Shown here: positions 1 to 64,000 of the stretch, piece after piece
How positions within the stretch are numbered: position 1 is the stretch's first letter
How the letters are laid out: the number at the start of each line of letters is the position of its first letter
Assembly: GCF_030538285.1 (NCBI RefSeq)
Contig: NZ_JAUNUG010000004.1
Location: 1 to 64,000, forward strand
DNA from: Corynebacterium sp.
GTDB lineage: Bacteria > Actinomycetota > Actinomycetes > Mycobacteriales > Mycobacteriaceae
Direction of reading: 5' to 3'
DNA: 64,000 nt
Made by a program: the position numbers and the translations under genes
The notes under the pieces: model-generated
What the model was told of the DNA's origin: nothing
What the model saw: only the letters and a program-made list of their open reading frames with translations
Databases searched by the model: none

Positions 1-125
1 GTGGCGCCTCCCACGTCGGCATCTACGTCGGCAACGGCATGATCATCGACGCCCTGAACTCCGGCACCCCGGTCGGCGAGCGTCCGCTGCACTTCCAGCC
101 GATCCACTCTGCAGTCCGCTTCTAA
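1..125 (+). CDS. NlpC/P60 family endopeptidase, 3' end only
   Basis: Only the last 40 codons are present; the gene begins before the window. The readable tail contains S-H-V-G-I-Y-V-G-N-G, the His-containing strand of the NlpC/P60 papain-like fold, and ends at TAA 123-125. Proteins of this family cut the D-Glu/mDAP bond of peptidoglycan stem peptides outside the cell. The next gene encodes a second, longer NlpC/P60 protein with the same tail layout, so the two are a tandem pair of wall hydrolases. Which Rip paralogue this is cannot be told from the fragment. Confidence 0.85.
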   Translation, partial: GASHVGIYVGNGMIIDALNSGTPVGERPLHFQPIHSAVRF

Positions 126-137
126 GCAACTGCCGCC

Positions 138-176
138 GAAAGCCCATCCCATACTGGGTGGGCTTTTGCAGTTTTT
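138..176 (+). terminator. Intrinsic terminator after the first NlpC/P60 gene
   Basis: A hairpin with arms GAAAGCCCATCCC and GGGTGGGCTTTT (one bulged base, loop ATACT) starts 12 bases after the stop codon, and a second T-run follows at 172-176. It separates the two NlpC/P60 genes into different transcripts. Confidence 0.8.
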
Positions 177-261
177 CCGCCTGCTCAAACCACAGTAGTC
201 ACAATGGTCACTAATGGTGTCCAGGATGTTTACTCAGTTGTTGTTAAGGGTCTATAGTTGT

Positions 262-291
262 CGGTGGCTATACTCCGGCCACCGTTTTTTT
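262..291 (+). promoter_or_regulatory. Hairpin plus T-tract just upstream of the ripC-like start
   Basis: CGGTGGC (262-268) and GCCACCG (278-284) form a perfect 7-bp stem with a 9-base loop, followed by seven T (285-291). The predicted GTG start is at 301, only 9 bases further. With a promoter such as TTTACT (229-234)/TATAGT (253-258, spacer 18), the element would sit at the very start of the transcript and could act as an attenuator. If TATACT (269-274) is the -10 instead, it is an operator-like repeat around the promoter. The sequence alone does not decide. Confidence 0.45.
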
Positions 292-300
292 CGCGAAAGA

Positions 301-1326
301 GTGACCTTGCGTTTTCTTCCTGGTGTGACCCGCTCCCTCCGTATCACCGCCGCCAGCGTGCTCGGCGCGGCCTTTGTCGGTTCCACAATCCTCGCGCCGC
401 AGGCCGTGGCCGTTGATGTGGAAGAGCTCATCGCCTCCATGGAGGAGGTCTCCCACGAGGCCACCGCCAAGAGCGAGGAAGTTAAACAGCTGGAACTGGA
501 CATCGAGGTTGGCCAGGGCCGCATTGATGAGCTGAAGTCTGAGGCCGATCAGGCACGAGACAGGGCCGAGCGGGCCCGCGCAGACCAGCGCGCCTTCCAG
601 CTGGAGGTCAACGATCTCGCTGGCGCGAAGTACCGTGCCCTCATGGTCGACCCCGTCACCAACGCGATCGCCGCTGCCAACCCGCAGAATGCCATCGACC
701 GCACCGCCTACCTGGCGACGCTGACGCGGAACACTGAACGGGCCGTCGATAAGCTCGCGGAAGCGACCGCCGACGCTGGACGTGCCCACAACGATGCCTC
801 CCGCAAGGTGGCCGAGGCCAACTTCAAGCAGTCCCAACTGGAGAAGCAGCACCAGCTGCTCGCCCTGGAGCAGGAGGAACTGCAGTCGCAGATCCGGGCG
901 ATTGAGGAGCAGGTCGCCACCCTCGATCCCGCGGCGCGTGCCCTGTGGGAGAACAAGAACAATCCGCTGGCGCCGATCTCGTTGACCGGTGACGGGGCTG
1001 TGGGGGCCGCGCTGAGCAAGCTCGGCTCCCCGTATGGCTGGGGCGCCACCGGCCCGAACCAGTTCGACTGCTCGGGCCTGATGGTGTGGGCCTACCAGCA
1101 GCAGGGCAAGAGCATTCCGCGCACCTCGCAGGCGCAGCTGGCGGGTGGCACCCCGGTGTCGCGCGCTGAGCTGCAGCCGGGTGACATCGTCGGCTACTAC
1201 CCGGGCGTGACGCACGTAGGAATGTACATCGGTAACGGCCAGCTGGTGCACGCCTCTGATTACGGCATTCCGGTGCAGGTGGTCTCCGTGGACTCCATGC
1301 CGTGGGCGGGCGCGGTCCGCTACTAG
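301..1326 (+). CDS. ripC: Secreted NlpC/P60 peptidoglycan endopeptidase with coiled coil (RipC-like)
   Basis: A predicted D,L-endopeptidase of 341 residues acting on peptidoglycan outside the membrane during cell separation. After a basic start there is a signal peptide (hydrophobic core TAASVLGAAFVGSTIL, cleavage near APQAVA-VDV), then a long Glu/Arg/Ala-rich coiled coil (about residues 35-215), then NlpC/P60. The catalytic triad is readable: Cys257 in FDCSG, His305 in THVGMYIGNG and His317 in VHASDYG. An in-frame ATG at 214 exists, but the region before 301 contains promoter-like and hairpin elements, so GTG 301 is preferred. Coiled coil plus NlpC/P60 next to pimB' matches mycobacterial RipC (Rv2190c), whose coiled coil is controlled by FtsEX; that control is inferred from the family. 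Confidence 0.85.
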   Translation: MTLRFLPGVTRSLRITAASVLGAAFVGSTILAPQAVAVDVEELIASMEEVSHEATAKSEEVKQLELDIEVGQGRIDELKSEADQARDRAERARADQRAFQLEVNDLAGAKYRALMVDPVTNAIAAANPQNAIDRTAYLATLTRNTERAVDKLAEATADAGRAHNDASRKVAEANFKQSQLEKQHQLLALEQEELQSQIRAIEEQVATLDPAARALWENKNNPLAPISLTGDGAVGAALSKLGSPYGWGATGPNQFDCSGLMVWAYQQQGKSIPRTSQAQLAGGTPVSRAELQPGDIVGYYPGVTHVGMYIGNGQLVHASDYGIPVQVVSVDSMPWAGAVRY

Positions 1327-1340
1327 TACGATTCGGACTC

Positions 1341-2429
1341 ATGTCCCGGACCCTGCTGGTCACCAATGACTTCCCTCCGACGGTCGGGGGGATTCAGTCG
1401 TATCTGCGCGATTTCCTGGCGGTGCTCGACCCGGAGGAGGTCGTGGTGTTCGCCTCCACCCAGGACGCTGTGGCTGCCGCCGAGTTCGATGCTCAGGCCC
1501 CCTACCGTGTCATCCGTTGGCCGCGCCACGTCATGCTGCCCACGCCGACGACCGCGGCGGCGATGGGGCAGATCATCCGGGAGCTGGATGTCAACACCGT
1601 GTGGTTCGGGGCAGCCGCCCCCCTGGCGCTGATGGCCCGGGTGGCGCGGGAGGCGGGTGCCACCCGCATCATCGCCAGCACCCATGGCCATGAAGTGGGC
1701 TGGTCCATGCTGCCGGGCGCGCGGCAGGCACTGCGGCGTATCGGGGATCACGCCGACATCATCACCTATATCTCGGATTACACGCTCCGGCGGATCCGTC
1801 GCGCTTTCGGCCCCGGGCCTGAGTTTTGCCATCTGCCCTCCGGCGTTGATGTCGAGTGGTTCCGTCCCGTCCCGCGCCCCGCCGGCCCGCCCACCGTCAT
1901 CTGCATTTCGCGGTTGGTGCCACGCAAAGGCCAGGACATGCTCATCCAGGCCTGGCCGCGCGTTCTGCAACATCACCCGGAGGCCCGCCTGATCATCGTC
2001 GGTTCAGGTTCCTATGAGCGGCGTTTGCGTAAGTTGGCGGCCCCGCTTGCCGACGCCGTCGTCTTCACCGGCCCGCTACCCACCACCGAACTGCGGGACC
2101 GTCTCGCCTCGGCCGATGTCTTCGCCATGCCCGCCCGCACTCGCGGCGGTGGGCTTGACGTGGAGGGCCTTGGCATCGTCTACCTGGAGGCGCAGGCATG
2201 TGGGGTGCCCGTTATCGCCGGCGATTCGGGTGGCGCACCGGAGACCGTCACCGCGGAGACGGGCATCGTCGTCGACGGCCGGGACCTCGACGATCTCACC
2301 GCCGCGTTGCTCACGCTTCTCGACGACCCGCAGCAAGCCGCCGACATGGGGGAGGCGGGGCGTCGATACGCGGTCGGCGAGTGGTCCTGGGACCTCATGG
2401 GCCAACGGCTAAGGGATATACTTCTTTAA
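1341..2429 (+). CDS. pimB': GDP-mannose-dependent PIM mannosyltransferase PimB'
   Basis: GT4 glycosyltransferase of 362 residues. It is predicted to add the second mannose to Ac-PIM1 from GDP-mannose at the cytoplasmic face, an early step towards PIM, lipomannan and lipoarabinomannan. The N-terminal FPPTVGGIQSY is the acceptor-side glycine motif; CISRLVPRKGQDMLI opens the nucleotide-sugar domain; EGLGIVYLEAQACG carries the E-x7-E donor-binding motif. ATG 1341 is chosen because TACGAT (1327-1332) lies 8 bases before it, fitting leaderless transcription, and there is no Shine-Dalgarno sequence. Synteny with Rv2188c (near ripC and the plsC-like gene) supports the name. glk follows with no gap. 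Confidence 0.88.
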   Translation: MSRTLLVTNDFPPTVGGIQSYLRDFLAVLDPEEVVVFASTQDAVAAAEFDAQAPYRVIRWPRHVMLPTPTTAAAMGQIIRELDVNTVWFGAAAPLALMARVAREAGATRIIASTHGHEVGWSMLPGARQALRRIGDHADIITYISDYTLRRIRRAFGPGPEFCHLPSGVDVEWFRPVPRPAGPPTVICISRLVPRKGQDMLIQAWPRVLQHHPEARLIIVGSGSYERRLRKLAAPLADAVVFTGPLPTTELRDRLASADVFAMPARTRGGGLDVEGLGIVYLEAQACGVPVIAGDSGGAPETVTAETGIVVDGRDLDDLTAALLTLLDDPQQAADMGEAGRRYAVGEWSWDLMGQRLRDILL

Positions 2430-3332
2430 ATGAATACGGTGGGTTTCGATATCGGCGGTACACAATGCCGCGCGGCCGTGGTCGACGCGGCGGGTCACGT
2501 CCTGGATCGCCGGGCGGTGCCCACCCCAGGAACCGTCCACGAGTTGGACGACACCATCGCCGGGATGCTCGCTGACCTGTGCACCACCCATGACATCGAC
2601 GCGGTTGGCCTGGCGGTCGCCGGATTTCTTGACTCCGAGCGTGAGATCGTCCGCTTCGCCCCGCACCTGCCGTGGCGCGACGCCCCGGTCCGTCGGGATC
2701 TCTCGCAGCGACTGGGACTGCCGGTGGTCCTGGAACATGACGCCAACTCCGCCGCCTGGGGTGAATACCGTTTCGGCTCCGCCCGCGATGCCGATACGTG
2801 GGTGTTTTTCGCGGTCGGCACCGGCATCGGCGCGGCGCTCATGATCAACGGACAGCTTTTCCGTGGGGCGCACGGCACCGCCCCGGAATTCGGGCATCTC
2901 ACCGTCGTCCCCGGGGGGCGCGTGTGCTCGTGCGGGAAAGCCGGTTGCCTCGAGCGCTACGCCTCCGGCACCGCCCTGGCAGACACGGCCTTCGAAAATG
3001 GTTTGCCCGCGGGGCTCAGCGGCCAGGCGATCATGTCCCTGGCCCGCTCCGGCGATGAGCGGGCGCGAGCGGTACTTGATGATTTTGCCCGCTGGCTGGG
3101 CCAGGGCCTGGCGATGGTCACGGACGTGCTTGACCCGGAGCTCATCGTCCTCGGTGGGGGAGTGGTCGCCGACGCTGATCTCTTCCTGCCCGCCGCCTGC
3201 GCCACGCTGGGGCAGCGTGTGGTGGGTGCCGGGCATCGCCCGTTGCCGGTCGTGGGAACCGCAAAGCTGGGGGCCGACGCGGGTATGATCGGCGTGGCAG
3301 ATTTAGCCCGCACCGAGACGCAAGGGGAATGA
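2430..3332 (+). CDS. glk: ROK-family glucokinase
   Basis: Phosphorylates glucose to glucose-6-phosphate; 300 residues. The N-terminal DIGGTQCRAAVVD is the phosphate-binding loop; EHDANSAAWGE supplies the catalytic Asp; GTGIGAALMINGQLFRGAHG and PEFGH are the sugar-binding ROK signatures; CSCGKAGCLE is the zinc-binding C-x-C-G-x2-G-C-x-E motif. The ATG directly follows the pimB' stop (TAA 2427-2429), and a perfect TATACT (2417-2422) lies 7 bases upstream, suggesting a second, leaderless transcript. Polyphosphate glucokinases are also ROK proteins, but placement beside pimB' and plsC matches the ATP-dependent corynebacterial Glk. Confidence 0.88.
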   Translation: MNTVGFDIGGTQCRAAVVDAAGHVLDRRAVPTPGTVHELDDTIAGMLADLCTTHDIDAVGLAVAGFLDSEREIVRFAPHLPWRDAPVRRDLSQRLGLPVVLEHDANSAAWGEYRFGSARDADTWVFFAVGTGIGAALMINGQLFRGAHGTAPEFGHLTVVPGGRVCSCGKAGCLERYASGTALADTAFENGLPAGLSGQAIMSLARSGDERARAVLDDFARWLGQGLAMVTDVLDPELIVLGGGVVADADLFLPAACATLGQRVVGAGHRPLPVVGTAKLGADAGMIGVADLARTETQGE

Positions 3333-3335
3333 GCG

Positions 3336-4076
3336 ATGGAAAAAAAGTGGTACTGGCTGTACAAGAACGTCCTCATCGGTCCCTTCCTCCGCGTGTGGAA
3401 CCGGCCGGTCATTGAGGGTGTGGAGCACATTCCGGCGGAGGGCGCGGCCATCGTCGCCTCCACCCACCAGGCCGTCATGGACTCATTCTTCTTCCCGCTC
3501 ATGAGCCCGCGTCGGATCACCTTCCCGGCGAAATCCGAGTACTTCACCGCCCCCGGCCTGAAGGGGCGCCTGCAGAAGTGGTTCTTCACCTCCATCGGTC
3601 AGATCCCGGTGGACCGTGGTTCCGCGAACGCCGGTGACGCTACCCTCAACGCCGCCCGCACCGTGCTCGGCCGCGGCGATGTGCTGGGCATCTACCCGGA
3701 AGGCACCCGCTCCCCGGATGGGCGGATCTATAAGGGGCGCACCGGCATGGCGCGCATCGCCCTGGCCACTGATGCCCCGATCGTGCCTGTCGCCATGATC
3801 GGTTCGCGTGACGCCAACCCGATCGGCACGTGGATCCCGCGGCCGGCGAAGGTGCGTATGAACGTCGGCGAGGCCATCGACGGCCGCGCCTATGTCGAGT
3901 CCCTGGGCATCGACCCGGATTCCCGCGATGCCGCGCGCCCGCTCACCGACCACGTCATGGCGGTGCTCACTGAGCTGTCGGGTGAGCCCTACGTGGATAT
4001 GTATGCCTCCGAGGTGAAGGATTCCCTGACTGCAGGCCGCGGTTGGCCTGCCGGCGCAGAGCCAACCCTTGGTTAA
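3336..4076 (+). CDS. 1-acyl-sn-glycerol-3-phosphate acyltransferase family protein (PlsC-like)
   Basis: A 246-residue membrane-associated acyltransferase. Block I is HQAVMD (H-x4-D, the catalytic pair) near residue 48, and block III is YPEGTRSPDGR. It probably transfers an acyl chain to a lysophospholipid or glycerophosphate. AAGGGGAA precedes the ATG, and the gene starts 3 bases after glk. The mycobacterial counterpart in this neighbourhood is Rv2182c. Whether the substrate is lysophosphatidic acid or a PIM intermediate cannot be read from the sequence. Confidence 0.85.
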   Translation: MEKKWYWLYKNVLIGPFLRVWNRPVIEGVEHIPAEGAAIVASTHQAVMDSFFFPLMSPRRITFPAKSEYFTAPGLKGRLQKWFFTSIGQIPVDRGSANAGDATLNAARTVLGRGDVLGIYPEGTRSPDGRIYKGRTGMARIALATDAPIVPVAMIGSRDANPIGTWIPRPAKVRMNVGEAIDGRAYVESLGIDPDSRDAARPLTDHVMAVLTELSGEPYVDMYASEVKDSLTAGRGWPAGAEPTLG

Positions 4077-4097
4077 TTGCCAGGTCACCTATATAAT
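4069..4097 (+). promoter_or_regulatory. Promoter of the acyltransferase-3 gene
   Basis: TTGGTT (4069-4074), a 17-base spacer and a perfect TATAAT (4092-4097). The -35 box overlaps the stop codon of the PlsC-like gene. Transcription would start near 4104, about 40 bases before the GTG. Confidence 0.7.
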
Positions 4098-4145
4098 CGA
4101 GCGCTGGGTTAAAAACCGCTGCGCGAACGGGATGAGGTGAGGCAC

Positions 4146-5315
4146 GTGTCAGCACCTGTCATCTCTGCGCCGAAAGCCCGCATGCGCTGGCCAGATGTGG
4201 CCAAGGGCCTGTCGATTATCGGAGTTGTTCTGCTGCATGTCAGTCTCGCCGTACCCGAGGGTATGGAGACGGTGGCGGCGAACATCAACCGCATCCTCGA
4301 CCCCCTGCGCATGCCCCTGTTCTTCATGGTGAGCGGGTTCTTCTCCGCGAAGGTGTTCGGTTTCACATTCCGGCAGCTGTTCCTGCGTCGCCTGTGGTTT
4401 TTCCTGGTGCCATATCTGCTGTGGGTGCCCATCGAACTGTGGTTCAAATTCCGCGAGTGGCAGATTTTTGACGGCAAAGAGATGCCGGGGCTGGGTACCT
4501 ATCTCGCGCACATTATTGAGGGCCGGAACATGTACTGGTTCCTCTATGCCCTCGTACTGTTCAACATCGTGCTGTGGGCCACCCGGAAACTGCCCTGGTG
4601 GGCGGGGATTCTCGTGGGTTTCGCACCGTTGCTCATCCTGCCTTTGCACACTGATCAGCACATGATCGGCAAGGCGGTGTTGTACCTGCCGGCTTTCCTG
4701 CTGGGTGCGCATTTCCGCCGGCACATCCGGCATTTCGCGGAGACGGCGACCAGCCTGCGTCACCTCACCCGCGCGACGATCCTGTATGCCGCCGGTTTCA
4801 CCGTGGCGGCCGTGTGGGCGTGGTGGAACACCGTGAATGATGTGTTATTGCCCTGGCCCCTGCCTTTCGCCGAGACCGTCGGCTACATCGATCTGCGTCT
4901 GCTGGTCAACTCCGTGGTGCAGTTGCTCATGCTGCCGATGGCGGTGTTGGTGGCGGTGCTGCTGGGCCGGACCCCAATCGTGGCCGATGTGCTGGCCTTC
5001 CTCGGCCGCCACACCCTGGTCATTTACCTGGGCCATCCCATCGCCCTGACGGTGCTGTACCACTACAACATGCGCGAGTGGCAGCTGCCGATTGCCCGCG
5101 GTGCGGAGAACATGCTCCATGACACCGCGCTGTGGATGGTCGCCGGTCTGCTCATTTCCGCGATCGGCTCCTATGGTCTGTGGTTGATCACCCGCGTCCC
5201 GTACTTGCGGTGGTCGATCATGCCCCCGCTGGTGGAGGGTGCTTATCGACGTCCCGCCAGCACCCGCGGCGAGATCGTCGCCGCGACGACCACCACGAGT
5301 GTCACCACGAGATAG
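4146..5315 (+). CDS. Acyltransferase-3 family multi-spanning membrane protein
   Basis: An integral membrane protein of about 389 residues with roughly ten hydrophobic segments. RWPDVAKGLSIIGVVLLHVSL at the N-terminus carries the family's R...H pattern, and a charged R-x10-R loop (FRQLFLRRLWF) follows the second segment. The family O-acylates sugars or other envelope molecules. GTG 4146 is chosen because GAGG (4134-4137) lies 8 bases upstream; GTG 4137 is an alternative. The last 73 bases overlap the convergent mptC gene. The substrate is unknown; the lipoglycan gene neighbourhood suggests an envelope glycan. Confidence 0.75.
   Translation: MSAPVISAPKARMRWPDVAKGLSIIGVVLLHVSLAVPEGMETVAANINRILDPLRMPLFFMVSGFFSAKVFGFTFRQLFLRRLWFFLVPYLLWVPIELWFKFREWQIFDGKEMPGLGTYLAHIIEGRNMYWFLYALVLFNIVLWATRKLPWWAGILVGFAPLLILPLHTDQHMIGKAVLYLPAFLLGAHFRRHIRHFAETATSLRHLTRATILYAAGFTVAAVWAWWNTVNDVLLPWPLPFAETVGYIDLRLLVNSVVQLLMLPMAVLVAVLLGRTPIVADVLAFLGRHTLVIYLGHPIALTVLYHYNMREWQLPIARGAENMLHDTALWMVAGLLISAIGSYGLWLITRVPYLRWSIMPPLVEGAYRRPASTRGEIVAATTTTSVTTR
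5241..5253. repeat. Dispersed 13-mer copy that provides the mptC stop codon
   Basis: GCTTATCGACGTC, one mismatch to the consensus GCTTATCGACGCC. On the plus strand it is read A-Y-R-R in the acyltransferase-3 gene; on the minus strand it contributes the mptC stop. It is one of 19 copies noted in this window. Confidence 0.75.
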
Positions 5316-6415
5316 CTCGTGCCGATGATCTGGGCCCACCAGGCCCAGTCGTGTTCGGCGCCGTGCGAATGCGGGAGGGTCCAGTGCGGGGCGATAAACG
5401 CTGCCGCTGCGACCACAGCCCCGAGGACGCGGTAGCCGCCGGCCAGCAGCGTGATCGCGATGGGAACCAACCACACCCAGTGGTGGGACCAGGAGATGGG
5501 GGAGCACACCAGCGCCACGGTCGACGCCAGCAGCACGGTGGCCAGCATCGTCTCAGCCCGCCACATGGCCCACACGATCAGGCCCAGCGCCACGAGAATC
5601 AGGCCCAGCCACAGCAGGGAATCGGCCCGCTCTCCGGGTTCGGCCAGGCGGGTGAGCACACCGCGGATCGACTGGTTGGAGGCATAAGCCTCCCCGCCGA
5701 TGCGCCCGGTGTCCGCCAGGGTGCCAAACCAGTATGTCCACGAGTTCCCCCAGCTGAGCAGGGCGGCCAGCAGTGTGAAACCTACCCCGGAGACAAACGT
5801 CACGGCCGCGTCGCGCCAGCGGCGCCGGACCAGGAAGACGAGGATGAACACCGCCGGGGTGAGTTTGATGGCGGCGGCGAAACCGATGAGCACACCACGG
5901 GGCAGCCTCGTGCGGCGGGTCAGGGTGTCTGCCAGCACCAAGGCCATGAGGACGATGTTGATCTGCCCGAATGCGAGGGTCTCCCGTACCGACTCAGTCA
6001 GCAGCGCTAGAGGAAGAAGCCAGGTGGCGAGGGTGCGGCGGTCGGCGTCGATAAGCAGCGGCGCCGCATGGCGCAGGACGATGCCGATGCACCACCACAG
6101 CAATACCACGGAACCCAGCGTCCATAACACCAGACCAACCGTGTACGGCAGGACCGCCAGGGGAATAGACAACATCGCCGCCAGCGGGGGATAGGTGAAC
6201 GGCAGGACGATGTCATCGGCCTTACCCACCACATAATCCTGTGTGTACAGGTTCTCCCCGGCCAGGAAAGCCTGTGCCCCCTTGCGGTAGACATCGAGGT
6301 CAGTGGCGTAGCGGAAGCCAGTCTCCAGATCAATGAGCCACGGCAGGGTAGCACCGACCGCAGCGAGCAGAGACAGGACCGTCAACACACGGCGGGTAGC
6401 AGGAGGGATGTTCAC
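5243..6415 (-). CDS. mptC: Polyprenyl-phosphomannose-dependent alpha-(1->2)-mannosyltransferase (MptC-like, GT87)
   Basis: A GT-C membrane glycosyltransferase of 390 residues with about ten hydrophobic segments. An Asp-rich first extracytoplasmic loop, YATDLDVYRKGAQAFLAGENLY, is typical of DUF2029/GT87. It would add alpha-1,2 mannose branches to lipomannan using decaprenyl-phosphomannose. GTG 6415 starts VNIPPATRRVL; longer in-frame starts run into the divergent exonuclease gene at 6479. Synteny with Rv2181 (near Rv2179c and aroG) supports MptC. The stop codon TAA (TTA at 5243-5245) is formed by a copy of the dispersed 13-mer. Confidence 0.72.
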   Translation of the reverse strand: MNIPPATRRVLTVLSLLAAVGATLPWLIDLETGFRYATDLDVYRKGAQAFLAGENLYTQDYVVGKADDIVLPFTYPPLAAMLSIPLAVLPYTVGLVLWTLGSVVLLWWCIGIVLRHAAPLLIDADRRTLATWLLPLALLTESVRETLAFGQINIVLMALVLADTLTRRTRLPRGVLIGFAAAIKLTPAVFILVFLVRRRWRDAAVTFVSGVGFTLLAALLSWGNSWTYWFGTLADTGRIGGEAYASNQSIRGVLTRLAEPGERADSLLWLGLILVALGLIVWAMWRAETMLATVLLASTVALVCSPISWSHHWVWLVPIAITLLAGGYRVLGAVVAAAAFIAPHWTLPHSHGAEHDWAWWAQIIGTSYLVVTLVVVVAATISPRVLAGRR

Positions 6416-6478
6416 CGCAGAGAGTCTAATGAGCACCTGGTCACAGGTATCGTCAGGGGGGCGGGTTAGTCTGGTCAC

Positions 6479-8400
<1,922 letters not shown>

Positions 8401-8406
8401 TTCCCC

Positions 8407-8419
8407 GCTTATCGACGCC
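8407..8419. repeat. Intergenic copy of the dispersed 13-mer GCTTATCGACGCC
   Basis: An exact copy 6 bases after the aroG stop. Its last 6 bases form part of the left arm of the downstream hairpin. It lies outside coding sequence, so the repeat cannot be explained by codon choice alone. Confidence 0.8.
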
Positions 8420-8447
8420 GCCTTCCCCTCCACGGGGAGGCGGCGTC
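8414..8447. terminator. Hairpin between convergent aroG and pknL
   Basis: GACGCCGCCTTCCCC pairs with GGGGAGGCGGCGTC with one bulged T, leaving a short loop. There is no T-run, but the stem is very strong and it sits between two converging stop codons (8400 and 8470). It probably acts as a bidirectional transcription block. Confidence 0.65.
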
Positions 8448-8469
8448 TGGCGTTGCGCTGAAGGGGTGC

Positions 8470-10590
8470 CTAGGTGGTGAGGCGGACTGTGGAGTCGATG
8501 CGGGCGTCGTCGCCGGCTTCGGGGCGCTGGCGGGTGACTACTGCGCCGTCGGTGCCGCCGCGGGCTTTGAGCCCGACGGCTTCAAGGGCCTCACTGGCCT
8601 GTTCGGTGGTCATGCCGACCACGCTGGGGATGGTGACGCGCCCGGCGAGGGTGAGGGTGATCTCGGCGTCCTCGGGGTCGATGGTTTCACCGGCGGAGGG
8701 GCTGGTGCGGACCACGGTGTAGGGGCTGGCGCCCACGGCGCTGCGGTCGCGGCGGGTGTCGTCGACGGTGAACCCGGCGTCGGTGAGGGTGGCGGTTGCC
8801 TGTTCCTCGGTCATTCCCTCGACGTCAGGGACGGTCAGGCCGCTGTTGACCACGAGGGTGACTTCGCTGCCGCGGGTGAGGGTGGTGCCGGGATCGGGGG
8901 AGATGTCGAGGATCTGGTTGGCGGGGACGTCGGCGTCGAAACGCCGCTCTATGTTGGCGATGGACAGTCCCAGCTCTGCGAGACGGGCTTCGGCGGTCGC
9001 CAGGTCGGAACCCACGACGGAGGGGACCTGGATGGGCTCGGGCCCCCGGGAGAGATGCACGGTGACGGTGGTGCCGATCTTCACGGCTTCCCCGGCAGCG
9101 GGATCGGTTTCGGCGACGCGTCCCTCGGCGACGTCCTCTGACCAGACGGGGTCTCCGGTGGCGACTTTAAGGGTGCGGTCCTCGGCTGCGGCCTGGTAGG
9201 CGAGGACATCCATGCCGTGGGGCTCTGGCACGGTGGGGCGGCCCTGGGAGACGAGGACTGTTACCTCGTTGCCGCGGACGGTCTTTTCGCCGTCAGCGGG
9301 TTCAGTGCCTGCGCTGTGATCGGCGGGGACGTCGTCGTGGTAGATGATCTGGGTGACGGGCTGGAAACCGGCCTCCTCGACGGAGGTGATGGCGGTGGCC
9401 CGGTCCATGCCGAGTACCTGGGGGATTTCGCCGTAGCGGCCCGATCCGAACCACCAGGCGCCTACGGCGATGGCGGCGGTGAGTAGAGCAACCACCACCA
9501 GCCAGGCCACCAGCCCCACTCTGGAGCGGTTGCTCACGGGCGGGTCAGCGGGCTCGGCGGGTTCCTCCGCGGGAAGGCGGGCGGGGACGGGGGCCGGGGG
9601 TTCTGGTTGGAGTGCCTCGTGGACGCGGGTCTCAGTGGGGGAGGGCTCTGTGACCTCCGTGACCATGGTGGGCGGGCCGACCAGGTCGGTGATGTCGGTA
9701 GGCACGGCGGCCGCGCGGGTGGCTGCGGAGTTCTCCGGGACGGGGACGGTGAAGGCGGGGAGTTCCAGTTCACCGGCGACGTCGTCAAGCGCGGCCAGGA
9801 ACTCGGCGGCATCCGTGAAGCGATCCTCCGGATCGCGGGAGGTGGCGGTGGCGACGAGGGCGTCGATAAGCGGGGGAACGCCGGAAATACGCGAACTCGG
9901 GGCGGGAACATCATCCCGCAGACGCGCATAAGCGTGGTCGAGGGCGTCGTCGCCGGAAAACGGGGTGACGCCGGTGAGGAGCTCGAACAGTACGATGCCC
10001 GCGGAGTAGACATCCGAGGCGGGCGTGATGTCGGAGCCGTCGACCTGTTCGGGGGACAGGTAGGCGGCGGTGCCGACAATCTGGGAGGTGGTGGTCGCAG
10101 CGGTGGCCGCGCGCACCAGGCCGAAGTCCGCGAGCTTAACGCGGTGATCGGCGTTGATGAGCACATTGTCCGGCTTGATGTCGCGGTGCACCAGCCCGTT
10201 GGAGTGGGCGACGGACAGGCCGGTAAGCACCGAGCGCATCACCGCGGCGGCGGCATGCGGCGGCATGGGCCCACGTTCAGCGAGTAGCTCCCGCAGGGTG
10301 CCGCCGGTGATCAGCTCCATGATGAGGAACAGGTGGTCACCGTCGGAACCGAAGTCGTAGACATTGACCAGGTTAGGGTGATTGAGCTGGGCCATGGCGC
10401 GCGCTTCCCGGCGGAAACGCTGCCGGAAGACGGGGTCTGCGATGTACTTCTCATCGAGCACCTTGGCGGCCACCGCGCGGCCCAGCCGGAGGTCCACGCA
10501 GCGCCAGACCATGGACATTCCGCCGCGCGCGATCGGGTGATCGATGCGGTAACGGTCCTCGAGGAGGTCTCCCACTGCCAGTTGAGCCAT
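8470..10590 (-). CDS. pknL: Transmembrane Ser/Thr protein kinase with five PASTA repeats (PknL)
   Basis: A 706-residue sensor kinase. The cytoplasmic kinase domain has the glycine loop IARGGMSMVW, Lys43 in AAKVL, HRDIKPDN (catalytic Asp137) and DFG (Asp155). A Pro/Glu-rich linker leads to one membrane helix (VGLVAWLVVVALLTAAIAVG) and five extracellular PASTA repeats, each ending in a V-T-V/L-x-V strand. PASTA domains bind peptidoglycan fragments or lipid II. M. tuberculosis PknL lacks PASTA, so this is the corynebacterial form. ATG 10590 is chosen for a -10-like CATACT 6 bases upstream. Divergent from its probable substrate gene. Confidence 0.9.
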   Translation of the reverse strand: MAQLAVGDLLEDRYRIDHPIARGGMSMVWRCVDLRLGRAVAAKVLDEKYIADPVFRQRFRREARAMAQLNHPNLVNVYDFGSDGDHLFLIMELITGGTLRELLAERGPMPPHAAAAVMRSVLTGLSVAHSNGLVHRDIKPDNVLINADHRVKLADFGLVRAATAATTTSQIVGTAAYLSPEQVDGSDITPASDVYSAGIVLFELLTGVTPFSGDDALDHAYARLRDDVPAPSSRISGVPPLIDALVATATSRDPEDRFTDAAEFLAALDDVAGELELPAFTVPVPENSAATRAAAVPTDITDLVGPPTMVTEVTEPSPTETRVHEALQPEPPAPVPARLPAEEPAEPADPPVSNRSRVGLVAWLVVVALLTAAIAVGAWWFGSGRYGEIPQVLGMDRATAITSVEEAGFQPVTQIIYHDDVPADHSAGTEPADGEKTVRGNEVTVLVSQGRPTVPEPHGMDVLAYQAAAEDRTLKVATGDPVWSEDVAEGRVAETDPAAGEAVKIGTTVTVHLSRGPEPIQVPSVVGSDLATAEARLAELGLSIANIERRFDADVPANQILDISPDPGTTLTRGSEVTLVVNSGLTVPDVEGMTEEQATATLTDAGFTVDDTRRDRSAVGASPYTVVRTSPSAGETIDPEDAEITLTLAGRVTIPSVVGMTTEQASEALEAVGLKARGGTDGAVVTRQRPEAGDDARIDSTVRLTT

Positions 10591-10649
10591 GGGTTCAGTA
10601 TGGTCCACTCGCGGGTGCACATGCCAACGCTGGCGGTAGAGTGGACGCC

Positions 10650-11021
10650 GTGATTGACAATGACATCCCCCTGGAGACCTTGCTCGCCGACGAACCCATG
10701 CTGACCCTGCCGGAGACGGCGGACCGTCTCGGTGTGGTGATCACTCGCGTCCACGACCTGCTCAGCGCGAATAAACTCATCGCCTACGTCATCGACGGCA
10801 AGCGCCACGTCCCGGAGGCGCTGTTCCACGAGGGATCGGATTCGACCGGCAAGTTCGTGCCCGGACTGATCACCTTGCTTTCCGACGGTGGCTACACCGA
10901 CGAGGAGATCCTGCGCTACCTGTTCACCGCGGATGAGACTCTGCCGGGGCGGCCGGTGGATGCGTTGCACGGCCAGCTGGCGCGTGAGGTGCTGCGTCGC
11001 GCGCAGGCGATGGCGGTGTGA
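10650..11021 (+). CDS. Rv2175c-like helix-turn-helix protein, probable PknL substrate
   Basis: 123 residues. LTLPETADRLGVVITRVHDLLSANKLIAYVIDGKRHVPEA is an MerR-like winged helix-turn-helix with a wing, as in Rv2175c, a DNA-binding protein phosphorylated by PknL. The divergent pairing with pknL (59 bases between start codons) supports the same relation here; regulation by phosphorylation is inferred. GTG 10650 is preferred over GTG 10641 because TAGAGT (10637-10642) ends 7 bases before it, indicating a leaderless mRNA. The last 98 bases overlap the 3' end of mptA on the other strand. Confidence 0.8.
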   Translation: MIDNDIPLETLLADEPMLTLPETADRLGVVITRVHDLLSANKLIAYVIDGKRHVPEALFHEGSDSTGKFVPGLITLLSDGGYTDEEILRYLFTADETLPGRPVDALHGQLAREVLRRAQAMAV

Positions 11022-12429
11022 ACATCCACGAGGTGAGCACCCAGGCCAGGACGAACACGCCGGCCATCCACCACGTGTTGTAGAGCTGGTGGTTGCCTGA
11101 TCCTGTGAAGGACAAGGTGACCACGATGGAGGCGCCGACAGCCAGGCGCTGCACCCAGCCGGGCGGGCGCACCGTGCCGACGAGGGTGATCACCGAGGCG
11201 TAGTACCAGGGCAGCGTCACTGAGTTGAATACGAAAGCCACCTGGTAGGCCACGGCGCTTCCTGCGATGGCGCGCCGGGAATTCTGGCGGAACAGCCACC
11301 ACACGACGACCAGGCCGGCCAGCATGGCCACCATCGAGATGCTGCGCAGCGCTCCGAGCGCCTGGTTGTACTCGAAGCTGGGGTCCAAGACCTGCACCAC
11401 CCACGTCACCCAACTGGCGAGCAGGGAGGGCAGTGCCAGGGGATTGATCACCTTCGAGTTGCCGGAAATCTCGGACAGCCAACCCCACGAGGAGCCCGAC
11501 AGCCACGTCACGGCGGCGACCACCCCGAGGGTCTCCACCAGGCCGATGAACCCGGTGAGCAGGAATGCCAGGACCCGGTGCATGCGACGGGAGTAGTGGT
11601 GGGTGGCCAGCCACACGACAAACGGCAGCGCGATGGCGGCGGTCGCTTTGAGGGAGACTGCGACGGCGATGAGCGCCACGCCCAGTACGAAGCGCTTACG
11701 CAGGCAGGCGAGTAGGCCGATGCTGACCAACCCCACCATGACCGATTCGTTGTGCATGCCGCCGATCATGTGGAGGATCATCACGGGATTGGCCACACCC
11801 AGCCACAGGGCGAAGGCAGGATCCCCGCCGAGCTCGCGCGCGATGCGGGGTACCGCCCAGGCGATGGCCACGAATCCCGCTACGGAAATCAGTTTGTAAA
11901 CCAACACCCCGGCGGTGACGTTGTCGCCGACGAGCCGGGTGACCCCTTCGCCGATCCACAGGTGCAGTGGGCCGTAGGGGGTGGTGGTGTTGCGCCAGTC
12001 GTGGGAGACCTCCAACAGGAAGGGGCCGGGGTTGACGGCCGCGCCCTGCGTGTACGGGTCGAAACCGTCGCGCAGCATTGCGCCTTGCATCAGGTAGGAG
12101 TAGACGTCGCGGGAGAGCATCGGGGCGGCCAGGAGGAGCGGAATCGTCCAGGCCCACAGGGCTTTCTGTACCCGCTTCTCGACGCCCACCTCCCCCCGCA
12201 GCACGTGCCGTCGCCCGAGGATGACCCATCCGGCGAGCAGCAGCAGGATGCCACACCAGATGACCACGTTGGAGATACCCGCCCCGCGCCCGTAGGCGAG
12301 GAAATCAAGGTTGAGCGCCTCCAGGACACCGCCGCGGTTGCGGGTGGCGCCGCCGCCGAAGGATCCGAGCAGTAGTAGCACGGAGCCGATGATGCCGAGG
12401 GGGAGCGCGCCGGGGATGCGGATGGTCAT
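10924..12429 (-). CDS. mptA: Polyprenyl-phosphomannose-dependent alpha-(1->6)-mannosyltransferase MptA
   Basis: A GT-C glycosyltransferase of 501 residues with about 12 membrane segments. It extends the alpha-1,6 mannan core of lipomannan. LSRDVYSYLMQGAMLRDGFDPY holds the Asp of the GT-C motif, followed by TTPYGPLHLWI. Synteny (ids-mptA beside Rv2175c and pknL) matches Rv2173-Rv2176. The start is 4 bases after the ids stop, so both share an mRNA. The C-terminal tail rich in Pro and Ala is encoded antisense to the Rv2175c-like gene and may be dispensable. Confidence 0.85.
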   Translation of the reverse strand: MTIRIPGALPLGIIGSVLLLLGSFGGGATRNRGGVLEALNLDFLAYGRGAGISNVVIWCGILLLLAGWVILGRRHVLRGEVGVEKRVQKALWAWTIPLLLAAPMLSRDVYSYLMQGAMLRDGFDPYTQGAAVNPGPFLLEVSHDWRNTTTPYGPLHLWIGEGVTRLVGDNVTAGVLVYKLISVAGFVAIAWAVPRIARELGGDPAFALWLGVANPVMILHMIGGMHNESVMVGLVSIGLLACLRKRFVLGVALIAVAVSLKATAAIALPFVVWLATHHYSRRMHRVLAFLLTGFIGLVETLGVVAAVTWLSGSSWGWLSEISGNSKVINPLALPSLLASWVTWVVQVLDPSFEYNQALGALRSISMVAMLAGLVVVWWLFRQNSRRAIAGSAVAYQVAFVFNSVTLPWYYASVITLVGTVRPPGWVQRLAVGASIVVTLSFTGSGNHQLYNTWWMAGVFVLAWVLTSWMFTPPSPARDAAPHAPAGRATHPPAAPAESHPR

Positions 12430-12433
12430 GGTC

Positions 12434-13525
12434 TTAAGCGCGGCGGGCGGTGGCGCGATAGGCCAGGTCGGTGAGGGTGGCGGTGACCTCCGGCGACGTG
12501 CCAGCGGCGGCGAGGTGGGCGAGACCGGAGGTGGTCAGGGCGTCGATACGCTCCTCGATGGCTTCGACGGCGCCAGTCTCGGCGATGATCTGCGCCAGGC
12601 GGGCGATGGCTGTGGGGTCGGAGGTGGCGCCGATGCCGCGGCGGAGTTCGGCGGCGGCGGCCGGGTCGCGCTCGTCAGCACGCTGCAGGGCGGTGGCCAG
12701 CAGGACGGTGCGCTTGCCTTCCCGCAGATCATCACCTGCAGGCTTGCCAGTCACGGCGGGGTCACCGTAGACGCCGAGCTGGTCGTCGCGAAGCTGGAAA
12801 GCGATGCCGATGTCATGGCCGTAACCGCGGAAGGCGGCGATGGTGGCGTCGTCGGCGCCAGCGATGGCCGCGCCCAGGTGGAGGGGGCGTTCGATCGTGT
12901 AGGCGGCGGTTTTGAAGCGGTTCACGGAGTCAGCCAGCTCCACGTTTTCATCGGCGGAGGCCTCCAGGGCGATATCCAACAGCTGCCCGCCGATGACTTC
13001 CGTGCGCATTGCGCGCCACGGCTCGCGGGAGCGGCGCAGCGCGGCCTCGGACAATCTCGCGTCCTGGAGCATGTCTTCTGCCCACACCAGTGCCAGGTCG
13101 CCGACCAGAATGGCGACTGACTCACCGAAGTGTGCCGAGTCACCCGCCCAGGCCTGCCCGCGGTGATGCTTTTCGACGCTGCGGTGCACCGTCGGATTCC
13201 CGCGCCGCGTGTCTGAGGCGTCGATAATGTCATCGTGGATGAGGGCGCAGGCCTGGATGAACTCCAGCGACGCCGCGGCGCGGAGCATGGCGGCCGGGTC
13301 CTCGCCCGAATCCAGGCCGCCCCCGCCGACGAAACCGGCCCAGGCAAAGAGCGGGCGGATGCGCTTGCCACCGTCGAGGACGAAGGACTCCAGGTGGGAG
13401 ACCGCCTCGGTGACCGGGGCGCCGATGGCCGCCACCTGGCTGTGTCGCCTGTCGATGAACCGGGCGAGTTCCGCGCGGGCTGCAGCGGGGATCTGGTCGA
13501 GAGTCGGGATCTGGGGGTTGCTCAC
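12434..13525 (-). CDS. idsA: Polyprenyl (geranylgeranyl-type) diphosphate synthase
   Basis: A trans-prenyltransferase of 363 residues. The first Asp-rich motif is DDIIDASD and the second is DDQLGVYGD, with GGKRIRP for diphosphate binding. It builds C15-C20 (or longer) prenyl diphosphates for carotenoids, quinones or polyprenyl-phosphate carriers. Being upstream of mptA in one operon fits supply of lipid carrier to mannosyltransferases, although product length cannot be read off. GTG 13525 has TATCGT 8 bases upstream, another leaderless signature. The DDIID codons contain a diverged copy of the dispersed 13-mer. Confidence 0.85.
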   Translation of the reverse strand: MSNPQIPTLDQIPAAARAELARFIDRRHSQVAAIGAPVTEAVSHLESFVLDGGKRIRPLFAWAGFVGGGGLDSGEDPAAMLRAAASLEFIQACALIHDDIIDASDTRRGNPTVHRSVEKHHRGQAWAGDSAHFGESVAILVGDLALVWAEDMLQDARLSEAALRRSREPWRAMRTEVIGGQLLDIALEASADENVELADSVNRFKTAAYTIERPLHLGAAIAGADDATIAAFRGYGHDIGIAFQLRDDQLGVYGDPAVTGKPAGDDLREGKRTVLLATALQRADERDPAAAAELRRGIGATSDPTAIARLAQIIAETGAVEAIEERIDALTTSGLAHLAAAGTSPEVTATLTDLAYRATARRA

Positions 13526-13555
13526 GCTTACCCACGATACCCAGTGGGAGGGCTA

Positions 13556-14131
13556 CTACTTCACCGTGGTGGCGCCGGGCAGGGGCAGGGGCAGCGACAG
13601 AACCGCGAAGGGGCGGCCGTCACCGTCGAAGTGAAAGTGCCGCAACTCGTCGGAAAAGCCCATCGACCGGTACAGACCGAAAGCGTTGTTGGCCTCATCG
13701 TCGACCTCGGGGGTGGAGAGCAGGGCATAGGCCGCCGGCGCCAGCCACAACAATTCGGTGAGAAGTAGCCGGCCGATACCGCGGCCCTGCTGATGCGGGC
13801 TGACGTGAATCTCCGCGACCTCAAAATAATCCCGCATGAGCATAAGTTGGCGGGTGTCGGGCCCGCCGGCCTCGCGGAAACCGCGTCGGACCTGGCGGTC
13901 CCACCACATGTCCGGGGCCCCGATATACCCATAAGCGATACCGAGGACCTCGTCCTGTTCGAGGGCGGCAAGGGCGGTGAACCCGGGTTGCATGATCTCT
14001 TGACGCCATACATTGATCCGACCTGCGCGAATGCTCGGGTCGTAGCCCATCGCCTCGATATAGAGGTCGACGAGCTGCGGGGCCAGCACGGCGAATTCTG
14101 GTCCGGACAACCGGCGGATCTCCAACGTCAC
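13556..14131 (-). CDS. GNAT-family N-acetyltransferase
   Basis: 191 residues. IHVSPHQQGRGIGRLLLTELL is the acetyl-CoA pyrophosphate-binding motif A (Q/R-x2-G-x-G/A), and ALLSTPEVDDEANNAFGLYRSMGF is the C-terminal motif B. The substrate is unknown. The GTG start at 14131 is uncertain; no clear Shine-Dalgarno sequence is seen. The gene precedes ids by 30 bases on the same strand and may be cotranscribed. Confidence 0.75.
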   Translation of the reverse strand: MTLEIRRLSGPEFAVLAPQLVDLYIEAMGYDPSIRAGRINVWRQEIMQPGFTALAALEQDEVLGIAYGYIGAPDMWWDRQVRRGFREAGGPDTRQLMLMRDYFEVAEIHVSPHQQGRGIGRLLLTELLWLAPAAYALLSTPEVDDEANNAFGLYRSMGFSDELRHFHFDGDGRPFAVLSLPLPLPGATTVK

Positions 14132-14230
14132 ACCACCACTGAACCAGAAACGTGCTACCCGGGTATATGCCGGAGGGGAGAGTCTTTCGAACGTCGGGGC
14201 TGGTGTGTGGGAGAAAGTGCAGGAAGGGTA

Positions 14231-14259
14231 TTGACGTGATCGAATGGCTGTTCTATAGT
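14231..14259 (+). promoter_or_regulatory. Sigma-A-type promoter for the SAV_6107-like gene
   Basis: TTGACG (14231-14236), a 17-base spacer and TATAGT (14254-14259), one of the best -35/-10 pairs in the window. Transcription would begin near 14266, giving a leader of about 70 bases. This argues that upstream in-frame ATGs of the following gene are not used. Confidence 0.75.
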
Positions 14260-14334
14260 TGGGTTGTGGTGTTCGAGGCTGGTTCTACAGTGAGGGCATC
14301 GCAGGCGGAGACGAGTGGAAAGGAGTTGGCTCCG

Positions 14335-14766
14335 ATGGCACAGATCATTTCAGCAACGACCAGGTTCGCAGGATCGGGCGCAGGCACGCGGCAGGCCGAC
14401 TTCCTCTCCCGGGCGCGGGCCCTACTTGCGCAGGCGGTGGAGCATCGGGCGGCGGGGCGGTGGGACCTCGCGCTGGAGGCGGCTTTCCAGGCGGCGCTAC
14501 GCACCGCGGGCGCGCGCATCGCCATGTCTTCGGTGTCCTCCCGGCGCCGGCGTCCCACTAGTGCGTGGGACCAGCTGCGATTGGTGGATGAGGCTGGCGA
14601 GCGGTGGGCGGACACCTTCGTGCAGTACTCCCGACTGCGGTCCCGGGTGTCTTCCGGGCTGGAGCTGGATGTGGACCATGTAGTGGTCAGCCGGGTACTT
14701 GACCTTGCCGGTGAGTTCCTCGCAGAGGTGGAGGGGGAGGTTGGTTGGTTCCCGGCTGCGGCTTAG
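14335..14766 (+). CDS. SAV_6107-family HEPN-like helical protein
   Basis: 143 residues, mostly helical and Arg/Ala-rich. ARALLAQAVEHRAAGRWDLALEAAFQAALRTAGARI resembles the SAV_6107 HEPN-type family found beside dcw clusters in corynebacteria. HEPN domains often bind nucleotides or RNA; no R-x4-6-H catalytic motif is clearly visible, so nuclease activity is not claimed. AAAGGAG lies 9 bases before ATG 14335. Assignment rests on size and position; the function is unknown. Confidence 0.6.
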   Translation: MAQIISATTRFAGSGAGTRQADFLSRARALLAQAVEHRAAGRWDLALEAAFQAALRTAGARIAMSSVSSRRRRPTSAWDQLRLVDEAGERWADTFVQYSRLRSRVSSGLELDVDHVVVSRVLDLAGEFLAEVEGEVGWFPAAA

Positions 14767-14784
14767 GTTGGCATTGCCGGGAAC
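14748..14784 (+). terminator. Hairpin spanning the stop of the SAV_6107-like gene
   Basis: GTTCCCGGC (14748-14756) and GCCGGGAAC (14776-14784) form a perfect 9-bp stem with a 19-base loop that contains the stop codon. There is no T-run. It may stall transcription or protect the 3' end. Confidence 0.4.
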
Positions 14785-14796
14785 AATCCCGTTAGT

Positions 14797-14832
14797 CTGG
14801 GCGTTAAAACAGTAGATAGCTAAAACGCCCAG
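14797..14832 (+). promoter_or_regulatory. Inverted repeat in the leader of the DUF3040 gene
   Basis: CTGGGCGTT (14797-14805) and AACGCCCAG (14824-14832) are perfect 9-base arms around an AT-rich centre that includes TAGATAG. The right arm ends 9 bases before the GGGAGGAAAT ribosome-binding region. It could be an operator around a -10 box or an mRNA hairpin next to the Shine-Dalgarno sequence. Confidence 0.4.
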
Positions 14833-14850
14833 CGATATCCGGGAGGAAAT

Positions 14851-15237
14851 GTGTCGCTTTCAGAGCAGGAGCAGAAGATGCTCCGGGAGATTGAGCAGTC
14901 TCTCCTAGCGGATGACCCTAAGTTCGGGGCGTCCGTCGTCGGCGACCACGGTTCCGGCACCCCAGGACTGACTCTGCGGGGCATCGCATTGGTCGTCGTC
15001 GGCCTTCTCATGCTCGTCGGCGGTGTGGCCCTGGCGCAGCAAAGCCTGTGGTTCATCGCGCTGAGTGTGGTGGGATTCCTGGTGATGTTCGGCTCCGGAG
15101 TGTGGATGCTACGCGGTGGCGGGTCGGCCTCCGCACCGCAGAAGCCACGTCGCTCCTCCAAGGAACGCAACTCCGATCCCTCTTCCATGGGTAGCCGCAT
15201 GGAGGAGAGCTTCCGCCGCCGCTTCGAGGAGCGTTAG
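14851..15237 (+). CDS. DUF3040 small membrane protein
   Basis: 128 residues. The N-terminal MSLSEQEQKMLREIEQSLLADDPKFG is the DUF3040 signature. Two membrane helices follow (about residues 43-62 and 67-86), then a basic C-terminal tail. The family is found near mraZ in many actinobacteria; its function is unknown. GTG 14851 follows GGGAGG at good distance. It is probably a separate transcript from mraZ, since a hairpin follows the stop. Confidence 0.85.
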   Translation: MSLSEQEQKMLREIEQSLLADDPKFGASVVGDHGSGTPGLTLRGIALVVVGLLMLVGGVALAQQSLWFIALSVVGFLVMFGSGVWMLRGGGSASAPQKPRRSSKERNSDPSSMGSRMEESFRRRFEER

Positions 15238-15253
15238 CCCTCACTTTTTCCAG

Positions 15254-15288
15254 AACAACCCGTCACCTGATACAGGCGGCGGGTTGTT
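15254..15288 (+). terminator. Hairpin after the DUF3040 gene
   Basis: AACAACCCG (15254-15262) and CGGGTTGTT (15280-15288) are perfect arms with an inner CCTG-ATA-CAGG stem. It lies 16 bases past the stop and before the mraZ control region. There is no long T-run. Confidence 0.6.
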
Positions 15289-15462
15289 GGCGATTCTGGG
15301 GTGCTCCGTTACTCCCCACTTCTCCCCACCCTGGCCCCCTCGTGGGTGTCCGGTTGGGTAAAAGTCCAGGAAGGTGGCTGGCTTACTACGTTTTGTGACG
15401 CGCCGATCCGGGCCAGGGCCCCACTTTCTTTTTGCCCGTTAACCTGCATGTTTTAGGCCCGG
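15289..15462. other. Non-coding region upstream of the MraZ array
   Basis: The gene-free stretch between the DUF3040 gene and mraZ totals 366 bases. This part holds an opposed pair of MraZ-like boxes (CCCCAC at 15314-15319 and 15324-15329) and a pyrimidine-rich segment; no coding sequence is evident. A -35-like TTGCCC (15432) and an AT-rich GTTTTAG (15450) are present, but their spacing is poor. Confidence 0.5.
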
Positions 15463-15519
15463 GTGGGGATGGTGGGGCGAATGGGGGTTGTCGGTGGGGC
15501 AAAGTGGGGTATTGTGGGG
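15463..15519 (+). promoter_or_regulatory. MraZ-box array overlapping the mraZ promoter
   Basis: Six TGGGG-containing boxes at 15463, 15472, 15481, 15494, 15504 and 15514, five as GTGGGG and one as ATGGGG, at steps of 9, 9, 13, 10 and 10 bases. MraZ is known to bind direct TGGGN repeats spaced by about one helical turn upstream of its own gene. A candidate promoter, TTGTCG (15488-15493), 16 bases, TATTGT (15510-15515), lies inside the array, fitting autorepression of the dcw operon. Confidence 0.75.
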
Positions 15520-15603
15520 CGCAGCGGTGGAGGTGTTCCATCGTGAGAACTGAATTAGGTCTGAAAAGATCCGTGGCGTCGAGACAAGGAAGGTGGACCC
15601 GGG

Positions 15604-16038
15604 ATGTTTCTCGGTACCTACACTCCGAAGCTCGACGACAAGGGTCGGCTGACACTGCCGGCGAAGTTCCGCGATGAACTGGCCGGCGGGTTGATGGTCA
15701 CGAAGGGGCAGGACCACAGTCTTGCGGTCTATCCCCGGGATGAGTTCGCTGAGCGCGTCCGCAAGGCCGCGGCGGTGTCCCGCACCAACCCTCAGGCGCG
15801 TGCCTTCATCCGAAATCTGGCTGCCAGTGCGGATGAGCAGCGTCCCGACGGGAACGGGCGTATCACCCTTTCGGCCGGGCACCGCGAGTATGCGGGCCTG
15901 ACCAAGGAATGTGTCGTCATCGGATCTGTGGATTTTCTCGAGATCTGGGATGCCGAATCCTGGGCCGCTTATCAGCAGGAGACAGAGGCCGCGTTCTCCG
16001 CGGCCGACGCAGAAGACGTCCTCGGCGGACTGCTCTGA
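15604..16038 (+). CDS. mraZ: Transcriptional regulator MraZ
   Basis: 144 residues, the first gene of the dcw cluster. It has two tandem SpoVT/AbrB-like halves: [26 protein letters not shown] and, about 75 residues on, [19 protein letters not shown], each with the D-x-x-G-R-(L/I)-T-L-(P/S) core. The protein forms ring-shaped oligomers on repeated TGGGN boxes, present here immediately upstream. AAGGAAGG precedes the ATG. Autoregulation is inferred from the family and the boxes. Confidence 0.95.
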
Positions 16039-16138
16039 CCTTGAGTTTCCTCAAGGGTGGGGTGGGGTACGTGTAAGGACTCTGCCCGAGGTGATGCTCT
16101 GGTGTACTTCCCCGACATCAGATGAACACATCGGGCAG
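16039..16138 (+). promoter_or_regulatory. Structured spacer between mraZ and rsmH
   Basis: Directly after the mraZ stop is a hairpin, CCTTGAG-TTTC-CTCAAGG (16039-16056), without a T-run, then GGGTGGGGTGGGG (two more MraZ-like TGGGG cores, 5 bases apart). A long-range pair, CTGCCCGA (16082-16089) with TCGGGCAG (16131-16138), follows. The 156-base gap is unusual in a cluster whose genes otherwise mostly touch and could tune rsmH expression. Confidence 0.4.
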
Positions 16139-16194
16139 GGCCCTGTACGTGCCCTCCGCTGAGGGCCAATGACTATCTGAAAGGGGGCGCGCCC

Positions 16195-17208
16195 ATGAGT
16201 GACATGAGCTTCGACATCACCGACAACCATGGCCACGTCCCCGTGCTGCGTGACCGGATGGCTGATTTGTTGGCGCCGGGCGTCGAGAAGCTCGGCCCGC
16301 GTGCGGTTATCGTCGACGGCACGCTCGGCGCTGGTGGGCACACCGAGCATTTCCTGCGCACGTTCCCGCAGGCGCATGTCATCGGCGTGGACCGTGACCC
16401 GCGTGCGCTGCGCGATGCCAGCGAGCGACTGGCTCCGTTCGGCGCGCGTTTCATCGGTGTGCAGACACGTTTCGACGGGGTGGGGGAGGTCATCGCCACG
16501 GGTGAGGGCCCCATCTTCGACCTGGCCCGCAGTCATGGCATTGCCGGCGCTCTCTTTGACCTCGGCGTCTCCTCGATGCAGCTGGACCAGGTGGAACGTG
16601 GTTTCGCCTATCGGACGGACGCCCCGCTGGATATGCGGATGGATCCGTCGACGACGAAGACGGCCGCCGACATCCTCAACACCTACAGCCACGGTGATCT
16701 GGCCCGCATCCTGAAGACTTATGGGGACGAGCGTTTCGCCGGGAAAATTGCTTCCGCGATTCTCCGGGAGCGGGACAAGGCTCCTTTTGATACCTCCGCC
16801 CGCCTGGTGGAACTGCTCTATGACACCATTCCCGCCGCCACCCGCCGCACCGGCGGGCACCCCGCGAAGCGCACGTTCCAGGCGCTGCGCGTCGAGGTCA
16901 ACGCTGAGCTGGAGGCACTGGAGCAGGTCCTGCCCATCATTACGGAGCTGCTCGCCGAAGGTGGGCGTGCGGTGTTCATGAGCTACCAGTCTCTGGAAGA
17001 TCGCATCGTCAAGCAGGCTTTCGCTGAGCTGACCACCTCTAAGACCCCGCCCGGTCTCCCCATGGATCTGCCGGGCACCGCCCCCCGTTTCGCCACGGTC
17101 ACCCGTGGCGCTGAGAAGGCCACCGAGGCCGAGATCGAGGACAACCCGCGGGCCGCCCCGGTGAGGGTGCGCGCCGTCGAGAAGCTTCCGGAAGGACCCC
17201 GACCGTGA
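16195..17208 (+). CDS. rsmH: 16S rRNA (cytosine-1402-N4)-methyltransferase RsmH
   Basis: 337 residues. [13 protein letters not shown] starts the protein; [14 protein letters not shown] is the SAM-binding glycine motif; [31 protein letters not shown] is the diagnostic RsmH/MraW block; [15 protein letters not shown] lies in the C-terminal part. It methylates C1402 in the ribosomal P site. GGGGG lies upstream of ATG 16195. It overlaps ftsL by 4 bases (GTGA). Confidence 0.95.
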
Positions 17209-17972
17209 CTCACACGACTACGCCGACGAAGAGGGAGCGCCGCATGGGTGCCAGCCGAGACTTCACCACCGGAACCGCCGTGCTGGAACGTGAGCAGATC
17301 ACCCGTTCCTACGCCCCGCCGAAGCAGACGCCTCTGCCGAAGCGCCGCCCCAACCGATTGGGTTCGCGCCAGGTGGTCTCTGTCCGCGGTCGGCGCGTCG
17401 CGGAACTAAAGCAGACCCCGCTGCTGGCGAAGCTGTTCAGTATCTCGATCGTCCTGGCGATCGCCGGGGTGGCGGTGGCGATGTGGCTCGCCGGCCTGGC
17501 CACCCAGCAGACCTTCCAGATGCAGCTGCTGCAGTCGCAGGACAAGCAGCTGTCCAACCAGCTGGAGACCCTGAACCGGGATCTGGAGAATGTGCGCTCC
17601 TCCGCGGAGATCTCCCGCCGCGCCGGTGAACTGGGCATGGTGCTGCCGGCGCAGCCCGGAATTCTGGCTGTGCAGGAAAACGGCGACATCATCGAACAGC
17701 GATCGGCGGATCCGGCTGTGCGGCCTATTATTGATGTCAACGGTGCTCCGGTCCGACCGGGGCAGGCGTCGAGTGATCCGGACGCGATCGATGAGCTCGG
17801 AGACAACCTCGAGGCGGTGCCGCAGGGCAACCAGCTGCGGTCCCCGGAGGATGTCCTCCTGGATCCCGTGGCGCCGGCCGCCGAGCCGGGTGTGCTGCCG
17901 TACGCTCCTAATGTTGAGGACGCAGACACGATCGCAGAGCAAGCTCCGGCCCCGGAGAACAATGACAACTGA
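17205..17972 (+). CDS. ftsL: FtsL-like septum protein with long C-terminal extension
   Basis: 255 residues, occupying the ftsL position. A basic cytoplasmic segment of about 75 residues leads to one membrane helix ([21 protein letters not shown]), then a coiled coil with leucine spacing ([26 protein letters not shown]) as in FtsL, and a Pro/Glu/Asp-rich tail. FtsL partners with FtsB and FtsQ to activate FtsW/FtsI. The GTG overlaps the rsmH stop as GTGA, implying translational coupling; ATG 17244 with GAGGGAG upstream is an alternative start. Confidence 0.8.
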
Positions 17973-17988
17973 CAGGTGAGGACGGCCA

Positions 17989-19983
17989 GTGACACGACCC
18001 GGCCCCGGTGGCGTGCGACATAGGACGGGACGAGGAGACTCGTCCCGCCGTTCGTCTTCCCGCGCCTACGCCGAAGCGCGCAACACCCGCCCCTCCCGCC
18101 CTGTGCGTGACCAGAAGTCCCTCATGGAGGGGCGTATGCGGATCGTGCTGGGCATTTTCCTGGTTATCGCGCTCGTTCTGGTCGGGCGCCTCGCGTGGGT
18201 GCAGGTGGTGTGGGGTCCGGATCTCGCGGCGAAGGCCCAGGAGCAGCGCGCCCGCGTCTACGTCGACCCGGCCCGCCGCGGTGACATCACCGACCGCTGG
18301 GGCAACCAGCTGGCTTACACCATGCAGGCCCGCAGTCTCACGGTCTCTCCGGTGCTGCTGCGCAGCGAACTCGCCCAGCAGCAGGACCTTCAGATGCGCG
18401 TGGAGGGCATGGCCCGCGCGGATATCGATGCTCAGCTCGACGGCCGCGTCGAGGACATCCTGGTGACCATGTCGGAGGAAATCCCCCGCATGATCGAGGA
18501 TTCCGGTGCTATCACCGGGGAGGTCAGGTCACAGGACATCCTGGACAAGTTGCAGGCCGAGACCAGCTATGAGGTGCTCGTGCGCAACGTTGATCCGGAT
18601 GTCGCGGCTGAGATCGCCTCCACCTTCCACGGCGTGGCCGCCGACCACCAGGACATCCGCCAGTACCCCAACGGGGCGATCGCGGAAAACGTCATCGGCA
18701 AGGTGTCCATGGATGGGCAGGGACAGTTCGGTTTCGAGGCCTCCGGCGATGCCACCCTGTCAGGTATTAACGGTCGTTCCACGGAGGATGTGTCCACGGA
18801 TGGGCAGGTCATTCCGGGTACGCTTCGCGACGTCGTGCCCCCGGTCGACGGTGGTTCCGTCGAGCTCACCCTGGATCTGGATCTGCAGACCTATGTCCAG
18901 CAGTTGCTGGAGCAGGCGAAAGCCAACTCCCGGGCTGAATCCGCCGAGGCCGTGGTTCTCGACGTCGCGACGGGGCAGGTCCTGGCCATGGCCAACACGG
19001 ACACCATTGACCCGAACGGCAACATTGAACGCCAGCTGCAGCAGGGCAAGGACTTCGAGAACCAGACCATCTCGCACCCCTTCGAGCCGGGTTCGGTGGC
19101 CAAGGTCATCACCGCTGCCGCCAGCATCGAGGAAGGGCTGACCACCCCGGATGAGGTCCACCAGGTGCCGGGCTCCATCCACATGTCGGGTGTCACCGTC
19201 AACGATGCGTGGGCGCACGACGAGGTGCCGTACACCACCACCGGTATTTTCGGTAAGTCCTCCAACGTGGGCACGCTCATGCTGGCCGCTCGCCTCGGCG
19301 AGGACACCTACGCCGATTATCTGCAGCGTTTCGGGGTGGGCCAGTCCACCGGTATTGAGCTGCCGAACGAATCCCCGGGCTTGCTCCCGGCGCGCGAGCA
19401 GTGGTCGGGCGGTACCTTCGCCAACTTGCCGATCGGCCAGGGCATGTCGTTCACCACTTTGCAGATGGCGTCGATCTACCAGGCGCTGGCCAACGGTGGG
19501 GAGCGCATTGAGCCCCGCATCATCGAGTCCGTCACCGGCGCCGACGGCGAGGTGACGCAAACCCCGGAGCCGGAGCGCACCCGTGTGGTCAGTGAGGAGA
19601 CGGCCCGCACGGTCGTCGACATGTTCCGTGCCGTGACCCAGAACGATCCGGGTGGGTTGCAGATGGGCACCGGCCCCAACGGTGCGGTGCCGGGTTATCA
19701 GACCTCGGGTAAGACTGGTACCGCGCAGAAGGTTGACCCGAACACCGGTGCCTACTCCAACAGTGCGTACTGGATCACCTTCGCCGGTATCGCCCCGGCC
19801 GACGACCCGCGTTTCGTGGTGGCCGTCATGGTCGATGAACCCACTGCCGGTGTGGAGGAAGGCGGCGGGGGCGGTCAGTCCGCTGCGCCGCTGTTCCGCG
19901 ACATCGCATCCTGGCTGCTCAACCGAGACAACATCCCGGCCTCCCCGCCCATGGAGGACATGCTCATCCTGCAGGCCCCCTGA
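17989..19983 (+). CDS. ftsI: Septal class B penicillin-binding protein FtsI (PBP3)
   Basis: A peptidoglycan D,D-transpeptidase of 664 residues. The cytoplasmic N-terminus of about 50 Arg/Ser-rich residues precedes one membrane helix (IVLGIFLVIALVLVGRLAWV), a PBP dimerisation domain, then the transpeptidase with S369-V-A-K372 (acylated Ser), S424-S-N and K575-T-G-T. It cross-links septal wall with FtsW, encoded in the same operon. GTG 17989 follows AGGTGAGGA. It lies 16 bases after ftsL. Confidence 0.95.
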   Translation: MTRPGPGGVRHRTGRGDSSRRSSSRAYAEARNTRPSRPVRDQKSLMEGRMRIVLGIFLVIALVLVGRLAWVQVVWGPDLAAKAQEQRARVYVDPARRGDITDRWGNQLAYTMQARSLTVSPVLLRSELAQQQDLQMRVEGMARADIDAQLDGRVEDILVTMSEEIPRMIEDSGAITGEVRSQDILDKLQAETSYEVLVRNVDPDVAAEIASTFHGVAADHQDIRQYPNGAIAENVIGKVSMDGQGQFGFEASGDATLSGINGRSTEDVSTDGQVIPGTLRDVVPPVDGGSVELTLDLDLQTYVQQLLEQAKANSRAESAEAVVLDVATGQVLAMANTDTIDPNGNIERQLQQGKDFENQTISHPFEPGSVAKVITAAASIEEGLTTPDEVHQVPGSIHMSGVTVNDAWAHDEVPYTTTGIFGKSSNVGTLMLAARLGEDTYADYLQRFGVGQSTGIELPNESPGLLPAREQWSGGTFANLPIGQGMSFTTLQMASIYQALANGGERIEPRIIESVTGADGEVTQTPEPERTRVVSEETARTVVDMFRAVTQNDPGGLQMGTGPNGAVPGYQTSGKTGTAQKVDPNTGAYSNSAYWITFAGIAPADDPRFVVAVMVDEPTAGVEEGGGGGQSAAPLFRDIASWLLNRDNIPASPPMEDMLILQAP

Positions 19984-20006
19984 CCCCCTTAGGAGGGAAA
20001 CGAACC

Positions 20007-21488
20007 ATGACCACTTTGTCCCACCTCGCTGAGATCGCCGGGGGAGAGCTGGTCGGCGCCTTCGGGGTCGACCCGCAGATCACCTCCATCGAGCTGGATT
20101 CCGCCCGCCTGGCCGAGACCGGCGCGCTTTTTGCGGCGCTGCCCGGCACCCGCCGGCACGGCGCCGAGTTCGCTACCGACACCCCTGCCACGGCAATCCT
20201 CACTGACCGTGCCGGGCACGAATTGCTTATCGACGACACCCGCCCAGTCATCATCGTCGACGATGTTCGCGCGGTCCTCGGGCTTGTCGCCGCTGAGATC
20301 CACGGCCATCCCTCCCGCGAGCTGACCCTTCTGGGTGTGACGGGTACCTCCGGTAAAACCACCACGAGTTATCTCCTGGAGCAGGGGCTCATGGCTGCCG
20401 GGCATAAGGTCGGGTTGATCGGCACGACGGGTACGCGTATCGACGGCCGCCCCGTCCCCACCTCCCTGACCACCCCGGAGGCGCCGACCCTGCAGGGGTT
20501 GTTCGCGCAGATGCTGCGCGAGAAGGTCACTCACGTGGTCATGGAGGTCTCCTCCCACGCCCTGGAGCTGGGCCGGGTGACTGGTACGGAGTTCGATGTC
20601 GCCGGGTTCACTAATCTTTCCCAGGACCACCTGGATTTCCATCCCACCATGGAGGAGTACTTCGCGGCCAAGGCCCGCTTCTTCGACCCGGCCTCCCCGC
20701 TGGCCGCCGAAAAGTCAGTCATCTGCGTCGATGATGAATGGGGCCAGGCGATGGCGCAGCGCGCCGCCGGGCCTCTTACCGTGAGCACCCGGGGAGTCCA
20801 GGCTGATGTCAGCGCCGCGCAGGCGGAGCTGCAGCCCACCGGTGCGCAGTTGGTGGTCATGCATCTGCCGTCCGGCATGCTGGAAGCGAAGCTGCCGCTG
20901 CCGGGTGATTTCAACATCGCCAACGCCGCCCTGGCCACCGCCATGGCTTATGCCGCGGGGGTTGATCCCCGTGCCTTTGTCGGCGGCTTCGGCAACGTCG
21001 CTGTCCCCGGTCGTATGGAGCGTATCGACGAGGGCCAGGACTTCCTCGCCGTCGTCGATTACGCCCATAAGCCGGCGGCCGTGGCCGCCGTGCTTGATAC
21101 CTTGCGCAGCCAGGTCAAGGGCCGTCTGGGGGTGGTGGTCGGCGCGGGCGGTGACCGCGACGCCAGCAAACGTCCGATCATGGGTGCGGAGGCTGCCCGC
21201 CGCGCCGACCTGGTCATCATCACCGACGACAACCCCCGCAGCGAGGTCCCGGAGACCATCCGGGCCGCCGTCCTAGCCGGAGCCGAGGACGCCGAAACCG
21301 ACGCGGAGATCCGCGAGATCGGCGACCGCGCCGCCGCCATCGATGCCCTCATCGAGTGGGCGCAGGCCGGGGACGCCGTGGTCGTCGCCGGTAAGGGCCA
21401 CGAGGTCGGCCAGCTCATCGACGGCGTTGACCACCACTTCGACGACCGAGAAGAAGTCCGCCGCGCACTGAAGGAGAAGAAGGCATGA
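20007..21488 (+). CDS. murE: UDP-MurNAc-L-Ala-D-Glu:meso-diaminopimelate ligase MurE
   Basis: 493 residues. GVTGTSGKTTTSYLL is the ATP P-loop of Mur ligases; EVSSHALELGRV and NLSQDHLDFH belong to the central domain; TDDNPRSE contains the D-N-P-R motif that marks meso-DAP rather than lysine specificity. It adds the third stem residue in the cytoplasm. AGGAGGG lies 10 bases before the ATG. murF overlaps by 4 bases. Confidence 0.95.
   Translation: MTTLSHLAEIAGGELVGAFGVDPQITSIELDSARLAETGALFAALPGTRRHGAEFATDTPATAILTDRAGHELLIDDTRPVIIVDDVRAVLGLVAAEIHGHPSRELTLLGVTGTSGKTTTSYLLEQGLMAAGHKVGLIGTTGTRIDGRPVPTSLTTPEAPTLQGLFAQMLREKVTHVVMEVSSHALELGRVTGTEFDVAGFTNLSQDHLDFHPTMEEYFAAKARFFDPASPLAAEKSVICVDDEWGQAMAQRAAGPLTVSTRGVQADVSAAQAELQPTGAQLVVMHLPSGMLEAKLPLPGDFNIANAALATAMAYAAGVDPRAFVGGFGNVAVPGRMERIDEGQDFLAVVDYAHKPAAVAAVLDTLRSQVKGRLGVVVGAGGDRDASKRPIMGAEAARRADLVIITDDNPRSEVPETIRAAVLAGAEDAETDAEIREIGDRAAAIDALIEWAQAGDAVVVAGKGHEVGQLIDGVDHHFDDREEVRRALKEKKA
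20225..20237. repeat. Dispersed 13-mer copy inside murE
   Basis: GCTTATCGACGAC, one mismatch to GCTTATCGACGCC, read as L-L-I-D-D. The Leu codon is CTT, which looks uncommon in these GC-rich genes. Confidence 0.6.
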
Positions 21489-22972
21489 TCCCCCTGACAC
21501 TCGCGCAGATCGCGGAGATCACCGGCGGTGAGCTGGTCGACGTCGATAAGCCGGAGACCCCGGTCACCGGTTTCGTCGAGTTCGACTCCCGCAAAATCAC
21601 TCCGGGCGGGCTGTTCCTCGCCCTGCCGGGCGCGCGTGTCGACGGCCACGACTACGCCCGCACCGCCACCGAGGCCGGCGCGGTCGCGGTTCTTGCGGCC
21701 CGGCCGGTGGGGGTACCGGCGATCGTCGTGCAGCCGCATGGCCGCCATGACTCCAACGCCGACATCTACGCCCACGACACCGACGGCTCTGCCGCGGCCG
21801 TCGTCGCGGCCCTGGCCGCCCTGGCTCACGCGGCGGTCACGCGCCTGCCGGAGCTGACCGTCGTCGGCATCACCGGATCCGCCGGCAAGACCTCCACCAA
21901 GGACCTCGTGGCCTCTGTGCTGCGCCAGGCGGGGGAGACCGTCGCCCCGCCCGGCTCCTTCAACAATGAGATCGGCCACCCTTATACGGCGCTGCGGTGC
22001 GACGAGGACACCCGTTTCCTTGTCGCCGAGATGTCCGCCCGCGGCATTGGCCACATCGCCCATCTGGCCGAGTCGGTGCCGCCGCAGATCGGGGTGGTGC
22101 TCAATGTCGGCTCCGCCCACCTGGGGGAATTCGGTTCGCGGGAGAATATCGCCCAGGCCAAGGGTGAGCTCGTCGAGGCCCTGCCCACCGACGGCGTGGC
22201 TGTCCTCAACGCCGATGATCCTTTCGTCGCCGCCATGGCCCCGCGTACCCGGGCGCGCGTGGTCACCTACTCCGCGCAGCAGCGCGCCGACCTGTGGGCC
22301 GAGAACATCCGCCTCGACGATGTCGCCCGCGCCAGCTTCACCCTCCATGCCGGAGCAGAGCAGGCGGAGGTGACCTTGCAGGTCTTCGGCGAACACCAGG
22401 TGTCTAATGCGCTGGCCGCCGCTGCCGTCGGTCTGGAGGCTGGGCTGAACCTCGCCCAGGTGGCTGCTGGCCTGTCCACACACACCAACACCTCCGCCCA
22501 CCGCATGGATGTGCAGACCCGCGCTGACGGGGTGACCATCATCAACGACGCCTACAACGCCAACCCGGATTCTATGAAGGCGGGCATCGCCGCGTTGGCG
22601 TACACCGCCGCGGCGCGTCGTCACGCGCGTGCCGTCGCGGTCCTCGGAGAGATGGGCGAGCTGGGGCCGGACGCGGTCGAGTCCCACCGGCAGCTCGGCG
22701 AGCAGCTGGGCCGCTACCGCGTGGACCACCTCATCGTGATGGGCGAGGGCGCCAACAGTCGCGCCATGGCCACCGAAGCCCGCAATCGGGGTATAACTAC
22801 TGAGATCGCACACGACGTCGACGAGGCCACCCATCTCGTCGACACCGTGCTGCGCACCCGTCCCCTCGAGTACGGCGAGCCCGGCAACCCGGGCGATGTC
22901 GTTCTGGTCAAGGCCTCCAACGCGGTCGGACTGTGGCGGGTGGCGGAACAACTCATCGAGAAGGGTCAATAG
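21485..22972 (+). CDS. murF: UDP-MurNAc-tripeptide:D-Ala-D-Ala ligase MurF
   Basis: 495 residues. GITGSAGKTSTKDL is the ATP loop; PPGSFNNEIGHPYT is the MurF-specific loop; NVGSAHLGEFGSRENIAQAKGE is in the central domain; NDAYNANPDSM begins the C-terminal domain. It completes the pentapeptide precursor. The ATG overlaps the murE stop (ATGA). A dispersed 13-mer copy in opposite orientation lies near the start (21539-21551), read V-D-K. Confidence 0.95.
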   Translation: MIPLTLAQIAEITGGELVDVDKPETPVTGFVEFDSRKITPGGLFLALPGARVDGHDYARTATEAGAVAVLAARPVGVPAIVVQPHGRHDSNADIYAHDTDGSAAAVVAALAALAHAAVTRLPELTVVGITGSAGKTSTKDLVASVLRQAGETVAPPGSFNNEIGHPYTALRCDEDTRFLVAEMSARGIGHIAHLAESVPPQIGVVLNVGSAHLGEFGSRENIAQAKGELVEALPTDGVAVLNADDPFVAAMAPRTRARVVTYSAQQRADLWAENIRLDDVARASFTLHAGAEQAEVTLQVFGEHQVSNALAAAAVGLEAGLNLAQVAAGLSTHTNTSAHRMDVQTRADGVTIINDAYNANPDSMKAGIAALAYTAAARRHARAVAVLGEMGELGPDAVESHRQLGEQLGRYRVDHLIVMGEGANSRAMATEARNRGITTEIAHDVDEATHLVDTVLRTRPLEYGEPGNPGDVVLVKASNAVGLWRVAEQLIEKGQ

Positions 22973-22985
22973 GGGCGCATAAGAC

Positions 22986-24095
22986 GTGACACAGATCATC
23001 ATCGCAGGAATCGTCAGCTTCCTCGTCGCCATCTTCACCACCCCGGTCCTCATCCGGCGTTTCTCCGCCGAGGGCCTGGGCCAGGAGATCCGGGAGGACG
23101 GGCCGAAGTCCCACCTGCGCAAGCGCGGCACCCCGACGATGGGTGGTATCGCCATCATCGCCGGCATTGTCGTCGCCTACCTCGTCGTCGGTATCTATGG
23201 CCTTCTCATCGGCTCGGGAGGTTTCACCATCTCGGGACTCCTGGTGCTGGGCCTGACCCTGGGCCTGGGTGGCCTCGGTTTCGCGGATGACTTCATCAAG
23301 CTGTTCAAGGAGCGCAACCTCGGTCTGAATAAGACCGCCAAGCTCGTGGGCCAGCTGGTGCTGGCGATCGGTTTCGGCCTGCTCATCCTGTGGTTCCCGG
23401 ATGATCAGGGGCTGACCCCGGGTTCCACGCACCTGTCGTTTGTGCGCGATATCGACACCTTTGACATTGCCTTCGGTGGTTCGATCATCGGCATCGTGGT
23501 GTTCCTGCTGTTCATGTACATCCTCATTGCCGCGTGGTCGAATGCCGTCAACCTCACCGACGGCCTTGACGGGCTCGCGGCGGGCACGACCGCCTTCGTC
23601 ATGGGCGGTTATGCGCTGATCACGTTCTGGCAGTTCCGTAACTCCTGCACCCAGTCGGTGGAACCGGGCTGTTATGCCGTGCGCGACCCCCTGGATCTGG
23701 CGGTGCTGGCCGCCGCCGGACTGGGCGCCTGCCTGGGTTTCCTGTGGTGGAACGCCGCCCCGGCGAAGATCTTCATGGGTGACACCGGTTCCCTGGCTCT
23801 CGGCGGCCTGGTCGCCGGTCTGTCGGTGGCCTCGCGCACCGAGCTGCTCATGATCATCATCGGCGCCCTGTTCGTCATCGAGGCCGCCTCCGTGGTCATC
23901 CAGGTCATCGTCTTCCGCACCTCGGGCAAGCGTTTCTTCCGCATGGCGCCTTTCCATCACCATTTCGAAAACGGCGGCTGGCCGGAAACCACCGTCGTCA
24001 TCCGCTTCTGGCTCATCGCCGCGATGGCCGTGATGTTGGGAGTGTCCGTCTTCTACGCTGAGTGGCTCAGTGCCACGGGAGTGAGTTTGAGATGA
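22986..24095 (+). CDS. mraY: Phospho-MurNAc-pentapeptide transferase MraY
   Basis: 369 residues and about ten membrane helices. It links the UDP-MurNAc-pentapeptide to polyprenyl phosphate to make lipid I. Hallmarks are [22 protein letters not shown] (Asp pair for Mg), [27 protein letters not shown] and [14 protein letters not shown] 22986 starts 13 bases after murF. murD overlaps the stop (ATGA at 24092). Confidence 0.96.
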
Positions 24096-25423
24096 TCCAC
24101 GGAACCGCCCTGATCGCCGGCGCCGGAGTGTCCGGCCGGGGTATTGCCCGCCTGCTCGACGATCTCGGTGTGTCCGTGGTCGTCGCCGACGACAGCGGCG
24201 CGGGCATCCCCACCTCTGAGGTCCGGCAGCGCCTTTCCGAGTTCGAGGTGCTGGTCACCTCGCCCGGGTGGCGCCCCGACAATCCTTTGCTTATCGACGC
24301 CGCCGCCGCCGGCCTCGAGGTCATCGGCGATGTGGAGCTGTGCTACCGGCTGGATAGGGAAGGCGCGTTCGGCGCCCCGCGTAGGTGGCTGGTGGTCACC
24401 GGCACCAACGGCAAGACCACCACGACCGCCATGCTGGCGGCGATGATGCAGCAGATGACACCCCGCGCCCAGGCCGTGGGCAACATCGGCGTCTCTGTCG
24501 CCGATGCCTTGAGCGACCCTGAGCGGGTCGAGGTCCTCGTCGCCGAGCTTTCCTCTTTCCAGCTGCATTGGTCTACCGATCTGACCCCGGATGCCGGTGT
24601 GCTGCTCAACCTCGCTGAGGATCACATCGACTGGCACGGATCCTTTGTGGCTTATGCCGACGCCAAGGCCCGCGCCCTGCGCGGGCCGGTGGCCGTCGCC
24701 GGAATCGACGACCCGGAAGTGCGCGCGGTGTTGGCGCGGGCGGGCGTCGATAAGCATGTCGGATTCACCCTCGGGGAACCGGGCCTGGGGCAGTTCGGCG
24801 TGATCGGCGGGCAGTTGGTGGACAACACCGGCGACGCCCCCGTCATCCTGGCGCCTGTCGCGGGCATCCAGCCAACGGGCCCCGCCGGGGTGCTGGATGC
24901 CCTGGCCGCCGCGGCCATCGCCCGCAGTCAGGGCGCGCAGCCGGAGCACATCGCCGCCGCGCTTGCAGATTTCCAGGTCGATGGGCACCGCGGGCAGACC
25001 GTGGCGCAGGGTGGGGGAGTGGCGTGGGTGGATAACTCCAAGGCCACCAACCCGCACGCCGCCGATGCGGCACTGGCTGGCCTGGATAACGTCATCTGGA
25101 TCGCCGGCGGCCAACTCAAGGGCGCCGACATAGTTCCCCTTATCCGTGATCACGCTCACCGCATGAAGGGCGTGGGACTCCTCGGGGTGGACGCGCCGCT
25201 GATCGCCGCAGCCCTGCGCGAGCACGCCCCCGACCTACCTGTCCACACCGCCACCACCACCGACCCGGCCGCTGCCATGGAGGAACTCGTCTCCTGGGCC
25301 GGCGACCTCGCCACCGAGGGCGACACCGTGCTGCTCGCCCCGGCGGCCGCCTCACTCGACATGTACACCGGAATGGCGCAACGCGGCGATATATTCGCTG
25401 CGGCCGCAGGAAGGCAGTCATGA
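24092..25423 (+). CDS. murD: UDP-MurNAc-L-Ala:D-glutamate ligase MurD
   Basis: 443 residues. The N-terminal [15 protein letters not shown] is the UDP-binding loop; [14 protein letters not shown] is the ATP loop; [21 protein letters not shown] and [13 protein letters not shown] are MurD signatures. It adds D-Glu to UDP-MurNAc-L-Ala. ATG 24092 overlaps the mraY stop; a longer in-frame start at 24062 would add ten unrelated residues. Two dispersed 13-mers lie inside (24289 and 24743, opposite orientations, exact), the densest pair of the cluster. Confidence 0.95.
24289..24301. repeat. Dispersed 13-mer, exact copy in murD (first)
   Basis: GCTTATCGACGCC, read L-L-I-D-A. A second exact copy lies in the same gene 442 bases downstream, on the opposite strand. 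Confidence 0.75.
24743..24755. repeat. Dispersed 13-mer, exact copy in murD (second, inverted)
   Basis: GGCGTCGATAAGC, the complement of the consensus, read G-V-D-K. Here the gene uses a different frame from the L-I-D-A copies. Confidence 0.75.
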
Positions 25424-26763
25424 GCACCACAACCGGCACTTTCACCCGCTGGCGGGCCGACTGGCACCGCATCCTCGACGCCCGCCCCGGTGTCGACTAC
25501 TTCATGATCCGCTCCGTCGTCTTCCTCCTGGTGGGCATCGGCGCGGTGATGGTCATGTCCTCGACGATGACATGGTCCGTCCTCGAAGGCGCGACCGTGT
25601 GGAACCAGGCGCTACGCCAGTTCATGATGATCGCCGCCGGTCTCATCGCCTTCCTCATCGCGCTGCGCACCCGCCCCGAAACCATCCGCCGGCTGACCCC
25701 CTGGCTGCTGCTGGTCTCCTTGGTGCTGCTGGTGGCGGTGCTCATCCCGGGGATCGGCACCGGCCGTCTGGAGGTCGGCTCGCAGTCGTGGATCGTCCTC
25801 GGCCCGCTGCGTTTCCAGCCCTCCGAGCTGGCCAAGGTAGCTATCGCCGTGTGGGGCGCGTCCTACCTGGCGGATAAGCGCCACACCACCACGAACATTC
25901 GCAGCCCCTTCGTCATCTACACCGCCGTCGCCGCGGTGATGGGCGTGCTCATCGCCGCGCAGGGTGATATGGGTATGGCCGTCAACTTCGGCATCGTCGT
26001 CATGTTCACCCTGTTTTTCGCGGGCGTGGATTTCCGCCTCATTATCGCCGCCGGGCTGGCGGCCCTCGGCCTGCTCATCGCCCTGTTCCTCGGTGGCGGT
26101 TTCCGCTCCCAGCGCTTCCACGTCTACTTCGACGCCCTGTTCGGGCGATTCGATGACACCCGCGGCACCGCCTTCCAGTCCTATCAGGGCTTTTTATCGC
26201 TTGCCGACGGCTCAGTCGCCGGCGTCGGCGTAGGACAGTCCCGCGCCAAGTGGTTCTACCTGCCGGAAGCCAAAAATGACTTCATTTTCGCCATCATCGG
26301 CGAGGAACTGGGCCTGTGGGGCGGGGCGATGGTCATCGCGCTGTTCGCCGCCTTGGGCTACTTCGGTCTGCGCGCCGCCCTGCGCGCCCAGAACCAGTTC
26401 CAGGCCCTGTTGGCCGCGGCGCTGACCGCCGGTGTCGTCTCGCAGGCGTTCATCAACATCGGTTACGTCGTCGGACTGCTGCCCGTCACCGGTATCCAGC
26501 TGCCGATGATCTCGGCAGGCGGTACCTCGACCATCATCACCCTCGGCTCCATGGGACTGTTGGCTTCGGTGGCCCGCCACGAGCCGGAGGCGGTGTCCGC
26601 CATGGCCTCCTATGGCCGCCCGCTGTTTGACCGGATGTTCCTGTTGCCCGAACCCGCGGTGCGCCGGCCCTCCGTTCGGCGCGGTGCGGGTGAACGGTTC
26701 GGCGAGCCGGTCACTGGTAGCGTCAAGAGGAGAAATCGGCCCCACCACGACAGGAGACGGTGA
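25420..26763 (+). CDS. ftsW: SEDS-family peptidoglycan glycosyltransferase FtsW
   Basis: 447 residues with about ten membrane helices. It polymerises lipid II at the septum together with FtsI. Family motifs include GSQSWIVLGPLRFQPSELAKVA, DMGMA, FQSYQGFLSLADG, PEAKNDFIFAIIGEELG and LPVTGIQLPMISAGGTS. The C-terminus is a basic cytoplasmic tail. The ATG overlaps the murD stop (ATGA). Confidence 0.95.
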   Translation: MSTTTGTFTRWRADWHRILDARPGVDYFMIRSVVFLLVGIGAVMVMSSTMTWSVLEGATVWNQALRQFMMIAAGLIAFLIALRTRPETIRRLTPWLLLVSLVLLVAVLIPGIGTGRLEVGSQSWIVLGPLRFQPSELAKVAIAVWGASYLADKRHTTTNIRSPFVIYTAVAAVMGVLIAAQGDMGMAVNFGIVVMFTLFFAGVDFRLIIAAGLAALGLLIALFLGGGFRSQRFHVYFDALFGRFDDTRGTAFQSYQGFLSLADGSVAGVGVGQSRAKWFYLPEAKNDFIFAIIGEELGLWGGAMVIALFAALGYFGLRAALRAQNQFQALLAAALTAGVVSQAFINIGYVVGLLPVTGIQLPMISAGGTSTIITLGSMGLLASVARHEPEAVSAMASYGRPLFDRMFLLPEPAVRRPSVRRGAGERFGEPVTGSVKRRNRPHHDRRR

Positions 26764-26766
26764 TCC

Positions 26767-27852
26767 ATGTCCGCATCGAATAGGCCCTTGAGCGTCGTTG
26801 TGGCCGGCGGGGGTACCGCCGGCCACATCGAGCCCGCTCTGGCGGTCGCGGAGGCACTTGTGCAGCGGCACGGGGCGCACGTCACCGCCCTGGGCACCCC
26901 GCGGGGCCTGGAGCGCGATCTGGTGCCCGCCCGGGGCTTCGACCTGGAGCTCATCGCCCCGGTGCCCGTCCCGCGCCGCCCCAGCATGGACCTGCTCAAG
27001 CTGCCGTTTCGCATGGTGGCGGCGGTGCGTCAGGCCCGCGCGGTGCTGAAGAAGACTGAGGCCGATGCGCTCATCGGCTTCGGCGGTTATGTCTCCGCGC
27101 CTGCCTATCTGGCGGCCAAGTCCCTCGGCCTGCCATTCTTCGTACATGAGGCCAACGCCCGCGCTGGCCTGGCCAACAAGCTGGGCCAGCGCCTGGGAGC
27201 CACCAGCTTCAACGCGGTCGCAGGTTCCGGGATGCCCGGTGAGGTGGTGGGCATTCCGGTCCGCGCCGGTCTGCGTGATGCTGATCTCGCGGAGGCCCGC
27301 TCCCGCGCCCATGAGCTGTGGGGCTTAGACCCGCAGCGCAAGACCCTGCTGATCACCGGCGGTTCGCAGGGGGCGGTGAGCCTGAACAAGGCGGTCTCTG
27401 GGGCGCTGGAAGAGCTCACCCGCGATGTCCAGGTGCTGCACGCCTACGGCAAGCGCAATACTGCCCCCAGCCCGCACGAGCATTATGTGGCGTTGCCCTA
27501 CATCGATGACATGGCCGCCGCCTATGCTGTTGCGGACCTCATCACCTGTCGTTCCGGTGCCATGACCGTTGCCGAGGTCACCGCCTCCGGTCTGCCGGCC
27601 GTATATGTTCCGCTACCGCACGGCAACGGGGAGCAGGCCCTCAACGCCAGCGACGTGGTCGCCGCGGGGGCCGCCCGCCTTGTCGATGATGCTGATCTTG
27701 ATCCTGCTCGTCTGGTCGCGGAGGTCACCTCGATCCTCGGTGACGATGAGCGCCTGGCCGCCATGCGCGCCGCCGCCCGGGAGCACGCTGCGGGGGATAC
27801 CGCCGCGCTGCTGGCCGACGCCGTCGCCGCTGTCCGTACTAAGGAGCGTTAA
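26767..27852 (+). CDS. murG: Lipid II synthase MurG (N-acetylglucosaminyltransferase)
   Basis: 361 residues, GT28. [15 protein letters not shown] is the glycine-rich acceptor loop; [15 protein letters not shown] and [12 protein letters not shown] follow; [21 protein letters not shown] and [12 protein letters not shown] form the UDP-GlcNAc site. It works peripherally on the inner face of the membrane. CAGGAGAC precedes the ATG, and the gene begins 3 bases after ftsW. Confidence 0.95.
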
Positions 27853-29270
27853 TGTCCGTTGACCTAAGCCGCGTTCACCTCATCGGTATCGGCGGTTCCG
27901 GCATGTCCGGTGTGGCCCGTATCCTCCTCGACCGGGGTGCGGTGGTCACCGGTTCTGATGTCAAGGATTCCCGCCCGGTGCGCGCCCTGCGTTCCAACGG
28001 CGCGCACGTTGCGGTGGGGCATGACGCCGCCAACCTGGAGCTGGCGGGGGAGTTGCCGACCGTGGTCGTGGTCTCTTTTGCGGCTATCCCACAGGACAAC
28101 CCGGAGCTGGTGCGGGCGAATGAGCTGGGTATCCCGGTGATCAGGCGCTCCGACCTGCTCGGTGAGCTCATGGAGGGCTACCGCCAGGTGCTCTTCGCCG
28201 GTACACACGGCAAGACGTCGACGACGTCGATGGCGGTGGCGGCGATGCAGACCGCGGGCATGGATCCGAGTTTCTCCATCGGCGGGCAGCTGAACCGTTC
28301 CGGTACTAATGCCCATCACGGCACGGGGGAGTGTTTCGTCGCGGAGGCTGACGAGTCGGATGCCTCCCTGCTGCGTTACCGCCCCGATATCGCCGTGGTG
28401 ACCAACATTGAACCGGATCACCTTGACTATTTCGGCACGGCGCAGGCCTATCACCAGGTGTTCGATGACTTCGCCGATCAGGTCACCGACACCGGTCACC
28501 TGGTGGTCTGCCTGGATGACATTCATGCCGCCGCGCTCGGCGAGCGCGCCCGGAGCCGGGGTGTGAGCGTCTTCGGTTACGGCACCACCGACGCCGCCGC
28601 TCTGCACCCGGATATCCCGGTGGGGGCGGAGGTGTTGTCCACCGAGGTCACCGATGCCGGTTCCACGGCCGTGTTGCGTATCGACGACCGCGACATCACC
28701 GTTGTCCTGCAGATCCCCGGCCAGCACATGGTCCTTAACGGGGCGGCCGCGCTGTTCGCGGCGCACCTGGCCGGCGGTGACATTGAGCGCCTCGCGGAGG
28801 GGCTGAGTGATTTCAACGGCGTGCGCCGCCGTTTCGAGTACCGCGGTACCGGCGGTGGGGTGCGCGTCTTCGACGACTATGCCCATCACCCGACCGAGGT
28901 CACCGCTGTGTTGCAGGCTGCCCGCCAGAAGGTGGAGGCAGAGGGGGAGTCCGGGCGTGTCATCGTGGTTTTCCAGCCGCACCTGTATTCCCGGACGATT
29001 GAGTTCTCCGAGGAGTTCGCGGCGGCCCTGTCCCTGGCGGATGCCGCCGTTGTCCTCGACATTTTCGGCGCGCGCGAGAAGCCCGTCGAGGGGGTCAGCT
29101 CCCGCATCATCACCGATGCCATGACCACTGAGGTGGTCTATGAGCCGGACTTCTCCCACGCGCCTGAGGTCGTTGCTGGGCTGGCGCGTTCCGGTGACCT
29201 GGTGCTCACCATGGGTGCCGGCGATGTCACTTTGCTGGCCGGCGAGATTCTTACGGCGCTGGACAGGTAG
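27852..29270 (+). CDS. murC: UDP-MurNAc:L-alanine ligase MurC
   Basis: 472 residues. [17 protein letters not shown] is the UDP-binding loop; [12 protein letters not shown] is the ATP loop; [10 protein letters not shown] and [11 protein letters not shown] mark the central domain; [12 protein letters not shown] starts the C-terminal domain. It adds the first stem residue. The ATG shares its A with the murG TAA, and ftsQ follows directly. Confidence 0.95.
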
Positions 29271-29930
29271 ATGTCACGGAAGAAGATTCTGTTGTCCGCG
29301 GCCGGCGTGCTGGCGGTGATCCTGCTGGCGCTTGGTGTGTTGTGGGCTTTCCCGATCCTGCGGGTCAACTCCTATGAGGTGAGCGGGAACGTCCACAGCC
29401 CCGAGGAGTACGTGGTGGAGGCCACGGGCGTCGAGCTGGGCGACAACCTGGTTCGCGTGGACGCCGGTTCCGCCGCCCAGGGAGTGGCGGAACTGCCGTG
29501 GGTGCGCAGCGCCACCGTCACCCGGCAGTGGCCGGGCACCCTGGGGGTGGAGGTCACCGAGCGCCAGGCGCTGATGTACAGCCGGGAGAGCGACGGTGAG
29601 CACCTCATCGACACCGAGGGGCGCCCGTTTGTCATCGACACGCCCCCGGAAGGCGCGATCGAGGTGACCGGGGCCTTGCGGGAGGACCCGGAGGCGTTGG
29701 ACCTGGTGGCAGATGCGCTCATGGCGCTGCCGGAGCATGTCCGCGCGCTGATCGCGGAAGTGGAGGTGCCGGGGAAGAATGAGATCACCCTGCGCCTGCA
29801 GGATGGGCGGACGATCTTCTGGGGCGCGTCGGAAAGCAATCACGACAAGGCCCTGGCGATGCAGACCGTCATTCAACGGGAGGGCGGGCACTGGAATGTG
29901 TCCAATCCTGCCCTGGTGACCGTACGTTAA
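29271..29930 (+). CDS. ftsQ: Cell division protein FtsQ
   Basis: 219 residues. There is a short cytoplasmic N-terminus, one membrane helix (ILLSAAGVLAVILLALGVLWAF), a POTRA domain (LRVNSYEVSGNVHSPEEYVV, then VTRQWPGTLGVEVTERQAL) and the beta domain ending before LVTVR. It bridges FtsL/FtsB to the divisome. It begins at the base after the murC stop. No ftsA follows, as is usual for actinobacteria. Confidence 0.93.
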   Translation: MSRKKILLSAAGVLAVILLALGVLWAFPILRVNSYEVSGNVHSPEEYVVEATGVELGDNLVRVDAGSAAQGVAELPWVRSATVTRQWPGTLGVEVTERQALMYSRESDGEHLIDTEGRPFVIDTPPEGAIEVTGALREDPEALDLVADALMALPEHVRALIAEVEVPGKNEITLRLQDGRTIFWGASESNHDKALAMQTVIQREGGHWNVSNPALVTVR

Positions 29931-30011
29931 ACCTCAGGTTGAGGGTATCGACACGCCCGAAAAATGTTCCCCGAAAACCTCCCGCGGTCACCCATGATGG
30001 AGACAACCTCG

Positions 30012-30018
30012 TTATAGA
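30012..30018 (+). promoter_or_regulatory. ftsZ: Possible -10 element for ftsZ
   Basis: TTATAGA lies in the 122-base gap between ftsQ and ftsZ, the largest gap inside the mur-fts part of the cluster after mraZ-rsmH. No convincing -35 box is seen. GAAAGGCG follows as a ribosome-binding site 14-20 bases before the ATG. A separate ftsZ promoter fits the high FtsZ demand. Confidence 0.45.
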
Positions 30019-30052
30019 TCACACACTTTCCTGAAAGGCGCGGCCAGAACCT

Positions 30053-31198
30053 ATGACCTCACCGAACAACTACCTCGCCGTCATCAAGGTCGTCGGCGTC
30101 GGCGGCGGCGGAGTCAACGCCGTCAACCGCATGATCGAGGAGGGCCTCAAGGGTGTCGAGTTCGTCGCCATCAACACTGACTCCCAGGCCCTGCTCTTCT
30201 CCGACGCAGACACCAAGCTCGACATCGGCCGTGAGGCCACCCGTGGCCTGGGTGCCGGCGCCAACCCGGATGTCGGTCGCACCTCCGCCGAGGATCACAA
30301 GTCTGAGATCGAGGAGACCCTCAAGGGAGCCGACATGGTCTTCGTCACCGCCGGTGAGGGCGGTGGCACGGGTACGGGTGCCGCCCCGGTCGTCGCAGGC
30401 ATCGCGAAGAAGCTCGGTGCGCTGACCGTCGGTGTCGTCACCAAGCCCTTCAAGTTCGAGGGCCCGCGCCGCACCCGCCAGGCCGAGGCCGGCATCGAGG
30501 AACTGCGCCAGGTCTGTGACACCCTGATCGTCATCCCCAACGACCGCCTGCTGCAGCTGGGGGATGCCTCCCTGTCGATGATGGAGGCGTTCCGCGCCGC
30601 CGATGAGGTCCTCCACAACGGTGTCCAGGGCATCACCAACCTCATTGTCACCCCGGGTGTCATCAACGTCGACTTCGCCGACGTCCGCTCCGTCATGTCC
30701 GACGCCGGCTCCGCCCTCATGGGCGTGGGCTCCTCGCGTGGCGACGACCGTGTCATGGCCGCCACCCTCCAGGCGATCAACTCCCCGCTGCTGGAATCCA
30801 CCATGGAAGGTGCGAAGGGACTGCTGCTGTCGGTGGCGGGCGCCTCCGACCTGGGCCTCATGGAGGTCAACGAGGCGGCGACCATCGTTCAGGAGCAGGC
30901 CGACGAGGACGCCAACATCATCTTCGGCACGATCATCGACGACAACCTCGGCGACGAGGTCCGCGTCACCATCATCGCCACCGGTTTCGACGCCGCTAAA
31001 AACAACCCGCCGCAGTCCGTGACCAAGGAGCCCACCCCGTCCCCGATGGAGGAGCCCGCCCCGCGCGGCCACCTCTTCGAGGAGCGCACCGAGCAGGCCC
31101 CGGCCGAGGACACCCGCAGCGGTCTGTTCACCTCCTCCCGCACCCCGCGTCACTCCCGGGATGATGACGATCTCGATGTGCCTGACTTCCTGCGCTAG
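30053..31198 (+). CDS. ftsZ: Tubulin-like cell division GTPase FtsZ
   Basis: 381 residues; polymerises into the Z-ring. [19 protein letters not shown] opens the GTPase, [14 protein letters not shown] (G104-G109 region) is the tubulin signature loop, and the T7 loop [11 protein letters not shown] supplies the catalytic Asp. A Pro/Glu-rich linker ends in [12 protein letters not shown], the C-terminal peptide that binds SepF. I believe it is shorter than the C. glutamicum protein (about 440 residues); the shortfall would lie in the linker. Confidence 0.97.
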
Positions 31199-31208
31199 TC
31201 TCTAGGGC

Positions 31209-31934
31209 ATGTCCCTAAGCAGCGCCAACGAGGTCACCCGCCCCGTCCGCATGGTCTTCACCAGCCGTGCGGGCGGGGCGTCCTCGTCCCCCTATGACTC
31301 CTTCAACCTCGCCGAGCACGTGGGCGATGACCCGGCGGATGTATCCGCCAACCGCGAGCGCCTGGCCCGGATCCTCGGGCTCGATCACATCGTGTGGATG
31401 GAGCAGATCCACTCGCCCCACGTCACGGTCGTCGACGGCCCGCAGGAGGCCGCAGTCGAGGCGAGCGATGCGCTGGTGACGACTCAGCGGGGCCTGGCCC
31501 TGGCGGTACTCGTCGCCGACTGCGTGCCGGTGCTGCTCGCCGATCACGTGCACGGCGTGGTGGCTGCCGCCCATGCCGGGCGGATGGGGGCGCGCAACGG
31601 CATTGTCACCCGCACCGTGGAAAAGATGATGGAGCTGGGTGCCACCCCGAATTCCATTCAGGTTCTGCTGGGCCCGGCCGCCGCGGGCCGTAACTATGAA
31701 GTGCCTGCGGCGATGGCCGCGGACGTCGAGAAGCATCTTCCTGGATCACGGACCACGACGAGCCAGAGAACAACCGGTATCGATGTCCGTGCCGGCCTGG
31801 TGCGCCAGCTTATGAGCCTGGGCGTGACCAGCATCGAGGCGGATCCCCGCTGCACGATCGAGGACGAGGACTTCTTCTCCTATCGGCGTGACGGTGTCAC
31901 CGGCCGCCAGGCGGGGCTGGTGTGGCTGCCATGA
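31209..31934 (+). CDS. pgeF: Laccase-domain (YfiH/PgeF) protein
   Basis: 241 residues. MEQIHSPHVTVVDG, LVADCVPVLLAD and AAAHAGRMGARNGIV contain the conserved His and Cys residues of the multicopper-fold domain. Family members act as purine nucleoside phosphorylase/adenosine deaminase or as editing enzymes that remove mis-incorporated L-Ser from UDP-MurNAc, which suits its place after ftsZ. TAGTCT (31196-31201) overlaps the ftsZ stop and ends 7 bases before the ATG, a leaderless-promoter signature. Confidence 0.85.
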   Translation: MSLSSANEVTRPVRMVFTSRAGGASSSPYDSFNLAEHVGDDPADVSANRERLARILGLDHIVWMEQIHSPHVTVVDGPQEAAVEASDALVTTQRGLALAVLVADCVPVLLADHVHGVVAAAHAGRMGARNGIVTRTVEKMMELGATPNSIQVLLGPAAAGRNYEVPAAMAADVEKHLPGSRTTTSQRTTGIDVRAGLVRQLMSLGVTSIEADPRCTIEDEDFFSYRRDGVTGRQAGLVWLP

Positions 31935-32593
31935 CGCGTATTGACGATCTGCGTGCCAACCTCGCCGCCGTCCGCTCGCGTATCGACGCCGCCGCCGGCG
32001 AGCGACATGTCAGGCTCCTGCCTGTCACCAAGTTCCACCCCGCCTCTGACCTGCAGCTGCTTCTGGAACTCGGGATCACTGACGTCGCGGAGAACCGCGA
32101 GCAGGAAGCCCGCGCCAAGGCCGCGGACGTCCCTGACATGCGCATTCACATGATCGGCCAGATTCAGACGAAGAAGGCCAACTCGGTGGCGCGGTGGGCT
32201 GCCGCTGTTCATTCCCTCGACTCGGTGCGCCTGGCGCAGGCGCTGGACCGCGGTGTCGCCCTTGCCCTGGAACGCGGCGACCGCAGCACCACTTTGCCCG
32301 TCTACCTCCAGCTCTCCGCCGACGGTGACACCGCCCGCGGGGGAGTGACGGAGGCAGATCTCCCTGAACTTATCGACGCCGTCCGCGCTAGCGAGAACCT
32401 CGAACTGCGAGGTCTCATGGTGGTGCCCCCGTTGGGGGTGGATCCCGTGCCAGTCTTCGCCCGGGCGCGTGAACTGGCCGCCGGAATGGAGCTGTCCGCC
32501 GGCATGTCCGCCGACATGGAAGACGCGATTGGGCAGGGCTCCGATATCGTGCGTGTCGGAACCGATGTCATGGGCCCACGGCCACTAGCGTAA
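31931..32593 (+). CDS. yggS: YggS/PLPBP-family pyridoxal phosphate homeostasis protein
   Basis: 220 residues with an alanine-racemase-like barrel that binds PLP through Lys34 in LLPVTKFH. HMIGQIQTKKAN, YLQLSADGD, LRGLMVVPP and a C-terminal G-S-D-I-V-R-V-G-T are family blocks. It balances free PLP. ATG 31931 overlaps the pgeF stop (ATGA). A dispersed 13-mer copy lies at 32368-32380 (E-L-I-D-A). Confidence 0.88.
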   Translation: MTRIDDLRANLAAVRSRIDAAAGERHVRLLPVTKFHPASDLQLLLELGITDVAENREQEARAKAADVPDMRIHMIGQIQTKKANSVARWAAAVHSLDSVRLAQALDRGVALALERGDRSTTLPVYLQLSADGDTARGGVTEADLPELIDAVRASENLELRGLMVVPPLGVDPVPVFARARELAAGMELSAGMSADMEDAIGQGSDIVRVGTDVMGPRPLA

Positions 32594-32650
32594 AACCAAA
32601 GTCACCGACGATTACCCCGTACCAGCTGCACCAACGGGAGAGGAAACCAA

Positions 32651-33130
32651 ATGTCTATCATCCGGAACGCCAAGGAGTTCTTCGGTCTCACTCCGATTGA
32701 CATGGAGCACGAGGACGCCTACTACGACTATGACCGCGAGGAGCCCCGCTACCGTTCCAGCGGGTCCGCTGCCTACGCCCCCTCCCGCGACTACGAGCGT
32801 GACTACGACCGCGACTACGAGCGTGAGGAGCGCCCCCGCTACCAGCCGGCCCCCAAGATCGTGTCGGTGGAGGTCACCTCCTACAGCCAGGCCGCCCAGA
32901 TCGGTGAGCCCTTCCGCGACGGCGACGCCGTGGTGTTCGACATGACCCGCATGGAGGCCGGCGACAACAAGCGCATCGTCGATTTCGCCGCTGGCCTGTG
33001 CTACGCCCTGCGCGGCAAGATGGTCAACGTGTCCAAGCACCTCGACACCGACCGCACCGTCTTCGCCATCACCCCCGAAGGGGCGGACTTCTCCCAGATT
33101 GAGCTGGAGCGCGCCGCGCAGCTGCGCTGA
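32651..33130 (+). CDS. sepF: Cell division protein SepF
   Basis: 159 residues. The N-terminal MSIIRNAKEFFGL is a membrane-targeting amphipathic helix. A Tyr/Asp/Arg-rich linker (repeated Y-D-R-D-Y-E-R units, about residues 22-60) follows, then the SepF core (PKIVSVEVTSYSQAAQIGEPFRDG...RIVDFAAGLCYALRGKM). It anchors FtsZ to the membrane; in actinobacteria it substitutes for FtsA. GAGAGGAAA lies before the ATG. A perfect hairpin follows the gene. Confidence 0.93.
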   Translation: MSIIRNAKEFFGLTPIDMEHEDAYYDYDREEPRYRSSGSAAYAPSRDYERDYDRDYEREERPRYQPAPKIVSVEVTSYSQAAQIGEPFRDGDAVVFDMTRMEAGDNKRIVDFAAGLCYALRGKMVNVSKHLDTDRTVFAITPEGADFSQIELERAAQLR

Positions 33131-33152
33131 CGCGCCGCGCAGCTGGACCAGG

Positions 33153-33183
33153 TAGGCACCCCGCCAATTCGGCGGGGTGCCTA
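33153..33183 (+). terminator. Strong hairpin after sepF
   Basis: TAGGCACCCCGCC and GGCGGGGTGCCTA are perfect 13-base arms around AATTC. Downstream bases are AT-rich (CCTATTTATG) but not a clean T-run. It probably ends most transcription from the dcw operon, before the yggT promoter. Confidence 0.75.
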
Positions 33184-33219
33184 CCTATTTATGTGTCGGT
33201 GGCACTAGGCTCGGTGGAC

Positions 33220-33513
33220 GTGAGTCTTCTCGGTACCGTCATTTACTTCGTCCTGCGGGTTTTCGTCCTCATTCTCATCGCGCGCATCGTGATCGAGATG
33301 ATCCAGTCCTTCTCCCGCCATTTCCAGCCGCCGCGCTGGTTCATCTACATCGCCGAGCCGCTCTTCGTCATCACGGATCCGCCGGTGAAGGCGCTGCGAA
33401 AGGTGATTCCTCCCCTGAAAATGGGTGGCGTGGCGCTGGATATGTCGGTGATTGTCCTGTTTATCATTCTTATGGTGTTGCAGATGGTTGTAGTGTCTGT
33501 TTTCACTGCTTGA
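33220..33513 (+). CDS. YggT-family membrane protein
   Basis: 97 residues with two membrane helices (about LLGTVIYFVLRVFVLILIARIVI and LDMSVIVLFIILMVLQMVVVSV) flanking SFSRHFQPPRWFIYIAEPLFVITDPPVKALRKVIPP, the YggT signature. It sits between sepF and divIVA as in most actinobacteria and is thought to be division-associated. GTG 33220 is chosen because TAGGCT (33206-33211) ends 8 bases upstream; in-frame GTGs at 33193 and 33214 are alternatives. Confidence 0.85.
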   Translation: MSLLGTVIYFVLRVFVLILIARIVIEMIQSFSRHFQPPRWFIYIAEPLFVITDPPVKALRKVIPPLKMGGVALDMSVIVLFIILMVLQMVVVSVFTA

Positions 33514-33682
33514 GTGGCCTCGCCGTTCAACCTCCGGTAAAGAATTAGAGTGTCCGTGGTCCTTTCCGCCCCACCCGGGGTTACACTTGACCAAGCACTC
33601 AAAGTACGATTAAAAGACATGCATGAATGCGGGTCACACCGCACTGGCCTACCGGGCCACCACACACTCGAAGGGAACGCCA

Positions 33683-34606
33683 ATGCCGCTGACACCAGCT
33701 GATGTGCACAACGTCGCTTTCAGTAAGCCGCCGATCGGCAAGCGGGGTTACAACGAGGACGAGGTCGATCAGTTCCTCGACCTCGTCGAAGACACCCTCG
33801 CCCAGCTGCAGGACGACAACGACGACCTCCGCGCACGTCTTGAGGAGGGTGGCGCCCCCGCTGCCGCTAGCGGTGTGGACGAGGCCGCGCTCCGCAAGGA
33901 GATCGAGGAGAAGGTCCGTAAGGAGTACGAGGCCAAGCTGGCGGATGCCCGCAAGGCCACCGAAAAGGCCGAGAACGACGCCAAGGCCGCCCGCGCCGAC
34001 CTGCAGAAGGCGAAGGCCGACCTGGACAACGCCCAGAAGCAGGCTGCCCAGCAGCCGCAGAAGGCTGCCGCAGTCGCCGCCGTCCCCGCGGATACCACCC
34101 CGGCCACCGCGGACACCCACATGCAGGCCGCCAAGGTCCTGGGCCTGGCACAGGAGATGGCCGACCGCCTCACCTCTGAGGCACAGGCTGAGTCCAAGTC
34201 CATGCTGGATGAGGCACGCACCGCAGCCGAGTCCCAGCTGGCCGACGCCGAGAAGCGCGCCGATCAGCAGGTCAACGAGGCTGACACCCGCGCCAAGTCC
34301 CTGGTCGCCGACGCTGAGAAGCGCGCCGAGGAGACCACCAACCAGGCGAACTCCCGCGCCGAGGCCCAGATCCGTCAGGCCGAGGAGAAGGCCGCTGCCC
34401 TGCAGGCAGACGCGGAGCGTAAGCACACCGAGATCATGGCGACCGTCAAGCAGCAGCAGACTGCCCTGGAGACCCGGATCGCGGAGCTGCGCACCTACGA
34501 GCGCGAGTATCGCACCCGCCTGAAGACTTTGCTGGAGTCCCAGCTGCAGGAGCTGGAGTCCCGCGGATCGGCCGCCCCGAGCGCCGACGCAGGCAAGCAG
34601 AACTAG
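33683..34606 (+). CDS. divIVA: Polar growth scaffold DivIVA (Wag31)
   Basis: 307 residues. [37 protein letters not shown] is the membrane-curvature-sensing DivIVA N-domain. Two long Ala/Glu/Gln-rich coiled coils (about residues 70-130 and 155-290) are separated by a Gln/Ala/Thr linker. It gathers at cell poles and directs apical wall growth. AAGGGAACG precedes the ATG. A canonical terminator follows, making this the end of the cluster. Confidence 0.95.
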
Positions 34607-34620
34607 CGTCACAGCCAAGA

Positions 34621-34648
34621 AACTCCCCGCTTCGGCGGGGAGTTTTTT
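34621..34648 (+). terminator. Canonical rho-independent terminator after divIVA
   Basis: AACTCCCCGC and GCGGGGAGTT form a 10-bp stem with the UUCG tetraloop, followed by TTTT. It is the clearest terminator of the window and marks the end of the dcw cluster. Confidence 0.92.
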
Positions 34649-34654
34649 CGCGTG

Positions 34655-34660
34655 TATAGT
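34655..34660 (+). promoter_or_regulatory. -10 element of the ileS T-box transcript
   Basis: TATAGT, 7 bases after the divIVA terminator. Transcription would start near 34667, just before the first conserved T-box segment. No good -35 is seen; that region lies in the terminator hairpin. Confidence 0.55.
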
Positions 34661-34862
34661 GTCAAGACGTAACGCGTTGATCCGGCCATCACCGGGGAGC
34701 ATCCGGAAGAAAAGCGCACGCTGAGTAGAACCGGACGGGTGGGACCGTGACAGACCTTCACCACGAAAAGAAGTGGGGCACTGGTGAGTGCCCAAGCAGG
34801 GTGGTACCGCGCAACTGATGCGTCCCTGCAGTCGCAACCGTAACTCGTGAGTGAAGGAAAAA
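34661..34862 (+). ncRNA. T-box riboswitch (isoleucyl-tRNA) in the ileS leader
   Basis: AGCAGGGTGGTACCGCG (34795-34811) is the T-box consensus that pairs with the tRNA acceptor end. GCAGGG (34796-34801) pairs with CCCTGC (34824-34829) to form the antisequestrator stem. The short stem I contains ATC (34688-34690), an Ile codon, in the specifier position inside CCGGCCATCACCGG. There is no terminator before the ATG, so control is likely at translation initiation, as in actinobacterial ileS leaders. CCTTCAC (34755-34761) is complementary to GTGAAGG (34851-34857), the ribosome-binding region. Confidence 0.92.
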
Positions 34863-37800
34863 ATGTCCGAGCAGAAGAAGACCGCCGTCGGTGGCGTCTA
34901 CCCCAAGGTGGACATGACCGGCGGTTCCTCCCGTTTCCCCGACATGGAGCAGATCGTCCTCGACTACTGGAAGCAGGACGGCACGTTCCAGGCCTCGCTC
35001 GACCAGCGCGAGGGGTCCAAGGAGTACGTCTTCTACGACGGCCCGCCCTTCGCCAACGGCCTGCCGCACTACGGCCACCTGCTCACCGGCTACGTCAAGG
35101 ACATCATCCCGCGTTTCCGCACCATGACCGGCCATCACGTGCCCCGCGTCTTCGGTTGGGACACCCACGGCCTGCCGGCGGAGCTGGAGGCAGAGAAGCA
35201 GCTCGGCATCACCGATAAGGGTCAGATCGAGGACATGGGTCTGGCAAAGTTCAATGAGTACTGCGCCGAGAGTGTGCTCCGCTACGCCAATGAGTGGGAG
35301 GAGTATGTCACCCGCCAGGCCCGCTGGGTGGACTTCGACAACGGCTACAAGACGATGGACCCGGGGTACATGGAGTCCGTCATCTGGGCCTTCAAGCAGC
35401 TCTACGACAAGGGCCTGATCTACCAGGGCTTCCGCGTCCTGCCCTACTCCTGGGCCGAGCACACCCCGCTGTCCAATCAGGAGACCCGCCTCGATGACTC
35501 CTACAAGATGCGCCAGGATCCGGCGCTGACCGTCACCTTCCCGGTGACCGGTGCCGTCGCCGGTTCGGCCGCGGAAAAGACCCTGGCCGCCCAGCCCCTG
35601 CTGGCCGACGCCGCTGCCCTCGCCTGGACCACTACCCCCTGGACCCTGCCCTCGAACCTGGCGCTCGCCGTCCACCCGGACGTCGACTACGCCCTGGTTC
35701 GCGCCGACAACGGTGTCTACCTCATGGCCGAACCGCTGGTGGGCACGCTGGCGAAGGAATTCGGTGAGCACGAGGTCGTAGAGAAGCTGTCCGGCGCCTC
35801 CCTGGAGGGGCTCCAGTACCAGCCGATGTTCGACTACTTCGCGGATGAGGACAACGCCTTCCAGATCATCCTCGCCGACTATGTCACCGTCGAGGACGGC
35901 ACCGGTATCGTCCACCAGGCCCCGGCCTTCGGTGAGGACGATATGGAGTCCTGCAAGAAGTACGGCATCGGTGTGGTCATCCCCGTCGACATGGACGGCA
36001 AGTTCACCTCCCAGGTCCCGGAGTACGAAGGCCAGCTGGTCTTCGATGCGAACAAGGACATCATCCGTGATCTCAAGGAGCGCGGCCGCGTCCTGCGTCA
36101 CCAGACCATCGAGCACTCCTACCCGCACTCCTGGCGTTCCGGGCAGCCTCTGATCTACATGGCGCTGCCGTCCTGGTTTGTGCGCGTCACCGAGATCCGC
36201 GACCGCATGGTGGAGATCAACCGCGAGGAGATCACCTGGCTGCCGGAGCACGTGCGCGACGGCCAGTTCGGCAAGTGGCTGGAAAACGCCCGCGACTGGA
36301 ACATCTCCCGTTCCCGCTACTGGGGCTCGCCGATCCCGGTGTGGGTCTCCGACAACGACGAGTACCCGCGTGTCGACGTCTACGGCTCCCTCGACGAGCT
36401 GGAGGCCGACTTCGGCGTGCGCCCGACCTCCCTGCACCGCCCCTACATCGACGAGCTCACCCGCCCCAACCCGGACGATCCGACGGGCCAGTCCACCATG
36501 CGGCGTGTCCCGGACGTCCTCGACGTGTGGTTCGACTCCGGCTCCATGCCTTTCGCGCAGTTCCACTACCCCTTCGAGAACAAGGAGTTCTTCGAGGACC
36601 ACAACCCGGCGGACTTCATCGTCGAGTACATCGGCCAGACCCGCGGCTGGTTCTACCTGCTGCACGTCCTGTCCGTGGCGCTGTTCGACCGTCCGGCGTT
36701 CAAGAAGGTCGTCGCCCACGGCATCGTGCTTGGCGACGACGGCCAGAAGATGTCCAAGTCCAAGGGCAACTACCCGAACGTCAACGAGGTCTTCGACCGC
36801 GACGGCTCCGACGCCATGCGCTGGTTCCTCATGTCCTCGCCGATCCTGCGTGGCGGCAACCTCATCGTCACCGAGCAGGGTATCCGCGATGGCGTGCGCC
36901 AGGCGCTGCTGCCGATCTGGAACGCCTACTCCTTCCTGCAGCTGTACTCCTCGAAGCCGGCTACCTGGTCCGTCGACTCCGAGGACGTGCTCGACCGCTA
37001 CATCCTGGCGAAGCTGCACGACCTGGTGGGCACCGTCCGTGTTTCCCTGGACAACACCGACATCGCCGACGCCACCGACGCTGTCCGCCAGTTCGCCGAT
37101 GCCCTGACCAACTGGTACGTGCGACGTTCCCGCGACCGTTTCTGGGCTGGTGACGACGAGCACCCGGAGGCATTCAACACCCTCTACACCGTGCTGGAGG
37201 TGCTCACCCGCGTCACCGCGCCGCTGCTGCCGATGACCTCCGAGGTCATCTGGCGGGGCCTGACCGGCGAGCGTTCCGTCCACCTGGCCGATTTCCCGGA
37301 AGCCGCCGACATCCCGGCTGACGCCGACCTGGTTGCCGCCATGGACGCCACCCGCGGTGTCTGCTCGGCTGCCTCCTCGGTGCGCAAGGCCCACAAGCTG
37401 CGCAACCGTCTGCCGTTGCCGCAGCTCACCGTCGCGCTGCCGGATTCTGGCCAGCTGGAGCCTTTCGCCGCGATCATCCGCGACGAGGTCAACGTCAAGG
37501 ACATCGAGCTGACCTCGGATGTCGATTCGGTGGGCACCTTTGAGGTGGTCGTCAACGCCCGCGCGGCCGGCCCGCGCCTGGGCAAGGACGTCCAGCGCGT
37601 CATCAAGGCCGTCAAGGCCGGAAACTACGAACGTGTCGGCGACGCGGTCGTCGCCGACGGTATCGAGCTGCAGCCGGAGGAGTATACCGAGCGTCTGGTC
37701 GCCGCGAACCCGGAGTCCACCGCGCGTATCGACGGCCTCGACGGCCTCGTCGTCCTCGACATGGAGGTCACCGAGGAGCTGGAGGCCGAGGGCTGGGCAG

Positions 37801-38030
37801 CCGATGTCATCCGCGGCCTGCAGGATGCCCGCAAGGCCACCGGCCTGGAGGTCTCCGACCGCATCAACGTCCGCCTGTCCGTCCCGGAGGACAAGCTGGA
37901 GTGGGCGCAGCGTCACCGTGAGCTCATCGCCGGCGAGGTCCTGGCCCTGGAGCTGGACGTCACCACCGAGGACCTCGGCGAGGCACATGATGTGGTCAAG
38001 GGCGTGAAGGCGAACGTCGTCAAGCGTTGA
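34863..38030 (+). CDS. ileS: Isoleucyl-tRNA synthetase
   Basis: 1055 residues, class I. The HIGH-type motif is H69-Y-G-H72 in [13 protein letters not shown] and the KMSKS loop is K629-M-S-K-S633. [11 protein letters not shown] and the following insertion form the CP1 editing domain; [11 protein letters not shown] is typical of the long actinobacterial/eukaryotic-like form. ATG 34863 follows GAAGGAAAA; an in-frame GTG at 34851 lies within the ribosome-binding site. Expression is controlled by the T-box leader. The following exporter gene overlaps the stop by one base. Confidence 0.97.
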
Positions 38031-38839
38031 TGAACCTTCGTGCCCCGGCGGTGATGATCGCGTCAGGCGTGAGCCTGTACGCGGGAGCCGCCGTGGCGGT
38101 CGGGCTTTTCGACGTCCTACCGCCCGCCATCGTCGCCTGGTTCCGCATATCCGCGGCAGCCGTCATCCTGTTGGTGCTGGTCCGCCCACGTCTGCAGGAT
38201 TTCCGCAGCGTGCCGGCCCTGGTATACGGCTTGGCAACGATGGGCATGAACATGGCCTTCTACGAGTCCATCGCCCGCCTGCCCCTGGGCACAGCCGTGG
38301 CGGTGGAGTTCCTCGGGCCCGTGCTCGTCGCCGCGCTGGGCTCCCGCTCGCTCCGTGACTGGGCCGCACTGGGCCTGGCCACCCTCGGTGTCGTGGTCAT
38401 CTCCGGGGCGGTGTGGTCCACCGCGGCTGTCGGCCTCGGATTCGCCCTGCTGGCCGGTGGCCTGTGGGCGGTGTACATCCTCATCGGAACGCGCATCGCC
38501 ACGAGCACTCCGCGCACGTCCATGACCACTGGTTTCACCATGGCCGCCGTGCTGGCCTTGCCTTTCATGGTGTGGTGGTGGCCGGCGGGCGTCGATAAGC
38601 CTGCAACGACCTTGTTGGGACTCGCACTCGGACTGGGTGTCCTGTCTGCCGTCATCCCGTACACCCTCGACCAAGTGGTCATGCGGATGGCCGGTTCCGC
38701 CTACTTCGCGCTGCTGCAGGCGTTGTTGCCGGTGGTCGCCGCGGTACTCGGAGCCGTGGTGCTGGGGCAGTGGCTGTCGGTGCCCGAGGTCATCGGCATC
38801 GTGCTGGTCGTGGCCGCGGTGGCCCTGAGGCGCCCATGA
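38030..38839 (+). CDS. EamA/DMT-family permease (RhtA-like exporter)
   Basis: 269 residues, about ten membrane helices in two EamA repeats (residues about 1-130 and 135-268). Family members such as RhtA export amino acids or other metabolites; the substrate here is unknown. ATG 38030 shares its A with the ileS TGA, so translation may be coupled to ileS. An exact inverted copy of the dispersed 13-mer lies at 38588-38600 (G-V-D-K). Confidence 0.82.
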   Translation: MNLRAPAVMIASGVSLYAGAAVAVGLFDVLPPAIVAWFRISAAAVILLVLVRPRLQDFRSVPALVYGLATMGMNMAFYESIARLPLGTAVAVEFLGPVLVAALGSRSLRDWAALGLATLGVVVISGAVWSTAAVGLGFALLAGGLWAVYILIGTRIATSTPRTSMTTGFTMAAVLALPFMVWWWPAGVDKPATTLLGLALGLGVLSAVIPYTLDQVVMRMAGSAYFALLQALLPVVAAVLGAVVLGQWLSVPEVIGIVLVVAAVALRRP

Positions 38840-40212
38840 CACGCTGGGTACTCCACATCGACATGGATGCGTTCTACGCCTCCGTCGAGCAGCTGACGCG
38901 CCCCACACTCCGCGGCCGCCCGGTGCTGGTGGCGGGCGTGTCAGGCAGGGGAGTGGTTGCCGGCGCCAGTTATGAGGCCCGGAAGTTCGGCGCCCGCTCC
39001 GCCATGCCCACCCACCAGGCCGCACGGCTCGTCGGCTTTTCCGCCGTACTCGTCGCCCCGCGGCGCCCCGTCTACGCCGCCGCCTCGCGTCGGGTCTTCC
39101 AGCTCATCGCCTCCCGCGTCGCGGTGGTCGAGCAACTCTCCATCGATGAGGCCTTCATGGAGCCCGAGGAACTCATCGGCGCCACCCCTGCCGAAGTACA
39201 GGAATGGGCCGATGAGCTGCGCCGCCTCATCCGGGAGGAAACTGGACTGCCCTCCTCCATCGGGGCGGGCACGGGCAAACAATTCGCCAAGATCGGTTCC
39301 GGGCGTGCGAAACCCGACGGGACGTTCATCATCCCCGGCGACAGACAGCTGGAGATCCTCCACCCCATGCCCGTCAACGAATTGTGGGGAGTGGGTCCTG
39401 TCACAGAGGCCAAGCTCGCACAAATCGGGGTGACAACCATCGGGGATCTCGCCGCGCTGAGCCTCCGGGAGGTGGAGATTTCCCTGGGAACCACCATCGG
39501 CCCGGCCCTGTGGCAGCTCGCCCACGGCATCGATGAACGGCCCGTGGAACCCCGCGCCGAGGCCAAATCCATCTCCGCCGAGTACACCTATCCCCGCGAC
39601 CTGACGACCCACCCGGAGGTCGACGCCGCCATCACCCGCGCCGCGGAAGCCGCCCACCGTCGCCTGCTTATCGACGGCCGCGGCTCCCGCACCATCACCG
39701 TCAAACTCAAGATGGCGGATTTCCGGATCGAATCCCGCTCCCTGACCCTGCCCTATGCCACCGACAACCTGGAGACGTTGCAGGCCATGGCCTTCCGGCT
39801 GGCCCGCTACCCCGACCAGGTGGGGCCGATCCGCCTGGTGGGCGTCGGGTATTCCGGCCTGGAGACCGCCCGCCAGGACGTGCTCTTCCCGGAACTGGAC
39901 CAGCAGGTGGTGGTGGCTGCGACGGATGATGATTTCGAAACCGGTGTTAGTGACCATGTTGCGGAACCCGTCGTGGAGGTCGCTCAGGAAGACCAGACGG
40001 GCTGGAAGGCAACCCAGGACGTGTACCACCCGGAGTTCGGCCACGGTTGGGTGCAGGGCACCGGGCACGGGATTGTGTCCGTCCGCTTCGAGACCCGCGC
40101 CACCGGCCCGGGCCGCACCCACACCTTCGATGTTGATGATCCCGAGCTGGTCCCAGCTGATCCGCTCGACAGCCTGGCTTGGGAGGAGTGGCTGGCAGAG
40201 CAGGATTTCTAA
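38836..40212 (+). CDS. dinB: Y-family DNA polymerase IV
   Basis: 458 residues. HIDMDAFYASVEQ carries the first catalytic Asp, YEARKFGARSAMP the steric-gate region, and LSIDEAFME the Asp-Glu pair. An HhH region (LWGVGPVTEAKLAQIGVTTIGDLA) and the little finger follow. The C-terminal extension (about residues 395-458) with VYHPEFGHGWVQGTGHGIVSVRFE resembles the tudor-like UvrD tail, common in actinobacterial DinB. It performs error-prone translesion synthesis. The ATG overlaps the exporter stop (ATGA); the end overlaps the convergent HNH gene by 4 bases. Confidence 0.93.
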   Translation: MTRWVLHIDMDAFYASVEQLTRPTLRGRPVLVAGVSGRGVVAGASYEARKFGARSAMPTHQAARLVGFSAVLVAPRRPVYAAASRRVFQLIASRVAVVEQLSIDEAFMEPEELIGATPAEVQEWADELRRLIREETGLPSSIGAGTGKQFAKIGSGRAKPDGTFIIPGDRQLEILHPMPVNELWGVGPVTEAKLAQIGVTTIGDLAALSLREVEISLGTTIGPALWQLAHGIDERPVEPRAEAKSISAEYTYPRDLTTHPEVDAAITRAAEAAHRRLLIDGRGSRTITVKLKMADFRIESRSLTLPYATDNLETLQAMAFRLARYPDQVGPIRLVGVGYSGLETARQDVLFPELDQQVVVAATDDDFETGVSDHVAEPVVEVAQEDQTGWKATQDVYHPEFGHGWVQGTGHGIVSVRFETRATGPGRTHTFDVDDPELVPADPLDSLAWEEWLAEQDF

Positions 40213-41618
40213 AAGGGTGGGGGATCATCGTCTTCTCCCGCGGGCTTCTTCCGCCCGATGATCGGTTCGCGCGGCGGGCGGGGTTCCGGCGCCGGCCGCG
40301 GCCGGTTCGCCTTTTCGTACTCCTCGAACTTTTCCACCGCGGCCCGGTCCGCCGCATACTGGCGGGCCCGCTCCTTACGCTGCGCGTAGGTGGTCACCCA
40401 GTTCTTCTGCCGGGGAGCCAGCGGGCCCTCCGCGAGATCCACCGCGTAGGTGCCGTCGGGGAAGTGCCAGTACACATCACCGGTCACCGGATCGAGCAGG
40501 TAGGTGGCCTGCTGGTCCGTCTTCCGGTTGTGATGGTGTCTGCATAACATCACCAAATTGTCCGGGCGGGTGGGTCCACCATCCTCGTAGTTGATCCGAT
40601 GATCACCGTCGAGGTGCTGGGCCGGGCGGGTGCAGCCGGGCCAGCGGCATCCCCAGTCGCGGCCCAACACGAAGGCTCGGATGCGGAAGGTCATATCGTG
40701 GGCCGGGGTCTGTGCGTCCGCTGCCGCATCCATGTCGAGGATGCGGGAGGTCATCTCTTCCAGCAGCGCCGCAGACTTCTCGGTGAGGACGCCGGTGGTG
40801 GGGTGGTAGACAGGGGCACCGTCAACATCGCTGGCCTTGTACAGCAGTGTGTTCACCTTGATGTTCGTCGGCTCCACCAGCTGCATCACCATGGCCTTCG
40901 CCTGGGAAGTCTCCTTCGAGCTGGCAATCTGGGCGAGCGTGTCAGAGATGAGCGTGCCCGTGACCTGATCGACGGTGAGGGAGAAGTTCATCCGCCCGTC
41001 CTCCAGCGTCTCTGTGAACAAGGTTGCGGAAGTGTCATCCTCACTCGCCGGGGGCAGGTGGCGGAGGAATTCGGCCGGGTCATCGCACGGGACAGGGCCT
41101 TCTTCCTCCGGCTCCTCCTCTTTCCCCCACGGATCCGGATCGGGGGCCGCGGCTTCCTCTACGCTGCGGATGGTGTTGGTGACGGTGGAAGTGACCGCCC
41201 TGACGCTGGGCAACAGCTGCTGCGGGCGGGAGGGAGTGAAGCGCTCCATGAGGTCTTCGTCGAGGCAGCGCCAGAAATACGGGTCATCCTGCAGGGCAAT
41301 CGGTGCGCCAGCCGCGGCCTTGGCGATGACACCCAGCATGTGCAGGTCGATGATCCAGGTCTCGCCGATGAGAGCCTTGAGCCGTGGCAACTTCTCCAGC
41401 GTGTCGAGAGAGAGGAAACGACGCGTGACAAGCCCCTTGGTGAAGGTGGTGTCCCGCTGGATCTGGGTGCACACCACGGTCCAGTCCTGCTCCGAGTCAA
41501 CGTCTGCCAGCGGGTGCAGCGTGCGCCACAACGCGTACTCCGCCTCCACTAACGCGCGGCGCGCCGCCGAGTACTCACTGTGCGGATTCTCTACCGCCCA
41601 CGATGCCGGCTGGGACAT
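40209..41618 (-). CDS. DUF222/HNH endonuclease-domain protein (13E12-repeat family)
   Basis: 469 residues. A long helical DUF222 region precedes a C-terminal HNH zinc finger: CRWPGCTRPAQHLDGDHRINYEDGG, then NLVMLCRHHHNRKT, with both Cys pairs and the His residues present. The family is repeated in corynebacterial and mycobacterial genomes and is sometimes linked to mobile elements, but no element borders are seen here. ATG 41618 is chosen for the GAGAGGGGG upstream. Promoter-like sequence with an inverted repeat lies just upstream (41648-41676). Nuclease action is inferred from the motif only. Confidence 0.85.
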   Translation of the reverse strand: MSQPASWAVENPHSEYSAARRALVEAEYALWRTLHPLADVDSEQDWTVVCTQIQRDTTFTKGLVTRRFLSLDTLEKLPRLKALIGETWIIDLHMLGVIAKAAAGAPIALQDDPYFWRCLDEDLMERFTPSRPQQLLPSVRAVTSTVTNTIRSVEEAAAPDPDPWGKEEEPEEEGPVPCDDPAEFLRHLPPASEDDTSATLFTETLEDGRMNFSLTVDQVTGTLISDTLAQIASSKETSQAKAMVMQLVEPTNIKVNTLLYKASDVDGAPVYHPTTGVLTEKSAALLEEMTSRILDMDAAADAQTPAHDMTFRIRAFVLGRDWGCRWPGCTRPAQHLDGDHRINYEDGGPTRPDNLVMLCRHHHNRKTDQQATYLLDPVTGDVYWHFPDGTYAVDLAEGPLAPRQKNWVTTYAQRKERARQYAADRAAVEKFEEYEKANRPRPAPEPRPPREPIIGRKKPAGEDDDPPPF

Positions 41619-41647
41619 GGTGTTCACCCCCTCTCATCCTGTCGTCT

Positions 41648-41676
41648 GTGTGTTCGAAAATGACCCTAGAACACAC
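41648..41676 (-). promoter_or_regulatory. Operator-like inverted repeat at the HNH gene promoter
   Basis: GTGTGTTC (41648-41655) and GAACACAC (41669-41676) are perfect 8-base arms. Between them, on the minus strand, is TAGGGT (41668-41663), a good -10 box for the HNH gene. A repressor bound here would cover the promoter. Confidence 0.5.
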
Positions 41677-41693
41677 CCCCGACATTGGGGGTG
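41674..41693 (-). terminator. Hairpin downstream of ansA
   Basis: CACCCCC (41674-41680) and GGGGGTG (41687-41693) pair around GACATT, 20 bases after the ansA stop on the minus strand. It shares bases with the inverted repeat of the HNH promoter. There is no T-run, so termination is uncertain. Confidence 0.4.
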
Positions 41694-41712
41694 AAAAGCG
41701 GGGGTAGAGGGC

Positions 41713-42630
41713 TTAAATTAGCAGCTCAGCGACGTCGCTACCGGTCGCCAGTGCCACGATGAGCGCCATGCGCGCCTGCCCAGCCCGCAGATGCTGAGAG
41801 CTCAGCGCGCCACGCTCCGAGAGCGTCGCGCCGCCACCGGAACCGCCATAAGACAAAGAGACCTTCCCAGATGGCACACGGGAGGTGATGACCACCGGAA
41901 TACCAGCATCCAGGGCGTCGGCGACACCGGCGCCCATCTCGGGGCCGATGTTGCCGGAACCCAAAGCCTCCACCACGATGCCGTGGGCGCTGGCGGTGAC
42001 GGCGGCGTCGATAAGTAAACGATCCGCGCCGGGCCACGCGGCGAGCACCGGAACTTTCGTCCCCTCCAGGGAAGCGACCGGCATGCCGGCCGGACGGCGG
42101 ACCTCGCGGGGCACGGTGGAGATGAAGGCATCGAGTTCGCTGGTGTGGCGTTTCACCGCGCCGCGCGCCGGGATGGTCCAGCCGCCGAAGGCGATGAGTA
42201 CGCCCTGGCGACGGGTCAGCGGATCGGCGGCCAGGCGCAGCGCGTCGATGAGGTTGCCGGGGCCGTCGGACTCGCGGTGATCGAAGGAACGCTGCGCGCC
42301 GGTGAGCACGACCGGGCGCTCATCGGTGTGGAAACAGTCGAGGGCGAAAGCGGTGTCCTCCATCGAATCCGTACCGTGGGTGACCACCACGGCATCGATC
42401 GCAGGGTCGGCGAGGGTCTCATGGACCGCGGCGATCAGGCCGTCGAGCTCCCCGAGGGTGATCGCTGAAGAATCGAGGAGGGTGAGATCGCGGACGGTGA
42501 CGTCGGCGGTGATGTGTTCGGAGACGGCGTCGATAAGCTGGCGTCCACTGATCGTGGGGCGGAGAGCACCGGAATCATCGGTGGTGCAGGCGATGGTGCC
42601 GCCGGTAGTGAGCAACGCGATACGGGTCAT
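41713..42630 (-). CDS. ansA: L-asparaginase
   Basis: 305 residues. IALLTTGGTIACT holds the nucleophile Thr in T-G-G-T-I-A, and VVTHGTDSMEDTAF carries the second Thr and Asp of the active site. It hydrolyses Asn to Asp and ammonia. No signal peptide is seen, so it is cytoplasmic. ATG 42630 starts MTRIALL. Two copies of the dispersed 13-mer lie in the gene (42004 and 42526). A 14-base palindrome lies upstream. Confidence 0.92.
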   Translation of the reverse strand: MTRIALLTTGGTIACTTDDSGALRPTISGRQLIDAVSEHITADVTVRDLTLLDSSAITLGELDGLIAAVHETLADPAIDAVVVTHGTDSMEDTAFALDCFHTDERPVVLTGAQRSFDHRESDGPGNLIDALRLAADPLTRRQGVLIAFGGWTIPARGAVKRHTSELDAFISTVPREVRRPAGMPVASLEGTKVPVLAAWPGADRLLIDAAVTASAHGIVVEALGSGNIGPEMGAGVADALDAGIPVVITSRVPSGKVSLSYGGSGGGATLSERGALSSQHLRAGQARMALIVALATGSDVAELLI

Positions 42631-42644
42631 GGCTCCAGCGTGCC

Positions 42645-42658
42645 ACAACAGCTGTTGT
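42645..42658. promoter_or_regulatory. 14-base palindrome between ansA and the lipoprotein gene
   Basis: ACAACAGCTGTTGT is perfectly self-complementary and lies 14 bases upstream of the ansA ATG in the divergent spacer. It is a candidate operator for one or both genes. The regulator is unknown. Confidence 0.5.
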
Positions 42659-42720
42659 CACATCCCCCACACGTGTACCATCAATCCAGATACGCCCCCA
42701 CTACAGGAGAGTTCTTTCCC

Positions 42721-43308
42721 GTGAAGCTGACCAAGATGACCGCCATCACCGCCGCACTCGGAGCAGCACTGGCCCTGACCGCCTGTGGCGACGGGGACGG
42801 CGACAACAACGGCACCACCACCGAGACCACCGCCGCCACCACCACGGAAACCACCGAGGCGGCGGCCGCCCCGGCGCTGCCCAGCGCCGATGACCTCAAC
42901 GCCATCCTCACCAAGGCCACCGACCCGAACGTCCCGCTGGAGGAGAAGGTCAACACCGTCCAGGGCGGCGAGAACGCGCCGGAGCTCTTCGAGGTCATGG
43001 CCAACTCCCAGGCTGAGTCGGGCGCCCAGTTCCAGGTGGTCAACCCGGTGCTGCCGGGCTATACCCCGGATTCCGTGCTGGCCTCGGTCAACTTCACCCT
43101 CCCGGACTCTGAGGCCCAGCCGGCCGAGAACGTCGAGTTCATCTACGAGGATGACACCTGGAAGCTGTCCCAGTCCTGGGCCTGCACCCTGATCACCAAC
43201 ACGGTTGCACCGGAGCAGGTCCCGGCCATGTGCCACGAGTTCAACCCGGCCCCGGCCGAGGAGGCCCCTATCGAGGAAGCCCCGGCTGAAGAGGCCCCGG
43301 TCCAGTAA
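42721..43308 (+). CDS. Secreted lipoprotein resembling low-molecular-weight antigen MTB12
   Basis: 195 residues. The N-terminus VKLTKMTAITAALGAALALTAC is a lipoprotein signal with lipobox L-T-A-C (Cys22). A Thr/Glu/Ala-rich linker follows, then a compact domain (LPSADDLNAILTKATDPNVPLEEKVNTVQGG...DDTWKLSQSWACTLI) like MTB12/CFP-2 antigens, and a repetitive E-E-A-P tail. The function is unknown. GTG 42721 follows AGGAGAG. The stop abuts the convergent ABC-F gene's stop with no base between. lspA, needed to process it, lies 2.7 kb away. Confidence 0.78.
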   Translation: MKLTKMTAITAALGAALALTACGDGDGDNNGTTTETTAATTTETTEAAAAPALPSADDLNAILTKATDPNVPLEEKVNTVQGGENAPELFEVMANSQAESGAQFQVVNPVLPGYTPDSVLASVNFTLPDSEAQPAENVEFIYEDDTWKLSQSWACTLITNTVAPEQVPAMCHEFNPAPAEEAPIEEAPAEEAPVQ

Positions 43309-44970
43309 CTAGTCGTCCCGGCGGCCCGGCAGGGAGAGCACCTGGCCGCGGCCGTCGGTACGCACCGCCCAGCGACGGCGGATCCACCGGTCATGGGTGG
43401 CCATAAGCACCGTGCCCGGGAATGTCGTCAACGCCTCCTCGAGTTCCTCCGCGAGGGCGAGGGAGAGGTGGTTGGTGGGTTCGTCGAGAAGCAGGATGTC
43501 CGGCGGTGACGCCAGGATGATGCCCAGCGACACACGGCGGCGCTGACCCAGCGACAGCTCACCCAGGGGGCGGGCGGCGGTCTCCTCGTTCATCAGCCCC
43601 ATGTCCACCAGTGACGGGGATGTCGGCGGCACCTTCTCCGCGAAGATCTCCTCCGCAGTCTTACCCAGGTCGATCCACTCATCATCCTGGCTGAGACGGC
43701 CGATGACGACATCCTCCGGGATGCGCAGCTCGCCCGCGGTGATCTGCCATTTACCCTCCACCACCTTGAGGAACGTCGATTTGCCCGCCCCGTTCGGGCC
43801 TTCGATGAGCCAGTGCTCGCCGGGGTTGATCTTGATGCTCAGCGGGCCCAGCCGATCACCCACCCAGATCTCCTTGGCATACACCGCGGGCTCACCCAAA
43901 GAAGCGGAGGTGTGCTCGGGGATGCCGTGGAACTTCAGGCGGGCCGGCGGCTTCGGCAGCTCATCGCGCTCCAGGGCTTCGAGGCGGTTGCGGGCCGAGC
44001 GCAGGCGGTTGCCCACGGTCTTGGCCGCGCGGTCGGCGTAAAACTTGTCGGAGATGCGTGACTCCGATTTCGACGTCTGCTTGTGGAAGACGTCCTCCGC
44101 CGTCTGATCAGCAGCCTTCTCCAGGCGCACCCGTTCATGCTCCTGTGCGACGTAAAGTTCCTCCCATCGTCGGCGGGTGTCCTCGCGCCATTCGAGATAG
44201 TCGGTGAAAGAACCGGTGAAGACCTGCCCCTGGCGGGTTTCCTCCCCGCCGCCACCCTCATGGCCGAGTCCCGGGTCAAGGTCGACGAGGGAATCGGCGG
44301 CCTGGTCCAAAAAGTAGCGGTCGTGGCTGGCCACGAGTACCGGGCCGGTGAACTCCGCCAGTTCGCGGATGAGGAAGTCCACGCCGTCATCGTCGAGGTG
44401 GTTGGTGGGCTCATCGAGCACCATCGCATCCACCGGGCGCAGCAGGAGTGCTGCCAGGGTGAAGCGGCGACGCTGGCCACCGGACATATCGCCCAGCGTC
44501 GTCTCCAGGGGGACATTTGCCAGGCCGAGGCCCGCGAGCACCGTCGCGATACGGGAGTCCAGCTCCCACACGCCAGCCTGCTCGGCCATCGCCAGGGCCG
44601 CGTCGAAAGCCTCCGCGTAAGCGTCCGGGTCTTCCGCCATCTTCTCGGAGATCTCACCGATCTGCTTCTCGACGTCGCGCAACTCCGCCACCGCAGCATC
44701 AATCAGGGCCGAAGCCGGAGAGGTGAAAGGCAGCTGCGTTTCCTGCTCGATGAACCCGGTGGTCGGCGGCGTCGTGACGAAACCGACGTCCGGCTCTAGG
44801 GAACCGGCGACCAGTTGCAACAGCGTCGACTTGCCGGAACCGTTCTCCCCGATCAGGCCCGTGACCTTCTCGGAAGGCACGGCAAAAGTGATATCGGTGA
44901 GCACCCGCCGGGTACCACCCGGGTAGGTGAAGCTCACGCCGTCGAGTTTGATGTGGTGGGGGGAAGCCAT
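43309..44970 (-). CDS. ABC-F family ATPase
   Basis: 553 residues with two ABC domains and no membrane part. The first Walker A is GENGSGKST with signature LGDMSGGQRRR; the second is GPNGAGKST with LGELSLGQRRR. Walker B motifs (VLDEPTNHLDDDG, LLLDEPTNHLSLA) end in Asp-Glu. A charged linker of about 80 residues (EWREDTRRRWEELYVAQEHERVRLE) is the P-site-tRNA interaction motif. The family rescues stalled ribosomes or gives antibiotic resistance; this member's role is unknown. It starts 9 bases after the lipoprotein gene upstream. Confidence 0.9.
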   Translation of the reverse strand: MASPHHIKLDGVSFTYPGGTRRVLTDITFAVPSEKVTGLIGENGSGKSTLLQLVAGSLEPDVGFVTTPPTTGFIEQETQLPFTSPASALIDAAVAELRDVEKQIGEISEKMAEDPDAYAEAFDAALAMAEQAGVWELDSRIATVLAGLGLANVPLETTLGDMSGGQRRRFTLAALLLRPVDAMVLDEPTNHLDDDGVDFLIRELAEFTGPVLVASHDRYFLDQAADSLVDLDPGLGHEGGGGEETRQGQVFTGSFTDYLEWREDTRRRWEELYVAQEHERVRLEKAADQTAEDVFHKQTSKSESRISDKFYADRAAKTVGNRLRSARNRLEALERDELPKPPARLKFHGIPEHTSASLGEPAVYAKEIWVGDRLGPLSIKINPGEHWLIEGPNGAGKSTFLKVVEGKWQITAGELRIPEDVVIGRLSQDDEWIDLGKTAEEIFAEKVPPTSPSLVDMGLMNEETAARPLGELSLGQRRRVSLGIILASPPDILLLDEPTNHLSLALAEELEEALTTFPGTVLMATHDRWIRRRWAVRTDGRGQVLSLPGRRDD

Positions 44971-44979
44971 GATTGGTTC

Positions 44980-45912
44980 CTAACTGAATGCCAGCGAGGT
45001 CGTCGAATCCTGGACGACGCGGACATCGGAATCGGCGCCGCCGTAGACGACGCGGGTGGTGTAGGAGACCCGGCCGTCGACCGGCAACGGGTTGCCAAGG
45101 TCGACGGTGAGCGAGCCTTCGCTCGTGGTGTTGGAGTTGAGGACGTTGAGGGTTTCCCCGTCCTCCATGGTCAGCGCGCCGAGGGAGGGGCGCTGCTGCA
45201 CGGCGACGTCGAGAAGCACGCGATCGCCGTCGATACTGGTGATGGTGTACGTCGCGGTCTGCAGCAGGGTCGAGTCGCCGGTGACGCGGGTATCCACCGA
45301 CCAGGTCGCACCCTCGCCGAGGGCCACCTCGGGGAAGATGACCGGCAGACTGAGCAGCTTCATCAGGGCCTGCTCGACCAGTGCCCGCCCGTCGTCGGTG
45401 GCCGCCGTGGGGGCGGCGAGGCGGACGGTGGAAACCTGCCCGTCATCGTCCGCGCGCCAGCCGACGCGGAAGCCTTCCGCCGAGTGGACGTCCTCGGCCA
45501 ACTCCAGGTTGTCGGGGGAGGGGCGGCCCAGGGTGAAGGAGACATCGCGGGTGGCGTCCCGCTCGCCTTCCGCGGGATCAGCGGCAGCGGTGGTGTCACC
45601 CTCCATCGGCAGGGTGAGGCGGGTGACATCGCCACCTGCCGGGGCCTGGACATCCACGGCGTCGGCCTGCATGAGGGTCTGGTTGAATCCCTCCGCCACC
45701 TCGACGGTGACCGACTGCTCACCAGCCGTGGAATAGGCCAGCACCCGATCGGCGCTGCCCGGATCCTCCACGGTGATACGCGCGGCGTCGACAGGCAGAC
45801 CGACGGCCGCCTCCGTCTGCGGGCCAGTGTCCTCGCTGGCGCAGGCGGTCAGTGTCAGCGCCGCGGCGGTGAGGGCGGCGGCGAGGGCGCGGGGAAAATG
45901 TCGGAACAACAC
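44980..45912 (-). CDS. Putative secreted lipoprotein, unknown function
   Basis: 310 residues. MLFRHFPRALAAALTAAALTLTAC is a lipoprotein signal with L-T-A-C (Cys24). The rest is beta-rich with many Thr/Val/Asp and no recognised catalytic motif. GTG 45912 has TAGCGT 7 bases upstream, a leaderless signature. It precedes the ABC-F gene in one operon and is divergent from lspA. A DUF6263-like assignment is possible but unverified. Confidence 0.7.
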   Translation of the reverse strand: MLFRHFPRALAAALTAAALTLTACASEDTGPQTEAAVGLPVDAARITVEDPGSADRVLAYSTAGEQSVTVEVAEGFNQTLMQADAVDVQAPAGGDVTRLTLPMEGDTTAAADPAEGERDATRDVSFTLGRPSPDNLELAEDVHSAEGFRVGWRADDDGQVSTVRLAAPTAATDDGRALVEQALMKLLSLPVIFPEVALGEGATWSVDTRVTGDSTLLQTATYTITSIDGDRVLLDVAVQQRPSLGALTMEDGETLNVLNSNTTSEGSLTVDLGNPLPVDGRVSYTTRVVYGGADSDVRVVQDSTTSLAFS

Positions 45913-45969
45913 CCCGTCAACGCTACCGCAGGCAGGTCACCGGGTGGACCCGCATGGCCGTGGTGGGGA

Positions 45970-46473
45970 ATGATGGACCGCGTGAGTACCCGAACCTCGA
46001 GACCGACACAGCGCAACGTCGCCTTCATGGCGGTGATCATCCTCGTGGTGGCGGCCATTGATCAGGTGACCAAGGCCGTCATGCTCGCCTGGCTGGAACC
46101 GGGGGTGCCGGTACCGGTGATCGGAGACTGGTTCCGCTTCTTCCTCCTTTTCAATCCCGGCGCGGCGTTTTCCATGGGGGAGAATTCGACCTGGCTGTTC
46201 ACCACCATTCAGCTGGCGTTTGTCATCGGTATCGCCATCGCCGCGCCACGCATCCGTGACCGGGGGCAGGCACTCGGCCTGGCTCTCATCGCCGGTGGTG
46301 CGCTGGGCAACCTCATCGACCGTCTCTTCCGTGAGCCGGGATTCTGGTTCGGGCACGTCGTGGACTTCATCTCGGTGGGCAGCTTCGCGGTGTTCAACAT
46401 TGCGGATGCGGCGATCACTATCGGCGTGGCCGTGTTCATCATCGCGATGTTTATTGAGGAGCGGAAGCGATGA
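45970..46473 (+). CDS. lspA: Lipoprotein signal peptidase II
   Basis: 167 residues, four membrane helices. The catalytic Asp residues lie in GNLIDRLF and [11 protein letters not shown], and NPGAAFS is the conserved Asn motif. It removes signal peptides from lipoproteins after diacylglyceryl transfer; two lipoprotein genes are nearby. The start is uncertain: ATG 45970, ATG 45973 or GTG 45982. rluD overlaps the stop (ATGA). Confidence 0.93.
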
Positions 46474-47393
46474 GCCGCGAGATCCGCACCCTACCCGTCC
46501 CCGAGGGCCTGGCCGGCATGCGTGTTGATGCCGCCCTGTCCAAGCTCCTCGGTATCTCGCGCACCGTCGCCGCCGATCTGGCCACCGCAGGTGACGTGCT
46601 TGTCGACGGCGCCGCCGTAACCAAGTCCGACCGCCTCCACGACGGCTCCTGGTTGGAGGTGACGCTGCCGGCCGCCCCCGATCTGACTCCGAAGGAGGAG
46701 CTCATCGAGGGGATGGACATTCTCTATTCCGACAATGACATCATCGCCGTGCACAAGCCCGTCGGCGTCGCCGCGCATCCGACCGTCGGTTGGGAGGGGC
46801 CCACGGTCGTCGGGGGCCTGGCAGCCGCGGGTTTTCGCATCTCCACTTCCGGCCCGCCCGAGCGCAAGGGAATCGTGCAGCGGCTGGATGTGGGCACCTC
46901 CGGGGTCATGGTCGTCGCCGCCTCGGAGCGCGCCTACACCGTGTTGAAGAATGCCTTCCGCGACCGCACCGTGAGCAAGGTCTACCACGCCCTTGTGCAG
47001 GGGCATCCGGATCCCTTCACCGGCACCATCGACGCCCCCATCGGGAGGCACCCCTCCGCGGGCTGGCGTTTCGCCGTGACCACCGAGGGTAAGCCGGCGG
47101 TCACCCACTACGAGACGATCGAGGCCTTCCGCGAGGCCACGCTGCTGGAAGTCAACCTGGAGACGGGCCGCACCCACCAGATCCGCGTCCACATGTCAGC
47201 CATCGGGCACCCCTGTGTCGGAGACCCCATGTACGGTTCGGATCCCGCGTTGTCCGAGCACCTCGGACTGATCCGCCAGTGGCTGCACGCCGTGCGCCTG
47301 GGCTTCCAGCACCCCGGCACCGGCAAGTACATGGAGATCGAGGCCCCCTACCCCGATGATCTGGCGCACGCCCTGGAGGTGATCCGCGCATGA
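46470..47393 (+). CDS. rluD: RluA/RluD-family 23S rRNA pseudouridine synthase
   Basis: 307 residues. An N-terminal S4 domain ([31 protein letters not shown]) is followed by the synthase, with catalytic Asp in [24 protein letters not shown] and [25 protein letters not shown]. RluD makes pseudouridines in helix 69 of 23S rRNA; RluA/RluC substrates cannot be excluded. The ATG overlaps lspA, and the downstream gene overlaps the end, so the three form a tightly coupled unit. Confidence 0.9.
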
Positions 47394-47947
47394 CCGGCCG
47401 CCGTAGTCTCGGGGCCCTGGCTGTCGTGGGGCTCTTAGGCGTGCTCATCCTCGGCTTCCTTGACGACGCCACGCACAAGCCCGTCCCACCGCAGGGCGAC
47501 ATGCTGGGCACCGAGTCCGGGGAAAGCTTCCTCGACTACTCCGATCGCGCCGAAAAGACGCTTCTCGACGCCCCCGACGACCAACCCGTCTACGCCCTCG
47601 CTACCTTCGCGGAGAGCCTGACGCCTGAGGAGGCAGGTGAGGTGCTGGCCGGGACCGAGCGCGTCAACGCCATGGTCGTGGCCCTGGCGGCTCCGTTCCC
47701 GCTGCCCGAGCCGGTCACGGGGGAGGATCGCGCGGACGTGTTCCAGCGCGAACTCGACCGCATCGGGGCATCGTTGCAGGGTGTCGGCAATGTTCCTACG
47801 CCGGAGCTTATCGACGCCGCCGTCATCCGCGACAACGGCGAAGTACTACGCACACTGTCCGAGCGGGAAGAGATCGCCACCATCGAGGCGCTGCCGGAGG
47901 ACGCCGCGTGGGGTCGCTTCGGCGTGCGACCGGTGGAAGTGCCGTAG
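47390..47947 (+). CDS. Small membrane-anchored protein, unknown function
   Basis: 185 residues. There is one N-terminal membrane helix ([18 protein letters not shown]), then an acidic extracellular domain of about 150 residues without recognised motifs. The ATG overlaps rluD (ATGA), so it is the third gene of the lspA-rluD unit. An exact dispersed 13-mer lies at 47806-47818 (E-L-I-D-A). Confidence 0.75.
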
Positions 47948-47956
47948 GCTGCGGCC

Positions 47957-48505
47957 ATGCATTTGATCGCACCTACCGCTGATCTTCACTCATCCTGGCT
48001 GGCGGCCGCGAAAGAGTGGGGTGGTGAGCATCAGGACGGTGCCGCCATCCACCTGGCACGCCGCTACGGACTGGACCTGAACGACCCCGCCGACTTCGCC
48101 CGCTGGGTCGACGCCCTCAACTCCGAATTCGTACCCGAGGGGAGTGTCCCCGCCACGAACTACTGGATGCTCGAGGACGGTGAGTATGTCGGCGCGATCC
48201 AGCTGCGCCACACCCTCAACCGCTACGCCCTGGCGGAGTTGTTCGGGCACATCGGCTACGGAGTGCGGCCCACGGCGCGGGGCCGGGGCCTGGCCACCCG
48301 CGCGCTACGTGAGGTGCTGGCCGAAGCCCGCGCCCTCGGGCTGCACCGGGTGCTCATGTGCTGCCGGGAGGACAACGCGGCGTCGATAAGCGTCATCCGG
48401 AAGTGCGGGGGCGTGCTGGAGAACATCCGGCACGTCGACGAGTTCAGTCTCTCCCACGGGGTGTCGGTGCCGACCTGCCGCTTCTGGATCGAGACCGCCG
48501 GGTGA
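47957..48505 (+). CDS. GNAT-family N-acetyltransferase
   Basis: 182 residues. GYGVRPTARGRGLATRALREVLAEARALGLHRVLMCCREDNAASISVIRKCGG contains the acetyl-CoA-binding R-G-x-G-L-A motif and the N-x2-S region. It resembles YedL/ribosomal-protein-type acetyltransferases; the substrate is unknown. TAGGCT (47945-47950) overlaps the preceding stop and ends 6 bases before the ATG. The last 62 bases overlap rarD on the opposite strand. Confidence 0.82.
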   Translation: MHLIAPTADLHSSWLAAAKEWGGEHQDGAAIHLARRYGLDLNDPADFARWVDALNSEFVPEGSVPATNYWMLEDGEYVGAIQLRHTLNRYALAELFGHIGYGVRPTARGRGLATRALREVLAEARALGLHRVLMCCREDNAASISVIRKCGGVLENIRHVDEFSLSHGVSVPTCRFWIETAG

Positions 48506-49319
48506 GATCAACCAGGTAGATCGCCACGGCGATCCAGATGATGATGAACCCGACCCAGCGGGCGGGGGAGAGGTACTCCTGGGTGACAAACAGTGCCCAC
48601 AGCATCTGCATCGTCGGCGTCAGGTACTGGATCATGCCGATCGTGCTCAGCGGCAGCCGCTTGGCGGCCATGCCGAACAGCAGCAGCGGCAGCGTGGTGA
48701 TCAATCCCGACAGGACGAGCAACGTCGTGTGTGCGGGGCCTTCGGTGAGGAAGGTGCCGTCGATAAGCAGCAGGTAGATCAGCGCCAGCGGGGCAATGAC
48801 CAGGGTCTCCGCCGTGAGCGAGACGGTCGGGGAGACGGCCACCTGCTTTTTCACCAGGCCGTAGAGGCCAAAGGTGATCGCCATGCCCAGTGCCATGACC
48901 GGGGCCTGGCCGGACAGGAACGTCAACTGCAAAACGCCGACCGCCGCGATGACCACCGCCACCGTCTGGTATCGGTTGAGCCGCTCACCGAGAAACACCA
49001 CACCCAGCAGCACCGATAGCAGCGGGTTGATGAAATAGCCCAGCGCGGCGTCGGCGACATGCCCCGTGTTCACCGCCAGGACGTAGATGCCCCAGTTCGC
49101 GGAGATCAACGCACCGGCGGCGACCAGCAGCCCCCACGTGCGCCGAGAGGCCCGCCGCAACTGCCCCCAGCCCTTGAGTACCGTGAGCACCACCGACATG
49201 ATCACCGCGGTCCACAGGATACGGTGCGCCAGAATCTCCACCGGACCCGCCGGAAGCAGCAGTGGGAAAAACGCCGGGAACAGTCCCCACAGCAGGTAGG
49301 CGAGCAGGCCGAAGATCAT
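48444..49319 (-). CDS. rarD: RarD-type EamA transporter
   Basis: 291 residues, about ten membrane helices in two EamA repeats. [61 protein letters not shown] and ERL fit the RarD family. Substrate is not known. ATG 49319 has TAGGAT 6 bases upstream, a leaderless signature. It is divergent from dnaE. A dispersed 13-mer copy lies at 48756-48768. Confidence 0.85.
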
Positions 49320-49394
49320 GGCTGGATCCTACCCTCAAGGTGTGATCTTTTGGGTGGGCACCCCGTATTTGACGCACTGGATAGACTTTCACCC

Positions 49395-52300
49395 ATGGCC
49401 AAGAACTCCTCCTTCGTCCACATCCACAACCACACCGAGTTCTCCATGCTCGACGGAATGGCGAAGATCGACATGCTCGCCGAGGAGGTCACCCGGCAGA
49501 ACATGCCGGCGGTCGGCATCACCGACCACGGCAACATGTTCGGCTCCGACGCCTTCTACCGCGCGATGACGAAGGCGGACATCAAGCCCATCATCGGCAT
49601 CGAGGCGTACCTGGCGCCGGAGAGCCGCTTCAACAAAAACCGCGTGCGCTGGGGTGAGCCGCACCAGAAGTCCGACGACGTTTCCGCATCCGGTGCCTAC
49701 CTGCACCAGACGATGATCGCGGAGAACGCCACCGGCCTGAAGAACCTGTTCTATCTCTCGTCGATGGCTTCCTATGAGGGCCAGCTGGGCAAGTGGCCGC
49801 GCATGGACGCCGAGCTCATCGCCGAGCGAGCCGACGGCATCATCGCCACCACCGGCTGCCCCTCCGGCGATGTGCAGACCCGCCTCCGCCTGGGGCAGTT
49901 CGACCAGGCGCTGGAGGCCGCCGCGATGTGGCAGGACATCTACGGCAAGGAGAACTACTTCCTCGAGCTCATGGATCACGGCCTGCACATCGAGCAGCGC
50001 GTGCGCCGGGAGCTGCTGGAGATCGGGCAGAAGCTCGACCTGCCGCCGCTGGTGACCAACGACTGCCACTATGTCCTTGAATCCCAGGCCCAGGCGCACG
50101 AGGCGATGTTGTGCGTGCAGACCGGCAAGACGATGAATGACCCGGACCGTTTCAAATTCGACGGCACCGGCTACTACATCAAGACCGCCGCCGAAATGCG
50201 CGCGCTTTTCGACGACATCGTCCCCGACGGATGCGACAACACCCTGCTCATCGCCGAGCGGGTGCAGGATTACGGTGAGATCTGGGAGTCCCACCCGCAC
50301 GACCGTATGCCCATCGCGGACGTCCCGGACGGTCACACGCCGACGACGTGGTTGCACCACGAGGTGATGGAGGGCCTGCGCGAACGCTTCAACGGCGGCG
50401 AGATCCCGCAGGACTACATCGATCGAGCGAACTACGAGATCGAGGTCATCGACATGAAGGGGTACCCGTCGTACTTCCTCATCGTCGCCGAGATCATCAA
50501 GCACGCCCGCTCGATCGGCATTTGGGTGGGCCCGGGTCGTGGTTCCGCCGCCGGCGCGCTCGTCGCCTACGCCCTGACCATCACCAATATCGACCCGATG
50601 GAACACGGTCTGCTCTTCGAGCGATTCCTCAACCCGGAACGACCCTCGGCACCCGATATTGATATCGACTTCGATGATCGCCGCCGCGGCGAGATGATCC
50701 GCTACGCCGCCGAACGCTGGGGCGAGGACAAGATCGCCCAGGTGATCACCTTCGGCACGGTGAAGACGAAGCAGGCGCTCAAGGACTCCGCGCGCGTGCA
50801 GTTCGGCCAGCCTGGTTACCAGATGGCCGACCGCATCACGAAGGAGCTGCCGCCGCCGATCATGGCGAAGGACATCCCCCTGTCCGGTATCACTGACCCC
50901 GAGCATGATCGCTACAACGAGGCCGGCGCGGTACGCACCCTCATCGAGTCAGACCCGGACGTGCGCAAGATCTATGAGACGGCCCGCGGCCTCGAGGGAG
51001 TCGTCCGCCAGGCGGGTGTCCACGCCTGTGCGGTGATCATGGCGTCCGTGCCACTGCTGGACCATGTGCCGATGTGGAAGCGCCCTGCCGACGGTGCACT
51101 GATCACCGGCTGGGATTACCCGGCGTGTGAGAACATCGGCCTGCTGAAGATGGACTTCCTGGGGCTGCGCAACCTCACTGTCATCGGTGACGCGCTGGCC
51201 AACATCAAGAAGAACCGCGGCATCGACCTCGACCTGGAAAACCTCGCCGTCGAGGACACGGAAACCTACGAACTGCTGGGCCGCGGCTCCACCCTGGGCG
51301 TGTTCCAGCTCGACTCCGGCGGCATGCAGGAACTGCTCAAGCGCATGCAGCCCACCGGCTTCAATGACATCGTTGCGTCGCTGGCGCTGTACCGACCGGG
51401 CCCGATGGGTGTCAACGCCCACCTCGACTACGCGGACCGTAAGAACGGCCGCAAACCGATCGAGCCGATCCACCCGGAACTCGGCGAGGCGTTGGAGGAC
51501 ATCCTGGAGGAGACCTACGGTCTCATCGTGTACCAGGAGCAGATCATGCGTATCGCGCAGAAGCTCGCGAACTACACGGCCGGTGAAGCAGACGGTTTCC
51601 GTAAGGCCATGGGTAAGAAGAAAGCGGAGGTCCTGGAGAAGGAGTACGCGAAGTTCTCCGAGGGCATGATCTCCAACGGTTTCGGCAAGGAAGCCATCAA
51701 GGCCCTGTGGGACACGATCCTGCCCTTCGCGTCCTACGCGTTCAACAAGTCGCATGCCGCAGGCTACGGCCTGGTGTCCTTCTGGACGGCCTACCTCAAG
51801 GCCCACTACGCCCCGGAGTACATGGCGGCACTGCTCACCTCGGTGGCGGACAAGAAAGACAAGTCCGCCATCTACCTCGCGGACTGCCGCCACCTGGGGC
51901 TCAAGGTGCTGCCCCCGGATGTCAACGAGTCGGAGAATGACTTCGTGGCGGTCGGCGAAGACATCCGTTTCGGTCTCGGGGCGATCCGCAATGTCGGTCA
52001 TGAGGTGGTGGACTCGATCGTCGAGACGCGGCGCACGAAGGGCGCGTACACGAACTTCTCCGATTATCTGGAGAAGATCGACCTGCTGCCCTGCAACAAG
52101 CGCATCACCGAATCCCTCATCAAGGGCGGTGCCTTCGACTCTTTGGGCCACCCGCGCAAGGGCCTCATGCTCATCCACGAAGACGCCGTCGATTCCGTCC
52201 TGGCGACGAAGAAGGCCGCCGACAAGGGCCAGTTCGATCTTTTCGCCGGTTTCGGTGCGGAGGAGGATGCCGCCACCAGCGTCTTCGCCATTGACATCCC

Positions 52301-52955
52301 GGAGGACAACTGGGACCGCAAGCACGAACTCGCCCTGGAACGCGAGATGCTCGGGCTCTATGTTTCCGGCCATCCGCTCGACGGCTACGAGGAGGCCCTG
52401 GAGGCGCAGACCGACACGGCGTTGACCACCATCCTCGGCGGGGAGATGCGCAACGGCGCCGAGGTGCTCATCGGCGGCATCATCTCTGCGGTGGACCGGC
52501 GCTTCTCCAAGAAGGACGGCTCGCCGTGGGCGATTGTCACCATTGAGGATCATAACGGCGCACAGGTGGAACTCCTGGTCTTCAACAAGGTGTATGCACT
52601 GGTCAGCTCATCGATCGTGGAGGACAACATCATCCTGGCCAAGGCGCATGTGTCCATCCGCGATGACCGTATGTCACTATTCTGCGATGACATCAAGGTC
52701 CCGGAACTCGGGCCCGGCAACGGGGCTGGCCTGCCCCTGCGTCTGACGATGCGCACCGATCAGTGCACGATGGAGACGATCGCCAAGCTCAAGAACGTGC
52801 TGGCAGCGAACCAGGGTGACTCGGATGTCTACCTCAAGCTGGTCAATGGCGAGGAATCGACGATGATGATTCTCGGCGAGCACCTGCGCGTGGATCGTTC
52901 CGGTTCGCTCATGGGTGATCTCAAGGCCACCTTGGGGGCAGGCATCCTCGGCTAA
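49395..52955 (+). CDS. dnaE: DNA polymerase III alpha subunit (DnaE1)
   Basis: 1186 residues; the replicative polymerase. The PHP domain begins [15 protein letters not shown] and continues [10 protein letters not shown]. The palm carries [12 protein letters not shown] with the catalytic Asp triad; VHACAVIMA, an HhH region, an OB domain ([19 protein letters not shown]) and a C-terminal domain follow. It resembles DnaE1 rather than mutagenic DnaE2 in length and N-terminus. TAGACT (49382-49387) ends 7 bases before the ATG, with no Shine-Dalgarno sequence. Confidence 0.96.
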
Positions 52956-52983
52956 GTCCAGCTAATGTATTACCATCTGCTGC

Positions 52984-54180
52984 ATGACCAACAAGATCCG
53001 CACCACCCATGTCGGCTCCCTGCCGCGCACCCCTGAGCTTCTCGACGCCAACCTCCGCCGCGCAGAACTGAGCGACGAGCAGTTCCACGAGATCCTCCAG
53101 ACCGCCGTCGACGAGGTCGTCCGCCGCCAGGTGGACATGGGCATCGACATCATCAACGAAGGCGAGTACGGGCACATCACCTCCGGCGCCGTCGATTACG
53201 GCGCCTGGTGGAACTACTCGTTTACCCGCCTCGGCGGGCTGACCATGACCGATGAGGATCGCTGGGCCAGCCAGGAAGCCGTGCGCTCCACCCCGGGCAA
53301 CATCCAGCTCACCTCTTTCTCTGACCGCCGCGACCGCGCCCTGTTCAACGAGGCTTATGAGGATCCGGAGTCCGGCATCTTCGCTGGCCGCGCCAAAGTG
53401 GGCAACCCCAAGTTCACCGGCCCCATCACCTACATCGGCCAGGATGAGGTCGACGCCGATGTCCAGCTCATGCGCAAGGCCATGGATGCCGCGGGTGCAC
53501 AGGACGGTTTCGTGGCCGCTTTGTCCCCGGGGTCCGCTGCCCGCCTGAAGAACGAGTACTACGCCACCGACGCCGAGGTCGTGTGGGCCTGCGCCGACGC
53601 CATGGCCCAGGAGTACAAGGCGATCACCGATGCCGGTTTCACCGTCCAGCTCGACGCCCCCGACCTCGCCGAGTCCTGGGACCAGATCAACCCCGAGCCG
53701 ACCCTCGACGATTACCGCGACTGGCTGCGCACCCGCGTCGACGCCATCAACCACTCGGTGCGTGACATCCCGAAGGAGCAGACCCGTCTGCACATCTGCT
53801 GGGGTTCCTGGCACGGCCCGCACGTCACCGACGTCGAATTCGGCGACATCATCGAGGAGATCCTGCGCGCCGAGGTCGGTGGCTTCTCCTTCGAGGGTGC
53901 CTCCCCGCGCCACGCCCATGAGTGGCGTGTTTGGCAGGAGCACCAGCTGCCGGAGGGTTCCCTGATCTACCCGGGGGTCATCTCGCACTCCACCAACGCC
54001 GTGGAGCACCCCCGCCTGGTGGCCGACCGCATCATTCAGTTCGCGGAGGTCGTTGGCCCGGAGAACGTCGTCGCCTCCACCGACTGTGGTCTTGGCGGTC
54101 GCCTCAACCACCAGATCGCGTGGGCGAAGCTGGAGTCCCTCGTCGAGGGCGCACGCATCGCCAGCGAGGAATTGTTCTAG
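52984..54180 (+). CDS. MetE C-terminal-domain-like (cobalamin-independent methionine synthase-type) enzyme
   Basis: 398 residues, matching only the catalytic C-terminal barrel of MetE. TTHVGSLPRTPELL begins the domain, INEGEYGH follows, and the zinc ligands appear as HICWGSWHG (His-x-Cys) and ASTDCGLGG (Cys). Relatives include methyltransferases of unknown acceptor and epoxyalkane:CoM transferase. The methyl donor is unknown. TACCAT (52971-52976) ends 7 bases before the ATG. A terminator follows. Confidence 0.85.
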   Translation: MTNKIRTTHVGSLPRTPELLDANLRRAELSDEQFHEILQTAVDEVVRRQVDMGIDIINEGEYGHITSGAVDYGAWWNYSFTRLGGLTMTDEDRWASQEAVRSTPGNIQLTSFSDRRDRALFNEAYEDPESGIFAGRAKVGNPKFTGPITYIGQDEVDADVQLMRKAMDAAGAQDGFVAALSPGSAARLKNEYYATDAEVVWACADAMAQEYKAITDAGFTVQLDAPDLAESWDQINPEPTLDDYRDWLRTRVDAINHSVRDIPKEQTRLHICWGSWHGPHVTDVEFGDIIEEILRAEVGGFSFEGASPRHAHEWRVWQEHQLPEGSLIYPGVISHSTNAVEHPRLVADRIIQFAEVVGPENVVASTDCGLGGRLNHQIAWAKLESLVEGARIASEELF

Positions 54181-54190
54181 GAAAAGCGAA

Positions 54191-54215
54191 AAGGCCCGCA
54201 TGGTGCGGGTCTTTT
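54191..54215 (+). terminator. Intrinsic terminator after the MetE-like gene
   Basis: AAGGCCCGCA and TGCGGGTCTT pair (with one G-U) around TGG, followed by T-rich sequence. An exact copy of the dispersed 13-mer begins at 54217 directly after the T-run. Confidence 0.85.
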
Positions 54216-54216
54216 T

Positions 54217-54229
54217 GCTTATCGACGCC
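54217..54229. repeat. Dispersed 13-mer, exact copy in terminator spacer
   Basis: GCTTATCGACGCC between the MetE-like terminator and the stop of the convergent secreted-protein gene. Only the last base touches a stop codon, so it is essentially non-coding. Confidence 0.8.
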
Positions 54230-54573
54230 TAGCGGATACCGAACTGCTCGAGAGTGGCGCGGAGCTGGTCGACGCCGCCCGGGATGAACGGCAGGACGAT
54301 GACCAGACCCTGGGTGATGGCCGCACCGACGGCGAAGACTGCCTCGGCGATGGCGAGGTAGCCAGCGGTCTCCTCGTCGATGACCATCGACTGGGCCCAG
54401 CCCGGCAGGTCGTTTTCACCGGTGGTATTGCTGTCATCGGTGGAGGAGACGGAAGAGGTGGAGGACAGGGACGCCGAGGTGTCGGCGCCCTCCTCGGCCT
54501 GCACGGGGGTGACCAGGGCGAGGGTGGTGCTGGTGGCAGCAACCAGGGCGACGGCGAGGCGGCGACGGATCAC
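54229..54573 (-). CDS. Small secreted protein, unknown function
   Basis: 114 residues. The signal peptide is RRRLAVALVAATSTTLALVTPVQA, cut before EEG. A Ser/Thr-rich stretch (about residues 30-50) is followed by a hydrophobic segment (YLAIAEAVFAVGAAITQGLVIVLPFIPGG) and the C-terminus LRATLEQFGIR. GTG 54573 follows AAGGAG at good distance. It may be a membrane-active or cell-envelope peptide; no family was recognised. It lies 67 bases after the choice-of-anchor I gene on the same strand. Confidence 0.7.
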   Translation of the reverse strand: MIRRRLAVALVAATSTTLALVTPVQAEEGADTSASLSSTSSVSSTDDSNTTGENDLPGWAQSMVIDEETAGYLAIAEAVFAVGAAITQGLVIVLPFIPGGVDQLRATLEQFGIR

Positions 54574-54640
54574 GGGGGAACTCCTTGAGCGGTTGAATAG
54601 CTGATCGTTGATGAACTTAGCAGTGTTCGCGGTGGACGGT

Positions 54641-56275
54641 CTAGCGGGAGGACAGGGAAGAGCCGGAGGAACCGGATCCCGCGGGGGTCTCAGCGACGTC
54701 AATCTCGAACACCGTGGTGGTGCCGGAGACCTCGTTGCCCACGACGAGCAGGTTCTTGCTGTTCGGGGAATCCGCGGCCGGGATGAACACCAGGCCCTCC
54801 GCTCCGAGGTCGCCGCTGTTGTCGGAGAAGTCTCGGTTGTTGACGTAGGTGACAAACTGCGCGGCAGACGGGTTGCTCACGTCGTAGACCATGACGCCAC
54901 CGACGCGCTCCAGGCCGATGAAGGCATAGGTGCGGCCGTTGATCTCGCCCAGCGCCACGCCCTCCGGCTCCGGGCCCTTGTCGTCGGAACGGCCCTCGAA
55001 GTTGGCCTCTCGGTGGTTGGAGTTGAAGTACTCCGGGCTGGTCTGTGCGGTGATGCGCTCGAACTGGTCGTCGGAGTTGAACACGCGCTGGCCGTTGCCG
55101 TCGACGATGGAGAAACCGCGGGCGCCGAAGGAATAGATCTCGTCGTGGCACTCGCCCTCGGCGTTGTAGCCGTCGGCGGTGGTGACGGTCAGACGGCCCA
55201 GGTTCTCGTCCTTCTGCAGCTCGGCGATCTCCTCAGTGCTCATGTCGTTGAAACCCTCGCACAGGGTGAGATGCTTGACGCGGGCTTCCTCGGAGTAGCC
55301 ATCCCAGTCGCGGGCATCGCCCTCGTTGGCGGTGACGATGTAGGTGGCGCCGCCCACCTGGTAGGAGGCGATGGAGTCGGGCTGCAGGAAGCCCTTGATC
55401 GGCCAGGTGTCGATGTTGATCTTCCCGTCGCGGTCAGAGACATCCAGCGGGACGACAGAGTGGTCGACGGTGCCCAGCGGCCAGATGTCGGTGACGGTCG
55501 CGGATGCGATGTCGACGACGGCCAGGGCGTTGTTCTCCTGCAGGGAGACATACGCGGTGTTGCCCTGAACGGTGATGTACTCCGGCTCCAGGTTCTGGGC
55601 GACAGTGCCCTCCGGCCCAAAGATACGGACCCCCTCCGGCAGGGCGCCCGGCTCGTTGTAGGCGCGGAAATCGGCGGTGCGGACATCATCCTGGGATGCT
55701 GCGGCGATATCAGCAGGCAGGGCCACCACGGAGACGGAGCCCTCCGGGTCGACCGAGTAGTCCTCGGCCGGCTCACCCTCGTTGGCGACGAGCGCGTACT
55801 TGCCGTCCTCAGTGATGGTCACCATATCCGGGAGGGAACCGACACCGACGGTGCCGAAGGTCTCCAAGGTGGCGGCGTCGAAAAAGAGCAGGGAACCGGG
55901 GGCGGTCTTGTCGTTGGCGGGTTCGACGGTGGCGACAGCGAGGCCGTCGGCGCGCACGGCCACAGAGTTGATGACGGTGTTGTCGCCAGCGTCGACCGAG
56001 TCGACCTTCTTCGGTGCGGTCGGATCAGAGATGTCCAGGACGTCGATCTGGCCGGACTGCGCGTTAACGGTGAGGACCCGCTGGGTACCAGCGTGGTAGT
56101 CGACGATCTCGGCGGCGGAGGCGTCGAAGATCCCGGTCTCGTAGCTGCCGATCGGGGTGATGCTCAGCGCTGCACCCGGCGCGGAGTGGACAATCTGGGC
56201 CTGGGCCGGGACGAACAGGGACAGGCTGGTGGCGACAGCCGCGCACAGGGCGACGGCGGAACGGCGAAGCGACAA
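54641..56275 (-). CDS. Secreted choice-of-anchor I domain beta-propeller protein
   Basis: 544 residues. The signal peptide is SLRRSAVALCAAVATSLSLFVPAQA. LVIVD-like propeller blades follow: QIDVLDISDPTAPKKV, LPDMVTITEDGKYALVANEGEP, YSVDPEGSVSVV, LEPEYITVQGNTAYVSLQENNALAVVDI and EGVALGEINGRTYAFIGLER. This matches choice-of-anchor I proteins (alkaline-phosphatase-associated). The start is TTG 56275 with AGGAGA upstream. It ends in a Gly/Ser-rich tail (GSGSSGSSLSSR) with no membrane helix, so any anchor is missing or lost. Confidence 0.8.
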   Translation of the reverse strand: MSLRRSAVALCAAVATSLSLFVPAQAQIVHSAPGAALSITPIGSYETGIFDASAAEIVDYHAGTQRVLTVNAQSGQIDVLDISDPTAPKKVDSVDAGDNTVINSVAVRADGLAVATVEPANDKTAPGSLLFFDAATLETFGTVGVGSLPDMVTITEDGKYALVANEGEPAEDYSVDPEGSVSVVALPADIAAASQDDVRTADFRAYNEPGALPEGVRIFGPEGTVAQNLEPEYITVQGNTAYVSLQENNALAVVDIASATVTDIWPLGTVDHSVVPLDVSDRDGKINIDTWPIKGFLQPDSIASYQVGGATYIVTANEGDARDWDGYSEEARVKHLTLCEGFNDMSTEEIAELQKDENLGRLTVTTADGYNAEGECHDEIYSFGARGFSIVDGNGQRVFNSDDQFERITAQTSPEYFNSNHREANFEGRSDDKGPEPEGVALGEINGRTYAFIGLERVGGVMVYDVSNPSAAQFVTYVNNRDFSDNSGDLGAEGLVFIPAADSPNSKNLLVVGNEVSGTTTVFEIDVAETPAGSGSSGSSLSSR

Positions 56276-56431
56276 GGGTCTTCTCCTGAATTCACGATGA
56301 ACAAATACGAAGAGTCATGGTGGCCCAGTCACGTAACTGCTCAGCTAACATCCGACCACCTCCGGGTGAACACTGCATGAAGCAGGCCGCGAGGGATGTG
56401 TTCGGGAAGGAGAGGACTACACTGTTTCGAC

Positions 56432-57727
56432 ATGAGTGACACCCCGGCATCCGTGACCACCTTTGAGCCTGTCCACGCCTCGGACATTCAGCTGGCCCAG
56501 GCCCGGATTTCGTCCGTCATCGCGCCGACACCGCTGCAGTACTGCCCGCGCCTGTCCGAGGAGACCGGCTGCGAGGTCTACCTCAAGCGCGAGGACCTGC
56601 AGGATGTGCGCTCCTACAAGATCCGCGGTGCGTACTACGCGATTGCCAATCTGGATGATGCCCAGCGGGAGGCCGGCATCATCGCCGCCTCCGCCGGAAA
56701 CCACGCGCAGGGCGTGGCCTATGCCTGCCGCACCATGGGCATCCCGGGGCGCATCTACGTGCCGGTCCAGACACCGAAGCAGAAGCGGGACCGTATCGCC
56801 GTGCATGGTGGGGACATGGTGGAGCTTGTCGTCACCGGTAACAATTTCGATGAGGCCGCCGAGGCCGCGCGTGCCGACGCCGCCGAGCGCGGCGCCACCA
56901 TGATCGAGCCTTTCGACGCCCGCGACACCATCATCGGCCAAGGAACCGTCGCCGCGGAGATCCTCACGCAGCTCAGTTCCATCGGTAAGTCTCTCGACTC
57001 CATTTTCGTCCCTGTCGGTGGCGCCGGTCTGCTCGCCGGCGTCGCCTCCTACCTGGCGGACCTGGCGCCGCGGACCGCGATCGTGGGCGTCGAGCCCGCC
57101 GGTGCCGCCTCGCTGCAGGCCGCTTTGCGTGCCGACGGCCCCGTCACCCTCGATACCGTCGACCCCTTCGTCGATGGTGCCGCCGTGAAGCGCATCGGCA
57201 ACCTCAGCTACGAGATCGTCGAACGCAACCAGGGCCGCACCCACGTCATGGATGTTTCCGAAGGTGCCGTATGTACCGAGATGTTGGAGCTGTATCAGAA
57301 TGAGGGCATCATCACCGAGCCCGCCGGGGCCCTGTCCGTCACGGGCCTGAAGGAAATGAAGATGCAATCTGACTCCGTCGTGGTGTGCATCATCTCCGGC
57401 GGCAACAACGATGTGCTCCGCTACGCCGAGATCATGGAGCGCTCCCTCGTGCACCGCGGACTCAAGCACTACTTCCTGGTGAACTTCCCGCAGGAACCCG
57501 GCCAGTTGCGCCACTTCCTCAACGACATCCTCGGCCCCGATGATGACATCACCCTATTCGAGTACCTCAAGCGCAACAACCGCGAGACCGGAGCCGCTCT
57601 CGTCGGACTCGAGCTCGGCCGGGCGCGCGACTTCGACCCGCTTGTCGAGCGCATGAACGCCTCCCGCATCGACTGCCAGCATCTCAAGCCGAACACCCCG
57701 GAATACGAGTACCTCGTCAACACCTAG
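56432..57727 (+). CDS. ilvA: Threonine deaminase (dehydratase)
   Basis: 431 residues. Converts Thr to 2-oxobutyrate, the first step of isoleucine synthesis. The PLP lysine is K63 in SYKIRGAYY; SAGNHAQGVAYA and PVGGAGLLAGVA (phosphate-binding loop) follow. A single short ACT-like regulatory domain (residues about 340-431, YFLVNFPQEPGQLRHFLND) suggests the short corynebacterial form, which is inhibited by isoleucine. TACACT (56418-56423) ends 8 bases before the ATG, a leaderless signature. Confidence 0.95.
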   Translation: MSDTPASVTTFEPVHASDIQLAQARISSVIAPTPLQYCPRLSEETGCEVYLKREDLQDVRSYKIRGAYYAIANLDDAQREAGIIAASAGNHAQGVAYACRTMGIPGRIYVPVQTPKQKRDRIAVHGGDMVELVVTGNNFDEAAEAARADAAERGATMIEPFDARDTIIGQGTVAAEILTQLSSIGKSLDSIFVPVGGAGLLAGVASYLADLAPRTAIVGVEPAGAASLQAALRADGPVTLDTVDPFVDGAAVKRIGNLSYEIVERNQGRTHVMDVSEGAVCTEMLELYQNEGIITEPAGALSVTGLKEMKMQSDSVVVCIISGGNNDVLRYAEIMERSLVHRGLKHYFLVNFPQEPGQLRHFLNDILGPDDDITLFEYLKRNNRETGAALVGLELGRARDFDPLVERMNASRIDCQHLKPNTPEYEYLVNT

Positions 57728-57751
57728 GCGATGAAGGGGAGATTTGGGCGG

Positions 57752-58528
57752 CTACGAAAATTTACGGGAGTCTAGAAATCCCTTCGCAGACTGCGAAATC
57801 GGAGGAAGGGTGGCGGGCAGTTCCGTGCCGTCGAGGACAGTCACATGGGAGTGCTCACTAATACGGTCAAACCATTGAGAGGAATCATCCCGGTGGGTCA
57901 GTCCGCGGCGGTAGGCAAAAGCGACAATGTCGGGCGCCCATAGTAGGTTCTCATCGGATGGGCTGGCGTGGAGGTGCTGGATATAAGTCGGGATTCTTTT
58001 CGATGCCCGAAGCTCCTTGAAGTCGCGGCGATCGCGATTGTCATTAGCTCCTTTGTTGGATCGTTCAAATATCACTGCCCTGAGGTCCTTCACTCCATCC
58101 GACAACTGACTCACCAAATGGCGCAGGCAGTTACTACGGGCTTCCAGCCGCTGGTTCTCATGGGTGGATTCCAAGGGTACTTGCGTGACCAGGAGACTGA
58201 CATCATCGTGATCGTGGAAGTAGTCAAGTAGGCGCGTGAAGATCTCTCTCCCCTCGGGAGTCTGAACTGCGTCTGTACTGTGCCAGTGGGAAGATCCCAC
58301 AATCCCCCTCAGATCTTCCCGGACATCTGTGATCTCCCTACCGCGGTAGATGGCCGCACGCATTGTATAGAAGCCCGGGGCCTCGCCTCGCTTTTCATCG
58401 TCGGACGGCCTTGTGCTATCGAATGTTTCATCGAGGTACGCGACTACTTGTTCTTCACCCAGATGGGAGTAGAGTTTGGATAGCACAGGATTCTGGCGAT
58501 GCTGCATGGGACTAAGAATGGCATACAT
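57752..58528 (-). CDS. DUF3800-like RNase H-fold protein
   Basis: 258 residues. VVAYLDETFDS near the N-terminus, a repeated acidic/His middle (SSHWHSTDAVQTPEGREI, VIFERSNKGANDNRDRRDF) and WAPDIVAFAYRRGL near the end follow the pattern of DUF3800 proteins, which have an RNase H/integrase-like fold with three acidic residues. The base composition looks less GC-rich than its neighbours. Start ATG 58528 or ATG 58507. It lies between ilvA and the tandem ATPases and may be a late insertion. Function unknown; the family is often found near defence or mobile genes. Confidence 0.55.
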   Translation of the reverse strand: MYAILSPMQHRQNPVLSKLYSHLGEEQVVAYLDETFDSTRPSDDEKRGEAPGFYTMRAAIYRGREITDVREDLRGIVGSSHWHSTDAVQTPEGREIFTRLLDYFHDHDDVSLLVTQVPLESTHENQRLEARSNCLRHLVSQLSDGVKDLRAVIFERSNKGANDNRDRRDFKELRASKRIPTYIQHLHASPSDENLLWAPDIVAFAYRRGLTHRDDSSQWFDRISEHSHVTVLDGTELPATLPPISQSAKGFLDSRKFS

Positions 58529-58703
58529 GCCGCGTGGTGGTAGCCGGGAGAGAAGCGCCCCTGTTCGGGGGTGGTTTCTGTTGACTGCTGTAGCCGTCGC
58601 TCTTATGCTTGGTGCCGAGCAAAGGAAGCGGATCGAACCTTGGAAGAGGCCGAAAAGTTTCCCGGCCCCAGACCGACCTACGGGCGGCTGGGGTTGCTTA
58701 CTA

Positions 58704-59417
58704 TTAAGGCGAAGTCACGTCGATCATGTAGTCGGCGATGCCGTGCGGATCGGCGAGGAAGTCTCGTAGAGCTCGGTAGGAGGTCGTCTCCTGCACGCCG
58801 ATGTCTTCGAGGATGCCGCCGTCAGCGGTGAACTCGTAGATCCGCGCGCCGGGTAGGGCCAGCAGTACGGGGGAGTGGGTGGCGATGATGAGCTGCGCAC
58901 CCGCTTGCGCGATCTGATGCAGTTCGGCGAGCAGTGTCATCTGGCGGATGAAGGAGAGTCCGGCTTCGGGCTCGTCGAGAAGAAACAGGCCCGCGCCGTG
59001 GAAGCTGTCCTGCACGATACGCAGGACCGATTCACCGTGGGAGAGGGCATAGAGATCGGTGTCGTGGGTGAGGTTGAACTGGCTGGCCACCCCGTAGTGG
59101 GCTTCGGCGCGCAGAAAGTGACCGTTCATCGCGCGCGGGCCACGCAGCAGGGTGGCGGCGTGGCGGAGCGGATTCTCCCGGCCGCCCGGCGCATCCCCGA
59201 AGGCCCCTCCGTGGGCGTTGAAACCCGCGCTCACGGCGATGCCCTCCAGGAGCGTTGACTTGCCGACGCCGTTCTCGCCGGTGAACAGGGTGATGGGTTG
59301 GCGGAGGTTGAGCCCGGAATCGCGAAGCAATGCCCGGAAGGCGGGGACGTCGTCGATCCAGGGCGGCCCGTCGGGGTGAAATGCGGGCCGGTAGCTGTGG
59401 ACGAAGAACTTGCTCAT
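58704..59417 (-). CDS. Compact ABC-type AAA ATPase, downstream copy
   Basis: 237 residues, one ABC-type ATPase domain: Walker A FTGENGVGKST, signature-like LSHGES, Walker B GLFLLDEPEAGLS and H-loop IIATHSPVLLALPGARI. No membrane or nuclease domain is attached. It is a paralogue of the gene directly upstream; both share EPEAGLS and THSP(V/I)LLALPGA. Its start overlaps the paralogue's stop. It is the third gene of a treZ-ATPase-ATPase unit on the minus strand. Confidence 0.8.
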   Translation of the reverse strand: MSKFFVHSYRPAFHPDGPPWIDDVPAFRALLRDSGLNLRQPITLFTGENGVGKSTLLEGIAVSAGFNAHGGAFGDAPGGRENPLRHAATLLRGPRAMNGHFLRAEAHYGVASQFNLTHDTDLYALSHGESVLRIVQDSFHGAGLFLLDEPEAGLSFIRQMTLLAELHQIAQAGAQLIIATHSPVLLALPGARIYEFTADGGILEDIGVQETTSYRALRDFLADPHGIADYMIDVTSP

Positions 59418-60109
59418 GATGTCAGGTACTCCGTGGTGCCGATTGGGTCCGCAACAAACTCCCGCGCCGCGCGGAAGGCCTCAGTGTCTTCGAGCTGGCG
59501 TTCGTGAATGCCCATCGCGTCGACCTCCAGGATCTGGGCACCCGGGAGGGCCAGCAGGATGGGGGAGTGGGTGGCCATGATGATCTGGGATCCGCGATCC
59601 GCCAGATGCCACAGGCGGCCCAGCAACTCCAATTGGCGCAGATTCGACAGCCCGGCCTCAGGCTCATCGAGGATGAACAGCCCACCGCCGTGGAAACGAC
59701 GCTCCACCAACGACATGATTGACTGGCCGTGGCTCATGTCCAGCAGGTCGGGAAGCGGAGAGTCATCCAGGCCCGCGTACCACTGAGCCAGGTTGAAGAA
59801 TGATTCGCCGCGGAGGAAGAAGCCGTCCGGGGCGTTGTGACGCCGCAGCGTGAGGTACTCGTTCAGCGGGGACACGGAGTTGTCCTCCACCTGCATCCTC
59901 GCGTGGCGCGACCCGCCCTCCGCGTTGAAACCGCTGCCCACCGCGAGGGCCTCCACCAACGTGGATTTGCCGGCCCCGTTCTCCCCGGAGATGAGTGTCA
60001 CGGGTGCGGTGAACTCCAGTGGGGCCTGCAGGAGGGCACACACAACCGGAAGTGCCCGCAGCCAGGAGGGGTGGGGCGGGGCGTCGAGGAGCGCGGCGCG
60101 GAGGAACAT
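59414..60109 (-). CDS. Compact ABC-type AAA ATPase, upstream copy
   Basis: 231 residues. Walker A ISGENGAGKST, signature MSHGQS, Walker B GLFILDEPEAGLS, H-loop IMATHSPILLALPGAQI. The layout is the same as in its paralogue. The ATG follows the treZ stop without a gap (60110/60109), implying cotranscription and perhaps translational coupling with treZ. Role unknown; the two may form a heterodimer. Confidence 0.8.
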   Translation of the reverse strand: MFLRAALLDAPPHPSWLRALPVVCALLQAPLEFTAPVTLISGENGAGKSTLVEALAVGSGFNAEGGSRHARMQVEDNSVSPLNEYLTLRRHNAPDGFFLRGESFFNLAQWYAGLDDSPLPDLLDMSHGQSIMSLVERRFHGGGLFILDEPEAGLSNLRQLELLGRLWHLADRGSQIIMATHSPILLALPGAQILEVDAMGIHERQLEDTEAFRAAREFVADPIGTTEYLTS

Positions 60110-61828
60110 CTAGCGGCGCACGAGCGCGAACTCCCAGGGGCCCAGGCGCGTGTCATCGAGGCCGACCTCGGGGGAGGTAAAGGAGTAGATGAGCTCGCCG
60201 CCGAAGGGCGCAGTCACGTCCGCGTCGGAGAGGTTGGCCACTAGCAGGACATCATCCCATCCCATGGCCAACCACCCCTCGCCCGTCTCGACGAGCAGCT
60301 GCGAGAGGTCGGCGCGGGACAGGCCCAGCTCTCGGCGCAGGCGCAGCAGCTGCGTGTATGTGGCGTGGATCTCCTGCTGCTCCGCACCGAAATCCCAGTC
60401 CAGCTTCGAGGCCTCGAAGGTGGCGGGATCGGCCGGATCAGGGACCTCAGCATGGTCCCAGCCGGAACGGGCGAACTCACGCTTGCGGCCCTCGGAGGTC
60501 AGGCGGTTGAGGTTGTCGTCGGTGTGTGAGCAGAAGAAGGCGAAAGGTGTCTGCGCGCCGTATTCCTCACCCATGAACAGCATCGGGGTGTACGGCGAGC
60601 AGTAGATCACCGCGGCCTTGAGTATCTGCTGTTGCGGGGTGAGATTCATCGACGGACGGTCGCCCGAGGCACGGTTGCCGGTCTGGTCATGGGTGGTGGT
60701 GTAAGTGACCAGGCGGTGGGCCGGGATCGAGTTCACGTCGATGGGGCGGCCGTGGTGCCGTCCGCGGAAGGAGGAGTAGGTGCCGTCGAAGTAGAAACCG
60801 GCGCGCAGGGTCTTGGCCAGGGCGTCCAGCGAGCCGAAGTCCTCGTAGTAGGCGTGGTTCTCACCGGAGACGACAGTGTGCAGCGCGTGGTGGATATCAT
60901 CCACCCACTGGCCGGCCAGCCCGTAACCGCCGCCGTCGCGCCCGGTGATCAGGCGCGGATCATTCATGTCCGATTCGGCGATGATGTAGCGCGGCACACC
61001 CGTACGGGCCGTGACGTCATCGGCGACGTCCTGGATCTGCTCCATGATCGAGTAGGCACCGGTGTCATCGAGGGAGTGGACGGCGTCGAGACGCAGGCCG
61101 TCAATGCGGTAGTCATCCAGCCACAGGCGCACCGCGTCGAGAATGAACGCGCGGACCTCATCGGACTGCGGCCCGGAAATGTTGACCACCTCACCCCAGC
61201 CGGTGGAACCACCCGCGGTGTAAGGGCCGAACATACCGTTGTAGTTGCCGTCGGGGCCGAAGTGGTTGTACACGACGTCGAGGATGACGCCGATGCCGAC
61301 GGCATGCGCGGCGTCGATAAGCTTCTTGAGACCCTCCGGACCGCCGTAACCTGCGTGGACGGCATGCCAGGTGACACCGTCATAACCCCAGTTGCGCTCG
61401 CCGCCGAAGGGCTGGACGGGCATGAGCTCAATGGCGGTGACCCCGAGATCCTTGAGGTAACCCAACTTCCCGATCACCCCGTCGAACGTCCCCTCCGGGG
61501 TGAACGTGCCCACGTGCAGTTCGTAGATGACCTGCCCCGCCAGCGGACGCCCCGTCCACTCGGCGGCCCAGTCGAAGGCCGGATCAACCACTTCGCTTAA
61601 ACCGTGGACACCGTCGGGCTGGGCCTGGCTGCGCGGATCGGGGAGGGGCTTGGACCAGTCGGTGCCGTCGAAAAGCTCGAAACCATAGCGCATCCCCGGC
61701 TCCGCGATGCGGTCGGCGACCCACCACCCGCCGGAGGATTCCTGCATGGGGATCTCTGCATCAGCGAGGCGGAGGCGGACATCCTGGGCGAAGGGGGCCC
61801 ACACGGAAAACGGTTCATGCGCAGTCAT
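60110..61828 (-). CDS. treZ: Malto-oligosyltrehalose trehalohydrolase
   Basis: 572 residues, GH13 family. It has an N-terminal CBM48-like domain (FSVWAPFAQDVRLRL) followed by the barrel: VIYELHVGTFTPEGTF, DVVYNHFGPDGN, GLRLDAVHSL (nucleophile Asp), IIAESDMNDPR (acid Glu) and TTTHDQTGNRA. With TreY it makes trehalose from glycogen/maltodextrin. TAGCCT (61841-61836) lies 7 bases before ATG 61828. An exact dispersed 13-mer lies at 61310-61322 (K-L-I-D-A). Confidence 0.94.
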   Translation of the reverse strand: MTAHEPFSVWAPFAQDVRLRLADAEIPMQESSGGWWVADRIAEPGMRYGFELFDGTDWSKPLPDPRSQAQPDGVHGLSEVVDPAFDWAAEWTGRPLAGQVIYELHVGTFTPEGTFDGVIGKLGYLKDLGVTAIELMPVQPFGGERNWGYDGVTWHAVHAGYGGPEGLKKLIDAAHAVGIGVILDVVYNHFGPDGNYNGMFGPYTAGGSTGWGEVVNISGPQSDEVRAFILDAVRLWLDDYRIDGLRLDAVHSLDDTGAYSIMEQIQDVADDVTARTGVPRYIIAESDMNDPRLITGRDGGGYGLAGQWVDDIHHALHTVVSGENHAYYEDFGSLDALAKTLRAGFYFDGTYSSFRGRHHGRPIDVNSIPAHRLVTYTTTHDQTGNRASGDRPSMNLTPQQQILKAAVIYCSPYTPMLFMGEEYGAQTPFAFFCSHTDDNLNRLTSEGRKREFARSGWDHAEVPDPADPATFEASKLDWDFGAEQQEIHATYTQLLRLRRELGLSRADLSQLLVETGEGWLAMGWDDVLLVANLSDADVTAPFGGELIYSFTSPEVGLDDTRLGPWEFALVRR

Positions 61829-61869
61829 GCGTTCCAGGCTATCGGAAAGCCCGGCTATTATCAGACCTC
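61829..61869. promoter_or_regulatory. Compact divergent leaderless promoters treZ/yigZ
   Basis: The two start codons are separated by only 41 bases. TAGCCT (61841-61836, minus) is spaced 7 bases from treZ, and TATTAT (61856-61861, plus) is spaced 8 bases from yigZ. The -35 region of each promoter would overlap the -10 region of the other, suggesting mutually exclusive transcription. Confidence 0.55.
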
Positions 61870-62502
61870 ATGCAGTACCAGACGCCCGCCGCCGGTCAGA
61901 CCTGGAGCCACGAATGGGAGGTCAAAAGGTCCCGTTTCCTCTCCCTGGTGCGACGCACACCGGATGAGCAGGCTGCCCGCGACTTCATCGCGCAGGTGCG
62001 CGCGGACTACCCCGATGCCCGGCACCACTGCAGCGCCTATCTGTTGCACATTGAGGGCGCGAATCCGATCGAACGTTCCTCGGACGACGGCGAGCCCTCC
62101 GGCACCGCCGGTCGGCCCATGCTCGATGTTCTCAAGGGTTCCTCGCTTTACGACGCCGCCGTCGTCGTCGTCCGCTGGTTCGGCGGCATCAAGCTCGGGG
62201 CGGGTGGGCTGGTGCACGCCTACTCCCAATCCGTCGGCGACCTGCTGCCCCAGGTGCCCCGTGTCACCCGCGCCATCCGGGAGCTTTATCGCATCGAGGT
62301 CCCGCACGCCGACGCCGGTCGCCTCGAATCGGAGCTACGCGCCCGCGGGGTGTCGATCACTGATACCGGCTACGGCACAGCAGTGACCTACACGCTGGCG
62401 GTGGAACCCGGCGGGCGGGAGGAACTGGAATCCACCCTCGCCGCGTTAACCTCCGGGGCAGTGCTCCCCAGTGAGGCGGGCACCGCTTGGGTCGAGTACT
62501 AG
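61870..62502 (+). CDS. YigZ/IMPACT-family protein
   Basis: 210 residues. KRSRFLSLVRRT, DARHHCSAYLLH, DDGEPSGTAGRPMLDVL and VVVRWFGGIKLGAGGLVHAYS are the family core; a C-terminal ferredoxin-like DUF1949 domain follows. Family members bind nucleic acids/ribosomes; YigZ function is not settled. TATTAT lies 8 bases upstream of the ATG. A small membrane-protein gene follows. Confidence 0.87.
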   Translation: MQYQTPAAGQTWSHEWEVKRSRFLSLVRRTPDEQAARDFIAQVRADYPDARHHCSAYLLHIEGANPIERSSDDGEPSGTAGRPMLDVLKGSSLYDAAVVVVRWFGGIKLGAGGLVHAYSQSVGDLLPQVPRVTRAIRELYRIEVPHADAGRLESELRARGVSITDTGYGTAVTYTLAVEPGGREELESTLAALTSGAVLPSEAGTAWVEY

Positions 62503-62512
62503 GATGGGGCCC

Positions 62513-62746
62513 ATGACAATGCAGCGACGCCCCAACAACCCGATCGAACTGCGCAAGCAGGCTGTCCGCAAGTACACCCGCAACGCCGCGGTCGCCGTCG
62601 GTGGCGGTGTGATCGGCGGTGCCGCACTTGCCCTGCTGTTTACCAGCTGGACCTGGCTGGTGATCGGGCTGGTCGTCGCCGTGGTCGGTGGCTTCTACAA
62701 CTGGAGCAAGGTGCAGAAGATCGTCAACCACCGCGACAACTACTGA
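62513..62746 (+). CDS. Small two-helix membrane protein
   Basis: 77 residues. A basic start (MTMQRRPNNPIELRKQAVRKYTRN) precedes two closely spaced hydrophobic segments (AAVAVGGGVIGGAALALLF and WTWLVIGLVVAVVGGFYN). No family recognised. TAGGAT (62500-62505) overlaps the yigZ stop and ends 7 bases before ATG 62513, supporting this short start. Confidence 0.75.
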   Translation: MTMQRRPNNPIELRKQAVRKYTRNAAVAVGGGVIGGAALALLFTSWTWLVIGLVVAVVGGFYNWSKVQKIVNHRDNY

Positions 62747-62748
62747 TC

Positions 62749-63111
62749 ATGTCCGTCCGCATCGACGTCTGGGTGTGGGCTGTCCGGATCTTCAAGACCC
62801 GTTCTGACGCCGCCGCGGCCGTCCGCGCCGGGCACGTCAAACTCAACGGCGTGGCAGTCAAACCCGCCCAGCAGGTGGTCCCCGGGGACCGGGTCCGCGC
62901 GTGGGTCAACCACCGCGAACTTCAACTGGAGGTGGTGGACACCCCACGCAAACGCGTCGGCGCACCCATCGCCCGCACCTGCTACCTCGACCACTCCCCG
63001 CCGCCCCCGCCGAAGGAGATCCTGGCATCCCAGCCGCGCCGTGACCGCGGGGCCGGCCGCCCGACGAAACGGGAACGCCGCGAACTCGATCGGCTGCGCG
63101 GGCGGGACTAG
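62749..63111 (+). CDS. S4-domain RNA-binding protein (Hsp15/HslR-like)
   Basis: 120 residues. RIDVWVWAVRIFKTRSDAAAAVRAGHVKLNGVAVKPAQQVVPGDRVRAW is an S4 domain, and the rest is a basic tail ending RRELDRLRGRD. HslR binds stalled 50S subunits carrying a peptidyl-tRNA. It starts 2 bases after the membrane-protein gene and overlaps the PrsW gene by 4 bases at the end. Confidence 0.88.
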   Translation: MSVRIDVWVWAVRIFKTRSDAAAAVRAGHVKLNGVAVKPAQQVVPGDRVRAWVNHRELQLEVVDTPRKRVGAPIARTCYLDHSPPPPPKEILASQPRRDRGAGRPTKRERRELDRLRGRD

Positions 63112-63890
63112 ACCATCCTGCGTGCCGCGACCCAGCAGGCGATGAGCGCGCCCAGGTACGCCGGCCACATGATGATGATCGCCCAGACGCCCGGCCAGTC
63201 GTAGTTCCACGCAAAGTGCATGAGGAAGGCGATGGTCGGCCCGCCGAGGCCGTAGAGCCAGCGTTGGGAGGTGCGCAGCCGGGGGTGCAGGAGTGCCAGG
63301 CCGATACCCAGGCCCGCGACCCCGGAGAAGAACACGTGCAGGCCCGGACCGGCGATGGCCCGGATGAACCACATGGTCAGCAGGCCATCGACATCGGAGT
63401 TGGCATCTTCGAGAGCTCCGGCCGCGCCGTACTGGACGGTTTCGATCAGCTCGAAGCCGAGACCGACGAAGATGCCCACCAGGAGCCCATCCCAGGGACG
63501 GTTCCACAGGCGGGGCAGAGCCAGCAGGATGAGCGCGATGCCGAGGGATTTACCGATCTCCTCCGGCCATGCCCCGGCCAAGGAAGCCTCCGCCGCCTCC
63601 CAGCCCAGGGCGGTGGCGATGGTGGTCAGCGATTCACCGGAGGCCAGGATGAAGGCGAAAGACCCGAAGGCACCCCAGGCGAGGGGGAGCAATGGCCAGG
63701 CGCCGGCCGGGCGCCACAACACCGAGCGACGCATCAGGGCCCACACCACGGCGATGAGGGCCGCGGAGATAGCGAAACCCACCAGGAGAGACAGCGGGGT
63801 GGCGCTGGCGAAGACGCTCAGTGTCACCACGTTGATGGCCGCCCCGATGACGATGATGAGGCCGAGGAGGAAGAAGGCTACACGGCTCAT
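63108..63890 (-). CDS. PrsW-family intramembrane metalloprotease
   Basis: 260 residues with about seven membrane helices. PEEIGK is the E-E-x2-K motif, GLGFELIETVQYG the E-x3-E block, and GPGLHVFFSG and MHFAWNYDW carry the His motifs. Family members such as B. subtilis PrsW cleave anti-sigma factors in response to envelope stress; the target here is unknown. The ATG overlaps the stop of the gene upstream (ATGA). Confidence 0.85.
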   Translation of the reverse strand: MSRVAFFLLGLIIVIGAAINVVTLSVFASATPLSLLVGFAISAALIAVVWALMRRSVLWRPAGAWPLLPLAWGAFGSFAFILASGESLTTIATALGWEAAEASLAGAWPEEIGKSLGIALILLALPRLWNRPWDGLLVGIFVGLGFELIETVQYGAAGALEDANSDVDGLLTMWFIRAIAGPGLHVFFSGVAGLGIGLALLHPRLRTSQRWLYGLGGPTIAFLMHFAWNYDWPGVWAIIIMWPAYLGALIACWVAARRMV

Positions 63891-64000
63891 GGGACCCTCC
63901 GGAGATCGGCAAGCAGGGCGGCGGTGGTCTCCGTGACCTGGTTTTCCGGGCCAGAAAGCACCGCGACGAGCGCGTTCGACGTAGCCGGCTCGCCGAGGAC
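63887..64000 (-). CDS. 3' end of an unidentified gene upstream of prsW
   Basis: The last 37 codons of an open frame entering from the right edge, ending in TGA that overlaps the PrsW start (ATGA). The readable tail includes GPENQVTETTAALLADLRRVP. Too short to classify. Its overlap implies an operon with the PrsW gene. Confidence 0.6.
   Translation of the reverse strand, partial: VLGEPATSNALVAVLSGPENQVTETTAALLADLRRVP

Follow-up and report, generated by a model that had tools for sequence, protein, structure and literature searches.

A dispersed DNA motif with species-group dialects in Corynebacterium, probably an uptake sequence

Described uptake sequences and the Corynebacterium motif

Uptake sequences are stated, in one account, to be known only in Neisseriaceae and Pasteurellaceae (PMC12616744). 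The Neisseriaceae DUS is described as an asymmetric motif of 10-12 bases in thousands of copies, with dialects that track species groups around a constant core (PMC3630211). The Pasteurellaceae USS, of the Hin and Apl types, is described as having a 9-base core, with ANNNGCGGT common to both types, a density near one copy per kb without preferred orientation, a high share of perfect relative to mismatched copies and two clade-specific types (PMC1626085). In the actinobacterium Micrococcus luteus, transformation requires Flp/tad pili, and comEA/comEC are found together with tadA-B-C-flp-tadE type genes, as in Corynebacterium; the wording "uptake sequence" is missing from the main text of that report (PMC4322843).

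A short motif dispersed through a 64-kb stretch of Corynebacterium DNA, the window of this study, is like the DUS and the USS in each of the respects listed, and its length, abundance and absent orientation bias match theirs. It is unrelated in sequence to either and belongs to a Gram-positive host. In contrast to the Neisseriaceae, Tad/Flp genes are found in place of type IVa pilus genes, no ComP-like receptor was found when ComEA, Flp, TadE and TadE-like proteins from a few species were compared, and inverted pairs at close spacing, which are described as terminators for the Neisseria DUS, are scarce (5 and 4). Unlike the USS, the motif lacks strong flanking segments in the 12 bases next to it, as judged from four aligned genomes. 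A literature search of titles and abstract openings, with most subscription journals and bioRxiv outside its coverage, gave among the matches listed no report of natural competence, an uptake sequence or the motif in Corynebacterium.

Abundance and maintenance at the DNA level

The sequence-only reading of the window had described a 13-mer in at least 19 copies with an invariant inner 9-mer, TTATCGACG, expected well under once by chance. On recheck, TTATCGACG is present at every one of the 19 positions, the tally of 11 exact copies, seven with one mismatch and one with two is borne out, and the computed expectation is 0.23, against 20 copies in the window (the largest of 100 dinucleotide shuffles gives 2). 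One further copy had been overlooked, at 742-754 on the minus strand. The 13-mer is a real repeat, with 52 window matches at two or fewer mismatches against 2.06 expected, but it covers only a subset of a larger unit, CTTNNCGACG, most often preceded by G, of which the window has 48 copies, 26 on the plus and 22 on the minus strand; the reversed control gives 3 (Table 1). The dispersed repeat is confirmed and is larger in extent than first noted.

Table 1. Motif matches in the window: 10-base sites of the CTTNNCGACG type plus one degenerate copy (window coordinates)
Site	Position	Strand	Remark
CTTATCGACG	744..753	-	overlooked in the sequence-only reading
CTTGCCGACG	2046..2055	+	
CTTCTCGACG	2316..2325	+	
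CTTATCGACG	5242..5251	+	
CTTATCGACG	6046..6055	-	exact 13-mer
CTTGTCGACG	6902..6911	+	
CTTATCGACG	8408..8417	+	exact 13-mer
CTTGACGACG	9780..9789	-	
CTTATCGACG	9861..9870	-	exact 13-mer
CTTTCCGACG	10878..10887	+	
CTTCTCGACG	12175..12184	+	
CTTCGCGACG	12784..12793	-	
CTTTTCGACG	13169..13178	+	
TTATCGACG minus leading C	13219..13227	-	degenerate copy
CTTCTCGACG	16281..16290	-	
CTTCTCGACG	17175..17184	-	
CTTCGCGACG	18823..18832	+	
CTTATCGACG	20226..20235	+	
CTTATCGACG	21541..21550	-	
CTTATCGACG	24290..24299	+	exact 13-mer
CTTATCGACG	24745..24754	-	exact 13-mer
CTTGCCGACG	26200..26209	+	
CTTTCCGACG	29827..29836	-	
CTTCTCGACG	31724..31733	-	
CTTATCGACG	32369..32378	+	preceded by A
CTTGGCGACG	36729..36738	+	
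CTTGACGACG	38015..38024	-	
CTTTTCGACG	38105..38114	+	
CTTATCGACG	38590..38599	-	exact 13-mer
CTTATCGACG	39667..39676	+	
CTTATCGACG	42006..42015	-	preceded by A
CTTATCGACG	42528..42537	-	exact 13-mer
CTTCTCGACG	43482..43491	-	
CTTCTCGACG	44665..44674	+	
CTTCTCGACG	45207..45216	-	
CTTGTCGACG	46599..46608	+	
CTTGACGACG	47459..47468	+	preceded by C
CTTCTCGACG	47561..47570	+	
CTTATCGACG	47807..47816	+	exact 13-mer
CTTATCGACG	48381..48390	-	exact 13-mer
CTTATCGACG	48758..48767	-	
CTTTTCGACG	50205..50214	+	
CTTCTCGACG	53038..53047	+	
CTTATCGACG	54218..54227	+	exact 13-mer
CTTCTCGACG	58973..58982	-	preceded by T
CTTGCCGACG	59259..59268	+	preceded by A
CTTATCGACG	61312..61321	-	exact 13-mer
CTTTTCGACG	61666..61675	-	
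CTTTACGACG	62146..62155	+	

The genome from which the window comes (2.95 Mb) holds 2291 copies of CTTNNCGACG (1147+1144), about one per 1.3 kb and about twelvefold above the 180 of the reversed control; TTATCGACG occurs 924 times (459+465) against 6 (3+3). The consensus is GCTTNNCGACG, and the commonest form in this genome is GCTTATCGACG.

Codon and amino-acid usage might produce such a repeat as a by-product, the more so as Leu-x-Asp is its commonest reading frame (54 of 114 coding copies of CTTATCGACG in a 431-kb sample of this genome). This reading is refuted for the genome by shuffling synonymous codons in the same sample, which leaves 6.4 copies (sd 2.4) of the 114, and the genome's non-coding DNA is just as rich in the motif; we regard the usage reading as almost certainly wrong. 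Across five genome samples, the codon shuffle indicates that the motif is kept at the DNA level beyond the needs of protein or codons. It is present in coding and non-coding DNA alike, at a higher non-coding than genic density only in the window's genome and at a lower one in the four other samples, a pattern that counts against an uptake role.

Orientation bears on a polar replication or segregation signal of the KOPS, Chi or AIMS type, a role suited to a short, abundant and asymmetric motif. In one closed genome, G149, strand counts are 72:65 over the first ten of 22 stretches and 80:76 over the last twelve, with no bias that switches at origin or terminus. These counts contradict a polar signal in that genome and make it extremely unlikely. 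In two of three genomes, copies are spaced more evenly than expected at random. Four Corynebacterium phages carry few copies (22 in 172 kb), which favors an uptake role; in a C. tuberculostearicum sample, DNA beyond the aligned places shows no shortage of the motif, which counts against it.

Dialects and distribution across the genus

Among 31 genera of the family, a strong excess is restricted to Corynebacterium, many species of which carry from hundreds up to two thousand copies of the motif per genome, in species-group dialects. In other genera the ratio to the reversed control reaches at most 2.6, a point in favor of codon or amino-acid usage, which may account for the excess there. In several species a second dialect, GCTTNNCGATG, takes the motif's place; the two differ by one base (CGACG vs CGATG), and such single-base dialects are common to clades. 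One genome, G143, holds both, as is described for the Neisseriaceae DUS (PMC3630211).

A methylation or restriction site was among the roles first offered, and the two-part form GCTT-NN-CGACG does resemble gapped recognition sites. The twelvefold enrichment and the clade-wide single-base dialects speak against it: methylation or restriction alone would not explain about two thousand copies with dialects, and restriction systems are not, to our knowledge, known for such enrichment or for clade-shared single-base dialects. We give this role hardly any credence. Of the three roles initially proposed, none of them proven, an uptake-type sequence fits best, and segregation is disfavored by the absent polarity in G149.

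Concerted switching was measured in one species pair, C. tuberculostearicum and its accolens-type sister. At homologous sites, 53 changes are C>T and none T>C, against 78 and 42 in controls; all 44 C-sites that lie in the silent Asp frame have switched, compared with 63 of 110 controls. This joint switch and the codon shuffle both support the earlier claim that selection acts on DNA and not on protein, which also withstood the count in relatives.

The same switch weighs on a reading in which the motif is a dispersed site of a cytoplasmic nucleoid-organizing or chromosome-marking protein, with sites selected one by one. HIP1 of cyanobacteria is likewise a short motif enriched genome-wide, with a debated role; unlike the Corynebacterium motif it is a palindrome, and we know of no HIP1 dialects of this kind. 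The genome-wide spread without polarity, the maintenance against codon shuffling, the even spacing and the lack of a tie to competence-gene presence would all suit such a site. The 44 of 44 Asp-frame changes, however, would demand selection site by site, whereas an uptake bias hits all sites together. Nucleoid sites with such dialects are not known to us, and the background level in some species also counts against this reading, which we consider unlikely.

Among 50 named species, six lie at background level (C. spheniscorum, sp. 13CS0277, mendelii, dentalis, jeikeium and sp. ACRPH), and several such species group together on the tree. By genome, 37 of 151 fall below 1.5 times control for CTTNNCGACG. 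Simple loss was rejected as an account of motif-poor genomes: the CGATG dialect covers six of the 37 and leaves the other 31 unaccounted for. Two further CGATG genomes, G138 and G143, hold CTTNNCGACG at 1.7 and 2.7 times control. Another enriched gapped motif was sought in the motif-poor groups, with no lead worth following.

The existence and grouping of background-level species might point to a relic, an uptake sequence inherited from an ancestral competence system that has fallen out of use in most living species; G006, a motif-rich CGATG genome with an interrupted tadA frame, is also compatible with it. Decay would leave mostly mismatched copies, yet perfect copies are nearly as many as all single-mismatch copies in the window's genome (291:309), and the dialect switch between tuberculostearicum and accolens-type genomes is complete at silent sites. 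A relic is accordingly very unlikely. The perfect to single-mismatch ratio is 0.94, 0.89, 0.70 and 0.53 in four motif-rich genomes, and a motif-poor group has 0 perfect and 52 mismatched copies.

Competence genes and a proposed uptake route

The genus carries the genes that an uptake route would use. comEC is present in 151 of 151 genomes, a TadA-type ATPase (T2SSE match) in 50 of 50 and dprA in 40 of 40. Against an uptake role, motif presence does not track competence-gene presence. Loss of competence genes was rejected as the cause of motif absence: the motif-poor genomes examined keep comEC, T2SSE and dprA, and all six background-level named species have the T2SSE match and dprA. Because these three genes were found in every genome examined, gene presence fails to explain motif absence. 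A T2SSF match is missing in eight of 151 genomes. Three of these are motif-rich (G071, G075 and G119, which is 53% complete); of the others, G028, G073, G128 and G146 have the motif below 1.5 times control and G024 has it at 1.57.

The tad clusters of both dialect groups, compared at one cluster per genome, look alike by eye; M. luteus, in contrast, needs two (PMC4322843). Inspection by eye of ComEA, Flp, TadE and TadE-like proteins from a few species revealed nothing specific to a dialect. A conserved N-terminal ComEA segment is present in 31 of 41 C-dialect, 8 of 9 T-dialect, 11 of 24 motif-poor and 1 of 5 unclear loci, where the motif-poor label derives from about 20 kb per locus and some loci so labeled are motif-rich genome-wide (e.g., C. 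alimapuense, C. lubricantis). Across these loci there is no clean link between the segment and motif class.

The motif GCTTNNCGACG is, in our judgment, quite likely a DNA uptake sequence that tags DNA as self for natural transformation, and probably belongs to a new system of this kind, independent of the known ones, in Gram-positive bacteria. We infer a route in which a surface receptor, part of the Tad/Flp pilus or of the ComEA pathway, would prefer tagged DNA, and a pilus would pull it to ComEA/ComEC. DprA would pass it to RecA, and homologous recombination would install the tag-bearing allele in the chromosome. Because uptake would be biased, tagged alleles would build up at permissive places genome-wide and on both strands. 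A shift in receptor preference would then carry the whole set of sites with it, yielding dialects (CGACG to CGATG).

It also seems likely that Corynebacterium has evolved its own uptake-sequence system independently, as a third lineage and the first among bacteria that are Gram-positive and coated with mycolic acids, with a Tad/Flp-type pilus as its probable reader, and that its dialects split the tuberculostearicum and accolens commensal sister groups into partly separate gene pools. Such a system would imply widespread, unrecognized natural transformation in the genus.

If true, the motif would extend such tags beyond the two Gram-negative families for the first time. With a third, unrelated case, repeated evolution of self-tagged transformation would be shown, perhaps even where a type IVa pilus is absent. 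Sister groups one base apart in dialect would offer a natural experiment on how a receptor changes together with some thousand sites in the genome. Under an uptake role, natural transformability would be expected in many corynebacteria, and tagged DNA would serve as a handle for corynebacterial genetics.

Abundance and form of the repeat

The 9-mer TTATCGACG occurs 20 times in the window against 0.23 expected from dinucleotide shuffles (100 shuffles, maximum 2). A sequence-only reading had listed 19 copies of a dispersed 13-mer around this core. All 19 positions carry TTATCGACG, with the 13-mer exact at 11, one mismatch at 7 and two at 1, but the list is one copy short (see table). The 13-mer is a real repeat, yet word counts and aligned contexts reveal it as a subset of a looser motif, G-CTT-NN-CGACG, whose two inner bases differ by species. 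The inner pair is most often AT in the window's own genome (122 of 308 in a 391-kb sample), followed by CT (66); in genome G099, which clusters with C. amycolatum in a LepA and HolA tree, it is chiefly GC, GA, AA or TA. G precedes 85-91% of motif copies in aligned contexts from four genomes.

The fuller motif, CTTNNCGACG, is present 48 times in the window (26 plus, 22 minus), while reversed controls, the motif read backwards, total 3. Across the own genome (2,953,577 bases in 94 contigs; listed completeness 96%, contamination 6.7%), counts are 459+465 for TTATCGACG against 3+3 for its reversed control and 1147+1144 for CTTNNCGACG against 79+101. Perfect copies in this genome number 291 vs 309 with a single mismatch among the nine specified bases, for which 27 mismatch words are possible. 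Three further motif-rich genomes give ratios of 0.89, 0.70 and 0.53, and 101 kb from a motif-poor group contain 0 perfect copies. One single-mismatch word, GCGTNNCGACG, is itself enriched in an own-genome sample (loci L001-L020, L092 and L093 of G000 plus the window; 60 vs 11 expected), which suggests that position 3 tolerates another base.

Coordinates of individual features
Feature	Stretch	Position
Copy overlooked by the sequence-only reading	window	742-754
Interrupted tadA-like frame, 159 aa open at match start	L097, a locus of genome G006 (CGATG dialect)	about 7378-8754

Distribution and dialects in Corynebacterium

A family survey covered 101 genomes from 31 genera. In the 95 non-Corynebacterium genomes the ratio of motif to reversed control runs from 0.36 to 2.61, with a median of 1.35; in the six Corynebacterium genomes it is 7.6 to 12.7 for four, and 0.97 and 1.34 for the other two. 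Within the genus (151 genomes), CTTNNCGACG copies range from 45 to 2314, with 103 genomes at least 3-fold above control (maximum 15-fold), 37 below 1.5-fold and 11 intermediate. Named genomes were found through 80 lepA loci, and GCTTNNCGAYG was counted in 50 of the 80. It is at least 5-fold above control in 36 (242 to 1969 copies), among them C. pilosum, lactis, amycolatum, stercoris, glaucum, propinquum, pseudodiphtheriticum, minutissimum and tuberculostearicum; at most 1.5-fold in six (C. spheniscorum, sp. 13CS0277, mendelii, dentalis, jeikeium and sp. ACRPH); and between those levels in eight.

A gapped-word search finds that several motif-poor genomes carry GCTTNNCGATG in place of the CGACG motif. 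This CGATG dialect, counted as CTTNNCGATG, reaches 850-1667 copies in eight of the 151 genomes and 52-378 in the other 143; genome G143 holds both dialects (CTTNNCGATG 1667, CTTNNCGACG 540). A quick, midpoint-rooted LepA and HolA tree of 90 loci has 26 of 86 inner branches weak, and its dialect labels for named loci draw on about 3 to 22 kb per locus. In this tree the CGACG dialect appears to either side of the root as drawn, and the CGATG dialect occupies a clade sister to the tuberculostearicum clade and recurs in genomes G053, G094, G111 and G144. Records in the sister clade are titled Corynebacterium sp. KPL1814, ACRPS and MSK130, plus one uncultured; we take this clade to be accolens-type.

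Two other words are abundant locally. The C. otitidis locus L185 holds CTCNNCGACG 38 times in its whole 21.9 kb (GC 0.71); the word may represent a further dialect, or reflect codon usage at high GC. Loci L139 and L168 (C. sp. zg-331 and C. mendelii; 43.7 kb) hold the palindrome TCGANNNNNTCGA 28 times, both strands scanned, vs 2.3 expected.

Constraint on the DNA and the concerted dialect switch

A simple script called 378 genes over 431 kb of the own genome, and synonymous codons were shuffled within each of them in 20 repeats. CTTATCGACG falls from 114 observed to 6.4 (sd 2.4, maximum 11) and CTTNNCGACG from 290 to 57.6; in four other genome samples the own dialect stands at 4.3 to 7.8 times the shuffled level. 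For the own genome this rules out the motif as a product of protein or codon usage, and it supports the earlier proposal that selection acts on DNA. Per 10 kb of the own genome, non-coding DNA and genes hold 4.5 vs 3.0 CTTATCGACG and 8.1 vs 7.7 CTTNNCGACG; in the four other samples the own dialect is sparser in non-coding DNA (6.2/6.7, 5.6/7.9, 2.3/3.8 and 2.4/4.8). No copy in the gene sample lies in the stop-creating reading frame. A polar chromosome signal of the KOPS, Chi or AIMS type is disfavoured by the balanced orientation in the closed genome G149, where forward and reverse copies number 72:65 in the first ten of 22 summed stretches and 80:76 in the last twelve. Of three genomes, two show copies spaced more evenly than chance would give.

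The dialects were compared between 422 kb each of C. tuberculostearicum and KPL1814 (304,898 aligned bases, 79.3% identity) at conserved-context CTTNNCGA(C/T)G sites. C. tuberculostearicum has 107 C-sites and 36 T-sites; 38 and 16 of these, respectively, were left out for altered context, and a further 2 and 1 as base G. C in C. tuberculostearicum is T in KPL1814 at 53 sites and the reverse at 0, with C kept at 14 and T at 19. Control CGA(C/T)G sites lacking CTT give 78, 42, 124 and 355, respectively (directional asymmetry, p = 1.6e-8). The 53 switched sites span 35 separate 5-kb bins on both strands. With frames assigned by longest open frame, C-sites switched at 44 of 44 where GAC/GAT is silent, vs 63 of 110 control sites; the antisense silent frame has 3 sites, and all 3 switched. 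Motif sites whose switch would alter the protein mostly kept C: 10 of 15 with Val, 3 of 3 with Thr and 1 of 1 with antisense Arg as the frame. The single site in one further frame switched. The dialect change therefore followed protein permissiveness. Eight lepA-region alignments across both groups yield 5 to 9 C-to-T sites per pair, with C kept at 0.

Competence genes, foreign DNA and probable function

comEA-comEC-holA lies close to rpsT-lepA (lepA is annotated as such in matching records; the identities of holA, rpsT and topA are our assumption), and comEC is in 70 of 80 named-locus stretches. Matches to comEC occur in 151 of 151 genomes, T2SSE in 50 of 50 and dprA in 40 of 40. A tadA-tadB-tadC-flp-tadE-TadE-like cluster adjoins a DECH helicase in motif-rich genomes and is present, at least partly, in motif-poor G014, G148 and G039, the last with no match to the TadE-like protein. 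Five proteins clear their NCBIfam cut-offs: ComEA (TIGR00426), ComEC (TIGR00360), TadA (TIGR03819), TadE-like (TIGR03816) and the helicase (TIGR03817). The full-length ComEA and ComEC models (TIGR01259, TIGR00361) and TadE (NF041390) score below theirs, and TadB, TadC and Flp, with no NCBIfam match, are named from T2SSF and position. In the motif-poor clade of C. jeikeium (L178), ACRPH (L184) and C. dentalis (L174), the best T2SSE match begins no earlier than profile position 60, 92 and 100, respectively. No receptor was recognised among the ComEA, Flp, TadE and TadE-like proteins of a few species. Comparable Flp/tad genes are required for Micrococcus luteus transformation (PMC4322843). Being present with or without the motif, these genes are compatible with an uptake explanation but not proof of it.

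Published descriptions of Pasteurellaceae and Neisseriaceae uptake sequences (USS and DUS) give about 1 copy per kb, unbiased orientation, a high number of perfect copies and types that differ between clades (PMC1626085, PMC3630211), and absence from recently acquired genes (PMC2397512). The Corynebacterium motif resembles them in the tested sequence-level features, with the evidence divided on foreign-DNA depletion. Four Corynebacterium phages hold 4, 1, 9 and 8 CTTNNCGACG in 42.0, 43.2, 45.8 and 41.4 kb, low relative to motif-rich chromosomes rather than the phages' own hosts, whereas C. tuberculostearicum DNA outside aligned places is not motif-poorer (163 copies in 422 kb, 107 at ungapped places in 305 kb aligned). 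According to a 2025 paper, such DNA discrimination is known in Pasteurellaceae and Neisseriaceae only (PMC12616744), and no Corynebacterium uptake sequence is reported among the literature matches listed. On its sequence features, the Corynebacterium motif is probably a DNA uptake sequence that acts like DUS and USS.
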